Origin: Rheinheimera sp. 1928-s | Lineage (GTDB): Bacteria; Pseudomonadota; Gammaproteobacteria; Enterobacterales; Alteromonadaceae | Reading direction: 5' to 3' | Assembly: GCF_029269265.1 (NCBI RefSeq) | Contig: NZ_JARIXP010000003.1 | Location: forward strand, 368,972 to 432,686 | DNA length: 63,715 nt | Shown here: positions 1 to 63,715 of the stretch, piece after piece | Layout of the letters: every line of letters starts with the position of its first letter | How positions within the stretch are numbered: the stretch's first letter is position 1 | Translations under genes and position numbers: made by a program | Notes under the pieces: model-generated | Database searches by the model: none | What the model was told of the DNA's origin: nothing | What the model saw: only the letters and a program-made list of their open reading frames with translations

Positions 1-493
1 CAGTAACGGCATTTAGCGCAGCTTTACTGATGGCATAACAAGCAGGCCCTTCCAAACCTTCGGAAAAACTGCCCCAACCGGATGAAAGATTAACAATGCG
101 GCCATAGCCCCTTTGTTTCATCAACTGCCCGAAGACTTTGCACAGTATAAAAGGCGCCACAGTATTGACAGACAGACTGTGGATTAAATCTTCAGCCTGA
201 GTGTGCGGTACATCAGTGGAATGCAGCATGGCAGCGTTATTGATCAGCACATCAACAGGACCATATTGACGCTCGATCTGCAGCGCTTTTTGTTCCAGCA
301 ATAAGGGATCGGTTAAATCCAGCCGCAGCGCTGTACCTGCCCCCAACAAAGACACCGCCTCTTCGGCATCTTTTTGATGCCTGGCCGCCAACAGCACTTG
401 AAAACCACCTTGCTGTATCAAACTTTTAGCAATAGCAAAACCTATACCCCGGTTTGCACCTGTGATCAGCACTGTTTTTTGTTGCTGTGCCAT
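1..493 (-). CDS. SDR-family oxidoreductase (3' end cut by window edge)
   Basis: The first 164 codons of a classical short-chain dehydrogenase run off the left edge. The start ATG is at 493 on the minus strand. The N-terminus carries the Rossmann cofactor motif TGANRGIG, followed by the NNAA motif, a catalytic Ser in the NLSSGWG segment and the YAISKAA Tyr/Lys motif. It should be a cytosolic NAD(P)H-dependent oxidoreductase. The substrate cannot be told from this family. It is divergent from the gene at 640. Family confident, function open. Confidence 0.85.
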   Translation of the reverse strand, partial: MAQQQKTVLITGANRGIGFAIAKSLIQQGGFQVLLAARHQKDAEEAVSLLGAGTALRLDLTDPLLLEQKALQIERQYGPVDVLINNAAMLHSTDVPHTQAEDLIHSLSVNTVAPFILCKVFGQLMKQRGYGRIVNLSSGWGSFSEGLEGPACYAISKAALNAVT

Positions 494-639
494 ATTCCGC
501 TCCCTGATAACTGACCATTTATCCATTCACCCTACTTTATTCGCATTTTCAGATGAAATTCTGCGAAGTGCAGCGCAAATTTACCTACACTAAGCCACAA
601 GACGACCCGAAGCTCCCACTCAGGCGAGGAAAACTTCTG

Positions 640-1305
640 ATGCCCAACATCAGCTTACTGCAAAAAATAGCACTGTCGTTCCTGTTTTGGCTATTTTGCA
701 GTGCTATTGCGACGACTGCAATGGCATGTGAGTTTGAAGTGAAACTTAAACGCTCTTGCGCTGAAGAGCTGGAGGAAGACTTGTTGCCCAAAGTACCATT
801 TCAGGTGCAGCGCAACAGCAATTTTTTGCATCTGCAAACCAAGGCCGGAGCTTTGGCTTTTCCTGTGTTTAAAGAAAAAACCGACGAAGATACCCAGCCT
901 TATCTGGTGTCTTATTTAGCAGCAGTGCAACTGGCCGTGATTTGGGTTTTTGAATACCGTGGCCGCAGTGTGTATCTGGTGAATACTCAGACCGGTTTAC
1001 AGACCCAGATTAATGGCTTTCCTTTGTTATCTCCGGACAACAAACGTTTACTGGTGTATTCCGAGGGGCTTTCAGATAAGGAAAACGCCAATCTGGTGGT
1101 GATTTACCAGATCCGTCACCACAAGCTGTATGCCGAACTGGTGCTCAGCGGTGACGACAACAGAATACAACCCTGGAACCCACTGGATGTGCGTTGGGTG
1201 AGTCCGGAGAAAGCAGAATTTATCAGGCTGCATCATCATAATGGCAAGGAAGAACAAAAACTTCAAAGCCTGGAACTGCAACAAGGGACATGGCAACTGC
1301 TGTAA
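640..1305 (+). CDS. Exported protein of unknown function
   Basis: I do not recognise this 221-residue protein. The frame is open from an ATG at 553, but the ATG at 640 follows a GAGGA sequence and starts directly into a signal-peptide-like hydrophobic stretch ending near AMA-CEFEV, so it is the preferred start. The rest is soluble and rich in beta-strand-like segments, with phrases such as VYLVNTQTGLQTQI and LLSPDNKRLLVYSEG that resemble the repeated units of WD40/TolB-like propellers. Probably periplasmic. It stands alone between divergent and convergent neighbours. Confidence 0.7.
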   Translation: MPNISLLQKIALSFLFWLFCSAIATTAMACEFEVKLKRSCAEELEEDLLPKVPFQVQRNSNFLHLQTKAGALAFPVFKEKTDEDTQPYLVSYLAAVQLAVIWVFEYRGRSVYLVNTQTGLQTQINGFPLLSPDNKRLLVYSEGLSDKENANLVVIYQIRHHKLYAELVLSGDDNRIQPWNPLDVRWVSPEKAEFIRLHHHNGKEEQKLQSLELQQGTWQLL

Positions 1306-1338
1306 ATCACTTAACCTCTGGCTGGAGACATTTTCGCT

Positions 1339-1773
1339 TTAGTGCAAATACTGCTGGCTGACTGGTAAACGCGACAATTGCCACACTTTGTATCTCTGAC
1401 AAACCGCTTTGTATTCAGCTCTGAGTTTGGCGGATTCCTGCAGCACAGCAATACTGGCCGGATGATCGCCGTCCAAACGCTGCAGCATTTGTTCAAACCA
1501 GTTTAAACCATGCCTTAACGTGGTTTGACAACGCCGCCATCTTTGTTGCTGCGCATAAGTTTCCGCCAGATTCTGAATAGAAATGGATAAACAAAAAGTG
1601 GGCAACGAAGCTTCTTCCCGGCTTAACTCAGGCGGACAGCAGATAAAAGCACAGTGATACCAGACAGGCCAAACATCAGAAATAGCCTGACGGTAAAAGC
1701 TCGCCGCTGCCGCCAAATGCCGTTCGCTAAAAGCCTGATTGCCCTGAGCAATAATCTGTTGCCAATTATCCAT
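1339..1773 (-). CDS. TPR-like protein resembling DUF2753
   Basis: A predicted cytosolic helical protein of 144 residues. The chosen ATG at 1773 gives MDNWQQIIAQGNQAF; ten more in-frame codons lie upstream to 1803 without a better ribosome binding site. Helix pairs such as AFSERHLAAAASFYRQAI and LAETYAQQQRWRRCQTTL look like TPR repeats. The layout (early helix pair, ISIQNLAETY segment, C-terminal helix) recalls the small DUF2753 family of gammaproteobacteria. That assignment is from memory and tentative; no function is known. Confidence 0.6.
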   Translation of the reverse strand: MDNWQQIIAQGNQAFSERHLAAAASFYRQAISDVWPVWYHCAFICCPPELSREEASLPTFCLSISIQNLAETYAQQQRWRRCQTTLRHGLNWFEQMLQRLDGDHPASIAVLQESAKLRAEYKAVCQRYKVWQLSRLPVSQQYLH

Positions 1774-1991
1774 GCCATGGTTCCAATTGAGAATTGATAT
1801 CATCTAGACTATTTCAATTGCGAATGGTTCGCAACAAAATCAATGAAATTTGTCAAATCCATAATCAGGCTGTAATTCCAGATGTGAAATGGCTGTCCCT
1901 AAAATGTTGGTCCACACTCTGCTGTGCCGGCCAGGACCTGAATCAGGACCGGACTACTTATAAAAAATAACAGCAATTTGAGGACAAATAG
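1774..1991. other. Intergenic region upstream of the pectate lyase
   Basis: This 218-base non-coding stretch lies between the minus-strand TPR-like gene and the pectate lyase gene. It ends with a GAGGACAAATAG sequence just before the ATG at 1992, which supplies a GAGGA ribosome binding site. I see no clear operator or terminator. Confidence 0.5.
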
Positions 1992-3476
1992 ATGCAACAT
2001 AAAAATCTGCTATTCCCACTTTTAGCGTTAAGCTGTGCCGTCAGTACTGCGGTGCATGCCAACAATCTGGCGATCACAGGCCCGGGTGCCGGAGCCGACG
2101 GTTCCAGTAAAGCCAGCGGTATCAGTTATTCAGATGTCAGAGACAACGACTTACAAAGCTACTGGCAACCTTCCAGTAACTCAAATCAACGGGTTTCAGT
2201 GAAATGGAGCTCTGCCGTTCAGTTGAATCAGGTGGTGCTGAAAGAATCTGGTTCCGCCGTCACCAGTTGGCGTCTGGTCAACAACGACAATGGCGCTGAA
2301 CTAGCCAGCGGCAGCAGTATTGGCAGCAATAAAGTGCTGAATTTAAGCACCATCAGCAGTAAAAAGCTGAATCTGGAAATTATCAGCGCCAGCTCAGCGC
2401 CCCGCATTGCCGAATTTGAAGTCTATCTGAATACAGAAGGCGGCACAGATCCGGACCCTACGGATCCAACAGAGCCAGTTGACCCTACAGATCCGACCGA
2501 CCCGCCGCCAACAGGTGAAGTTACGGCTTGCAGTGCCAGCCCACAAGGTTTTGCGTCGCTGGATGGAGGCACCACAGGAGGCGCAGGTGCCAATGCGGTG
2601 ACAGTAACAGCAACCACAGGAGCTGAAATTCAGGCCGCTTTGGCCAACAGAGATTTAAACCGCCCTTTAACCATCAGAGTCAATGGCACTATTACCACCG
2701 CCAACTCAGGTGGTGTCAGTAAGTTTGATATTAAAGATATGAATAACGTCAGTATTATCGGTGTGGGCAATAACGCCTTATTTGATGGCATAGGCATTAA
2801 AGTCTTCCGCGCCAATAACGTCATTCTGCGCAATTTAAAGCTGCGTTATGTCAATACAGGGGATAAAGATGCTATTACGCTGGAAGGGCCAGCCAGCAAT
2901 ATCTGGATCGATCACAACGAAATTTACAACAGTCTGGATGTAGGGAAAGACTATTACGACGAGTTAGTCAGCGGCAAGAAAGACGTAGATAAAGTAACGA
3001 TTTCATACAACTATCTGCACGACAGCTGGAAAACCTCGTTATGGGGCAACAGCGATTCTGACAACTTCAACCGCCGCATTACCTTTCACCATAACTACTG
3101 GCAAAGAGTCAATTCACGCCTGCCGTTATTCCGTTTTGGCCAGGGCCATATTTACAACAATTACTACACCGAAGTGCAGGACACTGGCATTAACAGCAGA
3201 ATGGGCGCGGTGATCCGTATTGAAAATAATGTGTTTGAAAACACCACTAATCCTATAGTGTCATTTTATTCCAGCGCTTTGGGTTACTGGGATACCAGAG
3301 GTAATCAGTTCAGTAATACCACCTGGCAAGCCATGCCATCTGAAGGTGTGATTGCAGGACCCAATGTGCAGCCGAATGCAGTATTAAATCTGCCGTACAG
3401 CTTCGCTTTATTGCCCACGAACGAAGTAAAAGCTCATGTGATAGCCAATGCTGGCGTGAATAAATGTAGTTTTTGA
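1992..3476 (+). CDS. Secreted pectate lyase (PL1) with N-terminal discoidin-like domain
   Basis: Predicted to cleave polygalacturonate by beta-elimination outside the cell. A signal peptide covers about residues 1-23 (cleavage after VHA). A beta-sandwich resembling F5/8 type C (discoidin) domains spans about 24-148, followed by an acidic Pro/Thr/Asp linker (DPTDPTEP-type repeats, about 149-178) and a PL1 parallel beta-helix domain to the end. The family motif IWIDHNEI lies near 303-310, and RLPLFRFG near 376-383 fits the catalytic-Arg region RxPxxRxG. The gene is monocistronic, with a hairpin terminator directly downstream. It suits an organism that feeds on plant or algal material. Confidence 0.9.
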   Translation: MQHKNLLFPLLALSCAVSTAVHANNLAITGPGAGADGSSKASGISYSDVRDNDLQSYWQPSSNSNQRVSVKWSSAVQLNQVVLKESGSAVTSWRLVNNDNGAELASGSSIGSNKVLNLSTISSKKLNLEIISASSAPRIAEFEVYLNTEGGTDPDPTDPTEPVDPTDPTDPPPTGEVTACSASPQGFASLDGGTTGGAGANAVTVTATTGAEIQAALANRDLNRPLTIRVNGTITTANSGGVSKFDIKDMNNVSIIGVGNNALFDGIGIKVFRANNVILRNLKLRYVNTGDKDAITLEGPASNIWIDHNEIYNSLDVGKDYYDELVSGKKDVDKVTISYNYLHDSWKTSLWGNSDSDNFNRRITFHHNYWQRVNSRLPLFRFGQGHIYNNYYTEVQDTGINSRMGAVIRIENNVFENTTNPIVSFYSSALGYWDTRGNQFSNTTWQAMPSEGVIAGPNVQPNAVLNLPYSFALLPTNEVKAHVIANAGVNKCSF

Positions 3477-3494
3477 TCGTCAGCGTAACAAAAC

Positions 3495-3532
3495 AAAAAC
3501 CGGCTCATTTCATCAACTGAGCCGGTTTTTTT
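3495..3532. terminator. Bidirectional intrinsic terminator
   Basis: A GC-rich inverted repeat ACCGGCTCA / TGAGCCGGT (3499-3507 and 3518-3526) is followed by a T run on the plus strand and preceded by an A run. It can therefore terminate both the pectate lyase gene and the convergent dsbA-like gene. Confidence 0.85.
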
Positions 3533-3554
3533 ACTTTGTATTGAATGGATGCTG

Positions 3555-4202
3555 TCAGTCTTTTTTCGCTAACAAATAAGTGACTACAGCATTTAAATCT
3601 TGCTGGAAATTTTGCTGACTTAAGCCAGAGAACTTCACCAGGTACTTGCCGTTGACCAAGAGTGTAGGTACACCTTGCAGTACTTTGGCTTCAGAGTAGT
3701 GATCCTGACTTTTTTTCATAGTAGCTACTTCAGCAACGACAGCCGGATTAACCATGCCTGAGTCAAACAACATAGCCGGAATATCATTCACCACCAACAG
3801 GTTACGGATATCTTGTTCTGAACTGAAAGTCGCGCGCTGATTATGTAAATAATCGAAAATCACATTTGAAATACGATCGCCCTGGCCTGCATTTTTGGCC
3901 ACCACATAAGCCTTAGCTAAAGACTGCTGTAGCTCAGGCGGAGCCACCCGTAGAAAATCGACATGGTGCTTGGTCAGGCTGACACCTGTAGGCAGGTTTT
4001 TATCCAGAGCCTGAGCAAAGGGTTCAAAGGCTTTGCAATGCCCGCAATAAAACGAAAAGAACTCCAGAACTTCAGGTTTAGTTGTCGCTTTTTCTGCGAT
4101 CACCTCGTAATGCACACCTTCCTGATACTGCACAGGGGACGCTGCAGAAGCAAATGCCATAACAGGAGCAAACAGCAAAGCGGCCAATAATTTTTTCAAC
4201 AT
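3555..4202 (-). CDS. DsbA-family thiol:disulfide oxidoreductase, CGHC active site
   Basis: A periplasmic thioredoxin-fold protein of 215 residues. It has a signal peptide (about 1-21), the active site FYCGHC with Cys53 and Cys56, and the cis-Pro loop GVPTLLVNGKY near the C-terminus. The dipeptide Gly-His between the cysteines is PDI-like and differs from the Pro-His of classical DsbA, so redox potential or partner choice may differ. It is 13 bases downstream of a second dsbA gene on the same strand and is likely co-transcribed with it. It could be a specialised DsbA or a DsbL-type oxidase. Confidence 0.88.
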   Translation of the reverse strand: MLKKLLAALLFAPVMAFASAASPVQYQEGVHYEVIAEKATTKPEVLEFFSFYCGHCKAFEPFAQALDKNLPTGVSLTKHHVDFLRVAPPELQQSLAKAYVVAKNAGQGDRISNVIFDYLHNQRATFSSEQDIRNLLVVNDIPAMLFDSGMVNPAVVAEVATMKKSQDHYSEAKVLQGVPTLLVNGKYLVKFSGLSQQNFQQDLNAVVTYLLAKKD

Positions 4203-4215
4203 AAAAAGCGCCTTA

Positions 4216-4851
4216 TTAAGATTGAGTCAGTAAAAAATTAACTAACTGCTTAAACTCTTCATCCTGATTTTCACGGCTCAAACCCTGGCTCAGAATTTTG
4301 TATTTACCGTTAACGATAAAAGTAGGAACACTGCTTAATACCCGACGGGCAGATAAAACATCCTGCTCTTTTTTCATTTGTTTAGCAGCACCAACCACAG
4401 TAAAGCTTTTAATCGCTTTGTCGTAAGTGTCTGCATCTACGCCACTGGCAACTGCAACTGCTTTGATCTCGTCATCGTTAGCAAAACTTTTACGCTCTAC
4501 ATGAATATGATTAAAAAGCGCGCTGGCAATCTCGTCACCTTTACCCAGGTTTTTCGCAACCAGGTAAGCTTTGGCCAGGGTGACCTGAATTTCCGGTGAT
4601 GCATGTTGTAAAAAGTCGACATGTACTTTTTTCAGTTCAGCACCTGTTGGTAATTGTTTAGCTAAGGCCTGCACTTTAGGCTCGTAGGCAAAACAAGCAG
4701 GGCAATAAAAAGAGAAAAATTCTTTTACTTCAGGCTTGGCTGTGGCTTGCTCTGAAATCACTTCGTAGTGTTTACCTTCTTCAAACTGAGCAGCAAAAAC
4801 TGCAACAGGTAATAACAAAGCACCGACTAACAACGCTGTTAACTTTTTCAT
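4216..4851 (-). CDS. dsbA: Thiol:disulfide interchange protein DsbA, CPAC active site
   Basis: A periplasmic oxidoreductase of 211 residues that introduces disulfide bonds into exported proteins. The signal peptide covers 1-20 (VFA-AQFEEG). The active site is FYCPAC (Cys50, Cys53) and the cis-Pro loop is SVPTFIVNGKY. Length and layout match DsbA, but the usual CPHC histidine is replaced by Ala, which in the family generally lowers oxidising power. The order srkA then dsbA on the same strand is the same as in enteric bacteria, which supports orthology. Confidence 0.9.
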   Translation of the reverse strand: MKKLTALLVGALLLPVAVFAAQFEEGKHYEVISEQATAKPEVKEFFSFYCPACFAYEPKVQALAKQLPTGAELKKVHVDFLQHASPEIQVTLAKAYLVAKNLGKGDEIASALFNHIHVERKSFANDDEIKAVAVASGVDADTYDKAIKSFTVVGAAKQMKKEQDVLSARRVLSSVPTFIVNGKYKILSQGLSRENQDEEFKQLVNFLLTQS

Positions 4852-4898
4852 TATTCAAATGTTCCTTGGAATAAAACTGCCACTACTCTAACAAAAAC

Positions 4899-5879
4899 TT
4901 ACCACTGGGGCATCAAAGAAAGTGGGCTCTGGTCACAGAATTTCAGCTGTTCATCCAGCGCCCTTAACTGTTGCTGCCAATATTGGTCTGTACTGAACCA
5001 TGGAAAGTTCTTCGGAAACGCCGGATCGCTCCACCTTTTTGCGATCCAGGCCATATAAGACAAAATCCGCATAGCCCGCAAAGGTTCGATTAAACGCAGC
5101 TCTTTATGGTCAAAATCGCAGTACTGCTCATACTCTTCCAGCAATAACGACAACTGGTAGGTTTGCTCCACTCTGTCGCCGTTTAGCAATAACCATAAAT
5201 CCTGCACCGCAGGGCCGTTACGACTGTCGTCAAAATCCAGCAACAGTGGTCTGTCGTCGTGCCATAACAAATTGCCTATATGGCAGTCGCCATGCACACG
5301 GCGGATTTTTTCAGGCTTATACAAAGGACCGACCTTGTCGCATAACTGTTGCATCATGGCCTGATAATCTTTTTCCAGCGAAGGCGGAATCAAGCCCGAT
5401 TGCAACAAGCTTTGCTGGCTGTCGAGCAAAAAGGTTTGATGGTTTATGGTTGGCCTGTGTACAAAAGGCCGGGCAGCGCCTACCTGATGCACCATGCCTA
5501 AAAAACGCCCCAATTGCAGCATTTGATTATCGTTATCTGGCTCTAAAGTACGGCCACCCCGGCTAGGGAATACGGACAAATAAAAGCCGCCATAGGACAA
5601 CACCTGCTGACCGTCACGCGCCACAGCTTCGGCCACTGGCACTTCAATCTCTGCCAGTTCAGCAACAAACTGATGCTCTTCATTCAGTTGCTCAAAACTC
5701 CAGCGTTCTGGCCGGTAAAACTTCACCACCCAGCTTTTGCGATCATCATCTCTAAACTGACAGACTCTGTTTTCAAAGCTGTTGAGTTGCAATAAACCCG
5801 AGCTGACATCAAAGCCATAATGAAATAAGGCATCCAGCATTAAATCCGGACTTAAAGTAGAAAAGTCAAAAGTGCTCAT
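4899..5879 (-). CDS. srkA: Stress response kinase SrkA (YihE family)
   Basis: A cytosolic Ser/Thr protein kinase of 326 residues with an aminoglycoside-phosphotransferase-like fold. It is full length against the roughly 328 residues usual for the family. The N-terminus (FENRVCQFR, WVVKFYRPERW with the ATP-anchoring Lys) is typical. The catalytic loop HGDCHIGN lies near residue 195 and the metal-binding DFDDS near 215. It lies 47 bases upstream of dsbA on the same strand, an arrangement known from E. coli, where SrkA counteracts stress-induced death. Assignment is secure. Confidence 0.92.
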   Translation of the reverse strand: MSTFDFSTLSPDLMLDALFHYGFDVSSGLLQLNSFENRVCQFRDDDRKSWVVKFYRPERWSFEQLNEEHQFVAELAEIEVPVAEAVARDGQQVLSYGGFYLSVFPSRGGRTLEPDNDNQMLQLGRFLGMVHQVGAARPFVHRPTINHQTFLLDSQQSLLQSGLIPPSLEKDYQAMMQQLCDKVGPLYKPEKIRRVHGDCHIGNLLWHDDRPLLLDFDDSRNGPAVQDLWLLLNGDRVEQTYQLSLLLEEYEQYCDFDHKELRLIEPLRAMRILSYMAWIAKRWSDPAFPKNFPWFSTDQYWQQQLRALDEQLKFCDQSPLSLMPQW

Positions 5880-5904
5880 GGAATTCCGTAGAAGCTATAA
5901 AAAT

Positions 5905-5950
5905 GGGGTCAGATCACATTAGTTATACATAACTAATGTGATCTGACCCC
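5905..5950. repeat. 46-base near-perfect palindrome (REP/MITE-like)
   Basis: Two 22-base arms (5905-5926 and 5929-5950) are perfect reverse complements separated by two bases. The outer ends read GGGGTCAGATC and GATCTGACCCC. It lies between the end of ccoG and the start of srkA. Such ends are typical of short dispersed repeats mobilised by IS200-like or RAYT transposases, which is an inference; a strong hairpin here could also block read-through from ccoG. Confidence 0.75.
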
Positions 5951-5987
5951 CAATTTATGGGTAGCCTAGTCTAACGCTTTTACTGAT

Positions 5988-7412
5988 TTAACGGGCGGAA
6001 AAGAACTTGCTACCCTGAGTTAAACGAATGTCAGGCTCGTCGCTGTCCTGCAATACAAACTCAATATCCAGCACAGGTTTTTTCGCATCCACCGGATCCA
6101 AAGACAAACTGATCGGCAGGTTAGCAGTTTCACCACCTTTGATGGTCAGCTCTTTTTCACCCAACCACTGTGCTTGATCCAAACCTTCAACCGACACTTG
6201 ATAGGTTTGTTCCAGCTGCGATTTGTTTATCACTTTTAAGGTGTAGGTGTTTTCAATTAAACCTTCGTCGGTTTCACGGTATAAAGCGCCCCGGTCACGC
6301 ACTATGTCCATCACCACAGGTTTACGCACCACTAAGGTCCAGGCAAAGGCTGCACACACAGCAACCAGCACCATAAAGTAACCCACTAACTTGCCACGCA
6401 CTACTTTAGTGGTTTTGCCTTCCAGACTATGTTCTGTGGTGTAGCTGATTAAGCCTTTGGCATACCCCATTTTATCCATAGTATCGTCACAGGCATCGAT
6501 ACAGGCTCCGCAGTTAATACACTCGTACTGCAAGCCGTTACGAATATCAATGCCGGTAGGGCAAACATGCACGCATAAATTACAGTCGATACAATCGCCT
6601 AAGCCTTTGGCTTTGTAGTCTGTGTCTTTACGGGCACGTGGCCCCCGGTTTTCACCGCGTTTGGCGTCGTAAGTGACTGTAAAAGTGTCTTTATCAAACA
6701 TGGCCGACTGGAAACGAGCGTAAGGGCAAATGTGCGTACACATAATTTCGCGCATCCAGCCTGCATTGCCATAAGTACAGAAAGCAAAAAACCAGACTGA
6801 AACCGCAGCCCAGAAGCTGGCTTCTAGTGTAAAAAATTGGATAAACAGTTGATCAACAGGGGTAAAGTAGCCAACAAAAATCAGTGCTGTGAGTACAGAA
6901 AATGCCAGCCAGCTGAAATGGGTCAGGCCTTTTTTCATCACTTTGCTGAAGCTCCAGGGGTCCTGATCCAGCTTCATGCGCTGATTACGGGTGCCCTGAA
7001 TTTTTTCTTCAAACCACATGAAAATAAAAGTCCATACGGTTTGCGGACATAAATAACCACACCAGACCCGGCCATAAAAGGTGGTGACAAAAAACAATGC
7101 AAAAGCGCCAATGACAAAAATCCAGGCCAGAATAGTGAAATCCTGTGGCCACAAGGTCATACCAAAGATATAAAACCTTTGCTCAACCAAATCGAACAAA
7201 ATAGCTTGCTGACCATGAAACTCCAGCCAGGGTAACAACATAAACAGACCCATAAACACAAAGCCTATATTACGCCTTAAGCTTTGATGCAGGCCCTTCA
7301 CAGCCCGAATGTAAATACGGTCTCTTGGGTTGTATTTGGCTTTTTTGTCCGGATTGGGTTGATGCACCTCTACCGGAATGTTTTTAATATCTATCTTGTT
7401 ATCCACGCCCAT
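5988..7412 (-). CDS. ccoG: Cytochrome c oxidase accessory protein CcoG
   Basis: An inner-membrane polyferredoxin of 474 residues needed for copper delivery and assembly of the cbb3 oxidase. It has about five membrane segments, including CPQTVWTF between them. Two [4Fe-4S] motifs lie around residues 273-310 (CIDCNLCVHVCP and CINCGACIDACDD). The C-terminal part is an Ig-like FixG domain. The ccoNOPQ and ccoHIS genes are not in the window, so it is detached from its usual operon. A possible FNR/Anr box lies about 55 bases upstream. Confidence 0.93.
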   Translation of the reverse strand: MGVDNKIDIKNIPVEVHQPNPDKKAKYNPRDRIYIRAVKGLHQSLRRNIGFVFMGLFMLLPWLEFHGQQAILFDLVEQRFYIFGMTLWPQDFTILAWIFVIGAFALFFVTTFYGRVWCGYLCPQTVWTFIFMWFEEKIQGTRNQRMKLDQDPWSFSKVMKKGLTHFSWLAFSVLTALIFVGYFTPVDQLFIQFFTLEASFWAAVSVWFFAFCTYGNAGWMREIMCTHICPYARFQSAMFDKDTFTVTYDAKRGENRGPRARKDTDYKAKGLGDCIDCNLCVHVCPTGIDIRNGLQYECINCGACIDACDDTMDKMGYAKGLISYTTEHSLEGKTTKVVRGKLVGYFMVLVAVCAAFAWTLVVRKPVVMDIVRDRGALYRETDEGLIENTYTLKVINKSQLEQTYQVSVEGLDQAQWLGEKELTIKGGETANLPISLSLDPVDAKKPVLDIEFVLQDSDEPDIRLTQGSKFFSAR

Positions 7413-7776
7413 TCCTCGTGCTGCTACCCAGTATTCAGTGTAGCAGGCTGTTTAATGCAGCTTGTTGATACAGGACAAGCCCAGCTTTGTTTTGACCAAT
7501 CCGTGACCACAGTGCCAGTCTGCTTTTGGCATAATAGTCAAGGTTGCTGAAGCCTGGCCTCTGCTGCTTTCTGTTATAACCCTATGTGCTACTGCAATAA
7601 TCGAACCAAAGGCCCGTAGTATATAACACTATGATCCATATTGAATTTTTATCTCAAGAACAGTTTAGGCGTGTCAACTTTGTTTACAGTACAGCATATT
7701 TTGGTAGCCTGATTGACAGTGTCATGCTGCTCTTGCTGTGTTATAAACAATAGAGTTATAAATGGGGTAACAAGTT
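7413..7776. other. Intergenic region between divergent ccoG and the 7777 gene
   Basis: This 364-base non-coding stretch contains the candidate FNR/Anr box near 7465. It is AT-rich close to 7620-7700. The end carries GGGGTAACAAGTT before the ATG at 7777. I see no RNA gene or convincing open frame. Confidence 0.5.
7465..7478 (-). promoter_or_regulatory. Possible FNR/Anr box upstream of ccoG
   Basis: TTGATACAGGACAA matches 8 of the 10 defined positions of TTGAT-N4-ATCAA, with one good half-site. It lies about 55 bases upstream of the ccoG start. Control by FNR/Anr is common for cbb3 accessory genes, but a single 8/10 match is weak evidence. Confidence 0.3.
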
Positions 7777-8148
7777 ATGCGCAATTTTTTGCTGTTGTGT
7801 TTGCTGATAGTCAGCACCCTGACCTTTTATGACCACCCACGAATGTTGCCTTATTCAGAACCTGTGCTGGACTGGTTAGCCGAACATATTTCACTGCCTG
7901 GCGCTCAGTCTGATTCCATGGTCACCCGTAAAATTCAAAAAGCTTTTTATGCGATAGGCCAGGATTACGGTACAGGCCAGCAGGAAGCATTAGCCAAAGC
8001 AGCGCAGAACATCACCAACCTGCTGCAATTTCGCCGCGACTACTGCCAAAACGGTGATTTTCATCCAGCCTTATTTGGCGACGCCATGACAAGGGCTTGT
8101 GATGTGTTAAGGCAATATCCGAAGCTGGAAGAGTTCAGGCAGCAGTGA
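7777..8148 (+). CDS. Small exported protein of unknown function
   Basis: I do not recognise this 123-residue protein. It starts with a short hydrophobic segment (MRNFLLLCLLIVSTLTF) that looks like a signal peptide or anchor, followed by a soluble, mostly helical region. Two cysteines, in RRDYCQNGDF and TRACDVL, could form a disulfide in the periplasm. It ends 8 bases from the convergent 8157 gene. Confidence 0.65.
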   Translation: MRNFLLLCLLIVSTLTFYDHPRMLPYSEPVLDWLAEHISLPGAQSDSMVTRKIQKAFYAIGQDYGTGQQEALAKAAQNITNLLQFRRDYCQNGDFHPALFGDAMTRACDVLRQYPKLEEFRQQ

Positions 8149-8156
8149 TAAAAACT

Positions 8157-8486
8157 TCAGACATCAAAAACCCGCAAACTTGCATAGCAATCACAGAGCC
8201 GAAAACCAAGATACACAGCAACAGCTGTTGCCAATAAAATCAAAAGGTGTGGTGCTGCACTAAAAAAATACTTCAAAGACAAGTTCACTGCTGTCCCCAT
8301 TGCCAAACCCACAACAACTTTTAAAGGGAGTAACGAGGTTATTCTTGGAACCAGCATATAACCACACCAAGGACAACGAGCATCGCCCAACAGCAACAGT
8401 AATTTACGAACCTGACGACTCACATTAGTTGAACAATGTGGACAATGATTTTCTGGTATGCGGAAACTTAATTTAAATATTCTCAT
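8157..8486 (-). CDS. Zinc-ribbon membrane protein A
   Basis: A protein of 109 residues whose N-terminus carries two CxxC knuckles (CPHCSTNVS and CPWCG, about residues 15-44), suggesting a zinc ribbon. Two hydrophobic helices follow (about 50-100). The same plan is found in the next gene upstream (8514-8816), so the two are tandem paralogues, diverged in sequence. The function is unknown. Proximity to the microcin-like gene makes an accessory role possible, but nothing in the sequence proves it. Confidence 0.65.
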   Translation of the reverse strand: MRIFKLSFRIPENHCPHCSTNVSRQVRKLLLLLGDARCPWCGYMLVPRITSLLPLKVVVGLAMGTAVNLSLKYFFSAAPHLLILLATAVAVYLGFRLCDCYASLRVFDV

Positions 8487-8513
8487 GGGTTACAGCACTG
8501 CAAGCCTCTGCAT

Positions 8514-8816
8514 TCAAAAATCGAAGTCATCTTCTTCCTCTGGTTCTAGAGAATACAAAATATCGATGAATGGCTGAAACACAAAACCAACAAACAATAC
8601 CGTACAGATAATAAAAGGTAGTGAACTGTTCAAAAACAACTGCATGGTAATACCAAAAATAGTCCCCAGAAACCAGGAGTTCAGAAACACAGAATTCTGC
8701 TTGATCCTGACCAAGCCGTTACAGTGGATACAGTGTATGGAAGGTTGCAATATAAGCCCTTTTCTTTGTCTTAGGCTCAGTGCTTTCTGGCAATGAGGGC
8801 ATTGAACGTCAAGCAT
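8514..8816 (-). CDS. Zinc-ribbon membrane protein B
   Basis: A protein of 100 residues with an N-terminal zinc-ribbon-like part (CPHCQKALSLRQR and CIHCNG), then two membrane segments and a very acidic tail (EPEEEDDFDF). The frame could begin at a TTG at 8831, but the ATG at 8816 has a GAGG sequence about ten bases upstream and is preferred. It is a tandem paralogue of the downstream gene, with 27 bases between them. No known family is recognised. Confidence 0.65.
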   Translation of the reverse strand: MLDVQCPHCQKALSLRQRKGLILQPSIHCIHCNGLVRIKQNSVFLNSWFLGTIFGITMQLFLNSSLPFIICTVLFVGFVFQPFIDILYSLEPEEEDDFDF

Positions 8817-8897
8817 GATGCTGATCCTCAATTTTAGAAATGCGCTATTTTACATGACCCCCATTGGTACTCAGCAGCTTCGGATTGGTAAACAACG

Positions 8898-9167
8898 TCA
8901 CTCTTTATTATCTTTTTTCTTTAAAATAAATACTATTTTATTTATCGTGCTATCCGCTTCAGAAGGTGTGACTCCGCATTTTTTTGAGTAAATTATCTTA
9001 GCTTTATTAACATCTCCATTTATTATACTTTCAACAATATCAACAATGCTTTCATCATCTGTGTTGTATTTTTCACCAAGTATTTTTTTCAAATTTTTTT
9101 TAATCTCAACAACTGAAAATATTAAATAAACAGTCCCAAATGTAATTAGTAAATAAATAATATCCAT
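8898..9167 (-). CDS. Small membrane-anchored protein, candidate microcin immunity protein
   Basis: An 89-residue protein with one N-terminal membrane helix (IIYLLITFGTVYLIFSVV) and a charged, lysine-rich cytosolic tail. It is clearly richer in A and T than its neighbours, which suggests recent transfer. A GAGAGG ribosome binding site precedes the ATG. It lies 60 bases downstream of the microcin-like gene on the same strand, the usual place for an immunity gene in class II bacteriocin loci. That role is inference from position, size and topology; the family is not recognised. Confidence 0.6.
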   Translation of the reverse strand: MDIIYLLITFGTVYLIFSVVEIKKNLKKILGEKYNTDDESIVDIVESIINGDVNKAKIIYSKKCGVTPSEADSTINKIVFILKKKDNKE

Positions 9168-9227
9168 ATGTACCTCTCAATGAAGTACCGCCCATAAACA
9201 AGTTGGGCGGTATATAAAATATAAATG

Positions 9228-9446
9228 TTATTCTTGCATCATCAGCCAACCAGCAGCAGCAGACAAGCCAACAACAGCAATAACCCCAATCGGACTAATA
9301 GCAAATGCAGCAGCTATACCCATTTTCGCCCAACCAGTACCAAAGGTCGCTATGCCTATACCTGCAGCCAAGCCTCCAGCTGCAGCTGCCTCAGCCATAT
9401 CTCCACCACTCACTTCTTCCACTTGTTCAAATGTTAACTCTTGCAT
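9228..9446 (-). CDS. Class II microcin/bacteriocin-like precursor with double-glycine leader
   Basis: A 72-residue precursor. Residues 1-15 (MQELTFEQVEEVSGG) form a classical double-glycine leader, as cut by C39-peptidase ABC exporters. The remaining 57 residues are rich in Ala, Gly and Ile with GxxxG-like spacing and one long hydrophobic stretch, as in pore-forming class II bacteriocins. The frame is open further upstream to 9677, but the ATG at 9446 has an AAGGAGA ribosome binding site and begins exactly at the leader, so it is the real start. No exporter or processing peptidase is seen in the window. Confidence 0.78.
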   Translation of the reverse strand: MQELTFEQVEEVSGGDMAEAAAAGGLAAGIGIATFGTGWAKMGIAAAFAISPIGVIAVVGLSAAAGWLMMQE

Positions 9447-9839
9447 TTTATCTCTCCTTGAGTTGATTAACGAGTGCAGCCTGCCTTTAAGGCTTAAGAG
9501 CGGCTCATATAACCAAGCCATTAGGCTGCGTTGTTTCAGCACTACACCCGCATTTAGCAACAATGCCCGGTTGAAGCGGAACAGTGTTGTTAAAAGCACG
9601 GATTTGTCGCTTCCCAAACAACAAAAAACACAAAATTTACTTAAGGTTAAATATAATTTAACAATAAAGAAAAACAAGCGATAGCCAGACCAAAATGAGG
9701 GATCAGACTTTAATAGTTTGATGAATAAAGAAATTTAATTTTGCAGATTTTTAGGGGGAAAACCTGAGGAGATCAAGCTGAAATCAAAGAGGGAAACCAA
9801 GCAGAGGCCTGCTGGCCCCAGCTTGTGAAAACATCAAAG

Positions 9840-11024
9840 CTACAACACATCCACTTTAATTTTGGTGATCACATCCAGTGCTTTTTGTTTGGCGTGATCG
9901 ACGTTGTCGCCTAAAGCCAAAGCCACACCCATACGGCGTTCGCCTTGCACTTCGGGTTTGCCAAACAGGCGCAGGTCGGTGTCCGGTTGCATTAAAGCCT
10001 GAGCTAAGTTGCCATAACCAATTTGCTCCGAGTTGCCAGAAACCAGCAATACAGCTGAAGCGGCTGGGCCGTATTGGCGAATGAGCGGGATAGGCAAGCC
10101 TAAAATAGCGCGGGCATGCAGCGCGAATTCGGAATAGTTTTGTGAAATTAACGTCACCATACCAGTGTCGTGTGGTCGTGGTGATACTTCGCTAAACCAG
10201 ACTTCGTCGCCCTTCACGAATAACTCGACACCAAATAAACCAAAGCCACCTAAAGCTTCAGTGACTAAAGCAGCGTAACTTTGAGCTTTCTCCAATGCAG
10301 CAGCCGACATGGCCTGAGGTTGCCATGATTCGCGGTAATCACCTTTTTCCTGACGATGGCCAACAGGTTCGCAGTACTGGGTGCCGGAAATGGAACGAAC
10401 TGTCAGCAACGTGATTTCATAGTCAAAGTCGATAAAACCTTCGACGATAACCCGGCCTTTACCGGCACGGCCACCTTCCTGTGCATAAGCCCAGGCGGCT
10501 TCTAAATCAGCGTCGGATTTCAGCACAGACTGGCCCTTGCCGGAGGACGACATAATAGGTTTCACTACACAAGGGTAACCAATATGCGCCACTGCAGCTA
10601 AATAGCTGGCTTTGTCATCGGCAAAACGGAAAGGTGAAGTAGGCAGTTGTAACTCTTCTGCCGCCAAACGGCGAATACCTTCACGGTTCATCGTCAGGTT
10701 GGCCGCTTTAGCGCTTGGGATCACAGTAAAACCTTGCTGCTCCAGCTCGACTAGCGTGCTGGTGGCTATGGCTTCCAGCTCGGGTACGATCAGCGCTGGT
10801 TTTTCTTTGATCACAATTTGGCGCAAAGTGGCACGATCCAGCATAGAAATTACATAATGGCGATCGGCCACTTGCATAGCGGGCGCATTGGCGTAACGGT
10901 CGACTGCTATCACTTCACAGCCTAAACGTTTGAGTTCAATACATACTTCTTTACCCAGTTCTCCGCTACCTAATAACAGCACTTTGGTGGCATTGGCGGC
11001 ACCCGGGGTTCCTATCTGGCTCAT
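9840..11024 (-). CDS. purT: Formate-dependent phosphoribosylglycinamide formyltransferase PurT
   Basis: A cytosolic ATP-grasp enzyme of 394 residues, the normal length. It makes formyl-GAR from GAR, formate and ATP in purine synthesis, without folate. The N-terminal [12 protein letters not shown] nucleotide/GAR motif, the ATP-grasp core ([16 protein letters not shown]) and the metal-binding region [24 protein letters not shown] are all present. It is monocistronic. No PUR box is seen in the short upstream region. Confidence 0.96.
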
Positions 11025-11146
11025 CTGCAGCTCCTTGATTTAATGTGCAAGAGCATAACAAAAATCATCCGCCAACACTTAATGATTTAAGCGGGTTCAG
11101 GCGCTGATTGAGGTATAGTAAAGCTAAACCAAAATAGAGCATTTTT

Positions 11147-11353
11147 ATGTCAGAGCAACTATGCCCTTTATGTCAGCAAGCTAATTTATGCAAAGCAGGC
11201 ACTGCTGAGCAGAACCAGTGCTGGTGTATGCAGCAAGAGTTTCCGGCTGAGCTGCTGGCGCAGGTGCCGGATCAAAATAGCTGCATTTGTGCTGGCTGTT
11301 TAAAGCGCTTTAGAAGACAGGCCGAGCCAGTACAACAATTTAAACCTCACTAA
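11147..11353 (+). CDS. Cysteine-rich CWC-type small protein
   Basis: A protein of 68 residues with paired cysteines (CPLCQQANLC, CWCMQQ, CICAGCLKRF) that fit the small cysteine-rich CWC family, presumed metal-binding. The function is unknown. It starts at an ATG at 11147, preceded by an AT-rich leader, and ends 10 bases from the convergent glycosyltransferase gene. Confidence 0.75.
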   Translation: MSEQLCPLCQQANLCKAGTAEQNQCWCMQQEFPAELLAQVPDQNSCICAGCLKRFRRQAEPVQQFKPH

Positions 11354-11363
11354 TCACACAGTG

Positions 11364-12830
11364 CTATTTGGTATTTTGCCATTTACCTGAACGTTTCATT
11401 GTGCCCCAAGTGCTTTTGCTGTTGCGTGCCCACAGCCATAAACCTTTTAAACGCCACCAGGAATTCAGTTGGCGATAACCAAAGTTCTCCAGCACTGCCA
11501 TTAAAAACAACCGCATAATGCTGCGCCCGCCCGGATAGACAGGGTACGACATTTCTTCCAGCACCAGCGCTACTACAGAAATCAGTATGCCAAAACCTAT
11601 AGTCACCACTAAAAAGGCTACTAAAGCGGCCGGGTCTAACCAGCCTGCCAACCAGGTAAATAACATAAACAAATACCCCAGCACTTCCAGCGCAGGGCCT
11701 AAGGCTTCAAATAACAAAGCAAACGGAAAAGCTAACCAGCCAACAGCTCCAGATTTCCTATGAAATAACAAAGACATATTGGCACTTAAACTTTCCAGCA
11801 ACCCCCTTTGCCAGCGCACGCGCTGCTGTGCAAGTGTAGCCAGATCTTCCGGCGCTTCAGTCCAGCAAACAGGATCAGGAATAAAATAAATGCGGTATTT
11901 GCGGTTATTCAGCCGCATATGTTTGTGCATCCGCACCACCAGCTCCATATCTTCGCCTATGGTTTTATGCCGGTAACCACCGACTTCAATCACCAGGTCT
12001 TTTTTAAACAAACCAAAAGCTCCACTGATGATCAATAAAGCGTTTAAAGACGACCAGCCCAAACGACCAAACAAGAAACCACGCAGGTATTCGACTATTT
12101 GCAGTTGCGGCAATAGTTTATTGGGTAAAGCCGCTTTTAATAACAAACCATCTTTCACCTGACAGCCATTCGCGATACGTACAGTTCCGCCTGCGGCAAT
12201 GGCGTTTGGATCTTCCAGAAAAGGCCGGATAATGCGCAGTAAGCTGTCGCGTTGCAAAATAGAGTCGGCGTCTACACCACAAAACAGCGGAAAACGCGAT
12301 AAATTCACCCCGGCGTTTAACGCATCCGCTTTACCGCCATTGGCTTTATCTATCACTTTTAAGTTTGGGTAGCGGCTGGACTGATAAATACCGCGAATTT
12401 GCTGACAAGGTAAACGTAAAGGGCAAGTGGCTGATGACAAAGTTAAAGCAAAACTGTCTTTCAGCACCTGTAAGGTTTCATCTTTTGAGCCATCATTGAT
12501 GACGATCACTTCGTATTCAGGGTAGGTCAATTGCAATAATGACAAGACCGAACTGGCAATGGTTTCCTGTTCGTTGTAGGCAGGCACCAGCACAGAAATA
12601 GGGGTTAAAAAACTGGCGTAGCTGGCTGGTAGCAGCTCAGTGCGGGCCGACTGGATATGGCTGCGCATCACCAACAAAGCCACTAAATTCAGGATCAGGT
12701 AACCCGCAGACAAACAGACAAAATAACCGACCAACAGCCATTGTAAAGGCACCAACCAAGGGGCCAGATCCAATTGCTGTATCCATTGATGAGTCAAATC
12801 TATGCTCTGCTGCAACCAGTCGTTTGCCAT
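11364..12830 (-). CDS. Processive family 2 glycosyltransferase (membrane)
   Basis: A predicted inner-membrane polysaccharide synthase of 488 residues, of the BcsA/PgaC/hyaluronan synthase type. Membrane segments lie near the N-terminus (about 20-50) and in the C-terminal third. The GT2 motifs are in order: VLVPAYNEQE, NDGSKDET, VDADS (DxD), GEDMEL and QRVRW. The frame extends 30 codons upstream, but Met31 at 12830 overlaps the stop of the preceding gene as TGATG, indicating translational coupling. It is the last gene of a four-gene operon with a HEAT protein, a YaiO barrel and a response regulator. The polymer made is unknown. Confidence 0.88.
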   Translation of the reverse strand: MANDWLQQSIDLTHQWIQQLDLAPWLVPLQWLLVGYFVCLSAGYLILNLVALLVMRSHIQSARTELLPASYASFLTPISVLVPAYNEQETIASSVLSLLQLTYPEYEVIVINDGSKDETLQVLKDSFALTLSSATCPLRLPCQQIRGIYQSSRYPNLKVIDKANGGKADALNAGVNLSRFPLFCGVDADSILQRDSLLRIIRPFLEDPNAIAAGGTVRIANGCQVKDGLLLKAALPNKLLPQLQIVEYLRGFLFGRLGWSSLNALLIISGAFGLFKKDLVIEVGGYRHKTIGEDMELVVRMHKHMRLNNRKYRIYFIPDPVCWTEAPEDLATLAQQRVRWQRGLLESLSANMSLLFHRKSGAVGWLAFPFALLFEALGPALEVLGYLFMLFTWLAGWLDPAALVAFLVVTIGFGILISVVALVLEEMSYPVYPGGRSIMRLFLMAVLENFGYRQLNSWWRLKGLWLWARNSKSTWGTMKRSGKWQNTK

Positions 12831-13906
12831 CAGGTTCTTCCTTGCTGTTGACGCTGTTGTTCTTCCTTCACCTGCAACAAAATAGCGATAGCAAAAGGGT
12901 CTGTCAGTTGTTGTTGCCACTGTTGTAGCTGCTCACCCTCAACGCCAGGCAAGGCAACCAAACTTTGTGCCGCACGATAACGCACCCACCAGCTGGAATC
13001 CGACAACATCTTTAGTAACAAAGGTCCATCCGAACTGTCGCCTAGCCGGGCCAGAGCTTTGGCTAACTGCACCCGGACTTCCCACTGCGGATTGTCGACC
13101 TGCTGGCGTAATAATGGCAATAAATCGGGCGATACTGCGCAGGCAAAAGCTGTGGTCAACAGTTCCATTTCATCCGGGTAGTGCACTAAAGCTTGCTGGA
13201 TCAAAGGCTGGCTATCGATGGGTGACAAAATATGCATCAGTTTAATCAAGCGCCTCAACTCTTTGGCAGTGGCTTTTTCAGCGCATTCAGTAATGGACCT
13301 CACCAGCAAATCATGAGGCAAGCGCACCAGCAAACCTGCCAGTCGGCTGACCGACCAATCGTCCCGGTGAATTTGACTCAAAATCACAGGTAAACCCAGT
13401 TTTGGATCTATGGCCAATAAAGCTCTGGCCGCCACCAGCGAAAAAATAGTACGTTTGTCCAGTACATGAGGGATCAAATCAGCAAATGCAGATTTCTCCT
13501 GCACTATGCCCAGCGCCATAATGGCGGTGAGTTTTTTATCTGTGCTGTAGCCATGCAGCCATTGCTTCATCACTGGAATTAAATTCAGTTGTTGTGCCAG
13601 TTCGGCCAGACGACTGGATGCACTGCCTCGCACTGTTTGTTCCAACTGCAACCATAATTGCACTACAAAACCAAAACCTTCAGCAGTCAATTGTGGCAAG
13701 GGCCCTGTATTTTCGTCCGGCGAATAAATCCAGGAAAACAGTATAGGCGTCCATTGTTCTGTGGCCTGCTGGCGACTTTTGTCACGCTGCCGTCTTTCAT
13801 AATGCATGAATAAAGTCAGCACCAGCAGCAAGAGTGTCATCAGTAATAACACAGCGCTGCTGTACCAAACCAGCTGCACTATCACATCAGAGTGTGTATC
13901 GGACAC
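12830..13906 (-). CDS. Membrane-anchored HEAT-repeat protein
   Basis: A protein of 358 residues with one N-terminal membrane helix (about 9-30), a charged linker and then HEAT-like repeats, for example LAKALARLGDSSDGPLLLKM and YRAAQSLVALPG. Such domains act as protein-binding scaffolds. The start is uncertain: GTG at 13906 overlaps the upstream gene by 20 bases, whereas another in-frame GTG at 13885 lies just beyond its stop. It probably links the glycosyltransferase to other envelope parts; that role is inference from the operon. Confidence 0.8.
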   Translation of the reverse strand: MSDTHSDVIVQLVWYSSAVLLLMTLLLLVLTLFMHYERRQRDKSRQQATEQWTPILFSWIYSPDENTGPLPQLTAEGFGFVVQLWLQLEQTVRGSASSRLAELAQQLNLIPVMKQWLHGYSTDKKLTAIMALGIVQEKSAFADLIPHVLDKRTIFSLVAARALLAIDPKLGLPVILSQIHRDDWSVSRLAGLLVRLPHDLLVRSITECAEKATAKELRRLIKLMHILSPIDSQPLIQQALVHYPDEMELLTTAFACAVSPDLLPLLRQQVDNPQWEVRVQLAKALARLGDSSDGPLLLKMLSDSSWWVRYRAAQSLVALPGVEGEQLQQWQQQLTDPFAIAILLQVKEEQQRQQQGRT

Positions 13907-14630
13907 CTAAACCCACCTCGGTTTTTTCGTATAACACATCTTGTTCAGACCAGCTCAGGTTGTACAACAGGCTCCAGTCGGTGGCAAAAGAGAATTGGCC
14001 AAATAAGCCAATGCGGGTGACATCCATCACCAACACACGGTTAGGCAAACGTTCCAGTTCTTTACCTTTGACCAACAAGGCAGTGAGCGAATCGGTATCG
14101 TTAAAGTAATAACTCGCTTGCAGTACATGAGTATTGGCTGAGCCAGTATCTTCAGGTCTGGAGTGATACAAGGTATAAGCATAACGCCATGAACCACTGT
14201 AATGTTCATTCATCAGGCTATAGCTGCGGCTGTCTTGCTGATCGTCATTGGAAACAGATACCCCAGGAGTAATAACCCAGCCTTTGCTCCATTGCCAGGC
14301 TAACTGGCTGCCAATTGAGAGTTCGGGCCGCACTCTGTTTTGTGGGCTGTAACCGGCTTGCCCCAACCAGGTCAGGTTGTCACTGATTTTATAATAACCA
14401 TCCGTCAACCATTCCTGATCCTCCAAATCAAACCGCTTACTGCGCTGCCAGCGAGCGCCCCAACCATAATCTGTGGCCGCATGACGTAAACCGGCATAAT
14501 AAAATGAGCCATCGGCAAAACTGTCCGACAGTTGCTCATAACCTGCCCCTGTTTCCAGTTGATAACTTTCAGCTGCCACACAAACCAGTGGCGCTAAGGC
14601 AGCCAGCCCTAAAACTAAGCTTTTGATCAT
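13887..14630 (-). CDS. YaiO-like outer-membrane beta-barrel protein
   Basis: A protein of 247 residues with a signal peptide (MIKSLVLGLAALAPLVCVAA) and alternating amphipathic strands typical of a small outer-membrane barrel, ending in a terminal strand RYTL. Features such as YAGLRHAATDYGWGARWQR and SIGSQLAWQWSKGWVITPGVS resemble the YaiO family, found with polysaccharide export genes. It overlaps the response regulator gene by four bases (ATGA). Likely the outer-membrane exit for the polymer of this operon. Confidence 0.75.
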   Translation of the reverse strand: MIKSLVLGLAALAPLVCVAAESYQLETGAGYEQLSDSFADGSFYYAGLRHAATDYGWGARWQRSKRFDLEDQEWLTDGYYKISDNLTWLGQAGYSPQNRVRPELSIGSQLAWQWSKGWVITPGVSVSNDDQQDSRSYSLMNEHYSGSWRYAYTLYHSRPEDTGSANTHVLQASYYFNDTDSLTALLVKGKELERLPNRVLVMDVTRIGLFGQFSFATDWSLLYNLSWSEQDVLYEKTEVGLGVRYTL

Positions 14631-15010
14631 CCTTGCTTTCCTATAAGACGACGCAAACGAGCACTTAGCTCAGGTGGCTGAAAGGGTTTAACCAAATAAT
14701 CATCTGCACCTTTTTTCAGAGCAAGAGCTATATCTTCTTCCCCCATTTTGGACGTCAGAATTAACACTGGCACTTTAGCCATGCTGGATTGATTGCGGAT
14801 CAATTCAAGTAAAAATAAACCATCAAAAAAGGGCAACATTAAATCCAGCACCACAGCACTGAAGTCGCGACCAGATAACACCAGTTCCTGCGCCTGCTGA
14901 CCATCTTTCAGCCACTCCACCTGATAACCATCACGTTGCAAAATAAAAACTAACAACTTGCCGATCAGTTCATCATCCTCAACCAGTAATACAGTTTTCA
15001 TGCCCATCAA
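14627..15010 (-). CDS. Stand-alone response regulator receiver protein
   Basis: A CheY-like receiver of 127 residues with no output domain. The acidic pair EDD (residues 11-13), the phosphoacceptor Asp56 in VVLDLMLPF, a Thr/Ser in LILTSK and the Lys of YLVKPF are all present. Three possible starts (Met1, Met2, Met4) lie close together. It is first in the operon and overlaps the barrel gene by four bases. No cognate kinase lies next to it. It likely controls assembly or activity of the glycosyltransferase system through protein contacts. Confidence 0.88.
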   Translation of the reverse strand: MMGMKTVLLVEDDELIGKLLVFILQRDGYQVEWLKDGQQAQELVLSGRDFSAVVLDLMLPFFDGLFLLELIRNQSSMAKVPVLILTSKMGEEDIALALKKGADDYLVKPFQPPELSARLRRLIGKQG

Positions 15011-15179
15011 TACTCCATAACTCCGGCTGTCCTGGCTACTTTCTTAAGCTAATTCACCGGCTTGTTCAAGCAATAGAGGAAAAAAAGACATCACAGGGCG
15101 ATAAAGTACGGAGCTACCACTTGGATTTGTATACAAATTAAATTAATGTATTCAAAAGCACTTATTCAGGTAAAGATTT

Positions 15180-16349
15180 ATGTGGCGCGACTTTAGCTTA
15201 TCAGCCATAGCTGCTGGTTTTGTGGCTGTATTGGTTGGTTTTGCCAGCTCTGTGGCTATTGTATTTCAGGCTGCAGCTGCGGCGGGCGCTGATCAGGCGG
15301 TGATGGCATCCTGGATTTTAGCCCTGGGCCTTGGCATGGGCTTCACCTGTATTGGTTTGTCCTTGTATTTCAAAGCGCCACTACTAACGGCCTGGTCCAC
15401 TCCGGGAGCTGCACTTTTAGTCAGCAGTTTGCAGGGCCTGAGTTTAGCCGAAGCAGTGGGCGTGTTTATTTTCGCTGCAGCTTTAAGTTTATTACTTGGC
15501 CTGACGGGCTGGTTTGAAAAACTCAGCAATAAAATTCCGCTACAAATAGCCTCTGCCATGCTGGCTGGTATTTTATTTAACTTTGGTTTGTCGATATTTA
15601 CCTCTTTGCAGCAGGATTTATGGCTGGTGGGGCTGATGTGCGCTACTTATCTGGTCAGTAAACAGTACTTGCCCCGGTATGCTATTCCGTTGGTGTTGGT
15701 GGTGGCCGTGCTTTATGCCAGCGTGCAAGGCCAGCTCAGCCTGGCGCAAGTGCATTTTGACTGGCCTGCACCAATCTGGATTTGGCCAGAATGGTCCATC
15801 AAGGCTTTAATTGGCGTAGGTTTGCCGCTGTTTATTGTCACTTTAACCTCGCAAAATATTCCGGGTTTAGCTGTATTTAAAAGTAGCGGTTACAACCTGC
15901 CAGTATCACCACTGATTAACGCCAGCGCTGTGACTACTATAGTGCTGGCACCTTTAGGGGCTTTTTCTATTAATTTAGCTGCTATTACTGCAGCCATTTG
16001 TGCCAGCCCTGAAGCTCATACTGATCCGGCAAAAAGATACAGCGCTGGTGTGGCCGCTGGTATCTTTTATTTACTGACTGGCTTGGCCGGTGCAGCTGTG
16101 GTGGCTTTATTTGCCGCCTTTCCAACTACTTTAGTTACAGCTTTGGCAGGTTTGGCTTTGCTTGGCACTATAGGAACTAATTTAGCCTTAACCACACAAG
16201 CTGGGCCACACAGAGAAGCTGCAGTAGTCACTTTGCTGGTAACAGTTTCAGGCGTCAGCTTTTTTGGTATAGCCTCAGCTTTTTGGGGGTTAGTGGCTGG
16301 TTTATGTTGTGCACTGATGTTAAAACTGCCACAAAAAAAGGCCAGTTAA
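15180..16349 (+). CDS. BenE-family transporter (benzoate/H+ symporter type)
   Basis: An inner-membrane transporter of 389 residues with about twelve hydrophobic segments. The sequence follows the BenE/YdcO family from the N-terminal FVAVLVGFASSVAIVFQAA through TAWSTPGAALL to the C-terminus. Benzoate is the substrate of the founding member, but no benzoate catabolic genes are near, so the substrate here is unknown. The following GntR gene starts two bases after its stop, so the pair is probably one transcript. Confidence 0.88.
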   Translation: MWRDFSLSAIAAGFVAVLVGFASSVAIVFQAAAAAGADQAVMASWILALGLGMGFTCIGLSLYFKAPLLTAWSTPGAALLVSSLQGLSLAEAVGVFIFAAALSLLLGLTGWFEKLSNKIPLQIASAMLAGILFNFGLSIFTSLQQDLWLVGLMCATYLVSKQYLPRYAIPLVLVVAVLYASVQGQLSLAQVHFDWPAPIWIWPEWSIKALIGVGLPLFIVTLTSQNIPGLAVFKSSGYNLPVSPLINASAVTTIVLAPLGAFSINLAAITAAICASPEAHTDPAKRYSAGVAAGIFYLLTGLAGAAVVALFAAFPTTLVTALAGLALLGTIGTNLALTTQAGPHREAAVVTLLVTVSGVSFFGIASAFWGLVAGLCCALMLKLPQKKAS

Positions 16350-16350
16350 T

Positions 16351-16986
16351 ATGACCAAAGCCAGTTTATACCAGCAGTTAAAACAAGATATTCGTCAGGG
16401 AATTTGGCCTGCAGGTGCAGTGCTGAATCAGCAAAAGTTATCGGATTATTATCAGGTGAGCCGTATTCCGGTGCGCGATGCGTTGCAGCAATTAAAAGCT
16501 GAAGCCTTGCTGGTGATGGCGGGCAAAGCCAGCTTAATGGTACCGCCTTTAACAGCAGAAGAAGCTGAAGAGTTGTATCAAATTCGCTTACAGCTCGAGC
16601 CTATGGCGCTGCGTCGTGCTTTTCCCCAGCTCACTTTTAGTCTGCTTGGGCAGGCTGAAGATTTATTACAGCAGATAGAACAGGACCAGCATTTATCTGC
16701 CGCAGACAGAGGCGCACTCAACTGGCAGTTTCATCTGATGTTATATCAGGCAAGCCATTGCCCACATTTGCTACGGTTGCTGCATAGCCTGCACCAGCAA
16801 GTGGAGCGCTATTTAGGTTTTCAGGAAATAAGTCTGAATTACGCAGATACCAGTCATCAGGAACACCGGGAACTGCTTGAGTTACTGCGAACGCAACAAT
16901 TGGATGCTGCGGTGGCTTTACTACAACAGCATATTCAGCAGGCAGGTGAGTTATTAACCCGTCACTTACGACAACAACCTGCCTGA
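16351..16986 (+). CDS. GntR-family transcriptional regulator (FCD type)
   Basis: A DNA-binding protein of 211 residues with an N-terminal winged helix (about 5-65, containing LSDYYQVSRIPVRDALQQL) and a helical C-terminal ligand domain of the FadR/FCD type with His residues (LNWQFHLMLY, CPHLLRLL). It follows the BenE transporter gene with one base between stop and start, so it probably senses the transported compound and controls this pair. Confidence 0.87.
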   Translation: MTKASLYQQLKQDIRQGIWPAGAVLNQQKLSDYYQVSRIPVRDALQQLKAEALLVMAGKASLMVPPLTAEEAEELYQIRLQLEPMALRRAFPQLTFSLLGQAEDLLQQIEQDQHLSAADRGALNWQFHLMLYQASHCPHLLRLLHSLHQQVERYLGFQEISLNYADTSHQEHRELLELLRTQQLDAAVALLQQHIQQAGELLTRHLRQQPA

Positions 16987-17001
16987 TTCGACAGAACTGT
17001 A

Positions 17002-17028
17002 GGGGCACGGTTTATCCGCGCCCGTCTT
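17002..17028. terminator. Hairpin downstream of the GntR gene
   Basis: GGGCACGG and CCGCGCCC form an eight-base stem with one mismatch and the loop TTTAT, followed by GTCTTT. It lies between two convergent genes and may serve as a terminator; it also resembles short dispersed palindromes of this lineage. Confidence 0.5.
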
Positions 17029-17058
17029 TAATCCAACAGAATTTCTAATCTATTCAGA

Positions 17059-17835
17059 TTAAACTTTACGGCGACGCCAAAAAGCCAGACCAGCTAACGC
17101 CAGCAATAAAGCGGAGCCCATTGAACCACCACCTGAAGAACCGCTGTCAGTCTCCTGGCCTGCCAAAGTATTTGGCGTCGGATTCAGATTAGCAGCTGTA
17201 GTTGGACTGTCGTTGATCACAGTAATTTTTTCAATCACAACCAGATTGTTGGCGGTAATAGCGATATTATTGCCGAAATCTGTGGCGCTGTAGTTACGCA
17301 GCGGAGTTTGTCCAAAAGGGCCAGATCCACCTGGTACATACAGATTATTAATACTTTCAATAATCGAAAGGCCAGTGCCAGTCACGACACCAAACACAGT
17401 ATAACCACCATTGTCTCTGTCCAGATGGCTGGAGTTGTTGACAACATTCACATACCAATGATTCGTTGCACTATTCGGAAGATTTGCCCTTTTTGCCATA
17501 GCCACAGTACCACGCACATTAGACAATTTTGGCTCGTTTTCTACCTCGGCTCGTTGCGGAATATCAACTAAAGGCATTGTGTTATTGCCGCTGTAGCGCT
17601 GACCTGTCTGTACCACAAAGTCTTTTATTGACCTGTGGAATACAGCATTGTTATAAGACCCGTCGTTGACGTAGGACAGAAAGTTAGCCACAGTTTTTGG
17701 TGTAGTTTGGTCAAACAGGTTAATTTCAAAATCACCCATATTGGTTTCAACCAATACGATGGTGGCGTCAGCCTGTTGACTGGTGAAAGCTAAAGCGGCG
17801 GCAAAAGTGGTTGTTAGTATAGTTTTTTTAAACAT
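17059..17835 (-). CDS. Cyclophilin-type peptidylprolyl isomerase with GlyGly-CTERM tail
   Basis: An exported prolyl isomerase of 258 residues. Met at 17835 begins a signal peptide (MFKKTILTTTFAAALAF, cleavage after ADA); a longer frame to 17889 lacks this logic. The cyclophilin core is clear (GDFEINLFDQTTPKTVANFL, NAVFHRSIKDFVVQTGQ). The C-terminus has a Gly/Ser-rich stretch, a hydrophobic helix and a final RRRKV, the GlyGly-CTERM pattern processed by rhombosortase and linked to type II secretion. It may act at the cell surface. No rhombosortase is in the window. Confidence 0.87.
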   Translation of the reverse strand: MFKKTILTTTFAAALAFTSQQADATIVLVETNMGDFEINLFDQTTPKTVANFLSYVNDGSYNNAVFHRSIKDFVVQTGQRYSGNNTMPLVDIPQRAEVENEPKLSNVRGTVAMAKRANLPNSATNHWYVNVVNNSSHLDRDNGGYTVFGVVTGTGLSIIESINNLYVPGGSGPFGQTPLRNYSATDFGNNIAITANNLVVIEKITVINDSPTTAANLNPTPNTLAGQETDSGSSGGGSMGSALLLALAGLAFWRRRKV

Positions 17836-17896
17836 CACAAGGATCCCTGAAAGAAAGTCACCCGACTTTAATTCAGTCGGGCTCAGCAATCCAGCC

Positions 17897-18030
17897 CCAT
17901 TACACTTAGTTACGAACTAAACAACTTTGTGAACTCTTTTCCCTGCAACTCCAGCAGCAGGAAAACGTCTTTTCTTATAGGCCAGTTTTTTTGGGAGGTC
18001 GTTTTAGCGACTATTGCTGATATCTTAGCA
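17897..18030 (-). pseudogene. Decayed duplicate of the topB 3' end
   Basis: The minus strand encodes remnants of the same basic tail as topB: AYKKRRFPAAGVAGKRVHKVV followed by a stop at 17917-17919, aligned with AYKKKRRFPAAGSAAKRVKKVA of topB. Similarity continues about 20 bases past the stop (GTTACGAA against GGTAACGAA) and about 15 codons upstream, where single-base gaps and a stop break the frame. It covers only the last 35-40 codons. The small plus-strand frame here is a by-product. Confidence 0.75.
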
Positions 18031-18264
18031 TTAAGCATCCCTTCTAAAGCGCACTTGCAACCAGCTCAGATGAAGCGCAGCTGTTTTTGTAGATTGCCCG
18101 TTACACCGATCTCCGGTTAATTAGTGCGCCACTTCAAATACCCCCTGTACATCTCCAAGAAGTTGCGAATTACACTTAATTACTTTTCCAAAAAGGAAAA
18201 AATGGTTAACTCATTGATGCCTTAAGGCGCAAAAAACGTTAATAACAATGAGTAAGGATTGCAT

Positions 18265-19461
18265 ATGAAGTTGTTTTTTTTACTACTGACATTCGTATTG
18301 GCCACATTTAGTGTAGCTGTACATGCAGAAGAATCAGGGTTTTATCCAGCAAAAGCAGTAGAGGGCTCTAATGTAAAGTTTGTGTACAAAAACCCCCGCC
18401 CTTCTACACACCTTTGCTCTGTTAGCGGTTTACCTGGGCTTTCTTCCAACCATATCTTTAGTGACATTTCATTTAATTTAATAGCCAGTAAAACCATTAA
18501 AGCCAGGGTTCATTGCGGCTTCTACGGACCTATACCACCTAACCCTGATCCTGTTTACTATCAGGAGATCATTACCGATCTCCAATTTACAGCAGCGCCT
18601 GTCATTACCATGTCTTTCCCATCAGGTATTTATGTCGGTATGAAATATCCGTTAAAAATTACTCATAGAAATACTCAATCGTGCGCATTGTTTATGGGTA
18701 ACAATTCTTACCCCACAGTTGCATCGGTACCATCATCCTATGAGTGGAATTATGAGTGGAGTAATGGCGCAGGAACGACGCAAGCGTTTCACTTAAAATG
18801 TATTGGAGATGACGGGGTAGCAGTAAATACGACTAAATCCTTTACTCTTACCGCATACCCTGGAGACCCTAAAGCTCCTCAAATTACACACTTTGGTCAT
18901 GGTAATTTAAATCAAGGGAATACTGGTCTTTATTGGTCAACGCAAAATGTATCCCAATGCAAGCTCAGCGGCATGGGTATAACAGCAAATGTCTCAACCA
19001 GCGGTTTTGGGTATAATGTCACTGTGCCATTCGGAAACACAAAATTTACTTTGGCATGTTCAAATGGTGCTAAAACGGTAACCAAAGATCTGGTCGTTAC
19101 CAGACAATCACTCCCTGGTAGCGGTGGTGGTGGTGGCGGCGGTACTCAACCTGTGATTGAATTATCTGATCTTCCAATTGAGGTAATGCGAAAAGAAAAC
19201 AACGTTTCAATTTTTGAACAGGCTCAAGCTCTGGATGACGAGAACCATCAAATTGTTCGGTTTTATACACCTGATGAAAACGTACAAGGTGTGTTAGTGA
19301 TAGACAGGATCAAAAATCATGTTGACGCATATCTTTACAACGAGTACGAAAACTCAAGTGAGCATATTGCGACTATTTTTGGTCTTTTAGATGCACGCGA
19401 TATAGATAGTATTGTTTATGATACAGAGACAAAAGCAGTGTCTATAGTTTTGAAAAAATAA
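18265..19461 (+). CDS. Secreted multidomain protein of unknown function
   Basis: A protein of 398 residues. The ATG at 18265 has AAGGA seven bases upstream; a TTG two codons earlier is less likely. It has a signal peptide (KLFFLLLTFVLATFSVAVHA) and then about three beta-rich Ig-like segments with paired cysteines (for example CSVSGLPG, CALFMGNN, CKLSGMG). A glycine linker (seven Gly near residue 292) leads to an acidic C-terminal domain of about 100 residues. I do not recognise the family. It lies between a decayed and an intact copy of the topB 3' end, so it probably arrived by transfer or rearrangement. Confidence 0.75.
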   Translation: MKLFFLLLTFVLATFSVAVHAEESGFYPAKAVEGSNVKFVYKNPRPSTHLCSVSGLPGLSSNHIFSDISFNLIASKTIKARVHCGFYGPIPPNPDPVYYQEIITDLQFTAAPVITMSFPSGIYVGMKYPLKITHRNTQSCALFMGNNSYPTVASVPSSYEWNYEWSNGAGTTQAFHLKCIGDDGVAVNTTKSFTLTAYPGDPKAPQITHFGHGNLNQGNTGLYWSTQNVSQCKLSGMGITANVSTSGFGYNVTVPFGNTKFTLACSNGAKTVTKDLVVTRQSLPGSGGGGGGGTQPVIELSDLPIEVMRKENNVSIFEQAQALDDENHQIVRFYTPDENVQGVLVIDRIKNHVDAYLYNEYENSSEHIATIFGLLDARDIDSIVYDTETKAVSIVLKK

Positions 19462-19490
19462 ACATACCGCTAAATTTTTAAGGATACCGA

Positions 19491-19527
19491 ATACTTACTG
19501 AGACTTATCTCCCGTCTCAGTAAGTAT
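19491..19527. repeat. Perfect 14-base inverted repeat (hairpin)
   Basis: ATACTTACTGAGAC (19491-19504) and GTCTCAGTAAGTAT (19514-19527) are exact reverse complements with a nine-base loop. It lies 30 bases after the secreted-protein gene. There is no T run, so it is either a weak terminator, an mRNA-stabilising hairpin or a protein site. Confidence 0.65.
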
Positions 19528-19751
19528 ATCGCCTGTAGTATAAAAAGAGGTATCTGGATATTCCGAGGTCAGTCAATACTTAATCAGTCCTCTGGAGCTG
19601 TTTGAGCAAGCAGATTAATTTCAAAATTCCCAGTATCGTTCTAAATCAAAAAGCGATCAGCATTACGATTTTTTCAACATAGATTTTACAGTAATCCGAC
19701 GTGAATCACAGAGCCAGAGCTTAAGCTTGTGCCATTGCAGTTGGTAACGAA

Positions 19752-21695
19752 CTAAGCCACTTTCTTAACTCGTTTAGCTGCGGATCCTGCAGCAGGAAAT
19801 CGTCTTTTTTTCTTATAAGCTGGTTTTTGTGGAGCCGCAGTTTTGGCTATTTCAGCAGACACCTGTGCCTGTTGCACCAGCTTGGTAATTTCTGGCTGCA
19901 ACTGTGCCATAAAGTGCGGATAGTCTTGTTGCTGATGGCAAATCTGTTCCAGCTGGGCTTCCCATAAGGCGGTTAAATCCGGTGCTGTAATACGTTGTGG
20001 CAAACTTTGAATAAAAACGCGGCCTAACTGGCTGGCACGAATTTGTTTACCCTGACGCTGCAAATAACCCCGTTTAAATAACAACTCCAGAATTCCGGCA
20101 CGGGTGGCTTCAGTACCTAAACCTGCGGTTTCTTTTAAGATACGTTTAAGCTCTGGATCGGTCACAAAGCGGCTGATCCCCGTCATAGCCGCCAATAAAG
20201 TAGCATCAGTAAAATAAGCCGGAGGCTGAGTTTGTTTTGACAGCAATTCTGACTGACCCGACTGCAATGGTTGGCCTTTAGTTAAAGGTGGTAATGTCTG
20301 CAGTTCATCTGCTTCTTCGTCCTGATCTTCTTTTTGATTAGCTTTATAAAAAGCTTTCCAGCCCAGGGACTGCACCTGACGTGCCTGAGCTTTAAACAAA
20401 CCTCCGGCAATTTTAATCAGCGCTTGCTGCTCAAGATAGCAGTATGGCGGAAAAAACTGCCATAAAAACTGCCGCGCTATCAGCCAATAGAGTTTGGCTT
20501 CAAACGTATTCAGACTGGCTGACTTCAACGCTTTGTCGGTCGGGATAATAGCGTGGTGAGCCGTGATTTTACTGTCATCCCAGGCTTTGCTGCGCAGGCT
20601 CATACTGGCCTGCTGCTGAATTTCTGCCAGCTCCGGGCTGTTGGCTGTTATAGCGCGGCATACAGCTGCAGACTGGCTAAATTGCTGCTCTGGCAAATGC
20701 CTGCAATCCGAACGTGGATAAGTAATGAGTTGATGGCGTTCATACAATTGCTGACAGGTATCCAGCACTTGTTGTGCTGTCATGCCATAAAGTTTTGCCG
20801 CTTCAATTTGCAAAGCCGACAAACTAAAAGGCAAAGGCGCGTACTGTTTTTTCGGTTGCTGCTGCACCTGTTCCACCACAGCAGGTTGATGACTGGTTTT
20901 GCGTTGCACCAGTTCAGCCAGTTCCCGGTTCAGTACCCGGCCTTCTTCATCCTGATAAGGGGCGCAGGCTTCACTGGGTTGCCAGATGGCAGTAAAAGGC
21001 CAGTCGGCGCCTGTTAAATGTGCCTTCACCTGATAGAAGTCACGGCTGACAAAGTTTTCGATCTGCAAGTCACGTTGCACTACTAAACCTAACACCGGGG
21101 TTTGCACCCGGCCGACAGACAACACGCCCTGATAACCTTGCTTCTGACCATGTAAGGTATAAGCACGGGTTAAATTAATGCCATACAGCCAGTCGGCTCT
21201 GCTACGCGCCAGAGCGCTTTGCGACAAAGGCGCAAATTCAGAATTCATTTTTAACTGCTGCAACGCCAGGCGCACAGCAGCAGGGGTTAAATCGTTTAAC
21301 AGTAACCTTTTGGTTTGCTTCAGTTTGGTTTGGCTGATTTTGCTGTGTTGCAGCACTTCATCCACCAGCAACTGGCCTTCCCGATCCGGATCGCCGGCAT
21401 GCACCAGTTCAGTGGCTTCTTTAATCAGTTGGGTCAGTATTTTCAGCTGAGCTTTGCTTTGTGTTTTAGGTACCAGCTTCCATTGATCGGGCAGAATAGG
21501 TAAATGCTCCAGCCGCCAGCTTTTAAATACCGGATCATAAGCTTCGGGTTCGGCCTGCTCTAACAAATGGCCAAGACACCAACTGACTTTATCGCCATTA
21601 TTGAGCTGCAGATAACCCTGCTGCTTTTGATGTGCCCCAAAGGCATCGGCAATAGCACGGGCCATACTGGGTTTTTCCGCTATAAATAGACGCAT
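19752..21695 (-). CDS. topB: DNA topoisomerase III
   Basis: A type IA topoisomerase of 647 residues that relaxes and decatenates DNA by single-strand passage. The TOPRIM start MRLFIAEKPSMARAIADAFG and the acidic VHAGDPDREGQLL motif are intact. The catalytic Tyr is in LITYPRSDC near residue 325. The C-terminus is a short basic tail with KKKRRFPAAG and no zinc fingers. It is monocistronic. The last codons are duplicated and decayed about 1.8 kb downstream. Confidence 0.95.
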   Translation of the reverse strand: MRLFIAEKPSMARAIADAFGAHQKQQGYLQLNNGDKVSWCLGHLLEQAEPEAYDPVFKSWRLEHLPILPDQWKLVPKTQSKAQLKILTQLIKEATELVHAGDPDREGQLLVDEVLQHSKISQTKLKQTKRLLLNDLTPAAVRLALQQLKMNSEFAPLSQSALARSRADWLYGINLTRAYTLHGQKQGYQGVLSVGRVQTPVLGLVVQRDLQIENFVSRDFYQVKAHLTGADWPFTAIWQPSEACAPYQDEEGRVLNRELAELVQRKTSHQPAVVEQVQQQPKKQYAPLPFSLSALQIEAAKLYGMTAQQVLDTCQQLYERHQLITYPRSDCRHLPEQQFSQSAAVCRAITANSPELAEIQQQASMSLRSKAWDDSKITAHHAIIPTDKALKSASLNTFEAKLYWLIARQFLWQFFPPYCYLEQQALIKIAGGLFKAQARQVQSLGWKAFYKANQKEDQDEEADELQTLPPLTKGQPLQSGQSELLSKQTQPPAYFTDATLLAAMTGISRFVTDPELKRILKETAGLGTEATRAGILELLFKRGYLQRQGKQIRASQLGRVFIQSLPQRITAPDLTALWEAQLEQICHQQQDYPHFMAQLQPEITKLVQQAQVSAEIAKTAAPQKPAYKKKRRFPAAGSAAKRVKKVA

Positions 21696-21842
21696 GCTAT
21701 AAGCCCAACAAAATACTGTATGAAAAAACAGTTAATTTAACCGCAGTTTTCCCAAAAAAGCAAAGGCTGGAGCATTTGTTTTCTACCAGTCACAGAGTAA
21801 GCTAAGGTTTTACCGGAATAAACCGGTGCCTGCTTTGGTGAA

Positions 21843-24509
21843 GTGTCAGCATTGATTAAAATTTCAACTCCAAGTTTGACGCTGTTGCGCATCTTTCTGC
21901 TGGCCATTACTTATTTTGTTTTCGGCCAACTGGCTATTTTGCTGGCAGTAGCCCCGGGTATGGCGACTTCTGTATTTCCTTCTTTGGGTATAGCTATTGC
22001 CGCAGCATTGTTATGGGGTTACCCGATGCTGGCCGGTGCCTTTTTAGGTTCGCTGGTTTTTAAGCTGGTTCAGCCCGACTGGCCAGCAGATTTAACCTGG
22101 TCAGATAAAATAGTCTACAGCTTAAGCATGGCTGCCATCACAGCTTTGACTGTCGCTTTTGCTTTAAGCACTGTGCGTCGTTTCGCCAATTTTCACAGCG
22201 CCCTGACCTATGAAAAAAGCATACTCTGGCTTTTTGTGCTGGCAGGTCCTTTTGCTTGCTTCATCAGCTCTGGTTTATCCACTCTGGTGTTGCAGCAGTT
22301 TGATTTGGTCACTTCTGATAACACCGGAATCAACTGGTTTACCTGGTGGATTGGCGACATGATTGGCGTGATGATCGCCATTCCTCTGGTGTTTATGTTA
22401 TTTGCCAAGCCCCGTCCTTTATGGCGTGCTCGCTGGCTCACCGTCGGTTTACCTTTGTTGGTCTGTACTGCTTTGGTGGTGGCTTTGTTTGTGCTTGCCC
22501 GCTTTCAACAACACCAGAGCCAGCAGCAAAAGTTCTTTGATCAATCAGAACAAATCAGCGCCACTTTTCAATTCAGGGTCAGTAAAGTGCTGCAGCAAAT
22601 GCAAATGCTTGAACGACTGTTTGCCACTCAAACTGAAGTCACAGAAGTTATGTTTCAGCAGTTTTTAGAGGACTACCCCTGGCATGAAGCGGGTGTACTG
22701 TTTTTTGACTGGGTAGAGCTGGTGCCGCATCAACAACGCACAGCAGTGGAAGCACAACTGCAAACAGGTTTTAAAGAATATGCCAACCCCGGAGTAAGGC
22801 CTGCTGCCCAACGTTCAGACTATAGCGTGATTCGGTATCTGGCTTCGGCCTCTGGTGATAAGTCTCTGGCAGGTCTGGATTTAGCTGCAGATCCGGTGCG
22901 AAAAGAAGCCATGGATTATGCGAGGGATTCGGGCAGTATCAGCATCACGGCGCCAGTGCGACTGGTCAGTGGTAATGCAGCTTTAATGTTTTTTATTCCT
23001 GTCTATCAGCAGGGGGTGGTTCCAAAAAGCCTTGATGAAAAACGCACACAAATTCGTGGTTTTATCTGCGGTATTTTTGAAACCTCAGAACTGGTGAAAA
23101 CCAGTTTAAGCCAGTACAACACCTCAGAGTTTCATTTACATATCAGAGATTTAGGCACAGGCCTGCCCTATTACAGCTCGTTGCCTGAATTACCGGCTCA
23201 GGCCAGTTCTCTGACCTGGACCCGACAATGGTCGCATGCAGGGCGCTCACTGGAACTGCAATTGGTGCCCAGTAAAGCCATGCTGAACCTCAGTTCAGGC
23301 CAGCAAAGCTGGTATGTGTTAACAGGTGGCCTGGTGTTATGTAGCCTGCTGGGGATATTCCTGCTGGTTTTGACTGGTCGTTCGGCTCGTATTGAACATT
23401 TGATCACCCAGCGTACTAAGGAACTGAGCTCGATTCTGGATAACGCCATTGAGTCTATAGTGATAGTCGACCAGCAAGGCCTTATTGAGCGGGTGAATAA
23501 AGAAACCTCTTTGCTGTTTGGTTACGCCATGCCCTCGCTGTTACGCCAGCCTGTCAGTAAGTTATTGGCCTGTTTACCTGAACATAAAAATCATCAATTG
23601 CTGCAACCTTTAACAGTGGACCAACTGAATTTATGGGTGGGCCACACCGTTGAAGTTACAGGCTTAAGCCAGGACGGCCAGCAAATCCCGCTGGAAATGG
23701 GCTTAAGCAGGGTAGATATAGCAGATAAACATTTGTATACCCTGATGTTGCACGATTTACGTGAACGCAAAAAAATAGACAGAATGAAAAGTGAATTTAT
23801 CTCTACTGTCAGTCATGAACTGCGCACGCCCCTGACCTCAATCAACGGTTCTTTAGGTTTATTGGCGGGTGGTGTGGTTGGTGAATTACCTCCTCAGGCA
23901 CAACAGTTGGTGCAGATTGCCAAAACCAATACAGACAGACTGGCACGCTTAGTCAACGATATTCTGGATATTGAAAAGCTGGAATTTGGCCAGTTGAAAC
24001 TGCAACCGGCAGAAGTGGAAGTGTTGGCCTTGCTGCAAGAAGCCAAACTGCAAAATCAGGCCTATGCCGATAAATACTCAGTACGGCTGGATTTAGTAGC
24101 TCCCACAGACGCAACTCCAGTCTATTTGTATCAGGACAAATTCCGTTTGCTGCAAATTTTGTCGAACTTAATCTCTAATGCAATTAAATTTTCCCCCAGT
24201 CACTCCGTGGTGAAGTTAAGTTATCAGCTGCAGGATCAACACCTTGTGATCAAAGTAAAAGATCAGGGTGCTGGTATTGCCGAATCCTTTCGCAGCAAAA
24301 TTTTCCAAAAGTTTGCTCAGGCCGACAGCTCCGACAGCCGCAGCAATCAGGGTTCTGGTTTGGGCTTAAATATCAGTAAGACTCTGGTAGAAATGATGCA
24401 AGGTACTATCGACTTTGAATCAGAAATGGGCAAAGGCACCTGCTTTAGCCTGACTTTTCCCTATTACCAACAGCTCAATCGCCACGAAAAAACCACGGAG
24501 CCCAGGTAA
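21843..24509 (+). CDS. MASE1-CHASE-PAS sensor histidine kinase
   Basis: A membrane sensor kinase of 888 residues, starting at GTG. The N-terminal MASE1 domain (about 10-205) has eight hydrophobic helices. A periplasmic CHASE domain (about 235-470, with VELVPHQQRTAVEAQ) is followed by a helix near 500, a PAS domain (about 525-640), HisKA with the phospho-His near 658 in TVSHELRTPLT, and HATPase_c with SNLISNAIKFSP and GSGLGLNISKTL. It has no receiver domain and no cognate regulator nearby, so it is an orphan. The signal is unknown. Confidence 0.9.
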   Translation: MSALIKISTPSLTLLRIFLLAITYFVFGQLAILLAVAPGMATSVFPSLGIAIAAALLWGYPMLAGAFLGSLVFKLVQPDWPADLTWSDKIVYSLSMAAITALTVAFALSTVRRFANFHSALTYEKSILWLFVLAGPFACFISSGLSTLVLQQFDLVTSDNTGINWFTWWIGDMIGVMIAIPLVFMLFAKPRPLWRARWLTVGLPLLVCTALVVALFVLARFQQHQSQQQKFFDQSEQISATFQFRVSKVLQQMQMLERLFATQTEVTEVMFQQFLEDYPWHEAGVLFFDWVELVPHQQRTAVEAQLQTGFKEYANPGVRPAAQRSDYSVIRYLASASGDKSLAGLDLAADPVRKEAMDYARDSGSISITAPVRLVSGNAALMFFIPVYQQGVVPKSLDEKRTQIRGFICGIFETSELVKTSLSQYNTSEFHLHIRDLGTGLPYYSSLPELPAQASSLTWTRQWSHAGRSLELQLVPSKAMLNLSSGQQSWYVLTGGLVLCSLLGIFLLVLTGRSARIEHLITQRTKELSSILDNAIESIVIVDQQGLIERVNKETSLLFGYAMPSLLRQPVSKLLACLPEHKNHQLLQPLTVDQLNLWVGHTVEVTGLSQDGQQIPLEMGLSRVDIADKHLYTLMLHDLRERKKIDRMKSEFISTVSHELRTPLTSINGSLGLLAGGVVGELPPQAQQLVQIAKTNTDRLARLVNDILDIEKLEFGQLKLQPAEVEVLALLQEAKLQNQAYADKYSVRLDLVAPTDATPVYLYQDKFRLLQILSNLISNAIKFSPSHSVVKLSYQLQDQHLVIKVKDQGAGIAESFRSKIFQKFAQADSSDSRSNQGSGLGLNISKTLVEMMQGTIDFESEMGKGTCFSLTFPYYQQLNRHEKTTEPR

Positions 24510-24625
24510 AAGGATCGTCTGAAACTAAAAAATCCCGCATCTCTTGTCGATTTTTTTGAACCTGAACCGACTAAGGTGTGAAAGACAGTGAAACCGCGGT
24601 CAGTTCATATCAACAGGAGGGCTTT

Positions 24626-25030
24626 ATGGCCAAAATGCTTTTTGTTAATTTACCCTGCAGCAACTTAGCTGCTTCAATCGAATTTTATCAGGCGCTGGGC
24701 TTTAGCCAGAATATGCAGTTCAGCGACGACACAGCAGCTTGTATGGTCTGGAGCGAGCATATTTACGTGATGTTATTAACTCATGCCAAATGGCAAAGTT
24801 TTACTCAAAGACCGATCCCAGACTCAGGCAGCAGCGAGGTGATGCTGGCTTTAAGTTGTGACAACAAAGCAGCAGTGGATCAAGTGTGTAATGCAGCGGC
24901 TAAAGCTGGTGGTACAGCTGATATTAATGCCAAACAGGATTTAGGTTTTATGTATGGCCGCTCAGTGCTGGATTTAGATGGTCATATCTGGGAGTTTTTC
25001 TGGATGGACCCGGCCGCAGTGGCAGGCTAA
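24626..25030 (+). CDS. VOC/glyoxalase-like protein
   Basis: A cytosolic protein of 134 residues with the beta-alpha-beta-beta-beta fold of the VOC superfamily. The ATG at 24626 follows a perfect AGGAGG; the longer frame from 24578 is not needed. Motifs include FVNLPCSNLAASIEFYQALGF and the C-terminal VLDLDGHIWEFFWMDP with a Glu at the usual metal position. Members include extradiol dioxygenase-like and drug-binding proteins, so the exact role is open. It is convergent with kdpE, 16 bases away. Confidence 0.85.
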   Translation: MAKMLFVNLPCSNLAASIEFYQALGFSQNMQFSDDTAACMVWSEHIYVMLLTHAKWQSFTQRPIPDSGSSEVMLALSCDNKAAVDQVCNAAAKAGGTADINAKQDLGFMYGRSVLDLDGHIWEFFWMDPAAVAG

Positions 25031-25046
25031 ACCAGCCAAAACCCAG

Positions 25047-25724
25047 CTACAACATCAGGCGATAACCTATCCCTGCTTCGGTTTTCAGATACTTGGGTTC
25101 GGTGGGGTCGTCGCCTATTTTTTGTCGTAAGTGGCTGATCACAATACGTAAATAATGGGTGTCCTGACCATGGGTTGGGCCCCAAATTTGTTCCAGTAGC
25201 TGTTTTTGTGTGATCACGCATTGCCTGTGCTGCGCCAAAGTAGCCAACACCGCATATTCTTTGGGCGTCAGTTCCACTTCCACAGCTTTGCAGGTCACCA
25301 GACGGCGGGCCAGATCTATATGCAGATAACCATCATCCAGCACTGCAGGGGTTTTATCCGGTAAACGGTCGCGTAATTGTGCCCGCACCCGCGCCAGCAA
25401 CTCTTCAACACTAAAAGGTTTAGTGACGTAGTCCTGAGCGCCTATATCCAAAGCTTTGATTTTGTCGGAGTCACCATTACGCACTGACAAAACAATAACA
25501 GGAACCTTGGAAAAACTGCGTAATTCGCTTAATAAATCCAGACCGTCGCCATCGGGCAAACCTAAATCCAGCACCAACAAATCCGGCTGCTGGCGCACTA
25601 AAGCCGCCAGACCAGACTCGACTGAATCAGCCTCAGTCACGTCATAACCGACACTTTTTAACGCAATCCGCAGCATTTTTCGGATTTGCATTTCGTCATC
25701 AACAACCAGAATTCGGGCGGACAA
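25047..25724 (-). CDS. kdpE: Kdp operon response regulator KdpE
   Basis: An OmpR-family regulator of 225 residues that activates kdpFABC at low potassium or under osmotic stress. The receiver domain (1-120) carries VVDDE, the phosphoacceptor Asp53 in VLDLGLPDGD and the YVTKPF Lys. A winged-helix output domain follows (about 128-225, with LTPKEYAVLATLA). It starts five bases after the kdpD stop, in one operon. Confidence 0.94.
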   Translation of the reverse strand: MSARILVVDDEMQIRKMLRIALKSVGYDVTEADSVESGLAALVRQQPDLLVLDLGLPDGDGLDLLSELRSFSKVPVIVLSVRNGDSDKIKALDIGAQDYVTKPFSVEELLARVRAQLRDRLPDKTPAVLDDGYLHIDLARRLVTCKAVEVELTPKEYAVLATLAQHRQCVITQKQLLEQIWGPTHGQDTHYLRIVISHLRQKIGDDPTEPKYLKTEAGIGYRLML

Positions 25725-25729
25725 TAGGG

Positions 25730-28387
25730 TTAGTCTCCTGCTTGGATTTCAGGCAAAGGCAATTCGACGATAAAACGTGAACCAGTGCCAACACGGGCTG
25801 AGGTGGCTTTGACTGAACCTCCGTGCGCACCAATCATGCCACGACAAATCGCCAGCCCCATACCGGTATTGTGCCTTTTACTGTCGCCGTCGGCCACCAC
25901 ATAAAACATATCAAAGACTTTTTCCCGCAGCGCTTCCGGAATACCAGGGCCACTGTCTTCAATTTCAATGCGGCAGACTTTGCCTTGCTGACTAACCCAA
26001 ACCCGCACAGGCTCCCCATCAGGGCTGTATTTAGCCGCATTTTCCAGAATATTAAACAGCCCTTGTTCCAGCAAAGCGGCATGGGCATAGAGTAAAGGTA
26101 AATCCGGCGCAGCTTCGTATTCCACCTCTACTTGCGGGAAAAAGCGCTTTAAACGTTGTTTGGCACTGCCAATAATATCGGCCACTGACACCCAATCCCG
26201 TTCCAGCTTTAAGGTGCCGTGCCCTAAACGCGTCATATCCAGCAGGTTTTGGATATACCTGTCCAACCGCTGACTTTCCAGCAGGATGGTGCTTAACAGC
26301 TCATTCCGATCTTCTTTAGATAACTGCTGGTCCAGCACCTGTAAACTCTCAGCGGAACCCATCATGGCGGCCAGCGGTGAGCGTAAATCGTGCGAGACAG
26401 AAGACAATAAAGCCGAACGCAATTGCTCCATTTCAGCTTTAAGTTTCGAGCTCTCCAGTTCCGTATTCAGGCTAATGCGCTGCCAGACACTGACTGCCTG
26501 CTGGCTTAAAGTCGCCATTAAATCTCTGTCGTCTGGCCTTAGTACCTGCACAGTCGCGGGAAACTGCAGCACTATGACGGCGATAGTTTTACCTTGCACA
26601 ACCAATGGCAAAGCTGTCCACTGGCTGGCATTGAGGGTATCGCTAAAACGTCCGGCCATTTGCTGATGCCGTCTGGACCAATCAATCATCGCCTGATCCA
26701 AGGCCAGCAAAGGCTGATTTAGCGCAGGTATAAGCTGCTGCTCTGAATCAAAACTGACCAGATGGACAGGGCAGCGTAGCGCCTGAGTTAATTGAGTGGC
26801 CAAAATAGTCCAGAGTTCATCGGTTTGATGGATCACTGTCAGTTGCTGAGCAAAATCCCGTTGTAATTCTGAGTATCTGTTGGCTTCTTTGAGTAGCAAC
26901 AATTGCTGCCTGATACGCGAGGCGGCCGGGCCACAAGTCATACCTATCACCAGCATAAAAATCAGCGTGGCGACATCATCGTTTTTATTCACATTAAAGG
27001 TGAAATAAGGTTCGGTCAGGAAAAAGTTAAAGCTGAAAAACGACAACAGCGCGGTAAAAATAGCAGGGCGGGCGCCATATTTCAGACCACAAAGCACCAC
27101 AGCCAACACAAAAATCAGCACCAGATTGCCACTTTGCAGCCATTGGTCCAAAGCTAAAGCCAAAGCACTGGCGGCTGCGGTAAAAAGTGCACCAAAAGCA
27201 TAACCGGCTTTTTGGCCAAAGGTGCCTGAAGCGGGCGCTGACACTCTGGTTTGTTGGGTCGATTCGCCAGAGCGATACACCGACACTTCCAGTGGTAAAC
27301 CGCTATTAATCAGTTGTTGGTACAAGGGCTTACGCCAGGGTTGCATCACGCGTTTTGTGCCAGCACCCACCAGCACAGCGTTAATACGATGCTCAGTGAT
27401 GTAAGGCAAAATGGTCTGTAAAGTAGAAGGGCCACGCAAAATATCGGTCTGAGCGCCAAGTTCACGCGCTAAGGCAAAGGCCGACTGTAAGCGTTGTTGT
27501 GTCGACTGATACTGCATTTGCCCGGTATCGACCCAGACCACCACCCAAGGCATCTGACGTTTTTCGGCAACACGGCGACCAATGCGGATCAGGTATTCAT
27601 GGTCGCGGCGGTTGGAGATCAGCACCAGCAATTTATCCTGAATCAGATAATCACTGCCACGGGCTTTGGCGTCCTGCTCGGTTTTTAACTGGGCATCCAC
27701 ATGGCTCATCACCAGCTTCATCGCCATTTCACGCAGCGCTGTTAAGGTTTCCAGCTGGAAAAACTGCTTCACCGCCAAAGCGGCATAATCCGCTACATAG
27801 ACCTTGCCTTGCTGCAAACGCTCCAGCAGGTGATTGGGCGCTAAATCGACAAAAACTAATTGCTGTGCACTGTCGATAAACTGATCCGGTACTGTTTCCT
27901 TCACCCGAATGCCACTGATTTGCAACACTAAATCGTTCAGGCTGGCAATATGCTGCACATTGATCGTGGTGTACACATCTATGCCAGCGGCCAATAACTC
28001 GGCAATATCCTGATAACGCCTTTTATGCCGGCTACCCGGAATATTACTGTGCGCCAGCTCGTCCACCAGCAACAGGGCCGGTCTGGCGGCTAAAGCAGCA
28101 TCTAAATCAAATTCGGTTAACTGTTGGCCCTGATAATCCAACTGACGCCGTGGTAACAGCTCAAAGCCTTGCAACAACGCTTCTGTGTCAGCGCGGCCAT
28201 GAGTTTCTACCAGCCCCACCATCACTGCTGTGCCTTGTTGCATGCGCTCGCGGGCAGCATTAAGCATGGCGCAGGTTTTACCTACACCAGGCGCGGCACC
28301 TAAAAAGATCTTCAGCTGGCCACCCTGCTGCTGTTGCAGGTTTTTTAGCAGCGCATCAGCTTGTTGTCTGCGGGAGTCTGTTACCAC
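25730..28387 (-). CDS. kdpD: Potassium sensor histidine kinase KdpD
   Basis: A membrane sensor of 885 residues. The N-terminal KdpD domain has a Walker A motif GAAPGVGKT (30-38). A universal-stress-like domain follows (about 250-365), four close membrane helices (about 400-500), a GAF-like region, HisKA with SVSHDLRSPLAAM (His near 665) and an ATPase domain ending with GMGLAICRGMIGAHGG. It senses K+ and turgor and phosphorylates KdpE. It is separated from kdpC by an outer-membrane protein gene. Confidence 0.94.
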   Translation of the reverse strand: MVTDSRRQQADALLKNLQQQQGGQLKIFLGAAPGVGKTCAMLNAARERMQQGTAVMVGLVETHGRADTEALLQGFELLPRRQLDYQGQQLTEFDLDAALAARPALLLVDELAHSNIPGSRHKRRYQDIAELLAAGIDVYTTINVQHIASLNDLVLQISGIRVKETVPDQFIDSAQQLVFVDLAPNHLLERLQQGKVYVADYAALAVKQFFQLETLTALREMAMKLVMSHVDAQLKTEQDAKARGSDYLIQDKLLVLISNRRDHEYLIRIGRRVAEKRQMPWVVVWVDTGQMQYQSTQQRLQSAFALARELGAQTDILRGPSTLQTILPYITEHRINAVLVGAGTKRVMQPWRKPLYQQLINSGLPLEVSVYRSGESTQQTRVSAPASGTFGQKAGYAFGALFTAAASALALALDQWLQSGNLVLIFVLAVVLCGLKYGARPAIFTALLSFFSFNFFLTEPYFTFNVNKNDDVATLIFMLVIGMTCGPAASRIRQQLLLLKEANRYSELQRDFAQQLTVIHQTDELWTILATQLTQALRCPVHLVSFDSEQQLIPALNQPLLALDQAMIDWSRRHQQMAGRFSDTLNASQWTALPLVVQGKTIAVIVLQFPATVQVLRPDDRDLMATLSQQAVSVWQRISLNTELESSKLKAEMEQLRSALLSSVSHDLRSPLAAMMGSAESLQVLDQQLSKEDRNELLSTILLESQRLDRYIQNLLDMTRLGHGTLKLERDWVSVADIIGSAKQRLKRFFPQVEVEYEAAPDLPLLYAHAALLEQGLFNILENAAKYSPDGEPVRVWVSQQGKVCRIEIEDSGPGIPEALREKVFDMFYVVADGDSKRHNTGMGLAICRGMIGAHGGSVKATSARVGTGSRFIVELPLPEIQAGD

Positions 28388-28399
28388 GGATTCTTTCCT

Positions 28400-29131
28400 T
28401 TAGAAGTTTTTGCCGACGCTAATAAGGAAGCGACTATCACAAAGGTCGCTGCACGCCGCGCTGCTCACAGAAGTTCCGGCGTAACCTACAGACCAATTCA
28501 GGCCCAGTTGAGTAGTGTTTAGCTTGATACCCCAATCGGTATAGCCTGAACCATCTTCGCTTGCTGAAGCTAAAAAGTTTTTAAATTCCAATGTATTAGC
28601 AAACTTATTGTAGCCCAGATGCCATTGCAGCTGCAGCTGCTCTGTGAGTTGCTGATTCCAGTCAGCGCTTAAGTACCAGAATTTACCCACACCAGCGCCA
28701 AAATAATCGTCGGTCAGCGCCAGCCCAAAAGTCCAGTCCTGATAAATCAGCTTGCCGTAACCTTCGATAAAGTTAAATTGATCGGTGCTGTTATCACCTT
28801 TCGGGTAACGGTATTGCATCAGGCCCAAATCCACTGTCCAGTCCGGGGCTACAGCAAAGCTGCGGCCAGCAGAAATATCCAGCTCCATGCTGCCTTGACC
28901 AAATTTAATATTCGAACCCCAGGCACTGGCATACCAACCAGATTCAGTGGCCAACGTCAGGCTACCCTGCAATGCAGGGCCTTCATCGGTTTGTGAAATA
29001 CCGCGGTATAAATAATCTGAAATCAACAACACAGAGCCCGTACTATTGACTGTTTCCGCCTGAAGCGGGCTGACGAATAACAGGCCTGAACTCAGAATGG
29101 CCGCACTTAAAGTCGATACTAGATAACGCAT
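28400..29131 (-). CDS. TorF-family putative outer-membrane porin within the kdp operon
   Basis: A beta-barrel protein of 243 residues with a signal peptide (about 1-25, cleavage after LQA). The opening SVLLISDYLYRGISQTDEGP is typical of the TorF/Gcw_chp family. Alternating Trp- and Tyr-rich strands follow, ending in a terminal LISVGKNF strand with C-terminal Phe. The gene is 12 bases upstream of kdpD and 117 bases downstream of kdpC, on the same strand. It may be co-induced with the pump to raise uptake across the outer membrane; that is inference from position. Confidence 0.85.
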   Translation of the reverse strand: MRYLVSTLSAAILSSGLLFVSPLQAETVNSTGSVLLISDYLYRGISQTDEGPALQGSLTLATESGWYASAWGSNIKFGQGSMELDISAGRSFAVAPDWTVDLGLMQYRYPKGDNSTDQFNFIEGYGKLIYQDWTFGLALTDDYFGAGVGKFWYLSADWNQQLTEQLQLQWHLGYNKFANTLEFKNFLASASEDGSGYTDWGIKLNTTQLGLNWSVGYAGTSVSSAACSDLCDSRFLISVGKNF

Positions 29132-29248
29132 AATAATTCCTGATTAAAGCGGGAGAAAAACTGTGAGAACTGAACAGGTTAGGATTCAGCCCCACAGCGG
29201 TTTGGTGTCCCGTTAAACACCAAACCTGAAACTAATTTCTGTCACTTT

Positions 29249-29899
29249 TTATTGCGCAGAAGCTGAGCCGCCACTTTGCTGCAGCGGAAAATCTTTATCC
29301 AACGCCAGATTAAGCAACAACACATTGACTCGTGGCTGGCCAAAAATGCCCCACTGTGGCGCTTCTGTTTGTTGTTCAACTAATTTATTCAACAAATCTG
29401 AAGGGATGCTGCGTGCAGCGGCCACCCGCTTTAACTGCAAAGCTGCAGCTTCAGGCGAAATATGTGGGTCGACACCAGAGCCAGAGCTTGCCAATAAATC
29501 TATGGGCAGTTCAGTGGCTGCCAACTGATAACGCTCTGTCAGTACAGCACTCTCTGCCGCTACTCTGTCGCGTAAAGCAGGGTTGGACGGCGCTAAGTTA
29601 CTACCGCCAGTCGACATAGGGTCGGTATTGACGCTGCTTGGACGGCCATGAAAATAGACATCACTGCTAAAAGGCTGGGCTATTAACGCCGAACCTACAG
29701 CTTTGCCATCAACCAGCACTAAAGAGCCAGTGGCTTGTTGTGGAAATAACAGGCCAGCTAAACCTGTAACACTGCCGCTATAAACCAGACCACAAGTCAC
29801 CAGCATCACAGCGGCTAAACCCGCAGCCGGACGCCAGATGGCATGATGCGATGAAAGGGCCGATTCAGAACCAGCATGGACAATTAAAGTAGTGTTCAT
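29249..29899 (-). CDS. kdpC: Potassium-transporting ATPase KdpC subunit
   Basis: The KdpC subunit, 216 residues, with a single N-terminal membrane helix (about 28-50, LAAVMLVTCGLVYSGSVTGLAG-like) and a periplasmic domain. Family motifs such as YFHGRPSSV, SGSGVDPHISPEAA and NVLLLNLALD are present. It stabilises the KdpB-KdpA complex. Two bases separate its start from the kdpB stop. Confidence 0.94.
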   Translation of the reverse strand: MNTTLIVHAGSESALSSHHAIWRPAAGLAAVMLVTCGLVYSGSVTGLAGLLFPQQATGSLVLVDGKAVGSALIAQPFSSDVYFHGRPSSVNTDPMSTGGSNLAPSNPALRDRVAAESAVLTERYQLAATELPIDLLASSGSGVDPHISPEAAALQLKRVAAARSIPSDLLNKLVEQQTEAPQWGIFGQPRVNVLLLNLALDKDFPLQQSGGSASAQ

Positions 29900-29901
29900 A
29901 G

Positions 29902-31899
29902 TTAAAACATCCAGTTCAGTAAAACATCAATCAATTTGATCGCGGCAAAAGGCAATAACACCCCACCTAAACCGAAGATCAACATATTGTTGCGTAACAG
30001 TTTTTCAGCACTGATGGCACGGATTTTTACACCTTTGAGTGCCAGCGGAATTAAGGCCGGAATAATCAGCGCATTAAAAATCAGTGCAGATAACACCGCC
30101 ATTTTTGGGTCCGGCAGCTGCATAAAATTCAGCGCAGCAATACCAGGCATAGCGGCCGCAAAAACGGCTGGCACTATGACAAAGTACTTGGCCACATCAT
30201 TGGCTAAAGAGAAGGTGGTTAAAGCGCCACGGGTGATCAGCAACTGTTTGCCTACTTCCACCACGGCCAGCAGCTTGGTTGGATCTGAATCCAGATCCAC
30301 CATATTGCCTGCTTCTTTGGCGGCCTGAGTACCGGAATTCATGGCTAAGCCGACGTCGGCCTGAGCTAAAGCAGGCGCATCGTTGGTGCCGTCACCGACC
30401 ATAGCGACTAAGCGGCCTAAAGCCTGTTCGCGGCGAATAAGCGCAAGTTTGTCTTCAGGGCGGGCTTCAGCTACAAAGTCATCGACACCAGCAGCAGCGG
30501 CAATAGCGCCAGCAGTAATAGGGTTGTCACCTGTGACCATAATGGTGCGTACACCTAAAGCACGCAGCTCGGCAAAACGCTCAGCCACACCAGGTTTAAT
30601 CACATCAGATAATTGGATCACACCCAAAATACGTTGCTGATTGGCCACAACTAAAGGCGTTGCGCCTTGTTGCGCCACTTTGGTGACTATAGGGTCCAGA
30701 CTGTTTGGCACAGCCAAACCGCGGCTTTGCGCCCATTTTTTTACCGCATCGGCAGCGCCTTTCACCCAGTGTTCACCGTTATCCAGTTGCACACCTGATA
30801 AACGGGTTTGAGCGCTGAATGGAATAAACTGGGCATTGTCTGGCAGAGTTTCAGCTGCAGCACCTTGCTCCTGCGCCAGACGCACCACAGATTTACCTTC
30901 AGGCGTTGGATCCTGCACTGAGCAAAGCACAGCGCCACGCACCAGTTCAGACTGAGCGACACCTGGCAGCGCAAAAAACGCAGTCGCCTGACGGTCACCA
31001 AAAGTGATGGTGCCGGTTTTATCCAGCAATAAAGTATCGATATCACCCGCTACTTCAACAGCTTTACCCGACTTGGCAATCACATTGGCAGCCAAAGCGC
31101 GGTTCATACCGGCAATACCTATGGCAGGCAATAAACCGGCAATAGTGGTTGGAATTAAACAGACCACCAGCGCTATCAGCATCAACAGATCAAGTTCGAT
31201 CCCAACAAAAGCAGCCATGGCTGGTAAGGTCGCCACAGCTATTAAAAACACTAAAGTTAAAGCGGCTAACAGCACTGTCAGCGCCAGCTCGTTTGGTGTT
31301 TTTTGTCTGTTGGTGCCTTCAACCAAGCTGATCATTTTATCAAGGAAACTATGACCAGCTTCTGCCGTCACCATCACAGTAATAGTACCGTTCAATACCT
31401 TGGTACCGGCAATAACACCTGAGTGGTCGGTACCGGCTTCACGCAGCACTGGCGCTGATTCACCTGTTAAGGCCGACTCATTGATAGTGGCAACACCTAC
31501 TACAATTTCACCGTCTGCTGGCACAAACTGGCCTGCTTCCACCAGCACTTTGTCACCGGCTTTTAACTGACTGGCGGATACTGCTATAGGTTCTTCGGAT
31601 TCACGCAGCAACTGAGCTGTTAAATCACGACGGGTTGCTTTTAAGCTGGCAGCCTGACCACGGCCACGGGCTTCGGCTATAGCTTCGGCAAAGTTAGCAA
31701 ACCATAAGGTGAAAAACAGGATCAGACTGCTGGCCAGTTCAAAGCCGTAGTCTTTGCCATTTATTACACTGTTGGCTGTCATACCCAGCGCCAGCACTGT
31801 ACCCATCCATACCACCAGCATCACAGGGCTTTTAATCGCCAGTTGTGGCTGTAGTTTTACAAAAGCCTGTACGCTGGCCTGAGCTAAGGCATTACTCAT
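29902..31899 (-). CDS. kdpB: Potassium-transporting ATPase KdpB (P-type ATPase subunit)
   Basis: The catalytic P-type ATPase of the Kdp pump, 665 residues. The phosphorylation site is Asp293 in LLDKTGTITFGD. The actuator motif LTGESAP, the nucleotide-binding KGAADAV region and the hinge MVGDGTNDAPALAQADVG are all present. There are about seven membrane helices. It overlaps the kdpA stop by four bases (ATGA). Confidence 0.96.
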   Translation of the reverse strand: MSNALAQASVQAFVKLQPQLAIKSPVMLVVWMGTVLALGMTANSVINGKDYGFELASSLILFFTLWFANFAEAIAEARGRGQAASLKATRRDLTAQLLRESEEPIAVSASQLKAGDKVLVEAGQFVPADGEIVVGVATINESALTGESAPVLREAGTDHSGVIAGTKVLNGTITVMVTAEAGHSFLDKMISLVEGTNRQKTPNELALTVLLAALTLVFLIAVATLPAMAAFVGIELDLLMLIALVVCLIPTTIAGLLPAIGIAGMNRALAANVIAKSGKAVEVAGDIDTLLLDKTGTITFGDRQATAFFALPGVAQSELVRGAVLCSVQDPTPEGKSVVRLAQEQGAAAETLPDNAQFIPFSAQTRLSGVQLDNGEHWVKGAADAVKKWAQSRGLAVPNSLDPIVTKVAQQGATPLVVANQQRILGVIQLSDVIKPGVAERFAELRALGVRTIMVTGDNPITAGAIAAAAGVDDFVAEARPEDKLALIRREQALGRLVAMVGDGTNDAPALAQADVGLAMNSGTQAAKEAGNMVDLDSDPTKLLAVVEVGKQLLITRGALTTFSLANDVAKYFVIVPAVFAAAMPGIAALNFMQLPDPKMAVLSALIFNALIIPALIPLALKGVKIRAISAEKLLRNNMLIFGLGGVLLPFAAIKLIDVLLNWMF

Positions 31900-33623
31900 T
31901 TTAAATCACCTGCAATAGAAGTTAATTCCAGTGCTTCGCCAATTGGGCCCAGCACCATAGAAGGTAAAAAGGACAGGAAATTCAGGATTAAAATCACTGT
32001 GACCAAAGTGACACCAAAGGTCAGGTTATGCAGAGGTAAGGTACCGTTGCTGACTGGGATCTGACGTTTTTTCGCCAATAAACCTGCAATCACCAGCGGG
32101 ATCACTAGCGGTAAATAACGACCCAGTAACAGCACAATCACACAGCTGATATTCCACCACTGCGTGTTGTCGCCTAAGCCTTCAAAACCAGAACCATTGT
32201 TGGCAAAAGCTGAAGTGTATTCATAAAACACCTGGGCAATACCGTGCAAACCAGGGTTGCTGTTGCCGGTAATTGAAGGGATAGCCACTGTGATAGCTGT
32301 AAAAGTTAAAATCACCGCACTGGGCAATACCAGCAATACACCAAGCCAGCTGATTTCGGTTTTTTCCAGCTTACGGCCAAAGATTTCCGGTGTGCGGCCT
32401 ATCATCAGACCGGCAATAAACACCGCTATCCAGACGTAGACAATAAAGTTCACAAAACCACAACCAATACCGCCCCAGATGGCATTGATCAGCATGCCGG
32501 AACGGGTGACTAAGCCAGCTACAGGGTTCAGTGAGTCATGCATTGCATTAACTGAACCATTGGAGGTTTGAGTGGTGAGCGTGGCCCAAAGTGCGGATAA
32601 GTCGGTGCCTAGCCGTACCTCTTTGCCTTCCATATTACCCGTTTGCTGAGCTAAACCCGTAAAAGCAACATTCGGCTGCTGCTCGCTGTAAATAGCGGCG
32701 CCAACACAAAGCAGGCTTAAAAAGCCCATCACGGCCAAAGACATTCTGGCAAAACCACGTTGACGCAGCAGACCACCGGCCATAAACACAATGGCGATAG
32801 GGATCAGCACCAGCGCTATGGTTTCAATGGCATTAGCTACGGGAGTTGGATTTTCCAGCGGGTTAGAACTGTTAGGGCCATACCAGCCACCACCATTAGT
32901 ACCCAGTTGTTTAATAGCGACCATAGCGGCAACAGGGCCTAATGGGATCTTCTGCTCTGTAAGACTCTGGCCTTGTTCCAGTACCGGTACTGTTGGACTG
33001 GCCTGATAACTTGAAGGCACACCCTGGCTGGCTAATAACAGCGCCACTACAGCAGCTAAAGGCAACATCAACCGCAGCACAGCGCGCACAGTGTCCTGAT
33101 AGTAGTTACCTAAATCACGCTCTTCACCTTCAGCGGCTTCAGCAGAATTACGACCGCCCATCAAACCACGTAATACCGCCAGACAAACAGCCAAACCCAT
33201 AGCAGGAGTAACAAACTGCAAAGTGACAATAACAAAACCCTGGCTTAAATAGCTCAGCTGAGCCTGGCCAGAATAATGTTGTTGGTTGGTATTAGTTAAA
33301 AAGGATACAGCCGTATGCAGCGCTAAATCCCAACTCAATGGCCCTATGCCATCCGGGTTCATCGGCAATACATGCTGGAACATCAACAGCAAAAAGGCGA
33401 TCACGCCCAGCACCAGGTTACTGATTAAAAAAGCTATACCATAGCTTTTCCAGTTCATACCTGCGCTGGCTTTTACGCCCAAAACTTTGAAAATCCCGTT
33501 TTCAACAGGACCAAACACCTTGTCACTCCAATGCTTCTGACCGGAAAAAATTCCGACCATATAAGCGCGCAAAGGCCATGCCAACAGCAAAGCCAAAGCT
33601 AAAATCAACATAACGTCCATCAA
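31896..33623 (-). CDS. kdpA: Potassium-transporting ATPase KdpA (channel-like subunit)
   Basis: The K+-binding membrane subunit, 575 residues, with about ten helices. Four selectivity-filter-like loops are visible, among them TNTNQQHYSGQ, TNGGGWYGPNSSNP, GLVTRSGMLI and AFANNGSGFEG. It is related to Trk/Ktr channels. It starts 7 bases after the kdpF stop. Confidence 0.95.
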   Translation of the reverse strand: MMDVMLILALALLLAWPLRAYMVGIFSGQKHWSDKVFGPVENGIFKVLGVKASAGMNWKSYGIAFLISNLVLGVIAFLLLMFQHVLPMNPDGIGPLSWDLALHTAVSFLTNTNQQHYSGQAQLSYLSQGFVIVTLQFVTPAMGLAVCLAVLRGLMGGRNSAEAAEGEERDLGNYYQDTVRAVLRLMLPLAAVVALLLASQGVPSSYQASPTVPVLEQGQSLTEQKIPLGPVAAMVAIKQLGTNGGGWYGPNSSNPLENPTPVANAIETIALVLIPIAIVFMAGGLLRQRGFARMSLAVMGFLSLLCVGAAIYSEQQPNVAFTGLAQQTGNMEGKEVRLGTDLSALWATLTTQTSNGSVNAMHDSLNPVAGLVTRSGMLINAIWGGIGCGFVNFIVYVWIAVFIAGLMIGRTPEIFGRKLEKTEISWLGVLLVLPSAVILTFTAITVAIPSITGNSNPGLHGIAQVFYEYTSAFANNGSGFEGLGDNTQWWNISCVIVLLLGRYLPLVIPLVIAGLLAKKRQIPVSNGTLPLHNLTFGVTLVTVILILNFLSFLPSMVLGPIGEALELTSIAGDLK

Positions 33624-33630
33624 TGGCTCC

Positions 33631-33711
33631 TCAGAACTTTTCCGGTGCCAACATGGCGTAAATCAACAAAGCGCTTAAGGCGCCAATCAACATCAATAAC
33701 AACCAGCCCAT
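33631..33711 (-). CDS. kdpF: KdpF small membrane subunit
   Basis: A single-helix peptide of 26 residues, beginning MGWLLLMLIGALS and ending LAPEKF, the characteristic KdpF tail. It is the first gene of the kdp operon, seven bases before kdpA, and has a GAGGAT sequence upstream. It stabilises the Kdp complex. It is easily missed because of its size. Confidence 0.9.
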   Translation of the reverse strand: MGWLLLMLIGALSALLIYAMLAPEKF

Positions 33712-33965
33712 CTCGGCATCCTCAGTGGTATAAATCCGCTGCAAAGCTTAGAAGCCAGAGGCGTAAAGTCTCCAGATGGATAAAAGTGAAGGGCGTAAAG
33801 AGATCGTAAAGATTGAGATTTTACCAAAAGAGAGGTGAGCGGGCGTGTTCATTCTGAACACAGAGAAGCAAAATGACATAACAATATAACTTTTATCTTG
33901 AAAGCAAAGAGCTATTGCTTTTTAATGTGCTTTACATAGTAAAAACACTTAAGGATCAACACGCG
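33712..33965. other. Divergent intergenic region, kdp promoter side
   Basis: This 254-base stretch separates kdpF from the plus-strand membrane protein gene. It should carry the KdpE-dependent promoter. I could not single out a convincing KdpE site. An AAGGA ribosome binding site for the next gene is at 33951-33955. Confidence 0.45.
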
Positions 33966-34652
33966 ATGCTTTCACTGTTAAATCTCACTATTGCCATTAT
34001 TGATATTGCGTTGTTGCTTTATGTGATTCGCTCCTTGCCCGCCAGCCACGGCAACGGCAACGGGCAATGGCGCAGGTTTTTTCTTGCGGTACTGCTTTGT
34101 GGCATGACGTACGACAATCTGATTGTAGCCAGCGGTTATTGGTTTATTGAGCACCCCTGGTTTACCACGGCCAGCATGGGACGCTTCTATTTCCATGTGC
34201 TGAGTTTGCCGTTTTTGAGTTTGTTTACCTACTCCATTATTCGCGACTGCGGCCTGACGTTAGGACAAAGCAAGCCGTTTTTTCTGCTTTGCGTTTCAGC
34301 CACTTTGGCTGCTCTGGCTTTTGGTATCAGCCAGGAACTGGTTGGGCTGGAACTGGTGGAGAATAGCCAGTTTGGCATCCGCCGTATGTCAAATGCCCAT
34401 GGTTCGGCCCCCATAGCCACCATACTGACAAACCTGTTCACTATTCTGCTGGCTGCTTATGTATGGCGCAAAAGCGGCTTAAAAATCCTGTTTTTAGGCT
34501 CCTTGTTTATATTTATCGTTAATGGTGCAACTGCAGGGCAAAAATGGGGTTTTATTGCCGGCAATCTGGCTGAAATCGTTTTTGTGCTGAGCCTGATTGC
34601 CAGCCATAAACAAGTCAGTGTCAGGACGAGCCGACAGCAGGTTTCAGCATGA
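33966..34652 (+). CDS. Membrane protein of unknown function
   Basis: I do not recognise this 228-residue protein with about seven hydrophobic helices. The ATG at 33966 has AAGGA ten bases upstream; an upstream in-frame start at 33915 lacks it. Conserved-looking polar residues in membrane parts (YDNLIVASGYWF, GRFYFHVLSLP) hint at a sensor or channel rather than a transporter. Its stop overlaps the start of the hydrolase at 34649 by four bases, so the two are coupled. Confidence 0.7.
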   Translation: MLSLLNLTIAIIDIALLLYVIRSLPASHGNGNGQWRRFFLAVLLCGMTYDNLIVASGYWFIEHPWFTTASMGRFYFHVLSLPFLSLFTYSIIRDCGLTLGQSKPFFLLCVSATLAALAFGISQELVGLELVENSQFGIRRMSNAHGSAPIATILTNLFTILLAAYVWRKSGLKILFLGSLFIFIVNGATAGQKWGFIAGNLAEIVFVLSLIASHKQVSVRTSRQQVSA

Positions 34653-35605
34653 GTCGCTGGCGTCTGCTGTTGTGGCCTCTGAAGGCGCTGTTTCTGCTCA
34701 TAGCAGCTTATATCATTTGGGTGCTGCTGGCGTACCGGGATCTGCCGGTTGAAGAACTGGAACAACGTTATGGTGGCGCTCATCTGCAACAGGTGACGAT
34801 CGATGGTGTTCATCTGCGTTACAAAGTGGAGGGGCAAGGCCCGGTCCTGGTGCTGATCCACTCCCATTTTTACACCATGCGCCAATGGCAGCCCTGGGTG
34901 GATCAGTTAAGTAGCAGATTCACGTTAGTGCGCTTTGATCTGACCAGTCACGGCCTGACAGGACCTGATCCCAGTGGCGATTATTCCCGCGAGCGGGGTA
35001 GCCAGTTATTAACTGGCCTGCTGGATCATCTGCAAATCCAAAAAGCGAGTATTGTTGGTTCATCCACCGGTGCAGGCATTGCCTATACCTTTGCTGCCCG
35101 CTATCCAGAGCGCAGCCAAAGCCTGGTGTTAATCAACGCACCTGGCATGCCAAAAACTTCCAACAAATATATGGATAAACCCCTGCCTGCCTGGGGTGGT
35201 TTTCTGTTTTACCTGCTACCGGAAGGATTATTTGAAGGCTTCTTAAAGGCTCCCATTGTGGATGATCGTCTGGTGACCCCGGAGTTACTCAGCGAATTTT
35301 TCGATATGTACCGCCGGGAAGGCAATCGTATGGCGGAATACCAGCGAATGCGTGCCTATGAAAAAGGCGATGTATCACCGTTGCTGGCCAGCATCACTTC
35401 GCCGGTACTGTTGATGTGGGGAGAGCAAAATCCGCAGTTGCCGGTGGAACATGTTGAGTTATTTAAACAAAAACTGACCGCAAGCAAGGCGGTACAAAGC
35501 ATTGTTTATCCGGGCATAGGCCATGTGATCCCGCTGGAGAATCCACTGCAGTCTGCTCTGGATACTGCACACTTTGTCCAGTCACAGCTTGCTGAGCTGA
35601 AATAA
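34649..35605 (+). CDS. Membrane-anchored alpha/beta hydrolase
   Basis: A hydrolase of 318 residues with an N-terminal membrane helix (about 8-28) and an alpha/beta-hydrolase domain. The oxyanion region is LVLIHSHFY, the nucleophile is Ser139 in VGSSTGAG, and the His is in GIGHVIPLENP. The domain would sit in the periplasm. It may act on an ester; as it lies at the edge of the tetrapyrrole island it is one candidate for pigment de-esterification, but the family is too broad to be specific. Confidence 0.82.
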   Translation: MSRWRLLLWPLKALFLLIAAYIIWVLLAYRDLPVEELEQRYGGAHLQQVTIDGVHLRYKVEGQGPVLVLIHSHFYTMRQWQPWVDQLSSRFTLVRFDLTSHGLTGPDPSGDYSRERGSQLLTGLLDHLQIQKASIVGSSTGAGIAYTFAARYPERSQSLVLINAPGMPKTSNKYMDKPLPAWGGFLFYLLPEGLFEGFLKAPIVDDRLVTPELLSEFFDMYRREGNRMAEYQRMRAYEKGDVSPLLASITSPVLLMWGEQNPQLPVEHVELFKQKLTASKAVQSIVYPGIGHVIPLENPLQSALDTAHFVQSQLAELK

Positions 35606-35637
35606 AAAATTTAGATCATAAGAGAAAGAGTACACCT

Positions 35638-36651
35638 ATGAGCAGACCCCTGATAGCGCTGATACTAGGTATTTTTATGCTGGGTTGTAGTGAGCCAGAG
35701 CTGCCTGCAGCCAATCCTCTGAGTGTTGAACCCGGCCAATTAAGCCAGATTCCCTATCTGCAACAGGGGCAGTTGACTGTGGTGACAGAGCGCGATCTCA
35801 TTCTGCCTGCCAGTGAGGATTATCGTGAATTGACCTTAAGCGTGTTTTACCCGCAGCAGGGTGATCAGTATCCGATCATCTTTTTTTCGCACGGCAACTG
35901 GTCATCCAAAGACAAGTACGACAAGGTGATTCAGTATTGGGTTAGTCATGGTTATGTGGTGGTTGCCCCCAACCATCTGGATTGCTGCTCAAGAGTCCGT
36001 GGCATCCTGAACAGTCTGCGCTACGGCAATTTTGGCTTAATAGAACACAGGGTGAAAGACTTCAATTATTTAATCAACCAGTACAGTCTGGTGGAACAGC
36101 TACTGCCTGGGCTCAAAGACAAAGCGGATCTGAACCATATCGCGTTGGCCGGACATTCGTTTGGCGCCTTTACCGCACAGCAGTTTGGTGGTGCGGGCAG
36201 CTTCAATACCGATAACAAAAGCTATCATTTTTATCAGGACGGCAGAGTCAAAGCCATAGTGGCACTGTCACCGCCAGGCCCTATGTTCGATGAAATCACG
36301 ACGCAAAGCTGGCAGCAACTGTCCACGCCGACTTTTAATAGCACAGGCACCTGGGATATAGATAAATACTTTTTTACCGAATGGCAACTGCACCAAATGG
36401 CCTTTGATACCGCCTTAGCCGGCAACAACTATATGCTGGTGACTCAGGGTGCCGATCATTATCTGGGGAATCTGATTTGCCGGCCTGAACGTGATGTGGC
36501 ACCACAGCAGGACGCACTGATGCTGCTTAATGCCACCTCAACCGCCTTTCTGGCGGCTTATTTAAAGCAGGATCAGCAGGCTAAAGCGTTTTTGCAAAGT
36601 GGCGAGCTGCGTGACATAACTTCAGGGTTCTCTGTCCTGGAGTACCGCTAG
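35638..36651 (+). CDS. Lipoprotein alpha/beta hydrolase (PAF-acetylhydrolase/chlorophyllase-like)
   Basis: A hydrolase of 337 residues with a lipoprotein signal (FMLGC, acylated Cys17). The core shows IIFFSHGNWSS, a HGYVVVAPNH strand and the nucleophile Ser174 in AGHSFGAFTA, with a late GADHYLGN that may hold the His. This pattern occurs in the dienelactone hydrolase, PAF-acetylhydrolase and chlorophyllase branches. Classical chlorophyllase has GHSRGG, so the match is only to the superfamily. It is followed by a terminator, and the next gene is the rubredoxin reductase. Confidence 0.8.
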   Translation: MSRPLIALILGIFMLGCSEPELPAANPLSVEPGQLSQIPYLQQGQLTVVTERDLILPASEDYRELTLSVFYPQQGDQYPIIFFSHGNWSSKDKYDKVIQYWVSHGYVVVAPNHLDCCSRVRGILNSLRYGNFGLIEHRVKDFNYLINQYSLVEQLLPGLKDKADLNHIALAGHSFGAFTAQQFGGAGSFNTDNKSYHFYQDGRVKAIVALSPPGPMFDEITTQSWQQLSTPTFNSTGTWDIDKYFFTEWQLHQMAFDTALAGNNYMLVTQGADHYLGNLICRPERDVAPQQDALMLLNATSTAFLAAYLKQDQQAKAFLQSGELRDITSGFSVLEYR

Positions 36652-36662
36652 TCTCACCAGCA

Positions 36663-36689
36663 AAAAACGCCACTTTTGTGGCGTTTTTA
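36663..36689. terminator. Bidirectional intrinsic terminator
   Basis: AAAACGCCAC (36664-36673) and GTGGCGTTTT (36678-36687) form a ten-base stem with a TTTT loop and A/T flanks. It lies between the convergent lipoprotein hydrolase and rubredoxin reductase genes and can serve both. Confidence 0.9.
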
Positions 36690-36712
36690 TGGACACTTTT
36701 ACTTGCCTTGCT

Positions 36713-38359
36713 TTAAGGCATCAGCGCCGGGCATTGCCTTTCCAATACGGCTTTGGCACTGACCTGATCACCTGTCAGTGCAAAACCCAGCAATTGATTG
36801 CCTTGCCGATACAGGGCTTTAACCCCCAAATCAGAAGCCTGCTCTATCACCCACTCACCAGGCACCAGACTGCCATCCTGCTGCCGTGGCGGAGGATTTA
36901 CCACCACAGGGAATAAGGTGGTTTTAACCATCACAGGCATCACCGGATAATGCACAGGACTGCTATTGCCTGTCAGGGTTTTTGCCAAAGCCCGTACCTG
37001 CGCCAACAGCGGCAAGATATAAAACAGCAGATGGTTTTCTACCTGAGCACAATCGCCTATCGCATACACATCGCTGGCACTGGTCTGTAAGTATTTATCC
37101 GTAACAATGCCGCGATCCGTGACCAGATTGGCAGCCTGAGCCAACGCCATATTGGGGCGGACTCCTATGGCAGATAACACTAAATCCGCTTCAAGCTTTT
37201 GCTGGTTGCTGAGTTTGACCAGCACCCCGTCCTGATGATTGTCCACCTGCTGCACTACAGTACCAAAATGAAAACGAGCCCCGGCTAAGCGCAGCGCACG
37301 CTCGACGGATTCAGAGGCAACAGTGGGCAGTAAGCTGGCCAGCACTGTTGGCATCGGATCCACCACCTCCACCTGATAGCCAGCGTGCAGTAAATCATTG
37401 GCATACTCGGAGCCAATTAAACCAGCCCCAATAATCAGAATTTTTTGCTTTGGTTTCGCCAGTGTTCTGAATCTGGCGTAGTCGAGTAAATTATTCACAG
37501 AATGCACTTTATGCAGACCACTACCGGCCAAAGGTGGCTGAATGCAGGTGGCGCCAGTGGCAATTACCAGTTTGCTGTAGGGCTGGACGCTACCGTTGTT
37601 ACCCACCACAATCTGCTTCGTGTGTGTATCAATAGCTGTGATGCGGGTAAAAATGTGAATGTGCAGCTGGTACTGCTCAGCCATTTGTTCTGCCGTCTGC
37701 CCAACCAACTCGGCAGCAGATTTATTTTTAGCAAAGCCGGTAGATAACAAAGGTTTGGAATAAAAGTTGCCATCATCGCTGGTGTAGATCTGAATAGCGC
37801 AGGTCTGATCCAGTTTGCGGATTTCCTTCACCAGATTATAGGCCGCCAGGCCGCTGCCTATAATAACGATGGGAGCCTGCGCCGCAATGGACTCCGATTG
37901 AATTGCCACAACAGGCGCGACGTCAGGTAAGACTTTTGCGGCTGCAGTAGTAACTGCGATACGTTTGATTTCGCGCATATCAAAGTCGGTTTTACTAACA
38001 CCACATTCCGGACACAACCAGTCAGCAGGAATATCCTGCCAACGGGTGCCTGGCGCAATACCCTCGTCTGGCCAGCCTTTGGATTCATCATAAACCCAGC
38101 TACATACCTGGCATTCCCAAATACTGTACTCCAGCTCATCAGCCGCTGTGGCCGACTCTGTTTTTGTCGATCCTGACGCAGCGCCACTTAAGGCCACCAT
38201 TTCAAAATCAGCTTTGCTGACACCACATTCAGGGCAGGTCCACTCTTGCGGAATATCCTCCCAGCGGGTTCCGGCAGCTATACCTTCCTCCGGACAGCCT
38301 TTTGCTTCATCATAAATCCAGGCACACACCTGGCATTCCCAAATTCTGTATTCTGACAT
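36713..38359 (-). CDS. Double-rubredoxin/NAD(P)H:rubredoxin reductase fusion
   Basis: An electron-transfer protein of 548 residues. Two rubredoxin domains come first: cysteines 9, 12, 42 and 45, then 83, 86, 116 and 119, each with the CPECGVSK knuckle. A linker follows, then a flavoprotein domain (about 150-548) with FAD motif IIGSGLAAYN, NAD(P) motif IIGAGLIGSEYAND and YAIGDCAQ. The fusion passes electrons from NAD(P)H to its own rubredoxins. It is divergent from the Rieske oxygenase gene and shares its intergenic region, so it is the likely electron donor for that enzyme. No other reductase or ferredoxin gene is in the island. Confidence 0.88.
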   Translation of the reverse strand: MSEYRIWECQVCAWIYDEAKGCPEEGIAAGTRWEDIPQEWTCPECGVSKADFEMVALSGAASGSTKTESATAADELEYSIWECQVCSWVYDESKGWPDEGIAPGTRWQDIPADWLCPECGVSKTDFDMREIKRIAVTTAAAKVLPDVAPVVAIQSESIAAQAPIVIIGSGLAAYNLVKEIRKLDQTCAIQIYTSDDGNFYSKPLLSTGFAKNKSAAELVGQTAEQMAEQYQLHIHIFTRITAIDTHTKQIVVGNNGSVQPYSKLVIATGATCIQPPLAGSGLHKVHSVNNLLDYARFRTLAKPKQKILIIGAGLIGSEYANDLLHAGYQVEVVDPMPTVLASLLPTVASESVERALRLAGARFHFGTVVQQVDNHQDGVLVKLSNQQKLEADLVLSAIGVRPNMALAQAANLVTDRGIVTDKYLQTSASDVYAIGDCAQVENHLLFYILPLLAQVRALAKTLTGNSSPVHYPVMPVMVKTTLFPVVVNPPPRQQDGSLVPGEWVIEQASDLGVKALYRQGNQLLGFALTGDQVSAKAVLERQCPALMP

Positions 38360-38744
38360 CTACACCTCAGGCCAATTGTGCATTTATACCGGTCGTACTT
38401 GAAGCTGCAGCTTTGTTGACTGCGCAATCGAGCCCCTGCCTGGAACAGGCGATTCAGATTTAAGCACGTCTTCTGACTACCATAGTGCCAAAAACTTTGC
38501 TAAATTCAACCTAAATGACATATCATTATGTCATTAAATGCAATGTTATGTGGGTGACCACAGAGTGCGCAGACTAATGATTAGATTAAGTTGTTGATAT
38601 TAAAAAATATAATCATCTAATTCTGCGGAGAGTTTGCTAGCGGGCGACTCCAGGGCAACTAGGTAAAAATCCAGATGCTGCCGATCCAGTCATCGACATC
38701 AACTGTAATATAAAAGAAATTATAAACTTAAGGGAAAAGCGGCC
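38360..38744. other. Divergent regulatory region of rubredoxin reductase and Rieske oxygenase
   Basis: This 385-base non-coding region contains the palindrome at 38515-38534 and a long AT-rich section near 38570-38640. AAGGGAAAAG precedes the Rieske start at 38745. I see no RNA gene. Confidence 0.6.
38515..38534 (+). promoter_or_regulatory. Island operator candidate a (Rieske oxygenase)
   Basis: ATGACATATCATTATGTCAT has eight-base perfect arms. Preceded by TA, it contains the core TAAATGACATA, shared with three other promoters of the island in the same orientation to the downstream gene. It lies about 210 bases upstream of the Rieske gene. Confidence 0.55.
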
Positions 38745-39968
38745 ATGTTAAAGAACCTTTGGTACGTTGCAGAATGGTCAGACACAGTAAAAGACAAACC
38801 AGTGAAAACCAGATTGCTGGGTCAGGATCTGGTGTTGTTTCGCGATCTGGCAGGCAATGTAAAATGTATGGCAGATGTGTGTCTTCACCGTGGCGGTTCT
38901 TTATCCGGCGGTTGGGTCAATGAAACACGTGATTGTGTCGTGTGTCCTTATCATGGCTGGCAATACAATGGTACAGGTAAGTGCCAGAAGATCCCGTCTG
39001 AAGGGGACAGTTTTCAGGTGCCAAAACGCTTTAAAGTGGATGCCTACGATGTCGAAGAAAAGTACGGCATGATATGGGTTTTTATGGGCGATTTGCCTGC
39101 CGAAGAACGTTACCCTATACCACCGCTGCCAGAATACGGTGATGCCGCCAACTGGCGCGGTTTGAAAACTGAATTCAGCTGGAAAGCGGAAGCGTCCCGC
39201 GTCGTGGAAAATGGCATTGATATTGCCCATGCATCCTTTGTTCACCCTGTCTTCGGTTACCCCAGCACAGCGGAAGATAACTTTATCGAAAATGTTGAAA
39301 AACATGAGTGGTGGGCACGCTCCACCAACGTGATGTATCCGCCGCAACTAAAAGGTGGCTTTCTGGGCTGGCGCAACTTTTTGCGCAAAGACAAACAAGA
39401 AACCAAAGTGCATCCGGAATGGCATCTGCCTGGCATGATAGTTCGCATTAAAATAGATATCCGCCCTGGCTGGCATATCGTTATGTTCGACGCCAATACT
39501 CCGGTGGACGAACATACCACCCGCACCTTTGCCTGGCAGTTCCGCAGTTTCTTTAAAATCGGGCTCTTTGATAAAGGCTCATTAAAACGACTGAAAACCA
39601 TTCTGCTCGAAGACGCGACTATTGTTGAAGCTTCACAACCTTATTATCTGCCGGAAACTCTGGTCAACGAGGTTTCAGTGAAATCAGACAAGTTTATGAG
39701 CACTTTCCGAATGGCGCGGCGCAAACTGATTGAAGAGAAAGGCTGGCAAATTGATACCAGAGCCCGCGACGAATATAAAGGCAAAAAGGTGCTGACTGTC
39801 GCCTCTCCTGGCCGCAGACAAGCCTTACTGGATGGCGATGGCTGGGTGTTTGACGAGATGCCAACTGTGGCCCCGGTCAAAACCTCTTCCGCAAAAAATG
39901 TCTTTGAACAACAAGTGGATGTATTAACCACCGAGTCGTCCAACTCAAAAGACACTGTGATCGCTTAG
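38745..39968 (+). CDS. Rieske non-heme iron oxygenase, PaO/CAO-like
   Basis: A terminal oxygenase of 407 residues. The Rieske [2Fe-2S] site is Cys46-x-His48 and Cys67-x2-His70 (CLHRGG, CPYHGWQ). The mononuclear iron motif ENGIDIAHASFVH supplies Asp159, His162 and His167. The stretch after the Rieske site (GKCQKIP, then PKRFKV and GMIWVFMGD) follows the pattern of plant pheophorbide a oxygenase (PaO), TIC55 and chlorophyllide a oxygenase, as I recall them. Vanillate/phthalate-type demethylases share part of it. It sits next to a rubredoxin reductase and near RCCR-like and NOL-like genes, so macrocycle opening of a chlorin is the favoured role (inference). Confidence 0.85.
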   Translation: MLKNLWYVAEWSDTVKDKPVKTRLLGQDLVLFRDLAGNVKCMADVCLHRGGSLSGGWVNETRDCVVCPYHGWQYNGTGKCQKIPSEGDSFQVPKRFKVDAYDVEEKYGMIWVFMGDLPAEERYPIPPLPEYGDAANWRGLKTEFSWKAEASRVVENGIDIAHASFVHPVFGYPSTAEDNFIENVEKHEWWARSTNVMYPPQLKGGFLGWRNFLRKDKQETKVHPEWHLPGMIVRIKIDIRPGWHIVMFDANTPVDEHTTRTFAWQFRSFFKIGLFDKGSLKRLKTILLEDATIVEASQPYYLPETLVNEVSVKSDKFMSTFRMARRKLIEEKGWQIDTRARDEYKGKKVLTVASPGRRQALLDGDGWVFDEMPTVAPVKTSSAKNVFEQQVDVLTTESSNSKDTVIA

Positions 39969-39975
39969 TCACCAT

Positions 39976-40003
39976 AAAAAGCGCCTGAATCAGCTTCAGG
40001 CGC
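39976..40003 (-). terminator. Intrinsic terminator for the 40013 gene
   Basis: GCGCCTGAA (39981-39989) and TTCAGGCGC (39995-40003) form a nine-base stem. On the minus strand it is followed by TTTTTA, so it terminates the minus-strand gene; toward the plus-strand Rieske gene there is no T run. Confidence 0.8.
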
Positions 40004-40012
40004 CGTATAGTT

Positions 40013-40603
40013 TCACACCAAATGCTGCCAGATTTTGGCTTCAAATTTGGGCTCATGCACCTCCCCAACCAGACCTCTTGGGTCCAGCGGATGCCTCTCG
40101 TCACAACAAGGCGATAAGCGCACGCCCTTGGCGGTCAAAGTGCGTGTTGCCTGACCATTCCGGTACAACACAGTGTGCCGGGTACGTTGCCCTGGCGCTG
40201 TGACAATAATAAAATCCGGTTCTATGTACACATCGGTGGCCTGATTTAAAGTTCTGGCGCTAAAGGTCAGTATACCCGGCCCCCCCGACATTCCTACGTT
40301 TTCATAGCTACCAGGCCCCATCGCATCAAACACCAGCACACCATTTTTTAATTCGCCGGTAAAGGTCTTGGCTAAAGCCGGACGCCCACGAAAATGCACA
40401 TTGGTTATTTTGAAATAATGGCCGTCAAAGTCGATATACACCAGATTATCAAAAGGCGATTGCCCTGGGGTGCCACTGCCGGCCTGGGTATCATCCACTA
40501 AAGGAGTGCCATCCAAATGGAACAACTCGACACTGTCGTGCCAGGTGCCTCTGAGTTGCATTAAGGTGTGGCCAACGCTGCCCACCGGAAAAACCGTTGT
40601 CAT
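40013..40603 (-). CDS. Island protein of unknown function (beta-barrel-like)
   Basis: I do not recognise this 196-residue protein. It is rich in beta strands and begins with LRGTWHDSVELFHLDG, an opening like lipocalin-type or DUF3598-type barrels that bind pigments or lipids. It lacks a signal peptide, so it is cytosolic. It is divergent from an SDR gene, sharing a regulatory region, and follows the Rieske gene in a convergent arrangement. A binding or carrier role for a tetrapyrrole intermediate is possible but unproven. Confidence 0.65.
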   Translation of the reverse strand: MTTVFPVGSVGHTLMQLRGTWHDSVELFHLDGTPLVDDTQAGSGTPGQSPFDNLVYIDFDGHYFKITNVHFRGRPALAKTFTGELKNGVLVFDAMGPGSYENVGMSGGPGILTFSARTLNQATDVYIEPDFIIVTAPGQRTRHTVLYRNGQATRTLTAKGVRLSPCCDERHPLDPRGLVGEVHEPKFEAKIWQHLV

Positions 40604-40653
40604 AACTCATCCTGCATAGATTTACTCTATTCATTAGCTTACATTTGTATTAA

Positions 40654-40669
40654 AGTTATAACAATAACT
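40654..40669. promoter_or_regulatory. Island operator candidate g (divergent 40603/40704 genes)
   Basis: AGTTATAACAATAACT has six-base perfect arms. Its core GTTATAACAATAAC resembles the GATATAACAATATAAC read on the minus strand of the 62889-62904 site. It sits between two divergent island genes. Confidence 0.45.
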
Positions 40670-40703
40670 AACGCATTAATCTGACGTGAACTGGGAAAAA
40701 ACT

Positions 40704-41501
40704 ATGAAAACAGTGATCATCACCGGCAGTACCCGAGGCATAGGTAAAGGATTGGCAGAGAACTTTTTAAAACAAGGCTGTAAAGTGGTGATTACCGGCC
40801 GGTCGCAGGCTCAGGTGGATGAAGTTGTCACTCAGTTTGCCGGGCAATTCGGCATACAGCAGGTCTCAGGTCTTGCCTGTGATGTAAGCAGCTACGACCA
40901 GCTACAGGCGCTGTGGGACCATGCGGTTGCCACCTTCTCAACTGTAGATATCTGGATCAACAACGCGGGTATCAGCCTGCCGCGAAAACCGCTGGAACAA
41001 CAGGACCCCGCAGCCATCCACAGTATTATCGCCACCAATTTAGCCGGTGTGATGCTGGCGAGCAGCGTCGCGTTAAAAGGCATGAAAACACAAAACCACG
41101 GCCAGATCTGGAATATGGAAGGCTTTGGCAGTAATGATGCCACTCAACCCGGCATGACGATTTACGGCGCGACCAAAAGAGCTGTGACTTATTTAAACAA
41201 ATCACTGCAAAAAGAACTGAAAGGCACAGCAGTACAGGTGAACACCTTAAGTCCCGGCATTGTGGTGACTGATTTGTTAGTGGGTGATTACGACACCTCG
41301 TCAGCTGAATGGCTGAAGGTAAAAAAGATCTTCAATATCCTGGGTGATACTGTCGAAACTGTCACACCCTGGCTGGTGAAAGGCATACTGGCCACAGATA
41401 AATCTGGCACCAAAGTGGCATGGTTAACCAACGGCAAAGCCTTTGTGCGCTTTATGACCGCCGGCTTTAATAAAAGAGATTTGTTTAGTGATCTGGGTTA
41501 A
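40704..41501 (+). CDS. SDR oxidoreductase resembling NOL/NYC1 chlorophyll b reductase (A)
   Basis: An NAD(P)H-dependent SDR of 265 residues. The ATG at 40704 begins MKTVIITGSTRGIGKG; a GTG at 40686 is a weaker start. The catalytic set is Ser143, Tyr154 and Lys158 (YGATKR). The segments DIWINNAG, YGATKRAVTYLNKSLQKEL and VNTLSPGIVVTDLL closely follow plant NOL (chlorophyll b reductase), which reduces the C7 formyl group, as I recall it. It is paralogous to the 45492 gene. Role on a chlorophyll b-like substrate is inference. Confidence 0.8.
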   Translation: MKTVIITGSTRGIGKGLAENFLKQGCKVVITGRSQAQVDEVVTQFAGQFGIQQVSGLACDVSSYDQLQALWDHAVATFSTVDIWINNAGISLPRKPLEQQDPAAIHSIIATNLAGVMLASSVALKGMKTQNHGQIWNMEGFGSNDATQPGMTIYGATKRAVTYLNKSLQKELKGTAVQVNTLSPGIVVTDLLVGDYDTSSAEWLKVKKIFNILGDTVETVTPWLVKGILATDKSGTKVAWLTNGKAFVRFMTAGFNKRDLFSDLG

Positions 41502-41518
41502 CCCAACCCACTAAAGCA

Positions 41519-41549
41519 AAACGGGACCTCAAGGGACTGAGGTCCTGTT
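41519..41549. terminator. Hairpin between convergent genes
   Basis: GGACCTCA (41524-41531) and TGAGGTCC (41538-41545), extended by A/T and G-T pairs on both sides, form a stem with a six-base loop. It lies between the SDR and the convergent hydrolase gene and probably terminates transcription in both directions. Confidence 0.7.
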
Positions 41550-41582
41550 GCATTGTACAGATACGACGAACACTTTAAGACA

Positions 41583-42314
41583 TCAGGGTATAGCCTGTAA
41601 AAACGCTAAGCTTCGCGCAAACACCTGTTCAGCCTGTTCGGACGGGCTGAGCAGACCCTGTTGCTGTTCATCCTCTGCGGCAAAAGAGCCAAACTGCCAG
41701 TGGTTGGCGTTTTCAATCACCACATAGTCTGTGTTGACCGGCAATTTCGCCTTATTGTCGTTGATCTTTTGTGGCGTAGACTGCAAATCCTTCGAAGCTG
41801 AAATCGACTTTACAGCAATGCCCAACTGACTGATATCGCTGGCCGGGTAAGAAGCCAGCAGCAATAAGCCTTTGAAACGGCTTAGATCAGCGGTTTTGAC
41901 ATACTCAACTGCAGCCACGCCGCCTAACGAATGACCAGCAATGACCCACTGCTGAATAGCAGGATAGGCCGCGACCACGTCATCTGCCTTGTCGATCCCC
42001 AAAAACGCCGTGTTAAATGGCATAGGCACTATCACCGCCAGATAACCCTGCTCAGCAAAGCGCCGCATCAGAGGAGCAAAGGTCTCAGCACTGGTTTTAC
42101 CGCCTGGATAAAACAGTATGCCTTTGACAGGGGCGGTCTGCACCGGCTGAAAACTAATAAAATCCCCCTGGCTCACCCGAACCTGATCGGAAGAAATCAG
42201 CGCTGTTGCAGTCTCATCCTTATGGTACGCGAAAGGAATACTCATCCAGGCTAAGGTGCCGGTAACGACCACAACCAGCAGTGCAACAATTGCCAGCACG
42301 ATCTTTTTCAACAT
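41583..42314 (-). CDS. Membrane-anchored alpha/beta hydrolase
   Basis: A hydrolase of 243 residues with an N-terminal membrane helix (about 4-25) and a periplasmic alpha/beta-hydrolase domain. The nucleophile Ser129 is in AGHSLGG and a late His is in NANHWQFG. GILFYPGGKTS marks the oxyanion region. It is last in a six-gene island operon (47197 to 41583) with RCCR-like and NOL-like genes, which makes it a better-placed candidate for pigment ester cleavage than the two hydrolases further left. The substrate is unknown. Confidence 0.8.
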   Translation of the reverse strand: MLKKIVLAIVALLVVVVTGTLAWMSIPFAYHKDETATALISSDQVRVSQGDFISFQPVQTAPVKGILFYPGGKTSAETFAPLMRRFAEQGYLAVIVPMPFNTAFLGIDKADDVVAAYPAIQQWVIAGHSLGGVAAVEYVKTADLSRFKGLLLLASYPASDISQLGIAVKSISASKDLQSTPQKINDNKAKLPVNTDYVVIENANHWQFGSFAAEDEQQQGLLSPSEQAEQVFARSLAFLQAIP

Positions 42315-42397
42315 CAACGTCTCCTTGAGTACAAGCCACTGGGCAGGGATAGTTCAACAGCTACAATCCGCCTCTTTGCCCGGACTAAGCCCTTTGA

Positions 42398-43249
42398 TCA
42401 GATCTGGCTATAAGGCTCGCCATTGCGTTCTTCACCCGCCAGAATCCTGACCAATCTGTCCGCCGCCTCTTTACCGACCAAACGTTCAGCAATAGGGTTA
42501 GCAGGGTCCAGATAAACTATGTTCTTACGCTGCTGATAGTCACGCTGACGGCGCTCAGCACAAGCTTCAGCGCTGCTGTCCGGGCTCGCCTGCTTTACCA
42601 GCCCAACCCAGTATTTGACCATAGCCATGATCTGCTCTTGCGCATGCTGCTGAAAGAAAGCTAAGGGCCCCACACCACAGATGGCGCAAGGGCTGATACT
42701 GCTGCGAATAAAGGGCATAGCAGCATGAAAAGGTTTCACACCATCCTGATATAAAGCTTTCTGGTGATCCAGCGCCATCTGATTCACTGCCGCGTAATAT
42801 TTTTCCACATAGTTCGGGTGGGTTACCAGCTCATAACGTGGCATCAAATCCGCATAATAAAAGGCTTCGGGTAAGGTACCAAATGCCAGTCCAAGATGCG
42901 GAATGTCGGTATTGTCCTTCATCCAGAAGGTCAGGTGAATATTGGTGAAGGTATTTTCCGGCAAACCAATGTTGGAATGGATCACCCAATCCACCGGATT
43001 GTTTCCCTTGCCAGTAAAGGTGCGCATTTTCCCCAGAGGGTTACCCGTTAAGTCATTAAACTGGTGGATATCTGCACAGCCTAAATCTTCAGTAAAGGCC
43101 AGTTCTGCACTGACATAGTCCCAAATACGGTCACGCAGGTTCAGCACTTGCGTATAGATTTCGCTGGTATCCATTTTCAGTCCGCTGGCTAAATGGCGTG
43201 CGAACTCTTCTGTCATCATAGGTTTAGTTTCAAGTTGGCTTTGTGTCAT
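42398..43249 (-). CDS. RCCR-like protein B (red chlorophyll catabolite reductase resemblance)
   Basis: A cytosolic protein of 283 residues. The segments PVDWVIHSNIG, then IPHLGLAFG, RYELVTHPNYVEKYY, MPFIRSSISPCAI and AERRQRDYQQRKN line up in order with plant RCCR (family PF06405, related to ferredoxin-dependent bilin reductases), as I recall it. Length fits. RCCR reduces the opened chlorophyll macrocycle with ferredoxin electrons. A Glu of the plant sheet (in a VVELIQ segment) is not conserved here, so the substrate may differ. It is paralogous to the 44623 gene and lies in the same operon. Confidence 0.65.
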   Translation of the reverse strand: MTQSQLETKPMMTEEFARHLASGLKMDTSEIYTQVLNLRDRIWDYVSAELAFTEDLGCADIHQFNDLTGNPLGKMRTFTGKGNNPVDWVIHSNIGLPENTFTNIHLTFWMKDNTDIPHLGLAFGTLPEAFYYADLMPRYELVTHPNYVEKYYAAVNQMALDHQKALYQDGVKPFHAAMPFIRSSISPCAICGVGPLAFFQQHAQEQIMAMVKYWVGLVKQASPDSSAEACAERRQRDYQQRKNIVYLDPANPIAERLVGKEAADRLVRILAGEERNGEPYSQI

Positions 43250-43266
43250 GATTTTACCTTGCCTGA

Positions 43267-44592
43267 TTACACATTTTGCTCTGTTAATACGTGTTTGGAT
43301 TTAGATCTGGACAGCAGCAAACTCCAGATAAAAACGACTAAATTCAGCACCCCGAACAACACAAAGGGACTGGATGGTGACAAGTGCGCAAACAGGTATC
43401 CGCCACCTGTGGTAGCCACCAGGATCCCAACCGCGCCAGCCACACCAAATAAACCAATCACAGCACCTTTTCGATCTGCGGGAGCCTGTTCGCCAACTAA
43501 GGCCTGGCTGGAGACAAAGGCACTGATTTCCGCAATACCCATTACAAACAGCAGCGGAAATACGGCAGAGGCGCTTGGGTCGCTGACAAAAAACATCGCG
43601 CTATACACACAACCCGCTAAACCGGAAGCCATCGAAACGGCAGTGATACGACTGACTTTGTCACTCAGATAACCTGTTAAGATTGAGCCAACCAAAGCGC
43701 CGGCAACGACCATTAAAATGGCTGGCATTGCCAATTGCGCCATCGCATCACTGGTCGACAGACCCAGTGTGCCGGTACCGTACTGCACCAGCCACAACCC
43801 CATAAAAGCACCAGTGACGGCAAGATCGCCGCGGGAGATAAAAGCCGCACCATAAGACAGCGCAATAGCAGGTTTTTTCGCAGCAACAGCGCCCTGGCGC
43901 AACATCTGTAATAAAGACTCTTTTTCGGCTTTCACTACAGTGCCCACAAGCTTCGACAAGCCAAACAATGCGACCAGCGCTGCTACAGCCCCCAGAGCTC
44001 CGGCCACTGCAAAGGTGGCCTGTTGAGCTGCGGCTTCTGAGTAACCGGCCCCAACAAAGCTTTGAGGTAAACCAGCCAGCACAGGAGGAATAAAGGCGCC
44101 TAAGGTGGCAATAGCGCCCTGAGTTCCGTTGGCTTTACCCCGGCTGCAATCTGTTGCATAGTCGGCGACTACTGTGACCATCATGCCCACCATAGCGGCA
44201 GAACCAAAAGCCACAACCAGCCGATAGATCACCAGCTGCTCCACCGAGGTGGCACTGCCATACAAGACAAAGCCAATGGCTGTGGTTGCCAGACCAAAGA
44301 CATAGATCAGCCTGCGACCAAAGCGGTCGGCCATCACGCCATAGATCCCCATCATCAGGATAAATACCACCTCCTGCAGACCACCCAATAAACCTGTGAG
44401 TGTCGCCTGTTCGGCATATGGGATCCCGAGCACTTGCAGTAAGCCGGGTTGCAGTATCGACAAGGCACCGGCATAACCCGATGAAATCAATACAGCAAAC
44501 AAGTAGGCCAACCAGTTACGACGTTTCAAACCGTCTACCAGCCTGACACCTAACAGGTTTTTTACCACTGCGGCTTGCACTTGCTCAGTCAT
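43267..44592 (-). CDS. MFS transporter (island type 1)
   Basis: A transporter of 441 residues with about twelve helices. The MFS signature MADRFGRRLIYVFG lies after helix 2. It is homologous to the MFS protein at 60820, sharing YRLVVAFGSAA, the VVADYATDCSRGKANGTQG region and the C-terminal GAVIGLFGVAGAVGILV. It lies between the two RCCR-like genes in one operon and probably moves a pigment breakdown product; direction unknown. Confidence 0.85.
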   Translation of the reverse strand: MTEQVQAAVVKNLLGVRLVDGLKRRNWLAYLFAVLISSGYAGALSILQPGLLQVLGIPYAEQATLTGLLGGLQEVVFILMMGIYGVMADRFGRRLIYVFGLATTAIGFVLYGSATSVEQLVIYRLVVAFGSAAMVGMMVTVVADYATDCSRGKANGTQGAIATLGAFIPPVLAGLPQSFVGAGYSEAAAQQATFAVAGALGAVAALVALFGLSKLVGTVVKAEKESLLQMLRQGAVAAKKPAIALSYGAAFISRGDLAVTGAFMGLWLVQYGTGTLGLSTSDAMAQLAMPAILMVVAGALVGSILTGYLSDKVSRITAVSMASGLAGCVYSAMFFVSDPSASAVFPLLFVMGIAEISAFVSSQALVGEQAPADRKGAVIGLFGVAGAVGILVATTGGGYLFAHLSPSSPFVLFGVLNLVVFIWSLLLSRSKSKHVLTEQNV

Positions 44593-44622
44593 CTGTTCGC
44601 CCCTTTTGCGCTCAATCCGGTC

Positions 44623-45453
44623 TTAGTAGGTAGTGCTGGCGTCAATCTGAGCTTTGCCCATCCGCAGTTCGATCATGTTTTCCACTTCGGCCTGGCCAAA
44701 TACATTGGCTGCCAGTTTGTTCATCGGGTCGCGGCGATAACTCATTTCCCGAATAATATGGTCATTGCGTTGCAGGGCCGGACGTTCGGCTTCAGGTACA
44801 GGGCTGGCCTGATCTAACCAGCCCAGCCAGCGGTCGACCATCTGATGCAGGTAGGTTTCAAAAATGCTGATGTTTTCGTCGTTTAACTCACCCATTAAGC
44901 TTTGAGTGGCTGGGTTGATCAGCGCGCGCATATAGCTGCCATGACTGACCGACCAATGGAAATTCGGGTGCGAGCGCAGCTTCATGTACCACTCATTCAC
45001 CTCAGGACCGTAATACTTATCCAGATAGTCCGGATCGGTCAGCAGGTTTTTACGTGGGGTGTAATCGCAGTAACAAAACAGTTTCGGCACTGTGCCAAAC
45101 ACTATCACCAGATGAGGCACATCAGTTTCCTGACCAAGAAAGGCCGTGGTATTCATATCCAGAATGCTGGCCTTGCGGTTGCCAATCCAGGAGTTCACTA
45201 ACCACTCAACACCGTTGCCGGTCCAGGCAGCGTAAGAACCTTCAAACTCGCCATTGGGCGAGGTGTAATAGTCCCGATCAAAAGTCGAGGGGTGCTGACT
45301 CAGATGAGGAAACTTGTCGGTGATCTTCTGTTTCAGTGCAGTCAATATGCCCCAACAGCGCTCCCAGTAACGACTGACATCCACATTCGGGTTTTCGGCA
45401 AGAAATTCATCAAGGGTTTTGGTTTCTTTATTTTTCGTCAATGACATCTTCAT
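44623..45453 (-). CDS. RCCR-like protein A (red chlorophyll catabolite reductase resemblance)
   Basis: A cytosolic protein of 276 residues. GVEWLVNSWIG, DVPHLVIVFG, RKNLLTDPDYLDKYY and SYMRALINPATQSL align with the RCCR family pattern; RKxLxxxPDYLxxYY is the clearest shared block. The C-terminal RNDHIIREMSYRRDP parallels the acidic/arginine motif of RCCR. It is diverged from the neighbouring paralogue B, so they may reduce different positions or work as a hetero-pair. It is 38 bases from the SDR upstream. Function is inferred from family and context. Confidence 0.68.
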   Translation of the reverse strand: MKMSLTKNKETKTLDEFLAENPNVDVSRYWERCWGILTALKQKITDKFPHLSQHPSTFDRDYYTSPNGEFEGSYAAWTGNGVEWLVNSWIGNRKASILDMNTTAFLGQETDVPHLVIVFGTVPKLFCYCDYTPRKNLLTDPDYLDKYYGPEVNEWYMKLRSHPNFHWSVSHGSYMRALINPATQSLMGELNDENISIFETYLHQMVDRWLGWLDQASPVPEAERPALQRNDHIIREMSYRRDPMNKLAANVFGQAEVENMIELRMGKAQIDASTTY

Positions 45454-45491
45454 TCTCTGTTAGTAGCTGCGTGGTAAGGGCGTTGCGGGCC

Positions 45492-46310
45492 TCACAGGCC
45501 GTAACGGGTAAATTTATCCGGTGCAGGCCGAACAAAGCCTGACAGCATGCGGAACGTCATTTTCAGCGGTGTTAACCAACGGATTTTTTGGCCGGTTTTA
45601 TTCAGAGCGAGGATTTCCCGGGTCAGGTAAGGCACCACAGTTTCAACGTGGTCACACAGCAGATTGGCAAACCTGCGACGCTTCTCAAAGTTATGCGGAT
45701 CAGCCTGAGCTTCGCGGATCACTCCTTCGGTAATAATCATGCCGGGACGGATTTTGCCGACCAGGATATGATCTGCCTGCAGCTCTTTGCTCAGCGCAGT
45801 GGTGAAGTAGTCCAGCCCACGTTTGGTGGTGCCATAGATGCCCATACCCGCGAAATATTCGCCGTCACTGCCACCGCCAAGCATATTGAAAATTTTCTGT
45901 GACTCTGTGACAAGACCCTGACTGGCCGCTTTTTTCATACCACTGGCTGCGACTTTGCAGCCATTGATCGTGCCGACAACATTGGTATGAACCATTTGCT
46001 GAATATCAGAATCCGGGGTGTCGAGGATAGACCAGACCGTTCTGGCCAAACCGGCGTTATTAATCCAAATATCCACTCCGCCGAAACTGTCACAGGCGAA
46101 CTGCCATAAGGCTTCGACCTGAGGTTTGTCGGCACTGTCACAAGCCAGGCCAGCCACTTGCTGCGCCGGATAACCCAGCTCTGCCAGTGTGGCGTCCACA
46201 TCATCCTGCCGTCTGCCACTGATCACCACCTTGTGACCTAAAAGAGCAAATTCGTTTGCCAGGCCTTTGCCAATGCCTTTGGTGCTGCCGGTAATCACTA
46301 CAGTGCTCAT
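45492..46310 (-). CDS. SDR oxidoreductase resembling NOL/NYC1 chlorophyll b reductase (B)
   Basis: An SDR of 272 residues with cofactor motif TGSTKGIGKG, the DIWINNAG motif, Ser148, Tyr159 and Lys163 (YGTTKRG), and a PGMIITEG segment. GGGSDG before the active Tyr mirrors the GAGSDG of plant NOL. It is paralogous to the SDR at 40704, both ending with a similar xxxWLTxxK block near the C-terminus. It is the second gene of the operon that includes both RCCR-like genes. Confidence 0.8.
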   Translation of the reverse strand: MSTVVITGSTKGIGKGLANEFALLGHKVVISGRRQDDVDATLAELGYPAQQVAGLACDSADKPQVEALWQFACDSFGGVDIWINNAGLARTVWSILDTPDSDIQQMVHTNVVGTINGCKVAASGMKKAASQGLVTESQKIFNMLGGGSDGEYFAGMGIYGTTKRGLDYFTTALSKELQADHILVGKIRPGMIITEGVIREAQADPHNFEKRRRFANLLCDHVETVVPYLTREILALNKTGQKIRWLTPLKMTFRMLSGFVRPAPDKFTRYGL

Positions 46311-46333
46311 CTGAACTCTCCTTTACTGATCAA

Positions 46334-47197
46334 TCAAGCCGGTACGCTGGCAACAATAGGTGCATTTGGATCAGGGTGTTTCACCTGATAGCCTGTGGCA
46401 TAAATTTTTGCTGCTGAGATTTTGCGTAAGGGAGCTTTGATCTGATTGAGGAATTCCAGCCGTGGCCAATCGTTCTGATCACAAATAGCGTCAAACACTG
46501 CTTTGTTGGTGGCTGGCAGTTGATCGTTGTCACAGACATTAAAGATGCCTGCAAGCCTGGCTTGGATCACGTGATGCACCGCAGCCACCACATCTTCAAA
46601 ATGAATGGCATACAAAGGCGCATCCGCACTGAAAATGGCTTTACCACCAAAATAATCAATGGCCATTTTGACCCGTTGTGGGAAGCTAAAATCACCTGGC
46701 GCACCGTACATATCAGGGAAACGCAGCACACAACCCAAAGTTGAAGTCAGCACCTGCTGCTCAGCCAGTTGATAGTACTTAGAAGAAGGTTCCTGATGAT
46801 TGGCGGTTGGCGTCAGCTCATCTATGGCATCAGTTCCTGCGCCACCATCGCCATACACCGAAAAAGACGATAAGAAGATCACACGCGGGCAAGCCATAGC
46901 CGCACTCTGACAACTGCGCACCAATACCTGTTCGTAGTGCACTTCACGTTCTTCTTTAGTGCGGGTATTTCTGACATTAGGCGCAACAGTGACAATGATA
47001 GCGTCACAACCAGCCGCCGCCGCCGCAACCTTTGCCGTTTCTTCACCTTTTAACAGCACCACCTCATCGACAAGGGGTTCCAGCCCAGCCACTTTTGCCG
47101 CTGTGGTCGTACTGCCCACGACCTGATGTCCGTCGGCTTTTAGCTTTTTCGCCAGAGCTTTGCCTACATGGCCCAAACCAAGAATAAAGAGTTTCAT
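46334..47197 (-). CDS. NAD(P)-dependent epimerase/dehydratase-like protein
   Basis: An extended SDR of 287 residues with the N-terminal cofactor motif LGLGHVGKALAKKL, the SSFSVYGDGG strand and the later YYQLAEQQVL (Tyr-x3-Glu instead of Tyr-x3-Lys). It resembles the YeeZ/SDR_a5 type of nucleotide-binding protein. The unusual YxxxE may mean it binds rather than reduces. It is the first gene of the operon running to 41583, with a good promoter just upstream. Confidence 0.78.
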   Translation of the reverse strand: MKLFILGLGHVGKALAKKLKADGHQVVGSTTTAAKVAGLEPLVDEVVLLKGEETAKVAAAAAGCDAIIVTVAPNVRNTRTKEEREVHYEQVLVRSCQSAAMACPRVIFLSSFSVYGDGGAGTDAIDELTPTANHQEPSSKYYQLAEQQVLTSTLGCVLRFPDMYGAPGDFSFPQRVKMAIDYFGGKAIFSADAPLYAIHFEDVVAAVHHVIQARLAGIFNVCDNDQLPATNKAVFDAICDQNDWPRLEFLNQIKAPLRKISAAKIYATGYQVKHPDPNAPIVASVPA

Positions 47198-47238
47198 CTG
47201 TAGCCTTTTTTGTTGTGATCCTGCTTCGGTATAGACAT

Positions 47239-47267
47239 AATGTATTAATAATATATCATTTAGTCAA
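47239..47267 (-). promoter_or_regulatory. Promoter with island operator candidate b
   Basis: TTGACT (47262-47267, minus strand), a 17-base spacer and TACATT (47239-47244) make a good sigma-70 promoter for the operon starting at 47197. The spacer begins with AAATGATATA, so the shared TAAATGAYATA core overlaps the -35 edge and spacer, as expected for repression. Confidence 0.65.
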
Positions 47268-47317
47268 ATGTTAGATATGAAAAGCAAAAAAGGCTGCTGC
47301 AACAAGGAGCGGAACTG

Positions 47318-47806
47318 ATGATGACCAGCACCACACAGATCCTGGCCGACCATATAATTGGCTTTCAGCATGTAGGGCATATCGTGTCCGACCTGACCGC
47401 CAGCATCGCTGATTTTCAGCGCCTGTATGGCTGCACAGAGGCGGATATTCTGGTTATCCCGCCCTTTGAGCAGACGGAAAATGTACCGGCACGTTTTGCG
47501 CTGATTAAGGTAAAAAATATGGAGTTTGAACTCATCGAACCCATTTCAGCCCAGTTTAAAACACTGCTGCTGGCCCCCGGCAGTTGTGGCAGTGCTGGCA
47601 TTAATCATGTCGCCTGGCAGGTGACGGATATTGACGGAGCTATGCGGCTATTAGCGGCTCATGGCATCAAACCGGGCCATGTCACCCCGGACGGCGTTAT
47701 TACCATGACCAAAACCTCAACCAGCGCAAAAAAGATGGTGTATCTGGACCCTGCCACTACGGGCGGTCTGCTGGTGGAACTGATTGAAGTTATCCATTGT
47801 GACTGA
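47318..47806 (+). CDS. VOC protein, methylmalonyl-CoA epimerase/glyoxalase-like
   Basis: A cytosolic VOC protein of 162 residues (Met2 at 47321 is an alternative start). Two beta-alpha-beta repeats are seen: GFQHVGHIVSDLTASIADF and SAGINHVAWQVTDIDGAM, with metal-site candidates His18, Glu72 region (MEFELIEP), His93 and Glu154 (LLVELIE). The pattern matches methylmalonyl-CoA epimerase and glyoxalase I. It heads a plus-strand operon with an MFS transporter and a lower-pathway lyase, so it may epimerise or isomerise an alkyl-malyl/malonyl intermediate. Confidence 0.8.
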   Translation: MMTSTTQILADHIIGFQHVGHIVSDLTASIADFQRLYGCTEADILVIPPFEQTENVPARFALIKVKNMEFELIEPISAQFKTLLLAPGSCGSAGINHVAWQVTDIDGAMRLLAAHGIKPGHVTPDGVITMTKTSTSAKKMVYLDPATTGGLLVELIEVIHCD

Positions 47807-48608
47807 TCACTGTACCCGCTTACTCAGTGTTTTCCCTTTACCTAAGGGCTATCAGGTGATCGAACAGGGCTGTTACCACTATGTGCTTAACGGCAAGGCG
47901 CAGGCTATTGCTGAACCCTGGGTTAAAGCACGAAACCCGCAAGGTCAGTTGCTGACGCACAGTGGCCGCTTTGTTGATGAACAGCAATTAGTACTGCTGG
48001 TGTCGCATCTCACTAAGCCTGCGGATAACAATGGGCAACACAGGCCGTCACTGCCGGGTAGCTTTGCCAGTGAAATTCGCTGGCAACAAGCTGGTCTGGC
48101 CGATATCAGCGCCCATTATCAGTTTTGCCAACAGCAGAAGCGGCTCAGCATTGCACTGAAAAGTGACACAGGCCCTCTCTCAATCCATGAAATGCGCCCG
48201 GAGCCTTTTGCCTATTTTCCGTTGCTGCGGGTATTTAGTGGTCAGGTGATCCAAAGCTTGGCCCTGTCAGGCCCATTACCAACGCTGGTGCCTGATATTC
48301 ATGATCCGGCCAATAGATCTGCCTTGCTCATGCCAATACAGAACACGCGCAGTGCAAAACAACTGGCGGCAGAGGTCATCCATCTCGCTGGCAGGCAGTA
48401 CCACACTCAGCGTTATCAGTATTTGTCTGAGCGTTATCAGCAGCAAAATGACGCGGCGTTCTGGATAGACAGTACAGGGCTGTTACTAAAGTATTGCTGG
48501 CAACAAAACCCCGACAGCCTCTGGCAGGTCGGGCTGCATGCTCATCAAATCATGGCGTTTTTACCCGGCGTCATCACAGAGGACCAGCCTCCTTGCTCCA
48601 GGACCTGA
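47799..48608 (+). CDS. Island protein of unknown function
   Basis: I do not recognise this protein of about 269 residues. The likely start is GTG at 47799, overlapping the VOC stop by eight bases; a TTG at 47784 is also in frame. It has no signal peptide. Repeating beta-like strands and a C-terminal FWIDSTGLLLKYCW segment resemble the folded beta proteins of DUF3108/DUF6134, but this is weak. It ends one base before the MFS gene starts, so it is firmly part of this operon. Confidence 0.65.
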   Translation: MTDHCTRLLSVFPLPKGYQVIEQGCYHYVLNGKAQAIAEPWVKARNPQGQLLTHSGRFVDEQQLVLLVSHLTKPADNNGQHRPSLPGSFASEIRWQQAGLADISAHYQFCQQQKRLSIALKSDTGPLSIHEMRPEPFAYFPLLRVFSGQVIQSLALSGPLPTLVPDIHDPANRSALLMPIQNTRSAKQLAAEVIHLAGRQYHTQRYQYLSERYQQQNDAAFWIDSTGLLLKYCWQQNPDSLWQVGLHAHQIMAFLPGVITEDQPPCSRT

Positions 48609-48609
48609 C

Positions 48610-49797
48610 ATGTTAAATATTTTTATTGTTATCCTCGCCGACATGATTGGCTTTGGCATCATGATCCCTATTTTTGCCTATTACGTGTTGCAGCTCGGCG
48701 GTGATGCCCAGACTGCAACCCTGCTGATGGGACTGTATTCCTTTGCCATGTTCTGCTCGGCCCCGTTGTTAGGCCGCTTAAGTGATCGTTATGGCCGCAA
48801 GCCCATATTGATGTTAAGTATGTTGGGTGCCAGTCTGGGTTATCTGCTACTGGCCTTTGCCGACAGCTTGTGGCTGGTGGCTTTGTCCCGCTTGCTCAGT
48901 GGAGCTATGGCTGGCAACATCGCCGCCGCTCAGGCCTATATTGCCGATATAACCGATGAATCCAACAGAGCCAAAGGCATGGGCATGATTGGGGCCGCTT
49001 TTGGTTTAGGTTTTGTCATTGGCCCTGCGCTGGGCAGCATTATGGCAGGTGATCAGTTTGCCGCAGCCAACTTCATGCTGCCAGCCCTCACCTCGGCGGC
49101 TTTGTCTTTTGTTTCCTTTGTTGGCATCGCTTTATTCCTGAAAGAAAGCTTAAGTAAAGAACTCCGGCAGCAGAATCGCGCCGCACCGCCGTATTCGCAA
49201 TGGACAGCATTTAAAGGTCTGTACTCTCAGCGGCTACTGCTACTGATCATCTGCTGTGGTGTGTTATTTAATGTAGCCGCAGGCTTATTTGAATCGATTT
49301 TCCCAATCTGGGCCAAAGACCTGACACTGATCAGCGGGCCTCAGGGTCTGGCGCCCATGCTGCTGGTGTCCGGCTTCGCCCTGGCCGCAGTGCAGGGTGG
49401 TCTGGTGGGTAAGCTAACGCGCAAATTTGGTGAACAGCAGCTGCTGAAATTCAGTAGCTGGCTGTACGCAGCAGCCATGCTGCTGATGATCATCAGCGGT
49501 GCTAACCAGTTGTACTGGCTGGTGTTGCTGGCCATGTCGATGCAGGCGGCAGCCACCGGGTTAATGCTCACCTGCATTCAAAGTTTAGTGTCACAAAAAG
49601 CAGCAGCTCATGAAAAAGGCCGGGTGATGGGGCTGTTTTCATCAGCCGGCACTTTGGCCCGCACTCTGGCGACCTTTTCTACCGGCAGCATCTATCTGCT
49701 GTTTGGCATGCAAAGCCCGTTGATACTTGCCACCTGCTGTGTGATTACCCTGTTTTTTCTGGCACAGGCTATTCAGAGGCAGTGGTCCGTCAGTTGA
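48610..49797 (+). CDS. MFS transporter (TetA-like, island type 2)
   Basis: A transporter of 395 residues with about twelve helices. The ATG at 48610 begins MLNIFIVILADMIGFGIMIP, a TetA-like first helix; the frame is open from 48538 but the upstream part lies inside the previous gene. GRLSDRYGRKPILML is the MFS signature. It is homologous to the transporter at 51543. Probably moves an organic acid or pigment fragment. Confidence 0.85.
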   Translation: MLNIFIVILADMIGFGIMIPIFAYYVLQLGGDAQTATLLMGLYSFAMFCSAPLLGRLSDRYGRKPILMLSMLGASLGYLLLAFADSLWLVALSRLLSGAMAGNIAAAQAYIADITDESNRAKGMGMIGAAFGLGFVIGPALGSIMAGDQFAAANFMLPALTSAALSFVSFVGIALFLKESLSKELRQQNRAAPPYSQWTAFKGLYSQRLLLLIICCGVLFNVAAGLFESIFPIWAKDLTLISGPQGLAPMLLVSGFALAAVQGGLVGKLTRKFGEQQLLKFSSWLYAAAMLLMIISGANQLYWLVLLAMSMQAAATGLMLTCIQSLVSQKAAAHEKGRVMGLFSSAGTLARTLATFSTGSIYLLFGMQSPLILATCCVITLFFLAQAIQRQWSVS

Positions 49798-49872
49798 AGA
49801 CAACCATGGCGAAGTAAAAGCATCCATCTGACACATTCAACCCTAACAACATTGAACTGAGGAATAGAAAAC

Positions 49873-50652
49873 ATGACAACTCTGGATTATTACGGTTATC
49901 GCAAAAAATTCGCCGTACTGGTGCCTTCCACTAACACAGCAGTGGAAACTGAGTATCACAAAATGTGCCCTGAAGGTGTGGTACTGGCCACCCGGGCTTG
50001 TGTGATCCCGCCCTTCAAAGTAACGAATGATCAAGAATTTGTCGAAATGGTGCAGGCGATAGGGGCAGCCACCGAACAAGGTTTAATCGATGCGCTGACC
50101 TGCCGCCCGGACCATGTAATTTTTGGTTATTCGGCTGAAACCTTCTGGGATGGTAAAGGCCGTTCTGACCGTGAATTTAAAAAATACAATGATATTGCAC
50201 AGACCAAAGGCAACTGCAATGTCACCTTTGGTGCTCAAGCCATTATGGATGCCTTAAAGTGCTACCCCAAAGTGAAAAAGATCGGCGTCATTTCACCTTA
50301 TATGCCAGTGGGTGATAATCAGGTGGTGAAATTTATGGCTGACATTGGCTATGAAGTCGTGCGCATTGCCGGACACTGTTCGCCCGGGCCAGTAGAAATT
50401 GCTCATGAAGGCTTTGCCAAAACCCGCGCTCTGGTCGATCAGGTTAATGGTGACGATGTGGATCTGATATTACAGGCAGGCACCAATCTGTATTTTGTCG
50501 AACTGGCAGCACAGCTGGAGCAGGAACTTGGCAAACCTGTGCTGGCCATCAATGCACTGACCTTCTGGCATGCGCTGCGCAGTAATGGTATTCCTGACCG
50601 TATTAGTGGTTTTGGCTCTTTACTGGCCGAACATATTGCTATCCCTGAGTAG
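49873..50652 (+). CDS. Asp/Glu racemase-superfamily protein lacking both catalytic cysteines
   Basis: A protein of 259 residues with the maleate isomerase/arylmalonate decarboxylase fold, opening with VLVPSTNTAVE. In this family catalytic cysteines sit in two equivalent loops. Here the first loop is FGYSAETFW (Ser87) and the second is LQAGTNL (Ala202), so neither is present. Acid/base chemistry must differ, or it acts as a partner of the 58276 paralogue. It lies between an MFS gene and the lyase gene at 50659, suggesting action on a maleate- or malonate-like acid. Confidence 0.8.
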   Translation: MTTLDYYGYRKKFAVLVPSTNTAVETEYHKMCPEGVVLATRACVIPPFKVTNDQEFVEMVQAIGAATEQGLIDALTCRPDHVIFGYSAETFWDGKGRSDREFKKYNDIAQTKGNCNVTFGAQAIMDALKCYPKVKKIGVISPYMPVGDNQVVKFMADIGYEVVRIAGHCSPGPVEIAHEGFAKTRALVDQVNGDDVDLILQAGTNLYFVELAAQLEQELGKPVLAINALTFWHALRSNGIPDRISGFGSLLAEHIAIPE

Positions 50653-50658
50653 GAAAAC

Positions 50659-51540
50659 ATGCTGATGACATTGCATCACCAAAGGCTGCAGGCCGCTCTC
50701 ACCGCGGACAACCTGATCAAAGCGCCGGGAGTTTTTGACGGGCTATCGCTCAGATTAGTTGAGCAGGCAGGGTTTGACGTCGGTTTTGTCTCAGGAGCTG
50801 GCATCGCCTTTTCCCGTTTTGGCATTGCAGATATTGGCCTGATTGGTATGGCTGAAGTGGCAGGCTGCATCCAGTTAATGCGGGAAATCAGCGATCTTCC
50901 ACTGATCGTGGATATCGACACCGGCTTTGGCAACGCACTGAACGTCCAGCGTACCGTCAGGGTATTTGAGCGTGCTGGTGCCAGTGCCATGCAAATGGAA
51001 GATCAGGTGATGCCCAAACGCTGCGGTCATATGAAAGGAAAAAACGTGGTCAGCTGCGCCGAAATGGTGGGTAAAATTCACGCCTTCGTCGACAGCAGGG
51101 CGCATGAACACACCCTGCTGGTCGCCCGCACCGATGCGCTTGGTGTAACAGGTTTTGACGATGCCATGGAAAGAGCCCATTGTTATCTGGAGGCCGGTGC
51201 TGATTTATTGTTTATCGAGGCACCAAAAACCCTGCAACACATGCAACTCATTGCACGGGAGTTTGGCGCCAAAGTGCCGCTGGTGCATAACCTGGTGGAA
51301 GGGGGTTCAAGCCCGGTAGCCAGTGCCGCTGAATTAGCAACGCTAGGCTATAAAATGGCACTTTACCCGGTGGCGCTGCTGCATGCCTTTGTTCCAACAG
51401 CTCAGGCGCTGCTAAAGCATATACAGATGCAGGGATCTACCGGACAGTTCAGCCAGCCTATGCTCGACCTGATGCAAATCAACCAACTGCTTGGCGCAGA
51501 CAACCTGCTGGAACAGGCCAAAAAATACGACGCCAGCTAG
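50659..51540 (+). CDS. Isocitrate lyase/PEP mutase-superfamily C-C lyase (dimethylmalate lyase/PrpB-like)
   Basis: A lyase of 293 residues. The metal site DIDTGFG (85-91), the QMEDQ strand (112-116) and the catalytic loop PKRCGH with Cys122 are all present, as in methylisocitrate lyase and 2,3-dimethylmalate lyase. These enzymes split 2-hydroxy di- or tricarboxylates into pyruvate plus a second acid. No prpC or prpD is nearby, so the methylcitrate cycle is unlikely. With LeuCD homologues close by, a substituted malate is the probable substrate (inference). Confidence 0.85.
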   Translation: MLMTLHHQRLQAALTADNLIKAPGVFDGLSLRLVEQAGFDVGFVSGAGIAFSRFGIADIGLIGMAEVAGCIQLMREISDLPLIVDIDTGFGNALNVQRTVRVFERAGASAMQMEDQVMPKRCGHMKGKNVVSCAEMVGKIHAFVDSRAHEHTLLVARTDALGVTGFDDAMERAHCYLEAGADLLFIEAPKTLQHMQLIAREFGAKVPLVHNLVEGGSSPVASAAELATLGYKMALYPVALLHAFVPTAQALLKHIQMQGSTGQFSQPMLDLMQINQLLGADNLLEQAKKYDAS

Positions 51541-51542
51541 AG

Positions 51543-52703
51543 CTACAGCTGGCCCTTGCGTTCGTACAAAGGCCAGCTTAAAAACAGCAGCCCAACCAGA
51601 ATTCCGGCCGCCCAGGCCAGTGAAAACCCAGAAAGCGTCAGCAGAGTCCCTGCCAGCAAAGGGCCACAGACCCGGCCCCATGCCCCCATTGCACTGGCAT
51701 TGCCCATCATGCGGCCGCGGTATTCCAGCGGTGTTCGTTTTGACAGCAAGGAATTCAACACGGGCGAACAGCTGCTGGCGCCGGTAATACACAAAAAGAA
51801 ACTCAGGATCATCCAGTGTTCCTGTTGCGCCAGACTCGCCAGAACAAATCCAAGGATTAACAGCACAATTGCGCCTGTCAGCACCCAGAGTTCGCCATAG
51901 CGGCGGCTTAATACTCCAACCAGCCTGGCCTGTAACACCGCCATTAGTAAACCCTGAATGCCAAACACTATACCGACCTCTGTCGGTCCCCATTGCCAGG
52001 TCTCTCCCATCCAGAGCGGGAACAGGTAAGTGACAGTAGAAACCACCATCGAATGCAGCAGAAATTCGGCGATCAACCACAGGTTATGGGTTTGTTTTAG
52101 CAAGCGGATCGAGCTGACCTTACCTGTTTCCAGGTGCCATGCTCTATGCGCGCGGCGCTGATCCCGACCATGGGACTCGGGTAATTTGAACAGCGCCAAC
52201 AGCGCGGCCAGTACAGACAAACTGGCAGCAACCATAGAGGGGAGAAAAAAATTAATCTCATCACCGGCCAGCACTCCTCCTAGAAAAGGGCCTCCGACCA
52301 TACCAAGACCAAAGGCAGAACCTATCAACCCCATACTTTTGGCGCGCTGTTCTGGTGTCGACAAATCCGCCACCATAGCTGAAGCCACTCCATAAATACC
52401 GGCCACACTGCCAGCGATTACCCGCGCCACATAAACCGCCACTAAGGTTGTGGCAAAGGCCAGCAGAGCATAGGACAGGGCTGTCACCAGCAGGCAAAAA
52501 ATAATCACAGGTTTGCGTCCAAGCCTGTCACTGAGTTTGCCCCACCAGCCACCGACCAGGCCGGCGCAAACTGAGTAGGCCACAATCAGCATCGCAATAT
52601 CAAATTGACTGGCACCAAACTGCGGCGCCATAAATGGCAAGATGGGGATCACCATGCCAAAACCTATTAAGTCGATAAGAACAGTGAAAAACAAAATGGG
52701 CAT
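51543..52703 (-). CDS. MFS transporter (TetA-like, island type 2)
   Basis: A transporter of 386 residues. The ATG at 52703 begins MPILFFTVLIDLIGFGMVIPILP; the frame continues upstream without need. GKLSDRLGRKPVII is the MFS signature. It is a paralogue of the transporter at 48610. It is last in the minus-strand operon 57059-51543, after leuD, and its stop lies two bases from the convergent lyase gene. Confidence 0.85.
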   Translation of the reverse strand: MPILFFTVLIDLIGFGMVIPILPFMAPQFGASQFDIAMLIVAYSVCAGLVGGWWGKLSDRLGRKPVIIFCLLVTALSYALLAFATTLVAVYVARVIAGSVAGIYGVASAMVADLSTPEQRAKSMGLIGSAFGLGMVGGPFLGGVLAGDEINFFLPSMVAASLSVLAALLALFKLPESHGRDQRRAHRAWHLETGKVSSIRLLKQTHNLWLIAEFLLHSMVVSTVTYLFPLWMGETWQWGPTEVGIVFGIQGLLMAVLQARLVGVLSRRYGELWVLTGAIVLLILGFVLASLAQQEHWMILSFFLCITGASSCSPVLNSLLSKRTPLEYRGRMMGNASAMGAWGRVCGPLLAGTLLTLSGFSLAWAAGILVGLLFLSWPLYERKGQL

Positions 52704-52789
52704 GACGAATGACCTGAACCTGTGCTGGCTGGAAAAAAACGGGTTGGCTATCAGTTGGAGGGAACCCGCTGCAGACCAACCCAAAGAAC

Positions 52790-53431
52790 CTACCTCAAGG
52801 TTAAAAAATAATAAGGGTGTGTCGCTTTATGCTGGCCTTCAAAGATTCGGATCACCTCACGCTGTAACAAGGTGGTGGCCACGTTATCCAGGCCCTGCAG
52901 CATTTTTTCCCGACGCTTGGGCTCAATGTTAAACCTCATGTATTCGCCATCGGGCAATACAATCACAGTCTGGTCTAAATCAACGGTTAACCGTAGTCCC
53001 AGCTCAGCTAAACCAAACAATCGCTCAATCTGCTCAGCCGTCAAACTAATAGCTAATATGCCGTTGTTAAAGCAATTGTTGTAGAAAATATCGGCAAAAC
53101 TGGTGGCGATAATCACCCGAAAGCCCATATCCCGAATGCCCCAGACCGCGTGTTCACGGCTGGAACCACAACCAAAATTTTCGCGCGCTAATAAAATACT
53201 GGCGCCCTGATAAGCTGGCTGATTCAGTTCAAAATCCGGGTTTGGCCGCCTGCTGTTGACGTCTATCTCAACATCGCCGCTATCCAGATAACGCCAGTCA
53301 TCAAAAGCCCAGCCACCGTAGCCCGTTTTGAAAATACATTTTAGATATTGCTTCGGCATAATGGCGTCTGTATCCACATTCGCTCTGTCCATGGGAGCAA
53401 CCAGGCCCTGATGGGAAATAAAAGCTGCCAT
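52790..53431 (-). CDS. LeuD-like hydro-lyase small subunit
   Basis: The swivel-domain subunit of an aconitase-family hydratase, 213 residues, with DTDAIMPKQYLK and the substrate loop ENFGCGSSREHAVW. It matches 3-isopropylmalate dehydratase small subunit in length and motifs. It overlaps leuC-like stop by one base (TAATG). No leuA or leuB lies beside it, so a catabolic role such as hydration of an alkyl-maleate is more likely than leucine synthesis. I leave the symbol empty for that reason. Confidence 0.88.
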   Translation of the reverse strand: MAAFISHQGLVAPMDRANVDTDAIMPKQYLKCIFKTGYGGWAFDDWRYLDSGDVEIDVNSRRPNPDFELNQPAYQGASILLARENFGCGSSREHAVWGIRDMGFRVIIATSFADIFYNNCFNNGILAISLTAEQIERLFGLAELGLRLTVDLDQTVIVLPDGEYMRFNIEPKRREKMLQGLDNVATTLLQREVIRIFEGQHKATHPYYFLTLR

Positions 53432-54873
53432 TAGAGCTCCCCTCCCAGTGATGCCAGTTCCACCTGCCGGATATCCACAAAGTGACCGGCAATAGCCGCA
53501 GCCGCCGCCATAGCCGGAGACACCAGATGGGTGCGTCCGCCTTGACCCTGCCGACCTTCAAAATTCCGGTTCGACGTCGAAGCACAACGTTCACCACTGG
53601 CGAGCGAATCCGGATTCATCGCATTACACATGGAGCAACCGGCATAACGCCATTCCAGCCCGGCTGCAGTAATGATTTTATCCAGCCCTTCGGCTTCGGC
53701 CTGCTGTTTCACCAACCCTGAGCCTGGCACCACCATGGCGCGTTTAATGGACGGCGCCACCTGTTTGCCCTTGACCACTTTGGCCACGGCACGGATATCT
53801 TCAATCCGACCATTAGTGCAGGAACCGATAAACACCTGATCCAGCTTCAAAGCTGTCATGGCCTCACCTTCACTGAGCGCCATATACTGCATGGCCCGTT
53901 GCCAGTCTGAGCGCTGCACCGCATCTTTGGCAGCCGTTAAAGGAGGCACTGTGGAGGTCACCGGAACCACCTGATCGGGTTTGGTGCCCCAGCTCACCTG
54001 AGGCTGAATATCTTCGGCCCGGATCACCAGCTCTTTATCAAACTTAGCATCGCTGTCACTGACCAAACTGCGCCAGTACTTTACCGCCTGTTGCCATAGT
54101 TCACCTTTGGGCGCATAAGGACAGCCACGCAGGTAATCTTCCGTGACCTGGTCATAAGCAATCAGGCCACTTCTGGCGCCGGCTTCAATGGTCATATTAC
54201 AGACCGTCAAGCGGCCTTCCATCGATAAACTCTGAATGGTGCTACCAGCGTATTCAATCGCATAACCTGTGCCACCCGCTGTGCCTAACAGTGCAATGAT
54301 ATGCAGGATTAAGTCTTTAGCCGTGACACCAAACTGCAACTGGCCCTCGACCCGGATCCGCATGTTTTTGCATTTTTTCTGCTGAAGGCACTGAGTAGCC
54401 AGCACATGCTCGACTTCTGAAGTACCAATGCCCTGCGCCAGCGTGGCAAAGGCGCCATGAGTGGAGGTGTGGGAGTCACCACAGACTATGGTCATGCCTG
54501 GCAGTGAGGCACCTTGTTCAGGGCCAACCACATGCACTATGCCCTGGCGATGGTCCTGCAACTTAAAGTAGGCAATCTGGTGTTCATCACAGTTATCGTC
54601 AAGGGTGCTGACCTGAAGTAAGGCCAACTTATCCACAAAACCCGCTTTGCCTTTTTCACGATCCGTTGTTGGCACCTGATGGTCCGGAGTCGCCAGAACA
54701 GAATCGCTGCGCCACACAGGACGCCCCGCCAGCTTCAGCCCTTCAAATGCCTGCGCTGAGGTCACCTCGTGAATAATATGACGATCGATATAAATCAGTG
54801 CCGATTCGTCATCCCCGGATACCAGATGGGTTTGCCAGATTTTGTCGTATAACGTTTGTCCACTCATGATCAT
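53431..54873 (-). CDS. LeuC-like hydro-lyase large subunit
   Basis: The [4Fe-4S] subunit of an aconitase-family hydratase, 480 residues. The cluster ligands are Cys352 (IGSCTNGR), Cys413 and Cys416 (GCSMC). The active-site regions [10 protein letters not shown] and [11 protein letters not shown] are intact. Start may be Met1 or Met3 (54867). Close homologues make 3-isopropylmalate; related enzymes are dimethylmaleate hydratase and homoaconitase. It lies between HMGL-like and LeuD-like genes in one operon, so a substituted maleate is its probable substrate. Confidence 0.9.
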
Positions 54874-54916
54874 TCTTCTTTGTTAACATCAGAAAAAGAC
54901 GAAGCTCAGTCGGAGC

Positions 54917-55837
54917 TTACAGTCTGGACTTTTGCAGTTGTAAACTACGCCATTGATGCGCGCGGCCACCCGTTGTTGTGCCGGTCATTTCACCAGCCAG
55001 TTGACCAACTGCCATCAGTCGCGCCAAATCAATGCCCGTTTGAAAACCCATCTGCTGTAGCATCATCACCACATCTTCAGTGGCTATATTGCCGGTGGCA
55101 CCTGGTGCAAAAGGACAACCCCCCAGTCCGCCCACTGAGGCATCAAAACGACGGATGCCTGCCTCTAACGCTGCGTAGACATTGGCCAGCCCCAGAGCCC
55201 GGGTATCATGAAAATGGCAGGCCAGCGCCTGACCGGACTGTTGCGCGGCCAGCTCTTTCATCAGGCTATGCACTGCATTCGGCATTGCTGCACCAATGGT
55301 GTCGGCGATCACCAGTTCATGGGCGCCAAATTCGCTCAGTTGCGCGGCCATATTAAGTACAACTTTTGGATCAGTCTTGCCTTCAAACGGGCACTCCCAG
55401 GCCACCGCAATACACGCCATTACATCAATTGCATCAGATTTGGCTTGATGAATAATATCTCTCGCCTGCGCCAGTCCGTCCGCAATGCCCATGCGCACAT
55501 TTTTCTGGTTCATGGTTTCTGACGCGCAGACCACCAGCAACACAGCTTGTGACCCTGCCTCTCTGGCCAGTTCGTAGCCTCTCTGATTCGGCACCAGAGA
55601 TTGCAGATAAGCGCTTTTGTTGATACCAGCCTTATTCAGGCTGGTGACAATTTCTGCAGCACCAGCCATGGCCGGCACGGCTTTGGGCGACACAAAGCTG
55701 CCGACCTCAATAGAAGGCACACCAGCGTCCACCAGCGCATGGATCAGTTGTAAACGCTGCTGTGGCGTTAGAATTCTGGCCTGATTTTGCAGGCCATCCC
55801 TGGGGCCTACATCATTAATCCGCACAAAGTCGTTCAT
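54917..55837 (-). CDS. HMG-CoA-lyase-like TIM-barrel lyase
   Basis: A lyase of 306 residues. The start at 55837 (MNDFVRINDVGPRDGLQ) is preferred over 55870, which would overlap the preceding gene. Metal and catalytic motifs include DVGPRDGLQ, CHFHDTRALGLAN and the GGLGGCPFAPGATGN loop with its Cys. Family members cleave HMG-CoA or similar 3-hydroxyacyl-CoAs to acetyl-CoA plus a keto acid. Next to a CoA transferase it may cleave a CoA-activated branched hydroxy acid from this pathway. Confidence 0.88.
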   Translation of the reverse strand: MNDFVRINDVGPRDGLQNQARILTPQQRLQLIHALVDAGVPSIEVGSFVSPKAVPAMAGAAEIVTSLNKAGINKSAYLQSLVPNQRGYELAREAGSQAVLLVVCASETMNQKNVRMGIADGLAQARDIIHQAKSDAIDVMACIAVAWECPFEGKTDPKVVLNMAAQLSEFGAHELVIADTIGAAMPNAVHSLMKELAAQQSGQALACHFHDTRALGLANVYAALEAGIRRFDASVGGLGGCPFAPGATGNIATEDVVMMLQQMGFQTGIDLARLMAVGQLAGEMTGTTTGGRAHQWRSLQLQKSRL

Positions 55838-55859
55838 CTTTGATCCCATCCCAACAGGC

Positions 55860-57059
55860 TCAGGCCACAATGCCTTTGCGCTTTAATTCGTTGATTTCAT
55901 CCGCAGAAATCTTCAGCAACACCGACAGCACATCGTCTGTGTGCTGACCTATATATGGTGCTGCCGAGAAGCTTTCTTCATTGGTCCGTGACATTTTGAT
56001 TGGATTCCCTGGCCCCTGGGTTTTTTTGCCATCCGGATGATGCAAGTCGACCACCATATTGCGGTGCCTTACCTGCGAATCGTTTAACGCATCACTGAAC
56101 TTGTTGACAGGAGCACAGGGAATACGCGCCGCTTCAAGCAAACGGATCCAATGGGCATTGGTATTCGTCGCTAACAACGTGTTCAGCGTGGCATCAATAA
56201 AGGCTTTATCCGCAAAACGTCCTGGCTGGGTATCGTACTTTTCGTTGTCAAACTCCTTGATCTGCACCACCTTTTTCAGGTTCTGCCAGAAGTTATCCGT
56301 GATCACCGCCAGAATGATGTGACCATCCTTGGTTCTGTAACTGTTGTAAGGCACGTGGACAAAATGCGAATTGCCAATTGGATAAGGATTTTCACCAGAC
56401 AAAAAGTGCATGGTGGCCATATAGTTAAGCATCGAGATCTGGCAGTCGAGCATAGAGATATCAACATGCTGGCCTTTGCCGCTGCTGTTGCGCTCGACAA
56501 GAGCCCCCAAAATCCCCATCACACCAAACATACCCCCGCCCAAATCACCAACTGGAATGCCAGCGCGGATTGGCTCGTCGGCAGCATGGCCAGTAATCGA
56601 CATACCGCCGCCAAAAGCCTGAGCTACCTGGTCAAAAGCGGGGCGGTTTGCCGCAGGCCCCTGTGAACCAAAACCAGTAATGGTGCAGGTAATAATACGT
56701 TCGTTGTACCTGGCCAGAGTGTCGTAATCTATGCCAAGCCGCTCAGGCACTCCTGGACCAAAATTACTGATCACCACATCAGCTTCACGCACCAGCTTAT
56801 AAAATACCTGCTTACCTTCGTCGGTTTTCAGATCGATGGCCACAGAGCGTTTATTGCGGTTCAGCGTAATAAAATAAGCACCAAAGCCATCAAGGGAGTT
56901 TTTCGGATCCGTAGCCAGCAGCTTGCGCGTGCCTTCGCCCTGCAGCGGTTCAACTTTAATAGTATCTGCGCCCATATCCGACAAAATCATTGCGCCATAA
57001 GGCCCGGATAACATATGAGTCAGGTCAATAATTCTGATACCAGCTAAAGGTTTATTCAT
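55860..57059 (-). CDS. CaiB/BaiF-type (family III) CoA transferase
   Basis: A CoA transferase of 399 residues. The catalytic Asp172 lies in PVGDLGGGMFG, with the usual GIRIIDLTHMLSGPYG opening and VEPLQGEGTR. Family members move CoA between dicarboxylates such as succinate, itaconate, glutarate or mesaconate. It is first in the operon with HMGL-like, LeuCD-like and MFS genes and is preceded by operator candidate c. It probably activates an acid released by the lyases. Confidence 0.9.
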   Translation of the reverse strand: MNKPLAGIRIIDLTHMLSGPYGAMILSDMGADTIKVEPLQGEGTRKLLATDPKNSLDGFGAYFITLNRNKRSVAIDLKTDEGKQVFYKLVREADVVISNFGPGVPERLGIDYDTLARYNERIITCTITGFGSQGPAANRPAFDQVAQAFGGGMSITGHAADEPIRAGIPVGDLGGGMFGVMGILGALVERNSSGKGQHVDISMLDCQISMLNYMATMHFLSGENPYPIGNSHFVHVPYNSYRTKDGHIILAVITDNFWQNLKKVVQIKEFDNEKYDTQPGRFADKAFIDATLNTLLATNTNAHWIRLLEAARIPCAPVNKFSDALNDSQVRHRNMVVDLHHPDGKKTQGPGNPIKMSRTNEESFSAAPYIGQHTDDVLSVLLKISADEINELKRKGIVA

Positions 57060-57093
57060 GCGTAGGATCCAACTGCCAGTTAATTTTAATCAC

Positions 57094-57115
57094 AATGATA
57101 TAACTTTATATCATT
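57094..57115 (-). promoter_or_regulatory. Island operator candidate c (CoA transferase operon)
   Basis: AATGATATA and TATATCATT are perfect nine-base arms around ACTT. It lies 35 bases before the CoA transferase start. Read on the minus strand it is TTAAATGATATAAAG, the shared core. The inverted-repeat form GATATA-N4-TATATC fits a GntR/HutC dimer. Confidence 0.65.
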
Positions 57116-57207
57116 TAAGATTTTTCAGCAAGCATTGTGCAAGGACTGTTGCAGTGCTACAGAGTAATGTAGCCACAAACTCAGAATAGGGAGGACGACA
57201 ACGCGGC

Positions 57208-58224
57208 TTAACGCCGCGGCAGGTTGTTCAGAAAAAAACGGGAACTGGCTTTGCCGAGCAGGTATAAACCAACAAAAAGCCCAACTCCAAGGTAAAGCAC
57301 CAGCGGAATGTGGAAGATTTCCAGTCCCCTGATCAAATCGCTTTGGTAATACAGCAGGACCACCGCCAAAAACAACGCACTGAGTGTTCTAATCACGCGC
57401 TGGCTCAGGCCCAGGCCATAGATTTGCGTGACAAAAAATATCAGCGCAAAACCGAAGACAAACATAGAGGCTGCTTCGCCATGCACAGAGGCATAAGCTA
57501 CCAGCGCACCGTGGACCAGCACAAAGCTCTCTAACAGCACTGTCCAGTATTTGTTGCGATGAAAACGGGTAAAAAACAAACTGCCCTGCAACAGCAGCAG
57601 AAAGGTGTAAAAGTTGCCGAGTAAATGGCCTAAGGTGGTTTCAATCGGATGAAACCAGAAGGTGTAAATAATGGCCCAGGCAAAATAGTAACCGTGATAC
57701 TGCCTGACTACAGCATAAGCCTGATCAACACCAGAGAGCTTTTTGCCAAAGAATAAACCACGGCGTTTGTGCTCTATCACTAACACCATTATCAGCAAAA
57801 TAATCACCGCAAACTGGGCACTTAAGTTACTAACATCCTGCGCCAACCCGTCATAAAACATCCTGGTCTGGGCTATATGCAACAGAATAAACAGCAGGTT
57901 CACACCAAGTGCATACCAATTAACTTTATGTAAGCCAAAGGAGTGATAAAAAGAGAGGCCAGTCTGGCTGTCGGCAGACTGGGTAGAATAACTGGTTTTA
58001 GCGCTGTAAATCAGCCACCAAATCGCCAGCTGATGGCAACCATATAAACTCCAGGCGCTGAAGTGGCTCCAGAAATCAGGATCGGGCCTTTTCCAGTAAT
58101 ACCACAAAGCGCCCTGATCAGGCGCAAAGGAGATATGCTCACTGTAAGGCCCCAACAGCCAAATCAGAACAGTTAACGCAACACAGGCGAAAATTCCAAG
58201 CGGTAAACTAAAACGCATAGCCAC
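57208..58224 (-). CDS. Polytopic membrane protein of unknown function
   Basis: I do not recognise this 338-residue protein with about nine membrane helices and many histidines in or near them (for example HISFAPDQG, YHSFGLHKVNW, LLHIAQ, QYHGYYFAW, WFHPIETTLGH). It has no transporter signature. The histidines could bind heme or another metal-pigment, so a membrane redox or pigment-handling protein is possible. It lies 51 bases downstream of the 58276 gene in the same direction, probably one operon. Confidence 0.7.
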   Translation of the reverse strand: MAMRFSLPLGIFACVALTVLIWLLGPYSEHISFAPDQGALWYYWKRPDPDFWSHFSAWSLYGCHQLAIWWLIYSAKTSYSTQSADSQTGLSFYHSFGLHKVNWYALGVNLLFILLHIAQTRMFYDGLAQDVSNLSAQFAVIILLIMVLVIEHKRRGLFFGKKLSGVDQAYAVVRQYHGYYFAWAIIYTFWFHPIETTLGHLLGNFYTFLLLLQGSLFFTRFHRNKYWTVLLESFVLVHGALVAYASVHGEAASMFVFGFALIFFVTQIYGLGLSQRVIRTLSALFLAVVLLYYQSDLIRGLEIFHIPLVLYLGVGLFVGLYLLGKASSRFFLNNLPRR

Positions 58225-58275
58225 TCCTGCTTGTCTGTCGATCCACAGAACGTCACAGCCGACTGCTGCCCTCGA

Positions 58276-59052
58276 CTAAAACTCTTCCAGCAACCGCCCC
58301 ATACCTGTAATTTTGTCGTTAACACCACAGGCACGTAGCGCGTGCCAGACGGTGCAGGTATTGATAGGCAACATCGGCTTACCCAGAATATGTTCAAAAC
58401 TGGGAAAGATATCCACGGTTGATAAGTTGGTTCCGCACTGAATAATGCAATCCACATCATCAGCGTCCACCTCATAGATCGCATCCACCACCTGTTTTAT
58501 CGTGGTTTCTGCAATAGCTGTTGCCGAAGGACGGTTCAGCCCTTTCACCTTGTGGACTTCAAAGCCGATGTCGCTGAAAAAACGGATCACGTTTTCATCG
58601 CCGACCTGTGGATAAGGCGTAATCACCGATATTTTTTTACAGCCAAATTTCTCTAATGCGTCCTTGGTGGCAGCAGCCCCGGTGGTTAAACCCAGGTCAC
58701 CAATCTGGTCCTTAATATCACGTTCAAAAGCGATATTGCCCTCCAGCCCCCCCCAAAAGGTTTCAGCCGACATGCCCAACATAATGTGGTTTACTTTGGC
58801 ACTGAGTACATTACGAATTGAATAAGGGATCTCGCCACGCATAATTTCCAGAAAACGTTCAAACACCTGATTATCCGTCTCACCGGTTTTAGCAACTTCG
58901 TCGGCCCAGTTACGTAACTCGATAAAAAAGCGCGAAGGATGCCAGGTTACGCCATCCAGCCGTAATTTCTGCAGATCGTACTCCACACCTGTATTGGTAG
59001 AAGGAATAATGACGCCAATTTGAGCCCGGCGTGCTATTTGGTAGTTATCCAT
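58276..59052 (-). CDS. Asp/Glu racemase-superfamily protein, single-Cys (arylmalonate decarboxylase-like)
   Basis: A protein of 258 residues, paralogue of the 49873 protein. The opening VIIPSTNTGVEYD fits the maleate isomerase/AMDase group. The first cysteine loop is LGMSAETFW (Ser95), but the second is IIQCGTNLSTVD with Cys206, the arrangement of arylmalonate decarboxylase (one Cys only). It may decarboxylate a malonate-type acid or isomerise a maleate. It is preceded by operator candidate d and followed by the membrane protein gene. Confidence 0.83.
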   Translation of the reverse strand: MDNYQIARRAQIGVIIPSTNTGVEYDLQKLRLDGVTWHPSRFFIELRNWADEVAKTGETDNQVFERFLEIMRGEIPYSIRNVLSAKVNHIMLGMSAETFWGGLEGNIAFERDIKDQIGDLGLTTGAAATKDALEKFGCKKISVITPYPQVGDENVIRFFSDIGFEVHKVKGLNRPSATAIAETTIKQVVDAIYEVDADDVDCIIQCGTNLSTVDIFPSFEHILGKPMLPINTCTVWHALRACGVNDKITGMGRLLEEF

Positions 59053-59124
59053 TAAAACTCCTTAGTTCTCTGCGCAGCAAGGCTGCCTGATGCTGAAATC
59101 CAGATACATTGCCTCATTTGATTT

Positions 59125-59138
59125 AATGATATATCATT
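59125..59138 (-). promoter_or_regulatory. Island operator candidate d (58276 gene)
   Basis: AATGATATATCATT is a perfect 14-base palindrome 73 bases before the 59052 start. On the minus strand it is preceded by TTGACTTA, giving the shared core TTAAATGATATA and the same TTGACT block as promoter b. Confidence 0.65.
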
Positions 59139-59313
59139 TAAGTCAAACCAAAGCTATAGAATTTATTCGGAATCCACAACCACAGAATGAGAGACACTAA
59201 AGGCTGAGCCAAAAGCAAGCTGAAAACACTGGTCAGAACTTGAAAACTCAGAGGCAACAAAGGTTAAACAGATCCAATCCGTCAATATCTGCGTTTAACT
59301 GCAGTATAATCTT

Positions 59314-59340
59314 TGTTATAATTGTTCTAATTATATAACA
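59314..59340. promoter_or_regulatory. Candidate operator e upstream of the GntR gene
   Basis: TGTTATA (59314-59320) and TATAACA (59334-59340) are seven-base inverted arms with 13 bases between them. It sits just after a TATAAT hexamer and may mediate autoregulation. Confidence 0.45.
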
Positions 59341-59456
59341 TAGTAAATTGCTATTTTTTTAAGCGTTTCACTAAAGCTGGTGACTCGGGCTATGCTGAGT
59401 GCTACTGAGTAAAACTCCTTGACCCGGTGTAATCACCCTCAAAAAGACATGAGCTT

Positions 59457-60230
59457 ATGACATTTGAACAACTGTTAGCTGATCCACGCTTAAAACACGC
59501 TATTTTAAGCGATGTTCCTACCCCCTTGTACCATCAGGTTTATTTGTTTCTGAAGGAAAAAATTCACTTAGGCGAAATACCCTATGGTGAAAAAATGCCA
59601 ACAGAACATCAATTGTCCGATGTGTTTGGCGTGTCCAGGATTACCGCCAAACGCGCTATGGATGAGCTGGCAGACGAAGGCTACATCAGCCGTCACAGAG
59701 GCAAAGGCTCGCATGTCACCTATAAGCACCGCGCCGAACAGTTAAACGCCCCTATTGCCGGTTTACTGGAAAGCCTTGCCATTATGGGCCGCGAAACTCA
59801 GGTTCAGTCGCTGATGTTCCGTAAAGCCATTCCACCACTGGATATTCAGGAACGTTTCGGCATAGACGGGCAAACAGAACTGGTTCAATCTCAGCGCATC
59901 CGCTTGTCAGATGGCGTGCCCTTTGGTTATTACGGTAGTTGGACCCGAGATATCGGCGAGTTCTACAGCGAAGAAAACCTGTTGAAAATGTCGCGGATGG
60001 ACATCTTCAGAATGGCGGGCATTGAGCTGCATTTGGGCATGGTGAAGCAGTCCGTCACCGCTACTCTGTCAAATGTGGAGACTGCCATGCATTTAGGTAT
60101 TCCGACAGGTAAACCACTGCTGGTGTTGGATCGTTCAATGTACGATAAAAACGGTGAACTCTTTGATCATATGTACGCCGTGTACCGCCCGGATCAATAC
60201 CAGTTTGAGATGGAATTCTCGATGAAATAA
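59457..60230 (+). CDS. GntR-family regulator, HutC type with UTRA domain
   Basis: A transcription factor of 257 residues. The winged helix spans about 23-92 (TPLYHQVYLFLKEKI, MPTEHQLSDVFGVSRITAKR, HRGKGSHV). The UTRA ligand domain follows (about 110-250, with ELVQSQRIRLSDGVPFGYYG). UTRA domains bind small metabolites such as sugar phosphates or urocanate. It is the only regulator inside the island and is the best candidate to bind the shared palindromes. It precedes a DUF2141 gene on the same strand. Confidence 0.88.
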   Translation: MTFEQLLADPRLKHAILSDVPTPLYHQVYLFLKEKIHLGEIPYGEKMPTEHQLSDVFGVSRITAKRAMDELADEGYISRHRGKGSHVTYKHRAEQLNAPIAGLLESLAIMGRETQVQSLMFRKAIPPLDIQERFGIDGQTELVQSQRIRLSDGVPFGYYGSWTRDIGEFYSEENLLKMSRMDIFRMAGIELHLGMVKQSVTATLSNVETAMHLGIPTGKPLLVLDRSMYDKNGELFDHMYAVYRPDQYQFEMEFSMK

Positions 60231-60299
60231 ACACTCTGCGCTGGCAGTCGAAGGTGCCGCTATCAGAGCCTGTTGAAATGTAAAGTAAAAAGGAATGAT

Positions 60300-60755
60300 A
60301 TGTACGCAAAAACCATCACGGCTGCCAGCCTGTTTGTCGCCAGTTTAAGTGTGGCCGGCATGGCTTCAGCCCAAAACCTGACTGTGATCTTATCCGGACT
60401 CACATCCGAACAAGGGCAACTGGTCGTCCGGGTGTATAACAGCGAAAAACATTGGTTATCCGATAAAACAGACGAGATTTTCCAGCAACAGAGCTTTGCG
60501 CTGCAAGGCCAGGTCAAAGACGCAACCATACAGTTCAGCCTGGAATTACCCGCCGGCGACTATGCTTTATCGCTGTTTCAGGATAAAGACAACAATGGTG
60601 AGCTGAAAAGCAATTGGATTGGCATCCCCAAAGAGCCAGTTGCAACGTCCAATAACGCCAAAGGCAGCATGGGACCACCTGATTATAAAGACGCCGTATT
60701 CCAGATTGCTGACCAGCCCGCTGTGCAGCAACTGAATTTAGCCTCTATTGATTAA
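60300..60755 (+). CDS. Exported DUF2141 protein
   Basis: A protein of 151 residues. The ATG at 60300 follows an AAGGAA site. It has a signal peptide (about 1-24, ending SAQN) and a DUF2141 domain with YALSLFQDKDNNGEL and the SNNAKGSMGPPDYKDA block typical of the family. Function is unknown; it is periplasmic or outer-membrane associated. It follows the GntR gene by 69 bases. Confidence 0.85.
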   Translation: MYAKTITAASLFVASLSVAGMASAQNLTVILSGLTSEQGQLVVRVYNSEKHWLSDKTDEIFQQQSFALQGQVKDATIQFSLELPAGDYALSLFQDKDNNGELKSNWIGIPKEPVATSNNAKGSMGPPDYKDAVFQIADQPAVQQLNLASID

Positions 60756-60778
60756 GTGCGCAGGACTTGCAGCCAGCA

Positions 60779-60805
60779 ACTCAGCTCAGAACCTGTGAGC
60801 TGAGT
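60779..60805. terminator. Hairpin between convergent genes
   Basis: ACTCAGCTCA (60779-60788) and TGAGCTGAGT (60796-60805) form a perfect ten-base stem with a seven-base loop. It lies between the DUF2141 gene and the convergent MFS gene. There is no strong T run, so termination may be partial. Confidence 0.65.
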
Positions 60806-60819
60806 GCAATGCCAACTGA

Positions 60820-62124
60820 CTATTGCTGATTTAACGGCACTATCTTGTTTTTCACCAGCAGACCCCAGACAAAGACTATCAAACCACAAAAGCCAACAAA
60901 CACAAAAGGACCGGACCTATCCCAATGATCATATAAATAACCACCCACTACACTGGACACCAAAATACCTATGGCACCACAAAGGTTAAATATACCAATC
61001 ACGGCACCACGTTTTTGGGCCGGTGTCTGCTGCGAAATCAGCACGCCTGAGGTAATAATGGCGCCAATTTCACTCAAACCTATAATCACCACCACCACAA
61101 TCATGCCGCCACCAAAAGGGTCTGAAATCAGGTAGGTACTGCAATAACCCACAAAAGTTATAAACAGAGCGATCAACAAAGCAGTCACACGGTTCAGTTT
61201 GTCAGTAAGCAGACCAAACAGCGGAGCACTCAGCAGTGCCACACTCTGGGCTATGGCCACAATAATACCGGCTTTTTTCAGTGCATCAGCAGCCGTCATT
61301 CCTGCTTCCTGTGTGCCATGGTGCGACAGCCACAAGGTCATAAAAGCTCCGACTATGGTCAGATTCGCGCGTGAAACAAAAGCTGCACCGTAGGCCAATG
61401 CAATTCCCGGTTCACGGGCCGCTTTGACGCCATCAACCATCAGCGACACTATACTTTGTTTATGCTCCTGATCCGATGACTGACGAGCCTTTAAACCACG
61501 CACAGACAACAAACCAACCACCACGGCAAAGCCCGCCACAATCATATACGTCTGGATCCCGGCTTCAATGGCTGACATCCCCTGCTGCTGAAAAACTGCA
61601 GGTAAACGCAGTAACACGAACAATGCGATCACTGCACCTATGCCGTTGCAGACGCCTTGCAAGCCTGCCGCTTTCCCTCTGTTGATGTCCTTGGCATAAT
61701 CGGCCAGCAGGGTCACGATCATGCAGGTGGCCGATGCTATACCCAGGCCATAAATCACCCGGTACAGGATCAACTCGTTCACGCTCTGGGCATGCGGGTA
61801 CAAATACATCGCCACAGCAACCAGCATAAATCCCAGTACTATAATCAAACGGCGGCCGAGTTTATCCGATAATGCCCCCCAGACTCCTACCGAGCCAATG
61901 ATGGCCATTTCGCCCCAGAAATTCAGCTTGCCGCTGACCACGCCCTGTTCAGTCGTCGGGAGCTGCATCATTTCGTTAAACAAAAACGGCTGAAAGGCAT
62001 TAATAAAAGTGCCGAACAAAATAGTAGCGACACAGGTTAAGTAAAAGGTGGACATGTGCCAGGCCGTTACACCTTCGTTGACACGAATGCCTAAGTATTT
62101 TTTTTCTGCCACTGAATCTGACAT
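60820..62124 (-). CDS. MFS transporter (island type 1)
   Basis: A transporter of 434 residues with about twelve helices and the signature GALSDKLGRRLIIVLG. It is a paralogue of the MFS at 43267 (shared YRVIYGLGIAS, LADYAKDINRGKAAGLQG and GAVIGIFNLCGAIGILV). It lies eight bases after the membrane protein at 62133 and is probably co-transcribed with it. Confidence 0.86.
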   Translation of the reverse strand: MSDSVAEKKYLGIRVNEGVTAWHMSTFYLTCVATILFGTFINAFQPFLFNEMMQLPTTEQGVVSGKLNFWGEMAIIGSVGVWGALSDKLGRRLIIVLGFMLVAVAMYLYPHAQSVNELILYRVIYGLGIASATCMIVTLLADYAKDINRGKAAGLQGVCNGIGAVIALFVLLRLPAVFQQQGMSAIEAGIQTYMIVAGFAVVVGLLSVRGLKARQSSDQEHKQSIVSLMVDGVKAAREPGIALAYGAAFVSRANLTIVGAFMTLWLSHHGTQEAGMTAADALKKAGIIVAIAQSVALLSAPLFGLLTDKLNRVTALLIALFITFVGYCSTYLISDPFGGGMIVVVVIIGLSEIGAIITSGVLISQQTPAQKRGAVIGIFNLCGAIGILVSSVVGGYLYDHWDRSGPFVFVGFCGLIVFVWGLLVKNKIVPLNQQ

Positions 62125-62132
62125 GCTGCTTC

Positions 62133-62843
62133 CTATAAATTTGTGCTAAGGCTATGATCCTGAGATTGGATCTGACGGTGTTTTTTATAAAGCATCAAGG
62201 CAGCAGCTAACAGCGCGCCCTGGGTAAAGGCATTGAGTATTTGCTCCACCCACTGCACAGCTTCGTCCTGATGCCCCAGACGGGCCAGACCGGCCAATAC
62301 AAAAACACCCACTAAATTCACCACGAACAATACCGCACTAGCGCGCAGGTTTAGCTGTAGGCAGTGTCTGACTGCATGCCAAATCAACACCACATTCGAC
62401 ACAGTCACCAGCACCAGCAAAGCCAGAAACCACTTGCGCTGTTCCGGAAATGCCACAGCAAGATAACCGGCAATGCTGGCAAAGAGCACAATAATCAGCA
62501 AAGGCCAGGCAAAGGTATAACCAGGTGCAGGACGCTGCTGGTAAGCTTTTCTGGCCGACCATAAATAATAAGTGAGCAAGGTAAAACCCGGTGCGAGGAA
62601 AATAAAAAAGCAGTTATTTAATACCGGATAATGCACCTCTGTAGCGGCAATCAGGAATTTCCAGAACACCTTACAAAATCCACCGGTAATAATCAGCAAA
62701 GCCGACGCCAGCACCTGCGTTCTGATCGATGGATGGATCAAGCCAATGGCGCGCGCCAGATATAGTAAACCAGCGCTGGATAACAACACCGGAATAAAAT
62801 CAAACAGGGCTAAGCCCATACTGTACTCAAACTCGTTCGTCAT
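62133..62843 (-). CDS. Seven-helix membrane protein of unknown function
   Basis: I do not recognise this 236-residue protein with about seven hydrophobic helices. The ATG at 62843 (MTNEFEYSMGLALFDFIPVL) is preferred to 62864. Its size and helix count recall small sensor or pigment-protein families, but no retinal Lys or other diagnostic residue is clear. It is the first gene of an operon with the MFS transporter and has a candidate operator upstream. Confidence 0.7.
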   Translation of the reverse strand: MTNEFEYSMGLALFDFIPVLLSSAGLLYLARAIGLIHPSIRTQVLASALLIITGGFCKVFWKFLIAATEVHYPVLNNCFFIFLAPGFTLLTYYLWSARKAYQQRPAPGYTFAWPLLIIVLFASIAGYLAVAFPEQRKWFLALLVLVTVSNVVLIWHAVRHCLQLNLRASAVLFVVNLVGVFVLAGLARLGHQDEAVQWVEQILNAFTQGALLAAALMLYKKHRQIQSQDHSLSTNL

Positions 62844-62888
62844 TTTTTCTCCCACCCTGAACATTTTTGCTGACTCAGCTTAACTCAT

Positions 62889-62904
62889 GTTATATTGTTA
62901 TATC
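62889..62904 (-). promoter_or_regulatory. Island operator candidate f (62843/63008 genes)
   Basis: The minus strand reads GATATAACAATATAAC, an inverted repeat of GATATA-type half-sites. Preceded by TTAATT it gives TTAATTGATATA, one mismatch from the shared core. It lies between divergent island genes. Confidence 0.5.
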
Positions 62905-63007
62905 AATTAATTAAAAGAACAGTTATCTTGTTTCTTGTCATGGCTGTTTAACTGCAAAAACTCAGGACAACAAATGCTATGGCTCAGATGATAAAAAAGG
63001 AAGAACC

Positions 63008-63715
63008 ATGATCCGTGTTGCCGCTGCCCAATTTGCTGTGACTAACAATGTACAGGACAATTTAGCCACCTGTTTACGCATGATAAAACAAGCCGCTTTA
63101 TGTTCACCTGATCTCATCGTGTTACCGGAGTTTGTTAATCACAATTCCTGGTATGACAATCAGGCACATTGTTATGAAGTGGCTATTGCTTTGGATGGCA
63201 ACTTTCTCAGCAGCATCAAAGCCGCCGCCGCAGAAGCCAACGCCTATGTGGTGTTGAACGCCACAGTGCAGCGCCCGGAGCTTGGCGAGCAGCACTGTAC
63301 CGGCACCAGCTTACTGATTTCCCCAAGCGGCGAGTTGCTGGCGCAAAATAATAAACAGGTGTTGGTGGGGCATGAAAACGATTTTCTCGACAGAGCCGAC
63401 ACTGAAGGGCCGGTGATCAACACCCCGATCGGCACGTTAGCCATGTATTCCTGTATGGATGGCGTGATCAACGAAACGCCTCGCGGGTTAGCACTGCGTG
63501 GTGCACAAATTCTCTGTAACAGTCTGAATTCCTTCGCGCTGGATGAAGGCGATCTGCATATTCCGGTGCGGGCAGCAGAAAACAAAGTGTTTGTTGTAGC
63601 GGCCAATAAGGTTGGCCCGCTGATCCCGGAACCTTTGCTGGTGCCCGTGTCTGAAGCCACCCGCATCCCGCTGCATTTTTTAAATGGTGCAGGTGACAGC
63701 CAGATTGTCGCGCCG
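63008..63715 (+). CDS. Carbon-nitrogen hydrolase (nitrilase superfamily), 3' end cut by window edge
   Basis: The first 236 codons of a nitrilase-fold amidase. The catalytic triad is Glu41 (VLPEF), Lys116 (NNKQVLVGHE) and Cys149 (YSCMDG). Family members hydrolyse amides, nitriles or carbamoyl groups in the cytosol. It starts at the ATG at 63008, divergent from the 62133 operon. In the proposed pathway it could open a maleimide or release ammonia from a maleamate; the family alone does not prove this. Confidence 0.88.
   Translation, partial: MIRVAAAQFAVTNNVQDNLATCLRMIKQAALCSPDLIVLPEFVNHNSWYDNQAHCYEVAIALDGNFLSSIKAAAAEANAYVVLNATVQRPELGEQHCTGTSLLISPSGELLAQNNKQVLVGHENDFLDRADTEGPVINTPIGTLAMYSCMDGVINETPRGLALRGAQILCNSLNSFALDEGDLHIPVRAAENKVFVVAANKVGPLIPEPLLVPVSEATRIPLHFLNGAGDSQIVAP

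What the first reader, a model, noticed from the sequence alone, without database searches (positions are those of the whole stretch)
34649..63715. Candidate bacterial chlorophyll/tetrapyrrole degradation island resembling the plant PAO-phyllobilin route
One contiguous block holds a PaO/CAO-like Rieske oxygenase with its own rubredoxin reductase, two NOL/NYC1-like SDRs, two RCCR-like proteins, three ester hydrolases, four MFS transporters and a set of organic-acid lyases under what looks like one regulator. In plants chlorophyll b reductase, chlorophyll/pheophytin esterase, PaO and RCCR act in sequence. Finding the same enzyme families together in a heterotroph, with lower-pathway genes, suggests complete use of a pigment as carbon and nitrogen source. 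The family assignments rest on recalled motifs; the substrate is inference.
Basis: partly seen in the sequence, partly recalled or inferred. Interest (0 to 1): 0.95.

Follow-up and report, generated by a model that had tools for sequence, protein, structure and literature searches.

The report
Candidate bacterial tetrapyrrole degradation regulon
A non-photosynthetic bacterium carries one co-regulated block of genes, also found in several other species, that looks built to take apart a chlorophyll-like pigment and feed its ring fragments into central metabolism.

Summary
The gene block is real and larger than reported. Two proteins are clear red-chlorophyll-catabolite-reductase (RCCR) homologues; a remote bilin-reductase-like third lies just past the window. 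A chlorophyllase-like lipoprotein, a Rieske oxygenase with rubredoxin reductase, four MFS transporters and lyases are present. The Rieske enzyme is VanA-type: 0 of 11 orthologues match the PaO domain. NOL/NYC1 identity of the SDRs could not be tested. The island runs from about 33.9 kb to about 26 kb past the window end. A palindrome, TGATATAnnnnTATATCA, sits in its promoters; a strict form occurs at 8 places in the 4.64-Mb genome, 7 in the island. Four markers (RCCR, Rieske, an Amdase, an orphan) occur at high identity in the same 9 of 295 family genomes; in one genome the modules lie on different contigs yet keep the operator. Past the window lie amidase-, PuuE- and isochorismatase-like hydrolases and flavin enzymes. 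Best reading: a regulon for mineralising a tetrapyrrole, most likely chlorophyll-derived, with pyrrole rings leaving as maleimides or alkylmaleates that end as pyruvate plus an acid. Tetrapyrrole chemistry rests on homology and co-inheritance; the exact substrate and lower route are inferred.

The parts
33874..33891 (.). operator site TGACATAACAATATAACT upstream of 33915
   Evidence: 18.5 bits
33915..34652 (+). hydrophobic protein (membrane protein by eye), weakly conserved near related loci
   Evidence: no Pfam; recurs in related loci at 32-64%
34649..35605 (+). alpha/beta hydrolase
   Evidence: Abhydrolase_1; 6 of 9 family genomes
35638..36651 (+). chlorophyllase-like hydrolase, lipoprotein by its LGCS lipobox (by eye), GHSFG motif
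   Evidence: PF07224 48.6 bits, cut-off 26; PAF-AH 40 bits, cut-off 20; motifs; 6 of 9 family genomes
36713..38359 (-). double rubredoxin - rubredoxin reductase fusion, likely electron donor (inference)
   Evidence: 9 of 9
38516..38533 (.). operator between rubredoxin reductase and Rieske genes
   Evidence: 21.2 bits
38745..39968 (+). Rieske oxygenase, VanA_C type
   Evidence: high identity in the same 9 of 295 genomes
40013..40603 (-). orphan conserved protein (196 aa)
   Evidence: no Pfam or PDB profile match; 9 of 9
40646..40663 (.). operator between the 40013 and 40686 genes
   Evidence: 16.2 bits; strict pattern
40686..41501 (+). SDR oxidoreductase
   Evidence: 9 of 9
41583..42317 (-). 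alpha/beta hydrolase (Abhydrolase_5)
   Evidence: 9 of 9
42398..43249 (-). RCCR1, red chlorophyll catabolite reductase homologue
   Evidence: PF06405 57.7 bits; 6 of 9
43267..44592 (-). MFS transporter
   Evidence: 8 of 9
44623..45453 (-). RCCR2, red chlorophyll catabolite reductase homologue
   Evidence: PF06405 52.6 bits; profile with RCCR1 and RCCR3 to AtRCCR 1.5e-21; 9 of 9
45492..46310 (-). SDR oxidoreductase
   Evidence: 8 of 9, G015 only 27%
46334..47197 (-). NAD-dependent epimerase/dehydratase-like
   Evidence: 9 of 9
47241..47258 (.). operator in divergent promoter
   Evidence: 19.2 bits
47318..47806 (+). glyoxalase-fold protein
   Evidence: PF13669; 9 of 9
47784..48608 (+). unknown, weakly conserved
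   Evidence: no Pfam; 28-47%
48538..49797 (+). MFS transporter
   Evidence: 2 of 9
49873..50652 (+). Amdase / maleate-isomerase superfamily protein A
   Evidence: PF17645 20.9 bits, below cut-off 25.9; 83-89% in the other 8 RCCR genomes, 37-41% in 7 others
50659..51540 (+). PrpB/dimethylmalate-lyase-like C-C lyase with KRCGH motif
   Evidence: 9 of 9
51543..52784 (-). MFS transporter
   Evidence: 5 of 9
52790..53431 (-). LeuD-type hydratase small subunit
   Evidence: 6 of 9
53431..54873 (-). LeuC-type hydratase large subunit
   Evidence: 7 of 9
54917..55870 (-). HMG-CoA-lyase-like
   Evidence: 324.5 bits, cut-off 246; 9 of 9
55860..57059 (-). class III CoA-transferase
   Evidence: best model succinate-glutarate CoA-transferase 303 bits, below its cut-off 750; 9 of 9
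57096..57113 (.). operator TGATATAACTTTATATCA
   Evidence: 24.0 bits
57208..58224 (-). hydrophobic protein (membrane protein by eye)
   Evidence: no Pfam; 7 of 9
58276..59052 (-). Amdase / maleate-isomerase superfamily protein B
   Evidence: PF17645 54.4 bits; PDB AMDase and maleate isomerase; 9 of 9
59119..59136 (.). operator in divergent promoter of 58276 and GntR
   Evidence: 23.3 bits
59323..59340 (.). second operator in the same promoter
   Evidence: 18.0 bits
59457..60230 (+). GntR/UTRA regulator, likely the master regulator (inference)
   Evidence: 9 of 9, at 69-90% in the other 8
60273..60755 (+). DUF2141 protein
   Evidence: 9 of 9
60820..62124 (-). MFS transporter
   Evidence: 9 of 9
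62133..62864 (-). hydrophobic protein (membrane protein by eye)
   Evidence: no Pfam; 9 of 9, at 38-70% in the other 8
62888..62905 (.). operator TGTTATATTGTTATATCA
   Evidence: 23.6 bits
63008..63715 (+). start of two-domain carbon-nitrogen hydrolase (amidase); runs past the window end
   Evidence: L065:3980-5662, CN_hydrolase 151.6 bits; start placed

Best explanation
A single GntR-type regulon for uptake and mineralisation of a tetrapyrrole pigment, most likely a chlorophyll derivative. Inferred flow: a TonB receptor (beyond the window) and MFS carriers import the pigment; hydrolases strip ester groups; the Rieske oxygenase, fed by the rubredoxin reductase, attacks the macrocycle; RCCR1 (or RCCR3 in other genomes), RCCR2 and the bilin-reductase-like RCCR4 reduce the ring-opened tetrapyrrole; flavin monooxygenases and aldehyde dehydrogenases cut it to one-ring pieces; PuuE-like cyclic amidases, a nitrilase-type amidase and isochorismatase-type half-amidases turn maleimides or lactams into dialkylmaleates and ammonia; Amdase/maleate-isomerase proteins and LeuCD rearrange and hydrate them; a PrpB-like lyase would give pyruvate plus an acid (glutarate from a propionate-bearing ring, butyrate from an ethyl-bearing ring), and CoA-transferase plus HMGL handle the rest. 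Shown here: gene families, conservation, shared operator, common phylogenetic profile. Inferred: every substrate, every reaction and their order.
For: RCCR homology to plant RCCR over most of the chain (3.8e-9 for RCCR2 alone; 1.5e-21 for a 26-sequence profile, with HY2, PEBB and PebA next). RCCR4 matches a bilin reductase weakly (HY2 0.0019). PF06405, the Rieske enzyme, Amdase A and orphan hyp329 each occur at high identity in the same 9 of 295 family genomes. 28 of 52 query proteins recur at 38% identity or more in all 9, own genome included. In G015 the RCCR2 and Rieske/RCCR3 modules are on different contigs yet both carry the operator. Strict operator pattern: 8 places genome-wide, 7 in the island. 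Chlorophyllase-like protein. No heme oxygenase PF01126 (3 of 14 controls rang; other haem-oxygenase families not searched) and no reaction centre PF00124 in the genome. Lower enzymes match N-carbamoylsarcosine-type amidohydrolases, AMDase/maleate isomerase, PuuE, methylisocitrate and dimethylmalate lyases.
Against: Rieske protein is VanA-type, not PaO. The AtRCCR Glu154 column is non-acidic in RCCR1-3 (residue number recalled). No Staygreen found (no positive control). In the stretches fetched, the chlorophyllase-like gene was seen in 6 of 9 family genomes, LeuD in 6, LeuC in 7, PuuE-like in 6, the TonB receptor at 51% or more in 5. The chlorophyllase-like protein also passes the PAF-AH cut-off and lacks the recalled GHSRGG motif. 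LeuCD and HMGL pass the cut-offs of ordinary isopropylmalate dehydratase and HMG-CoA lyase models. No paper found in the searches made shows such a bacterial pathway.
Confidence: 0.55

Rival explanations
1. The regulon degrades a bilin (biliverdin, bilirubin or an algal phycobilin) rather than a chlorophyll; the RCCR-type enzymes act as bilin reductases and the Rieske enzyme demethylates or hydroxylates a side chain.
For: RCCR and bilin reductases share one superfamily; RCCR4 is nearer to HY2/PebA than to RCCR; no PaO domain; the Glu154 column is not acidic in RCCR1-3.
Against: RCCR1 scores 57.7 bits with RCC_reductase against 22.8 with Fe_bilin_red, and RCCR2 has no Fe_bilin_red match at E<=0.001; no PF01126 heme oxygenase in the genome; chlorophyllase-like hydrolase in 6 of 9.
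Confidence: 0.25
2. The substrate is another nitrogen-containing or aromatic natural product, and the RCCR fold has been recruited to a non-tetrapyrrole reduction.
For: The lower enzymes resemble those of N-heterocycle catabolism; the first Rieske relatives in the PDB are methylxanthine demethylases and Sxt enzymes (that Sxt enzymes act on saxitoxin-type compounds is recalled); active-site acid changed in RCCR1-3.
Against: Three different RCCR/FDBR-superfamily proteins in each of the 9 family genomes (RCCR2, RCCR4 and either RCCR1 or RCCR3); every member of that superfamily with known function that I recall acts on tetrapyrroles.
Confidence: 0.17
3. The reductases make a chromophore for a photoreceptor, as PcyA-type enzymes do.
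For: FDBR superfamily membership; heterotrophs with active pre-PcyA enzymes are known (PMC10151467, passages read).
Against: No PF01126 heme oxygenase in the genome; partners are hydrolases and lyases under one operator.
Confidence: 0.02
4. The neighbourhood is a chance gathering of unrelated genes.
For: Gene order differs among genomes.
Against: Same 9 of 295 genomes for four markers and one operator.
Confidence: 0.01

Closest known systems
Plant PAO/phyllobilin pathway (chlorophyllase or pheophytinase, PaO, RCCR)
   Same: RCCR-family reductases, a chlorophyllase-like hydrolase and a Rieske oxygenase; RCCR and Rieske share one 9-of-295 profile
   Different: Rieske is VanA_C type without PaO domain; three RCCR/FDBR-superfamily proteins per family genome; no Staygreen found (no positive control); lower-pathway genes are attached, whereas in plants phyllobilins are stored (recalled)
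Ferredoxin-dependent bilin reductases and heterotroph pre-PcyA clusters (PMC10151467)
   Same: same superfamily; found in non-photosynthetic bacteria
   Different: no PF01126 heme oxygenase in the genome, none of the V4R or globin partners among the families assigned; the paper uses RCCR and related sequences, with Ca. Schekmanbacteria ones among them, as outgroup (passages)
Aerobic nicotinate route (maleamate amidohydrolase, maleate isomerase) and cyclic-imide route (imidase, half-amidase), both recalled
   Same: isochorismatase-type amidase, Amdase/maleate-isomerase proteins, FAD monooxygenase, alpha/beta hydrolase, PuuE-like hydrolase
   Different: attached to RCCR/Rieske upper genes and to PrpB-, LeuCD-, CaiB- and HMGL-type enzymes, which suggests alkylated maleates (inference)
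2-methylcitrate / dimethylmalate lyases (PrpB, DML)
   Same: methylisocitrate lyase 2.3e-51 and dimethylmalate lyase 1.8e-45, KRCGH kept
   Different: scores below the prpB equivalog cut-off (266.2 against 354.4 bits)

Membership tests
RCC reductase (PF06405) | profile score over curated cut-off | tested here: met
   RCCR1 57.7 and RCCR2 52.6 bits, cut-off 24.9; RCCR4 19.2, below it
RCC reductase (PF06405) | acidic residue at AtRCCR Glu154 (number recalled) | tested here: not met
   V118 in RCCR2, Ala in RCCR1 and RCCR3; Asp in RCCR4, placed there by the PHxxxD motif and not by a joint alignment
RCC reductase (PF06405) | acidic residue at AtRCCR Asp291 (number recalled) | tested here: met
   Asp of the (R/L)DPxN motif, invariant in 26 of 26, aligns there
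RCC reductase (PF06405) | reduces red chlorophyll catabolite | not testable with these tools
   needs enzyme assay
Pheophorbide a oxygenase / CAO | Rieske domain plus PaO C-terminal domain PF08417 | tested here: not met
   Rieske present; 0 of 11 orthologues match PF08417 at E<=10, 11 of 11 match VanA_C
NOL/NYC1 chlorophyll b reductase | family-specific SDR profile | not testable with these tools
   only generic SDR models among those listed
Chlorophyllase (PF07224) | profile score over curated cut-off | tested here: met
   48.6 bits, cut-off 26, but only residues 65-180 align, and PAF-AH passes too with 40 against 20; no NCBIfam hit at E<=1e-5
Chlorophyllase (PF07224) | GHSRGG lipase motif (recalled) | tested here: not met
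   GHSFGA at residue 172
Methylisocitrate lyase PrpB | NCBIfam equivalog cut-off | tested here: not met
   266.2 bits, cut-off 354.4
Isopropylmalate dehydratase LeuCD | NCBIfam model cut-offs | tested here: met
   leuC 714.8 against 560.25, leuD 237 against 116.25
Allantoinase PuuE | NCBIfam equivalog_domain cut-off | tested here: not met
   103.1 and 98.5 bits, cut-off 424.6
Ferredoxin-dependent bilin reductase (PF05996) | profile score over curated cut-off 31 | tested here: not met
   RCCR1 22.8, RCCR4 20.4

The most novel reading that the evidence does not exclude
This is a complete bacterial pathway for eating chlorophyll, the first to be described: a Rieske enzyme of a non-PaO lineage opens the ring, three RCCR/bilin-reductase-superfamily enzymes reduce it step by step, and each pyrrole leaves as a maleimide that is hydrolysed, hydrated and split to pyruvate plus glutarate or butyrate, giving the cell carbon and nitrogen from the whole pigment.
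Probability: 0.35. Interest if true: 0.95.

Novelty: new variant of a known kind. Interest (0 to 1): 0.85.

Why it matters
Very large amounts of chlorophyll disappear each year (recalled), yet the searches made (open-licence papers only) listed no bacterial gene set that mineralises it; a bacterial Mg-dechelatase homologue is known (PMC8531759, listing and start of abstract only). This regulon offers named carriers (for example Paraglaciecola hydrolytica S66), a regulator, an operator and 28 genes shared by all 9 family genomes found, so the question becomes directly testable by growth, deletion and enzyme assays. It would also give the RCCR/bilin-reductase superfamily a catabolic role in heterotrophs and a source of pyrrole-degrading enzymes.

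Tried and rejected
PaO/CAO identity of the Rieske enzyme: rejected as family membership. Own-haem route: no heme oxygenase PF01126 (other haem-oxygenase families not searched). Phototroph recycling its own pigment: no PF00124. Staygreen dechelatase: none found, but no control genome rang, so absence is not shown. Exact short inverted repeats in promoters gave nothing recurrent, at most 2 of 29 stretches; allowing mismatches gave the operator. Orphans: hyp40013 has no Pfam, PHROGs or PDB-profile match; hyp329 has no Pfam match and one weak PHROGs match at E 0.05; no PDB search was made for hyp329; the two are not convincingly related (hhalign probability 7%, E 0.005). The one strict operator match outside the island (L090:8329) lies inside an ORF that looks like a GGDEF protein by eye and seems chance. 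Literature: listings and starts of abstracts only for (one search found 0 papers); passages read in PMC10151467 and PMC6755814.

Full report
OBSERVATION. Pfam confirms two RCC_reductase proteins (42398-43249, 57.7 bits; 44623-45453, 52.6 bits; cut-off 24.9), a Rieske oxygenase, SDRs and MFS, further MFS, PrpB-, LeuCD-, HMGL- and CaiB-type proteins, a double-rubredoxin reductase fusion, a chlorophyllase-like protein and a GntR-UTRA regulator. Amdase B is over its Pfam cut-off, Amdase A below it. The Rieske protein is the weak point of the plant analogy: it carries VanA_C, and 0 of 11 orthologues match the PaO domain at E<=10; its first PDB relatives are NdmA, SxtDIOX, SxtT and NdmB. The SDRs hit generic models in the lists shown, so NOL/NYC1 identity is untested.

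THE UNIT IS LARGER. Relatives showed extra conserved genes, and the genome beyond the window continues with a two-domain carbon-nitrogen hydrolase (starting at 63008 in the window), RCCR4, an acyl-CoA-dehydrogenase-like flavoprotein, two aldehyde dehydrogenases (by similarity among loci and by eye), an alpha/beta hydrolase, an isochorismatase-type amidohydrolase, an FAD monooxygenase, a hydroxyacid dehydrogenase, two PuuE-like proteins, a second isochorismatase, the orphan hyp329, a flavin reductase, a hydrophobic protein, a GST-like protein (by eye), a TonB receptor, a LysR regulator, a cupin and a second LeuCD/HMGL/CaiB set (36-48% to the first). The ORF listed at 63244-63666 is antisense to the amidase.

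ONE REGULON. A palindrome TGATATAnnnnTATATCA recurs in the intergenic DNA. The recurrence score of the best palindromic 18-mer was 169 (13 other intergenic stretches) against 73-86 (6-7 stretches) in 5 base-composition shuffles. With a matrix made from these sites, the window has 9 hits of at least 12 bits: 8 in the island part and 1, the weakest, in bases 1-33800; 5 Markov shuffles of the window gave 0-1 each. The matrix was trained on the island, so that enrichment is partly circular. Less circular are the relatives, whose islands carry the same motif, and the strict pattern TGWNHTANNNNTATAWCA, itself drawn up from these sites, searched in all 4,641,281 bases: 8 distinct places, 7 in the island, 0 for the reversed control. 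The eighth (L090:8329) lies within an ORF. Of six stretches run as controls, two had a hit of at least 15 bits: L090 (the eighth site) and L087, whose hit lies about 33 kb past G087's GntR gene. That the GntR protein binds this motif is inference from its own promoter carrying two copies and its presence in 9 of 9 family genomes.

PHYLOGENETIC PROFILE. In 295 genomes of the same family (the same handles in each call, as far as the lists show), PF06405 is in 9, own genome included (0 of 14 control genomes). The Rieske enzyme is at 76-90% in the 8 others of these 9 and otherwise only as a 31% relative in one genome, G231 (E<=1e-30). Amdase A is at 83-89% in the same 8, while 7 further genomes have only 37-41% relatives (E<=1e-30). 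hyp329 is in the same 9 and no other (E<=1e-5). In the wider samples PF06405 is in 4 of 369 class genomes and 1 of 398 phylum genomes, own genome included in both. Of 52 query proteins, 28 recur at 38% or more in all 9 family genomes in the stretches fetched; a gap in that table is not proof of absence. In G015 RCCR2 lies on contig C1 near 949 kb of 1.45 Mb and the Rieske/RCCR3 module on contig C223, and both carry the operator, so linkage alone does not explain the shared profile. RCCR1 (6 of 9) and RCCR3 (3 of 9) exclude each other.

NAMED CARRIERS. One scan of genome contigs with an RCCR2/RCCR3 alignment gave 19 loci, among them Paraglaciecola hydrolytica, Thalassomonas, Thalassotalea mangrovi, an Alkalimonas MAG, Halioglobus, Parahaliea maris, Litorivivens lipolytica, Paraferrimonas, Aestuariicella, Pseudohalioglobus and HTCC2148. 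In HTCC2148 PrpB, the hydrolase 34649, the chlorophyllase-like gene, RCCR3, RCCR4, hyp40013 and the Rieske gene lie within one 20.8-kb locus. L044, L045 and L047 hold RCCR2 with SDR45492, a 33-35% relative of hydrolase 41583 and, in two of the three, the epimerase-like gene, but no Rieske gene in the flanks fetched.

WHAT THE REDUCTASES ARE. RCCR2 alone finds Arabidopsis RCCR at 3.8e-9. A profile of 26 RCCR1-3 sequences finds it at 1.5e-21, then phytochromobilin synthase 4.4e-6, PEBB 5.1e-5 and PebA 3.8e-4. RCCR4 is a remote member, below both Pfam cut-offs, nearer to bilin reductases (HY2 0.0019, RCCR 0.46). In the alignment the column of AtRCCR Glu154 (numbering recalled, anchored on the F218V mutant chain, also recalled) is Val in RCCR2 and Ala in RCCR1 and RCCR3; RCCR4 has Asp at the matching place of its PHxxxD motif, which is not a joint alignment. 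The Asp291 column falls on the Asp of (R/L)DPxN, invariant in 26 of 26. So RCCR1-3 are RCCR-family proteins whose regiochemistry may differ from the plant enzyme.

LOWER ROUTE. The isochorismatase-type protein matches N-carbamoylsarcosine amidohydrolase best and also 3ot4/3uao (3uao as maleamate amidohydrolase is recalled). Amdase B matches arylmalonate decarboxylase and maleate isomerase. The PuuE-like protein matches allantoinase at 1.8e-20 but scores 103.1 bits against a cut-off of 424.6. The PrpB-like lyase matches methylisocitrate lyase at 2.3e-51 and dimethylmalate lyase at 1.8e-45. The FAD monooxygenase matches PnpA and HspB. LeuCD pass the isopropylmalate dehydratase cut-offs; isopropylmalate dehydratase works through an alkylmaleate (established knowledge). 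Oxidised pyrroles give dialkylmaleimides such as hematinic acid and ethyl-methyl-maleimide (established chemistry, recalled). If these are opened and deaminated, hydration and PrpB-type cleavage would give pyruvate plus glutarate or butyrate. This chain is inference, and LeuCD and PuuE-like genes were not seen in every genome.

VERDICT. Tetrapyrrole catabolism under one regulator is well supported by homology and co-inheritance; chlorophyll as source is more likely than a bilin, not shown. No described bacterial equivalent was found in the library searched, which lacks most subscription journals. RCCR-related bacterial sequences as such are known (PMC10151467, passages).

Noticed in passing
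L020:17558-18373, L022:16550-17368, L033:10087-10902: A third RCCR type (RCCR3) sits between the Rieske and rubredoxin-reductase genes in the three family genomes that lack RCCR1; RCCR1 and RCCR3 never occurred together in the 9 family genomes.
   Followed up: partly
L059:12383-13585 and L061:9663-10535 (G660): A class-level relative has two RCCR2-like proteins (53% and 46%) without the rest of the island in the stretches fetched; role there unknown.
   Followed up: no
window 40013-40603 and L065:17637-18626: Two orphan protein families with no Pfam match; hyp329 is confined to RCCR genomes in the family sample and hyp40013 recurs near the Rieske or RCCR3 gene; possible pigment-binding proteins, a guess.
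   Followed up: partly
L066:5957-10246: A second LeuCD/HMGL/CaiB set with an operator at L066:8995; among the loci seen as a full set only in Aestuariicella (L054); may serve a second ring type.
   Followed up: no
L090:8329: The only strict operator match outside the island, inside a GGDEF-like ORF (by eye); probably chance.
   Followed up: yes
window 25730-31899: KdpD sensor kinase and an E1-E2 ATPase (KdpB by context) to the left of the island; no operator hit there.
   Followed up: no
L044:6740-8551, L045:11417-13228, L047:13096-15021: In three Halioglobus-type or gammaproteobacterial MAG loci a 603-641 aa protein with 33-35% identity to hydrolase 41583 over part of its length sits near RCCR2.
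   Followed up: no
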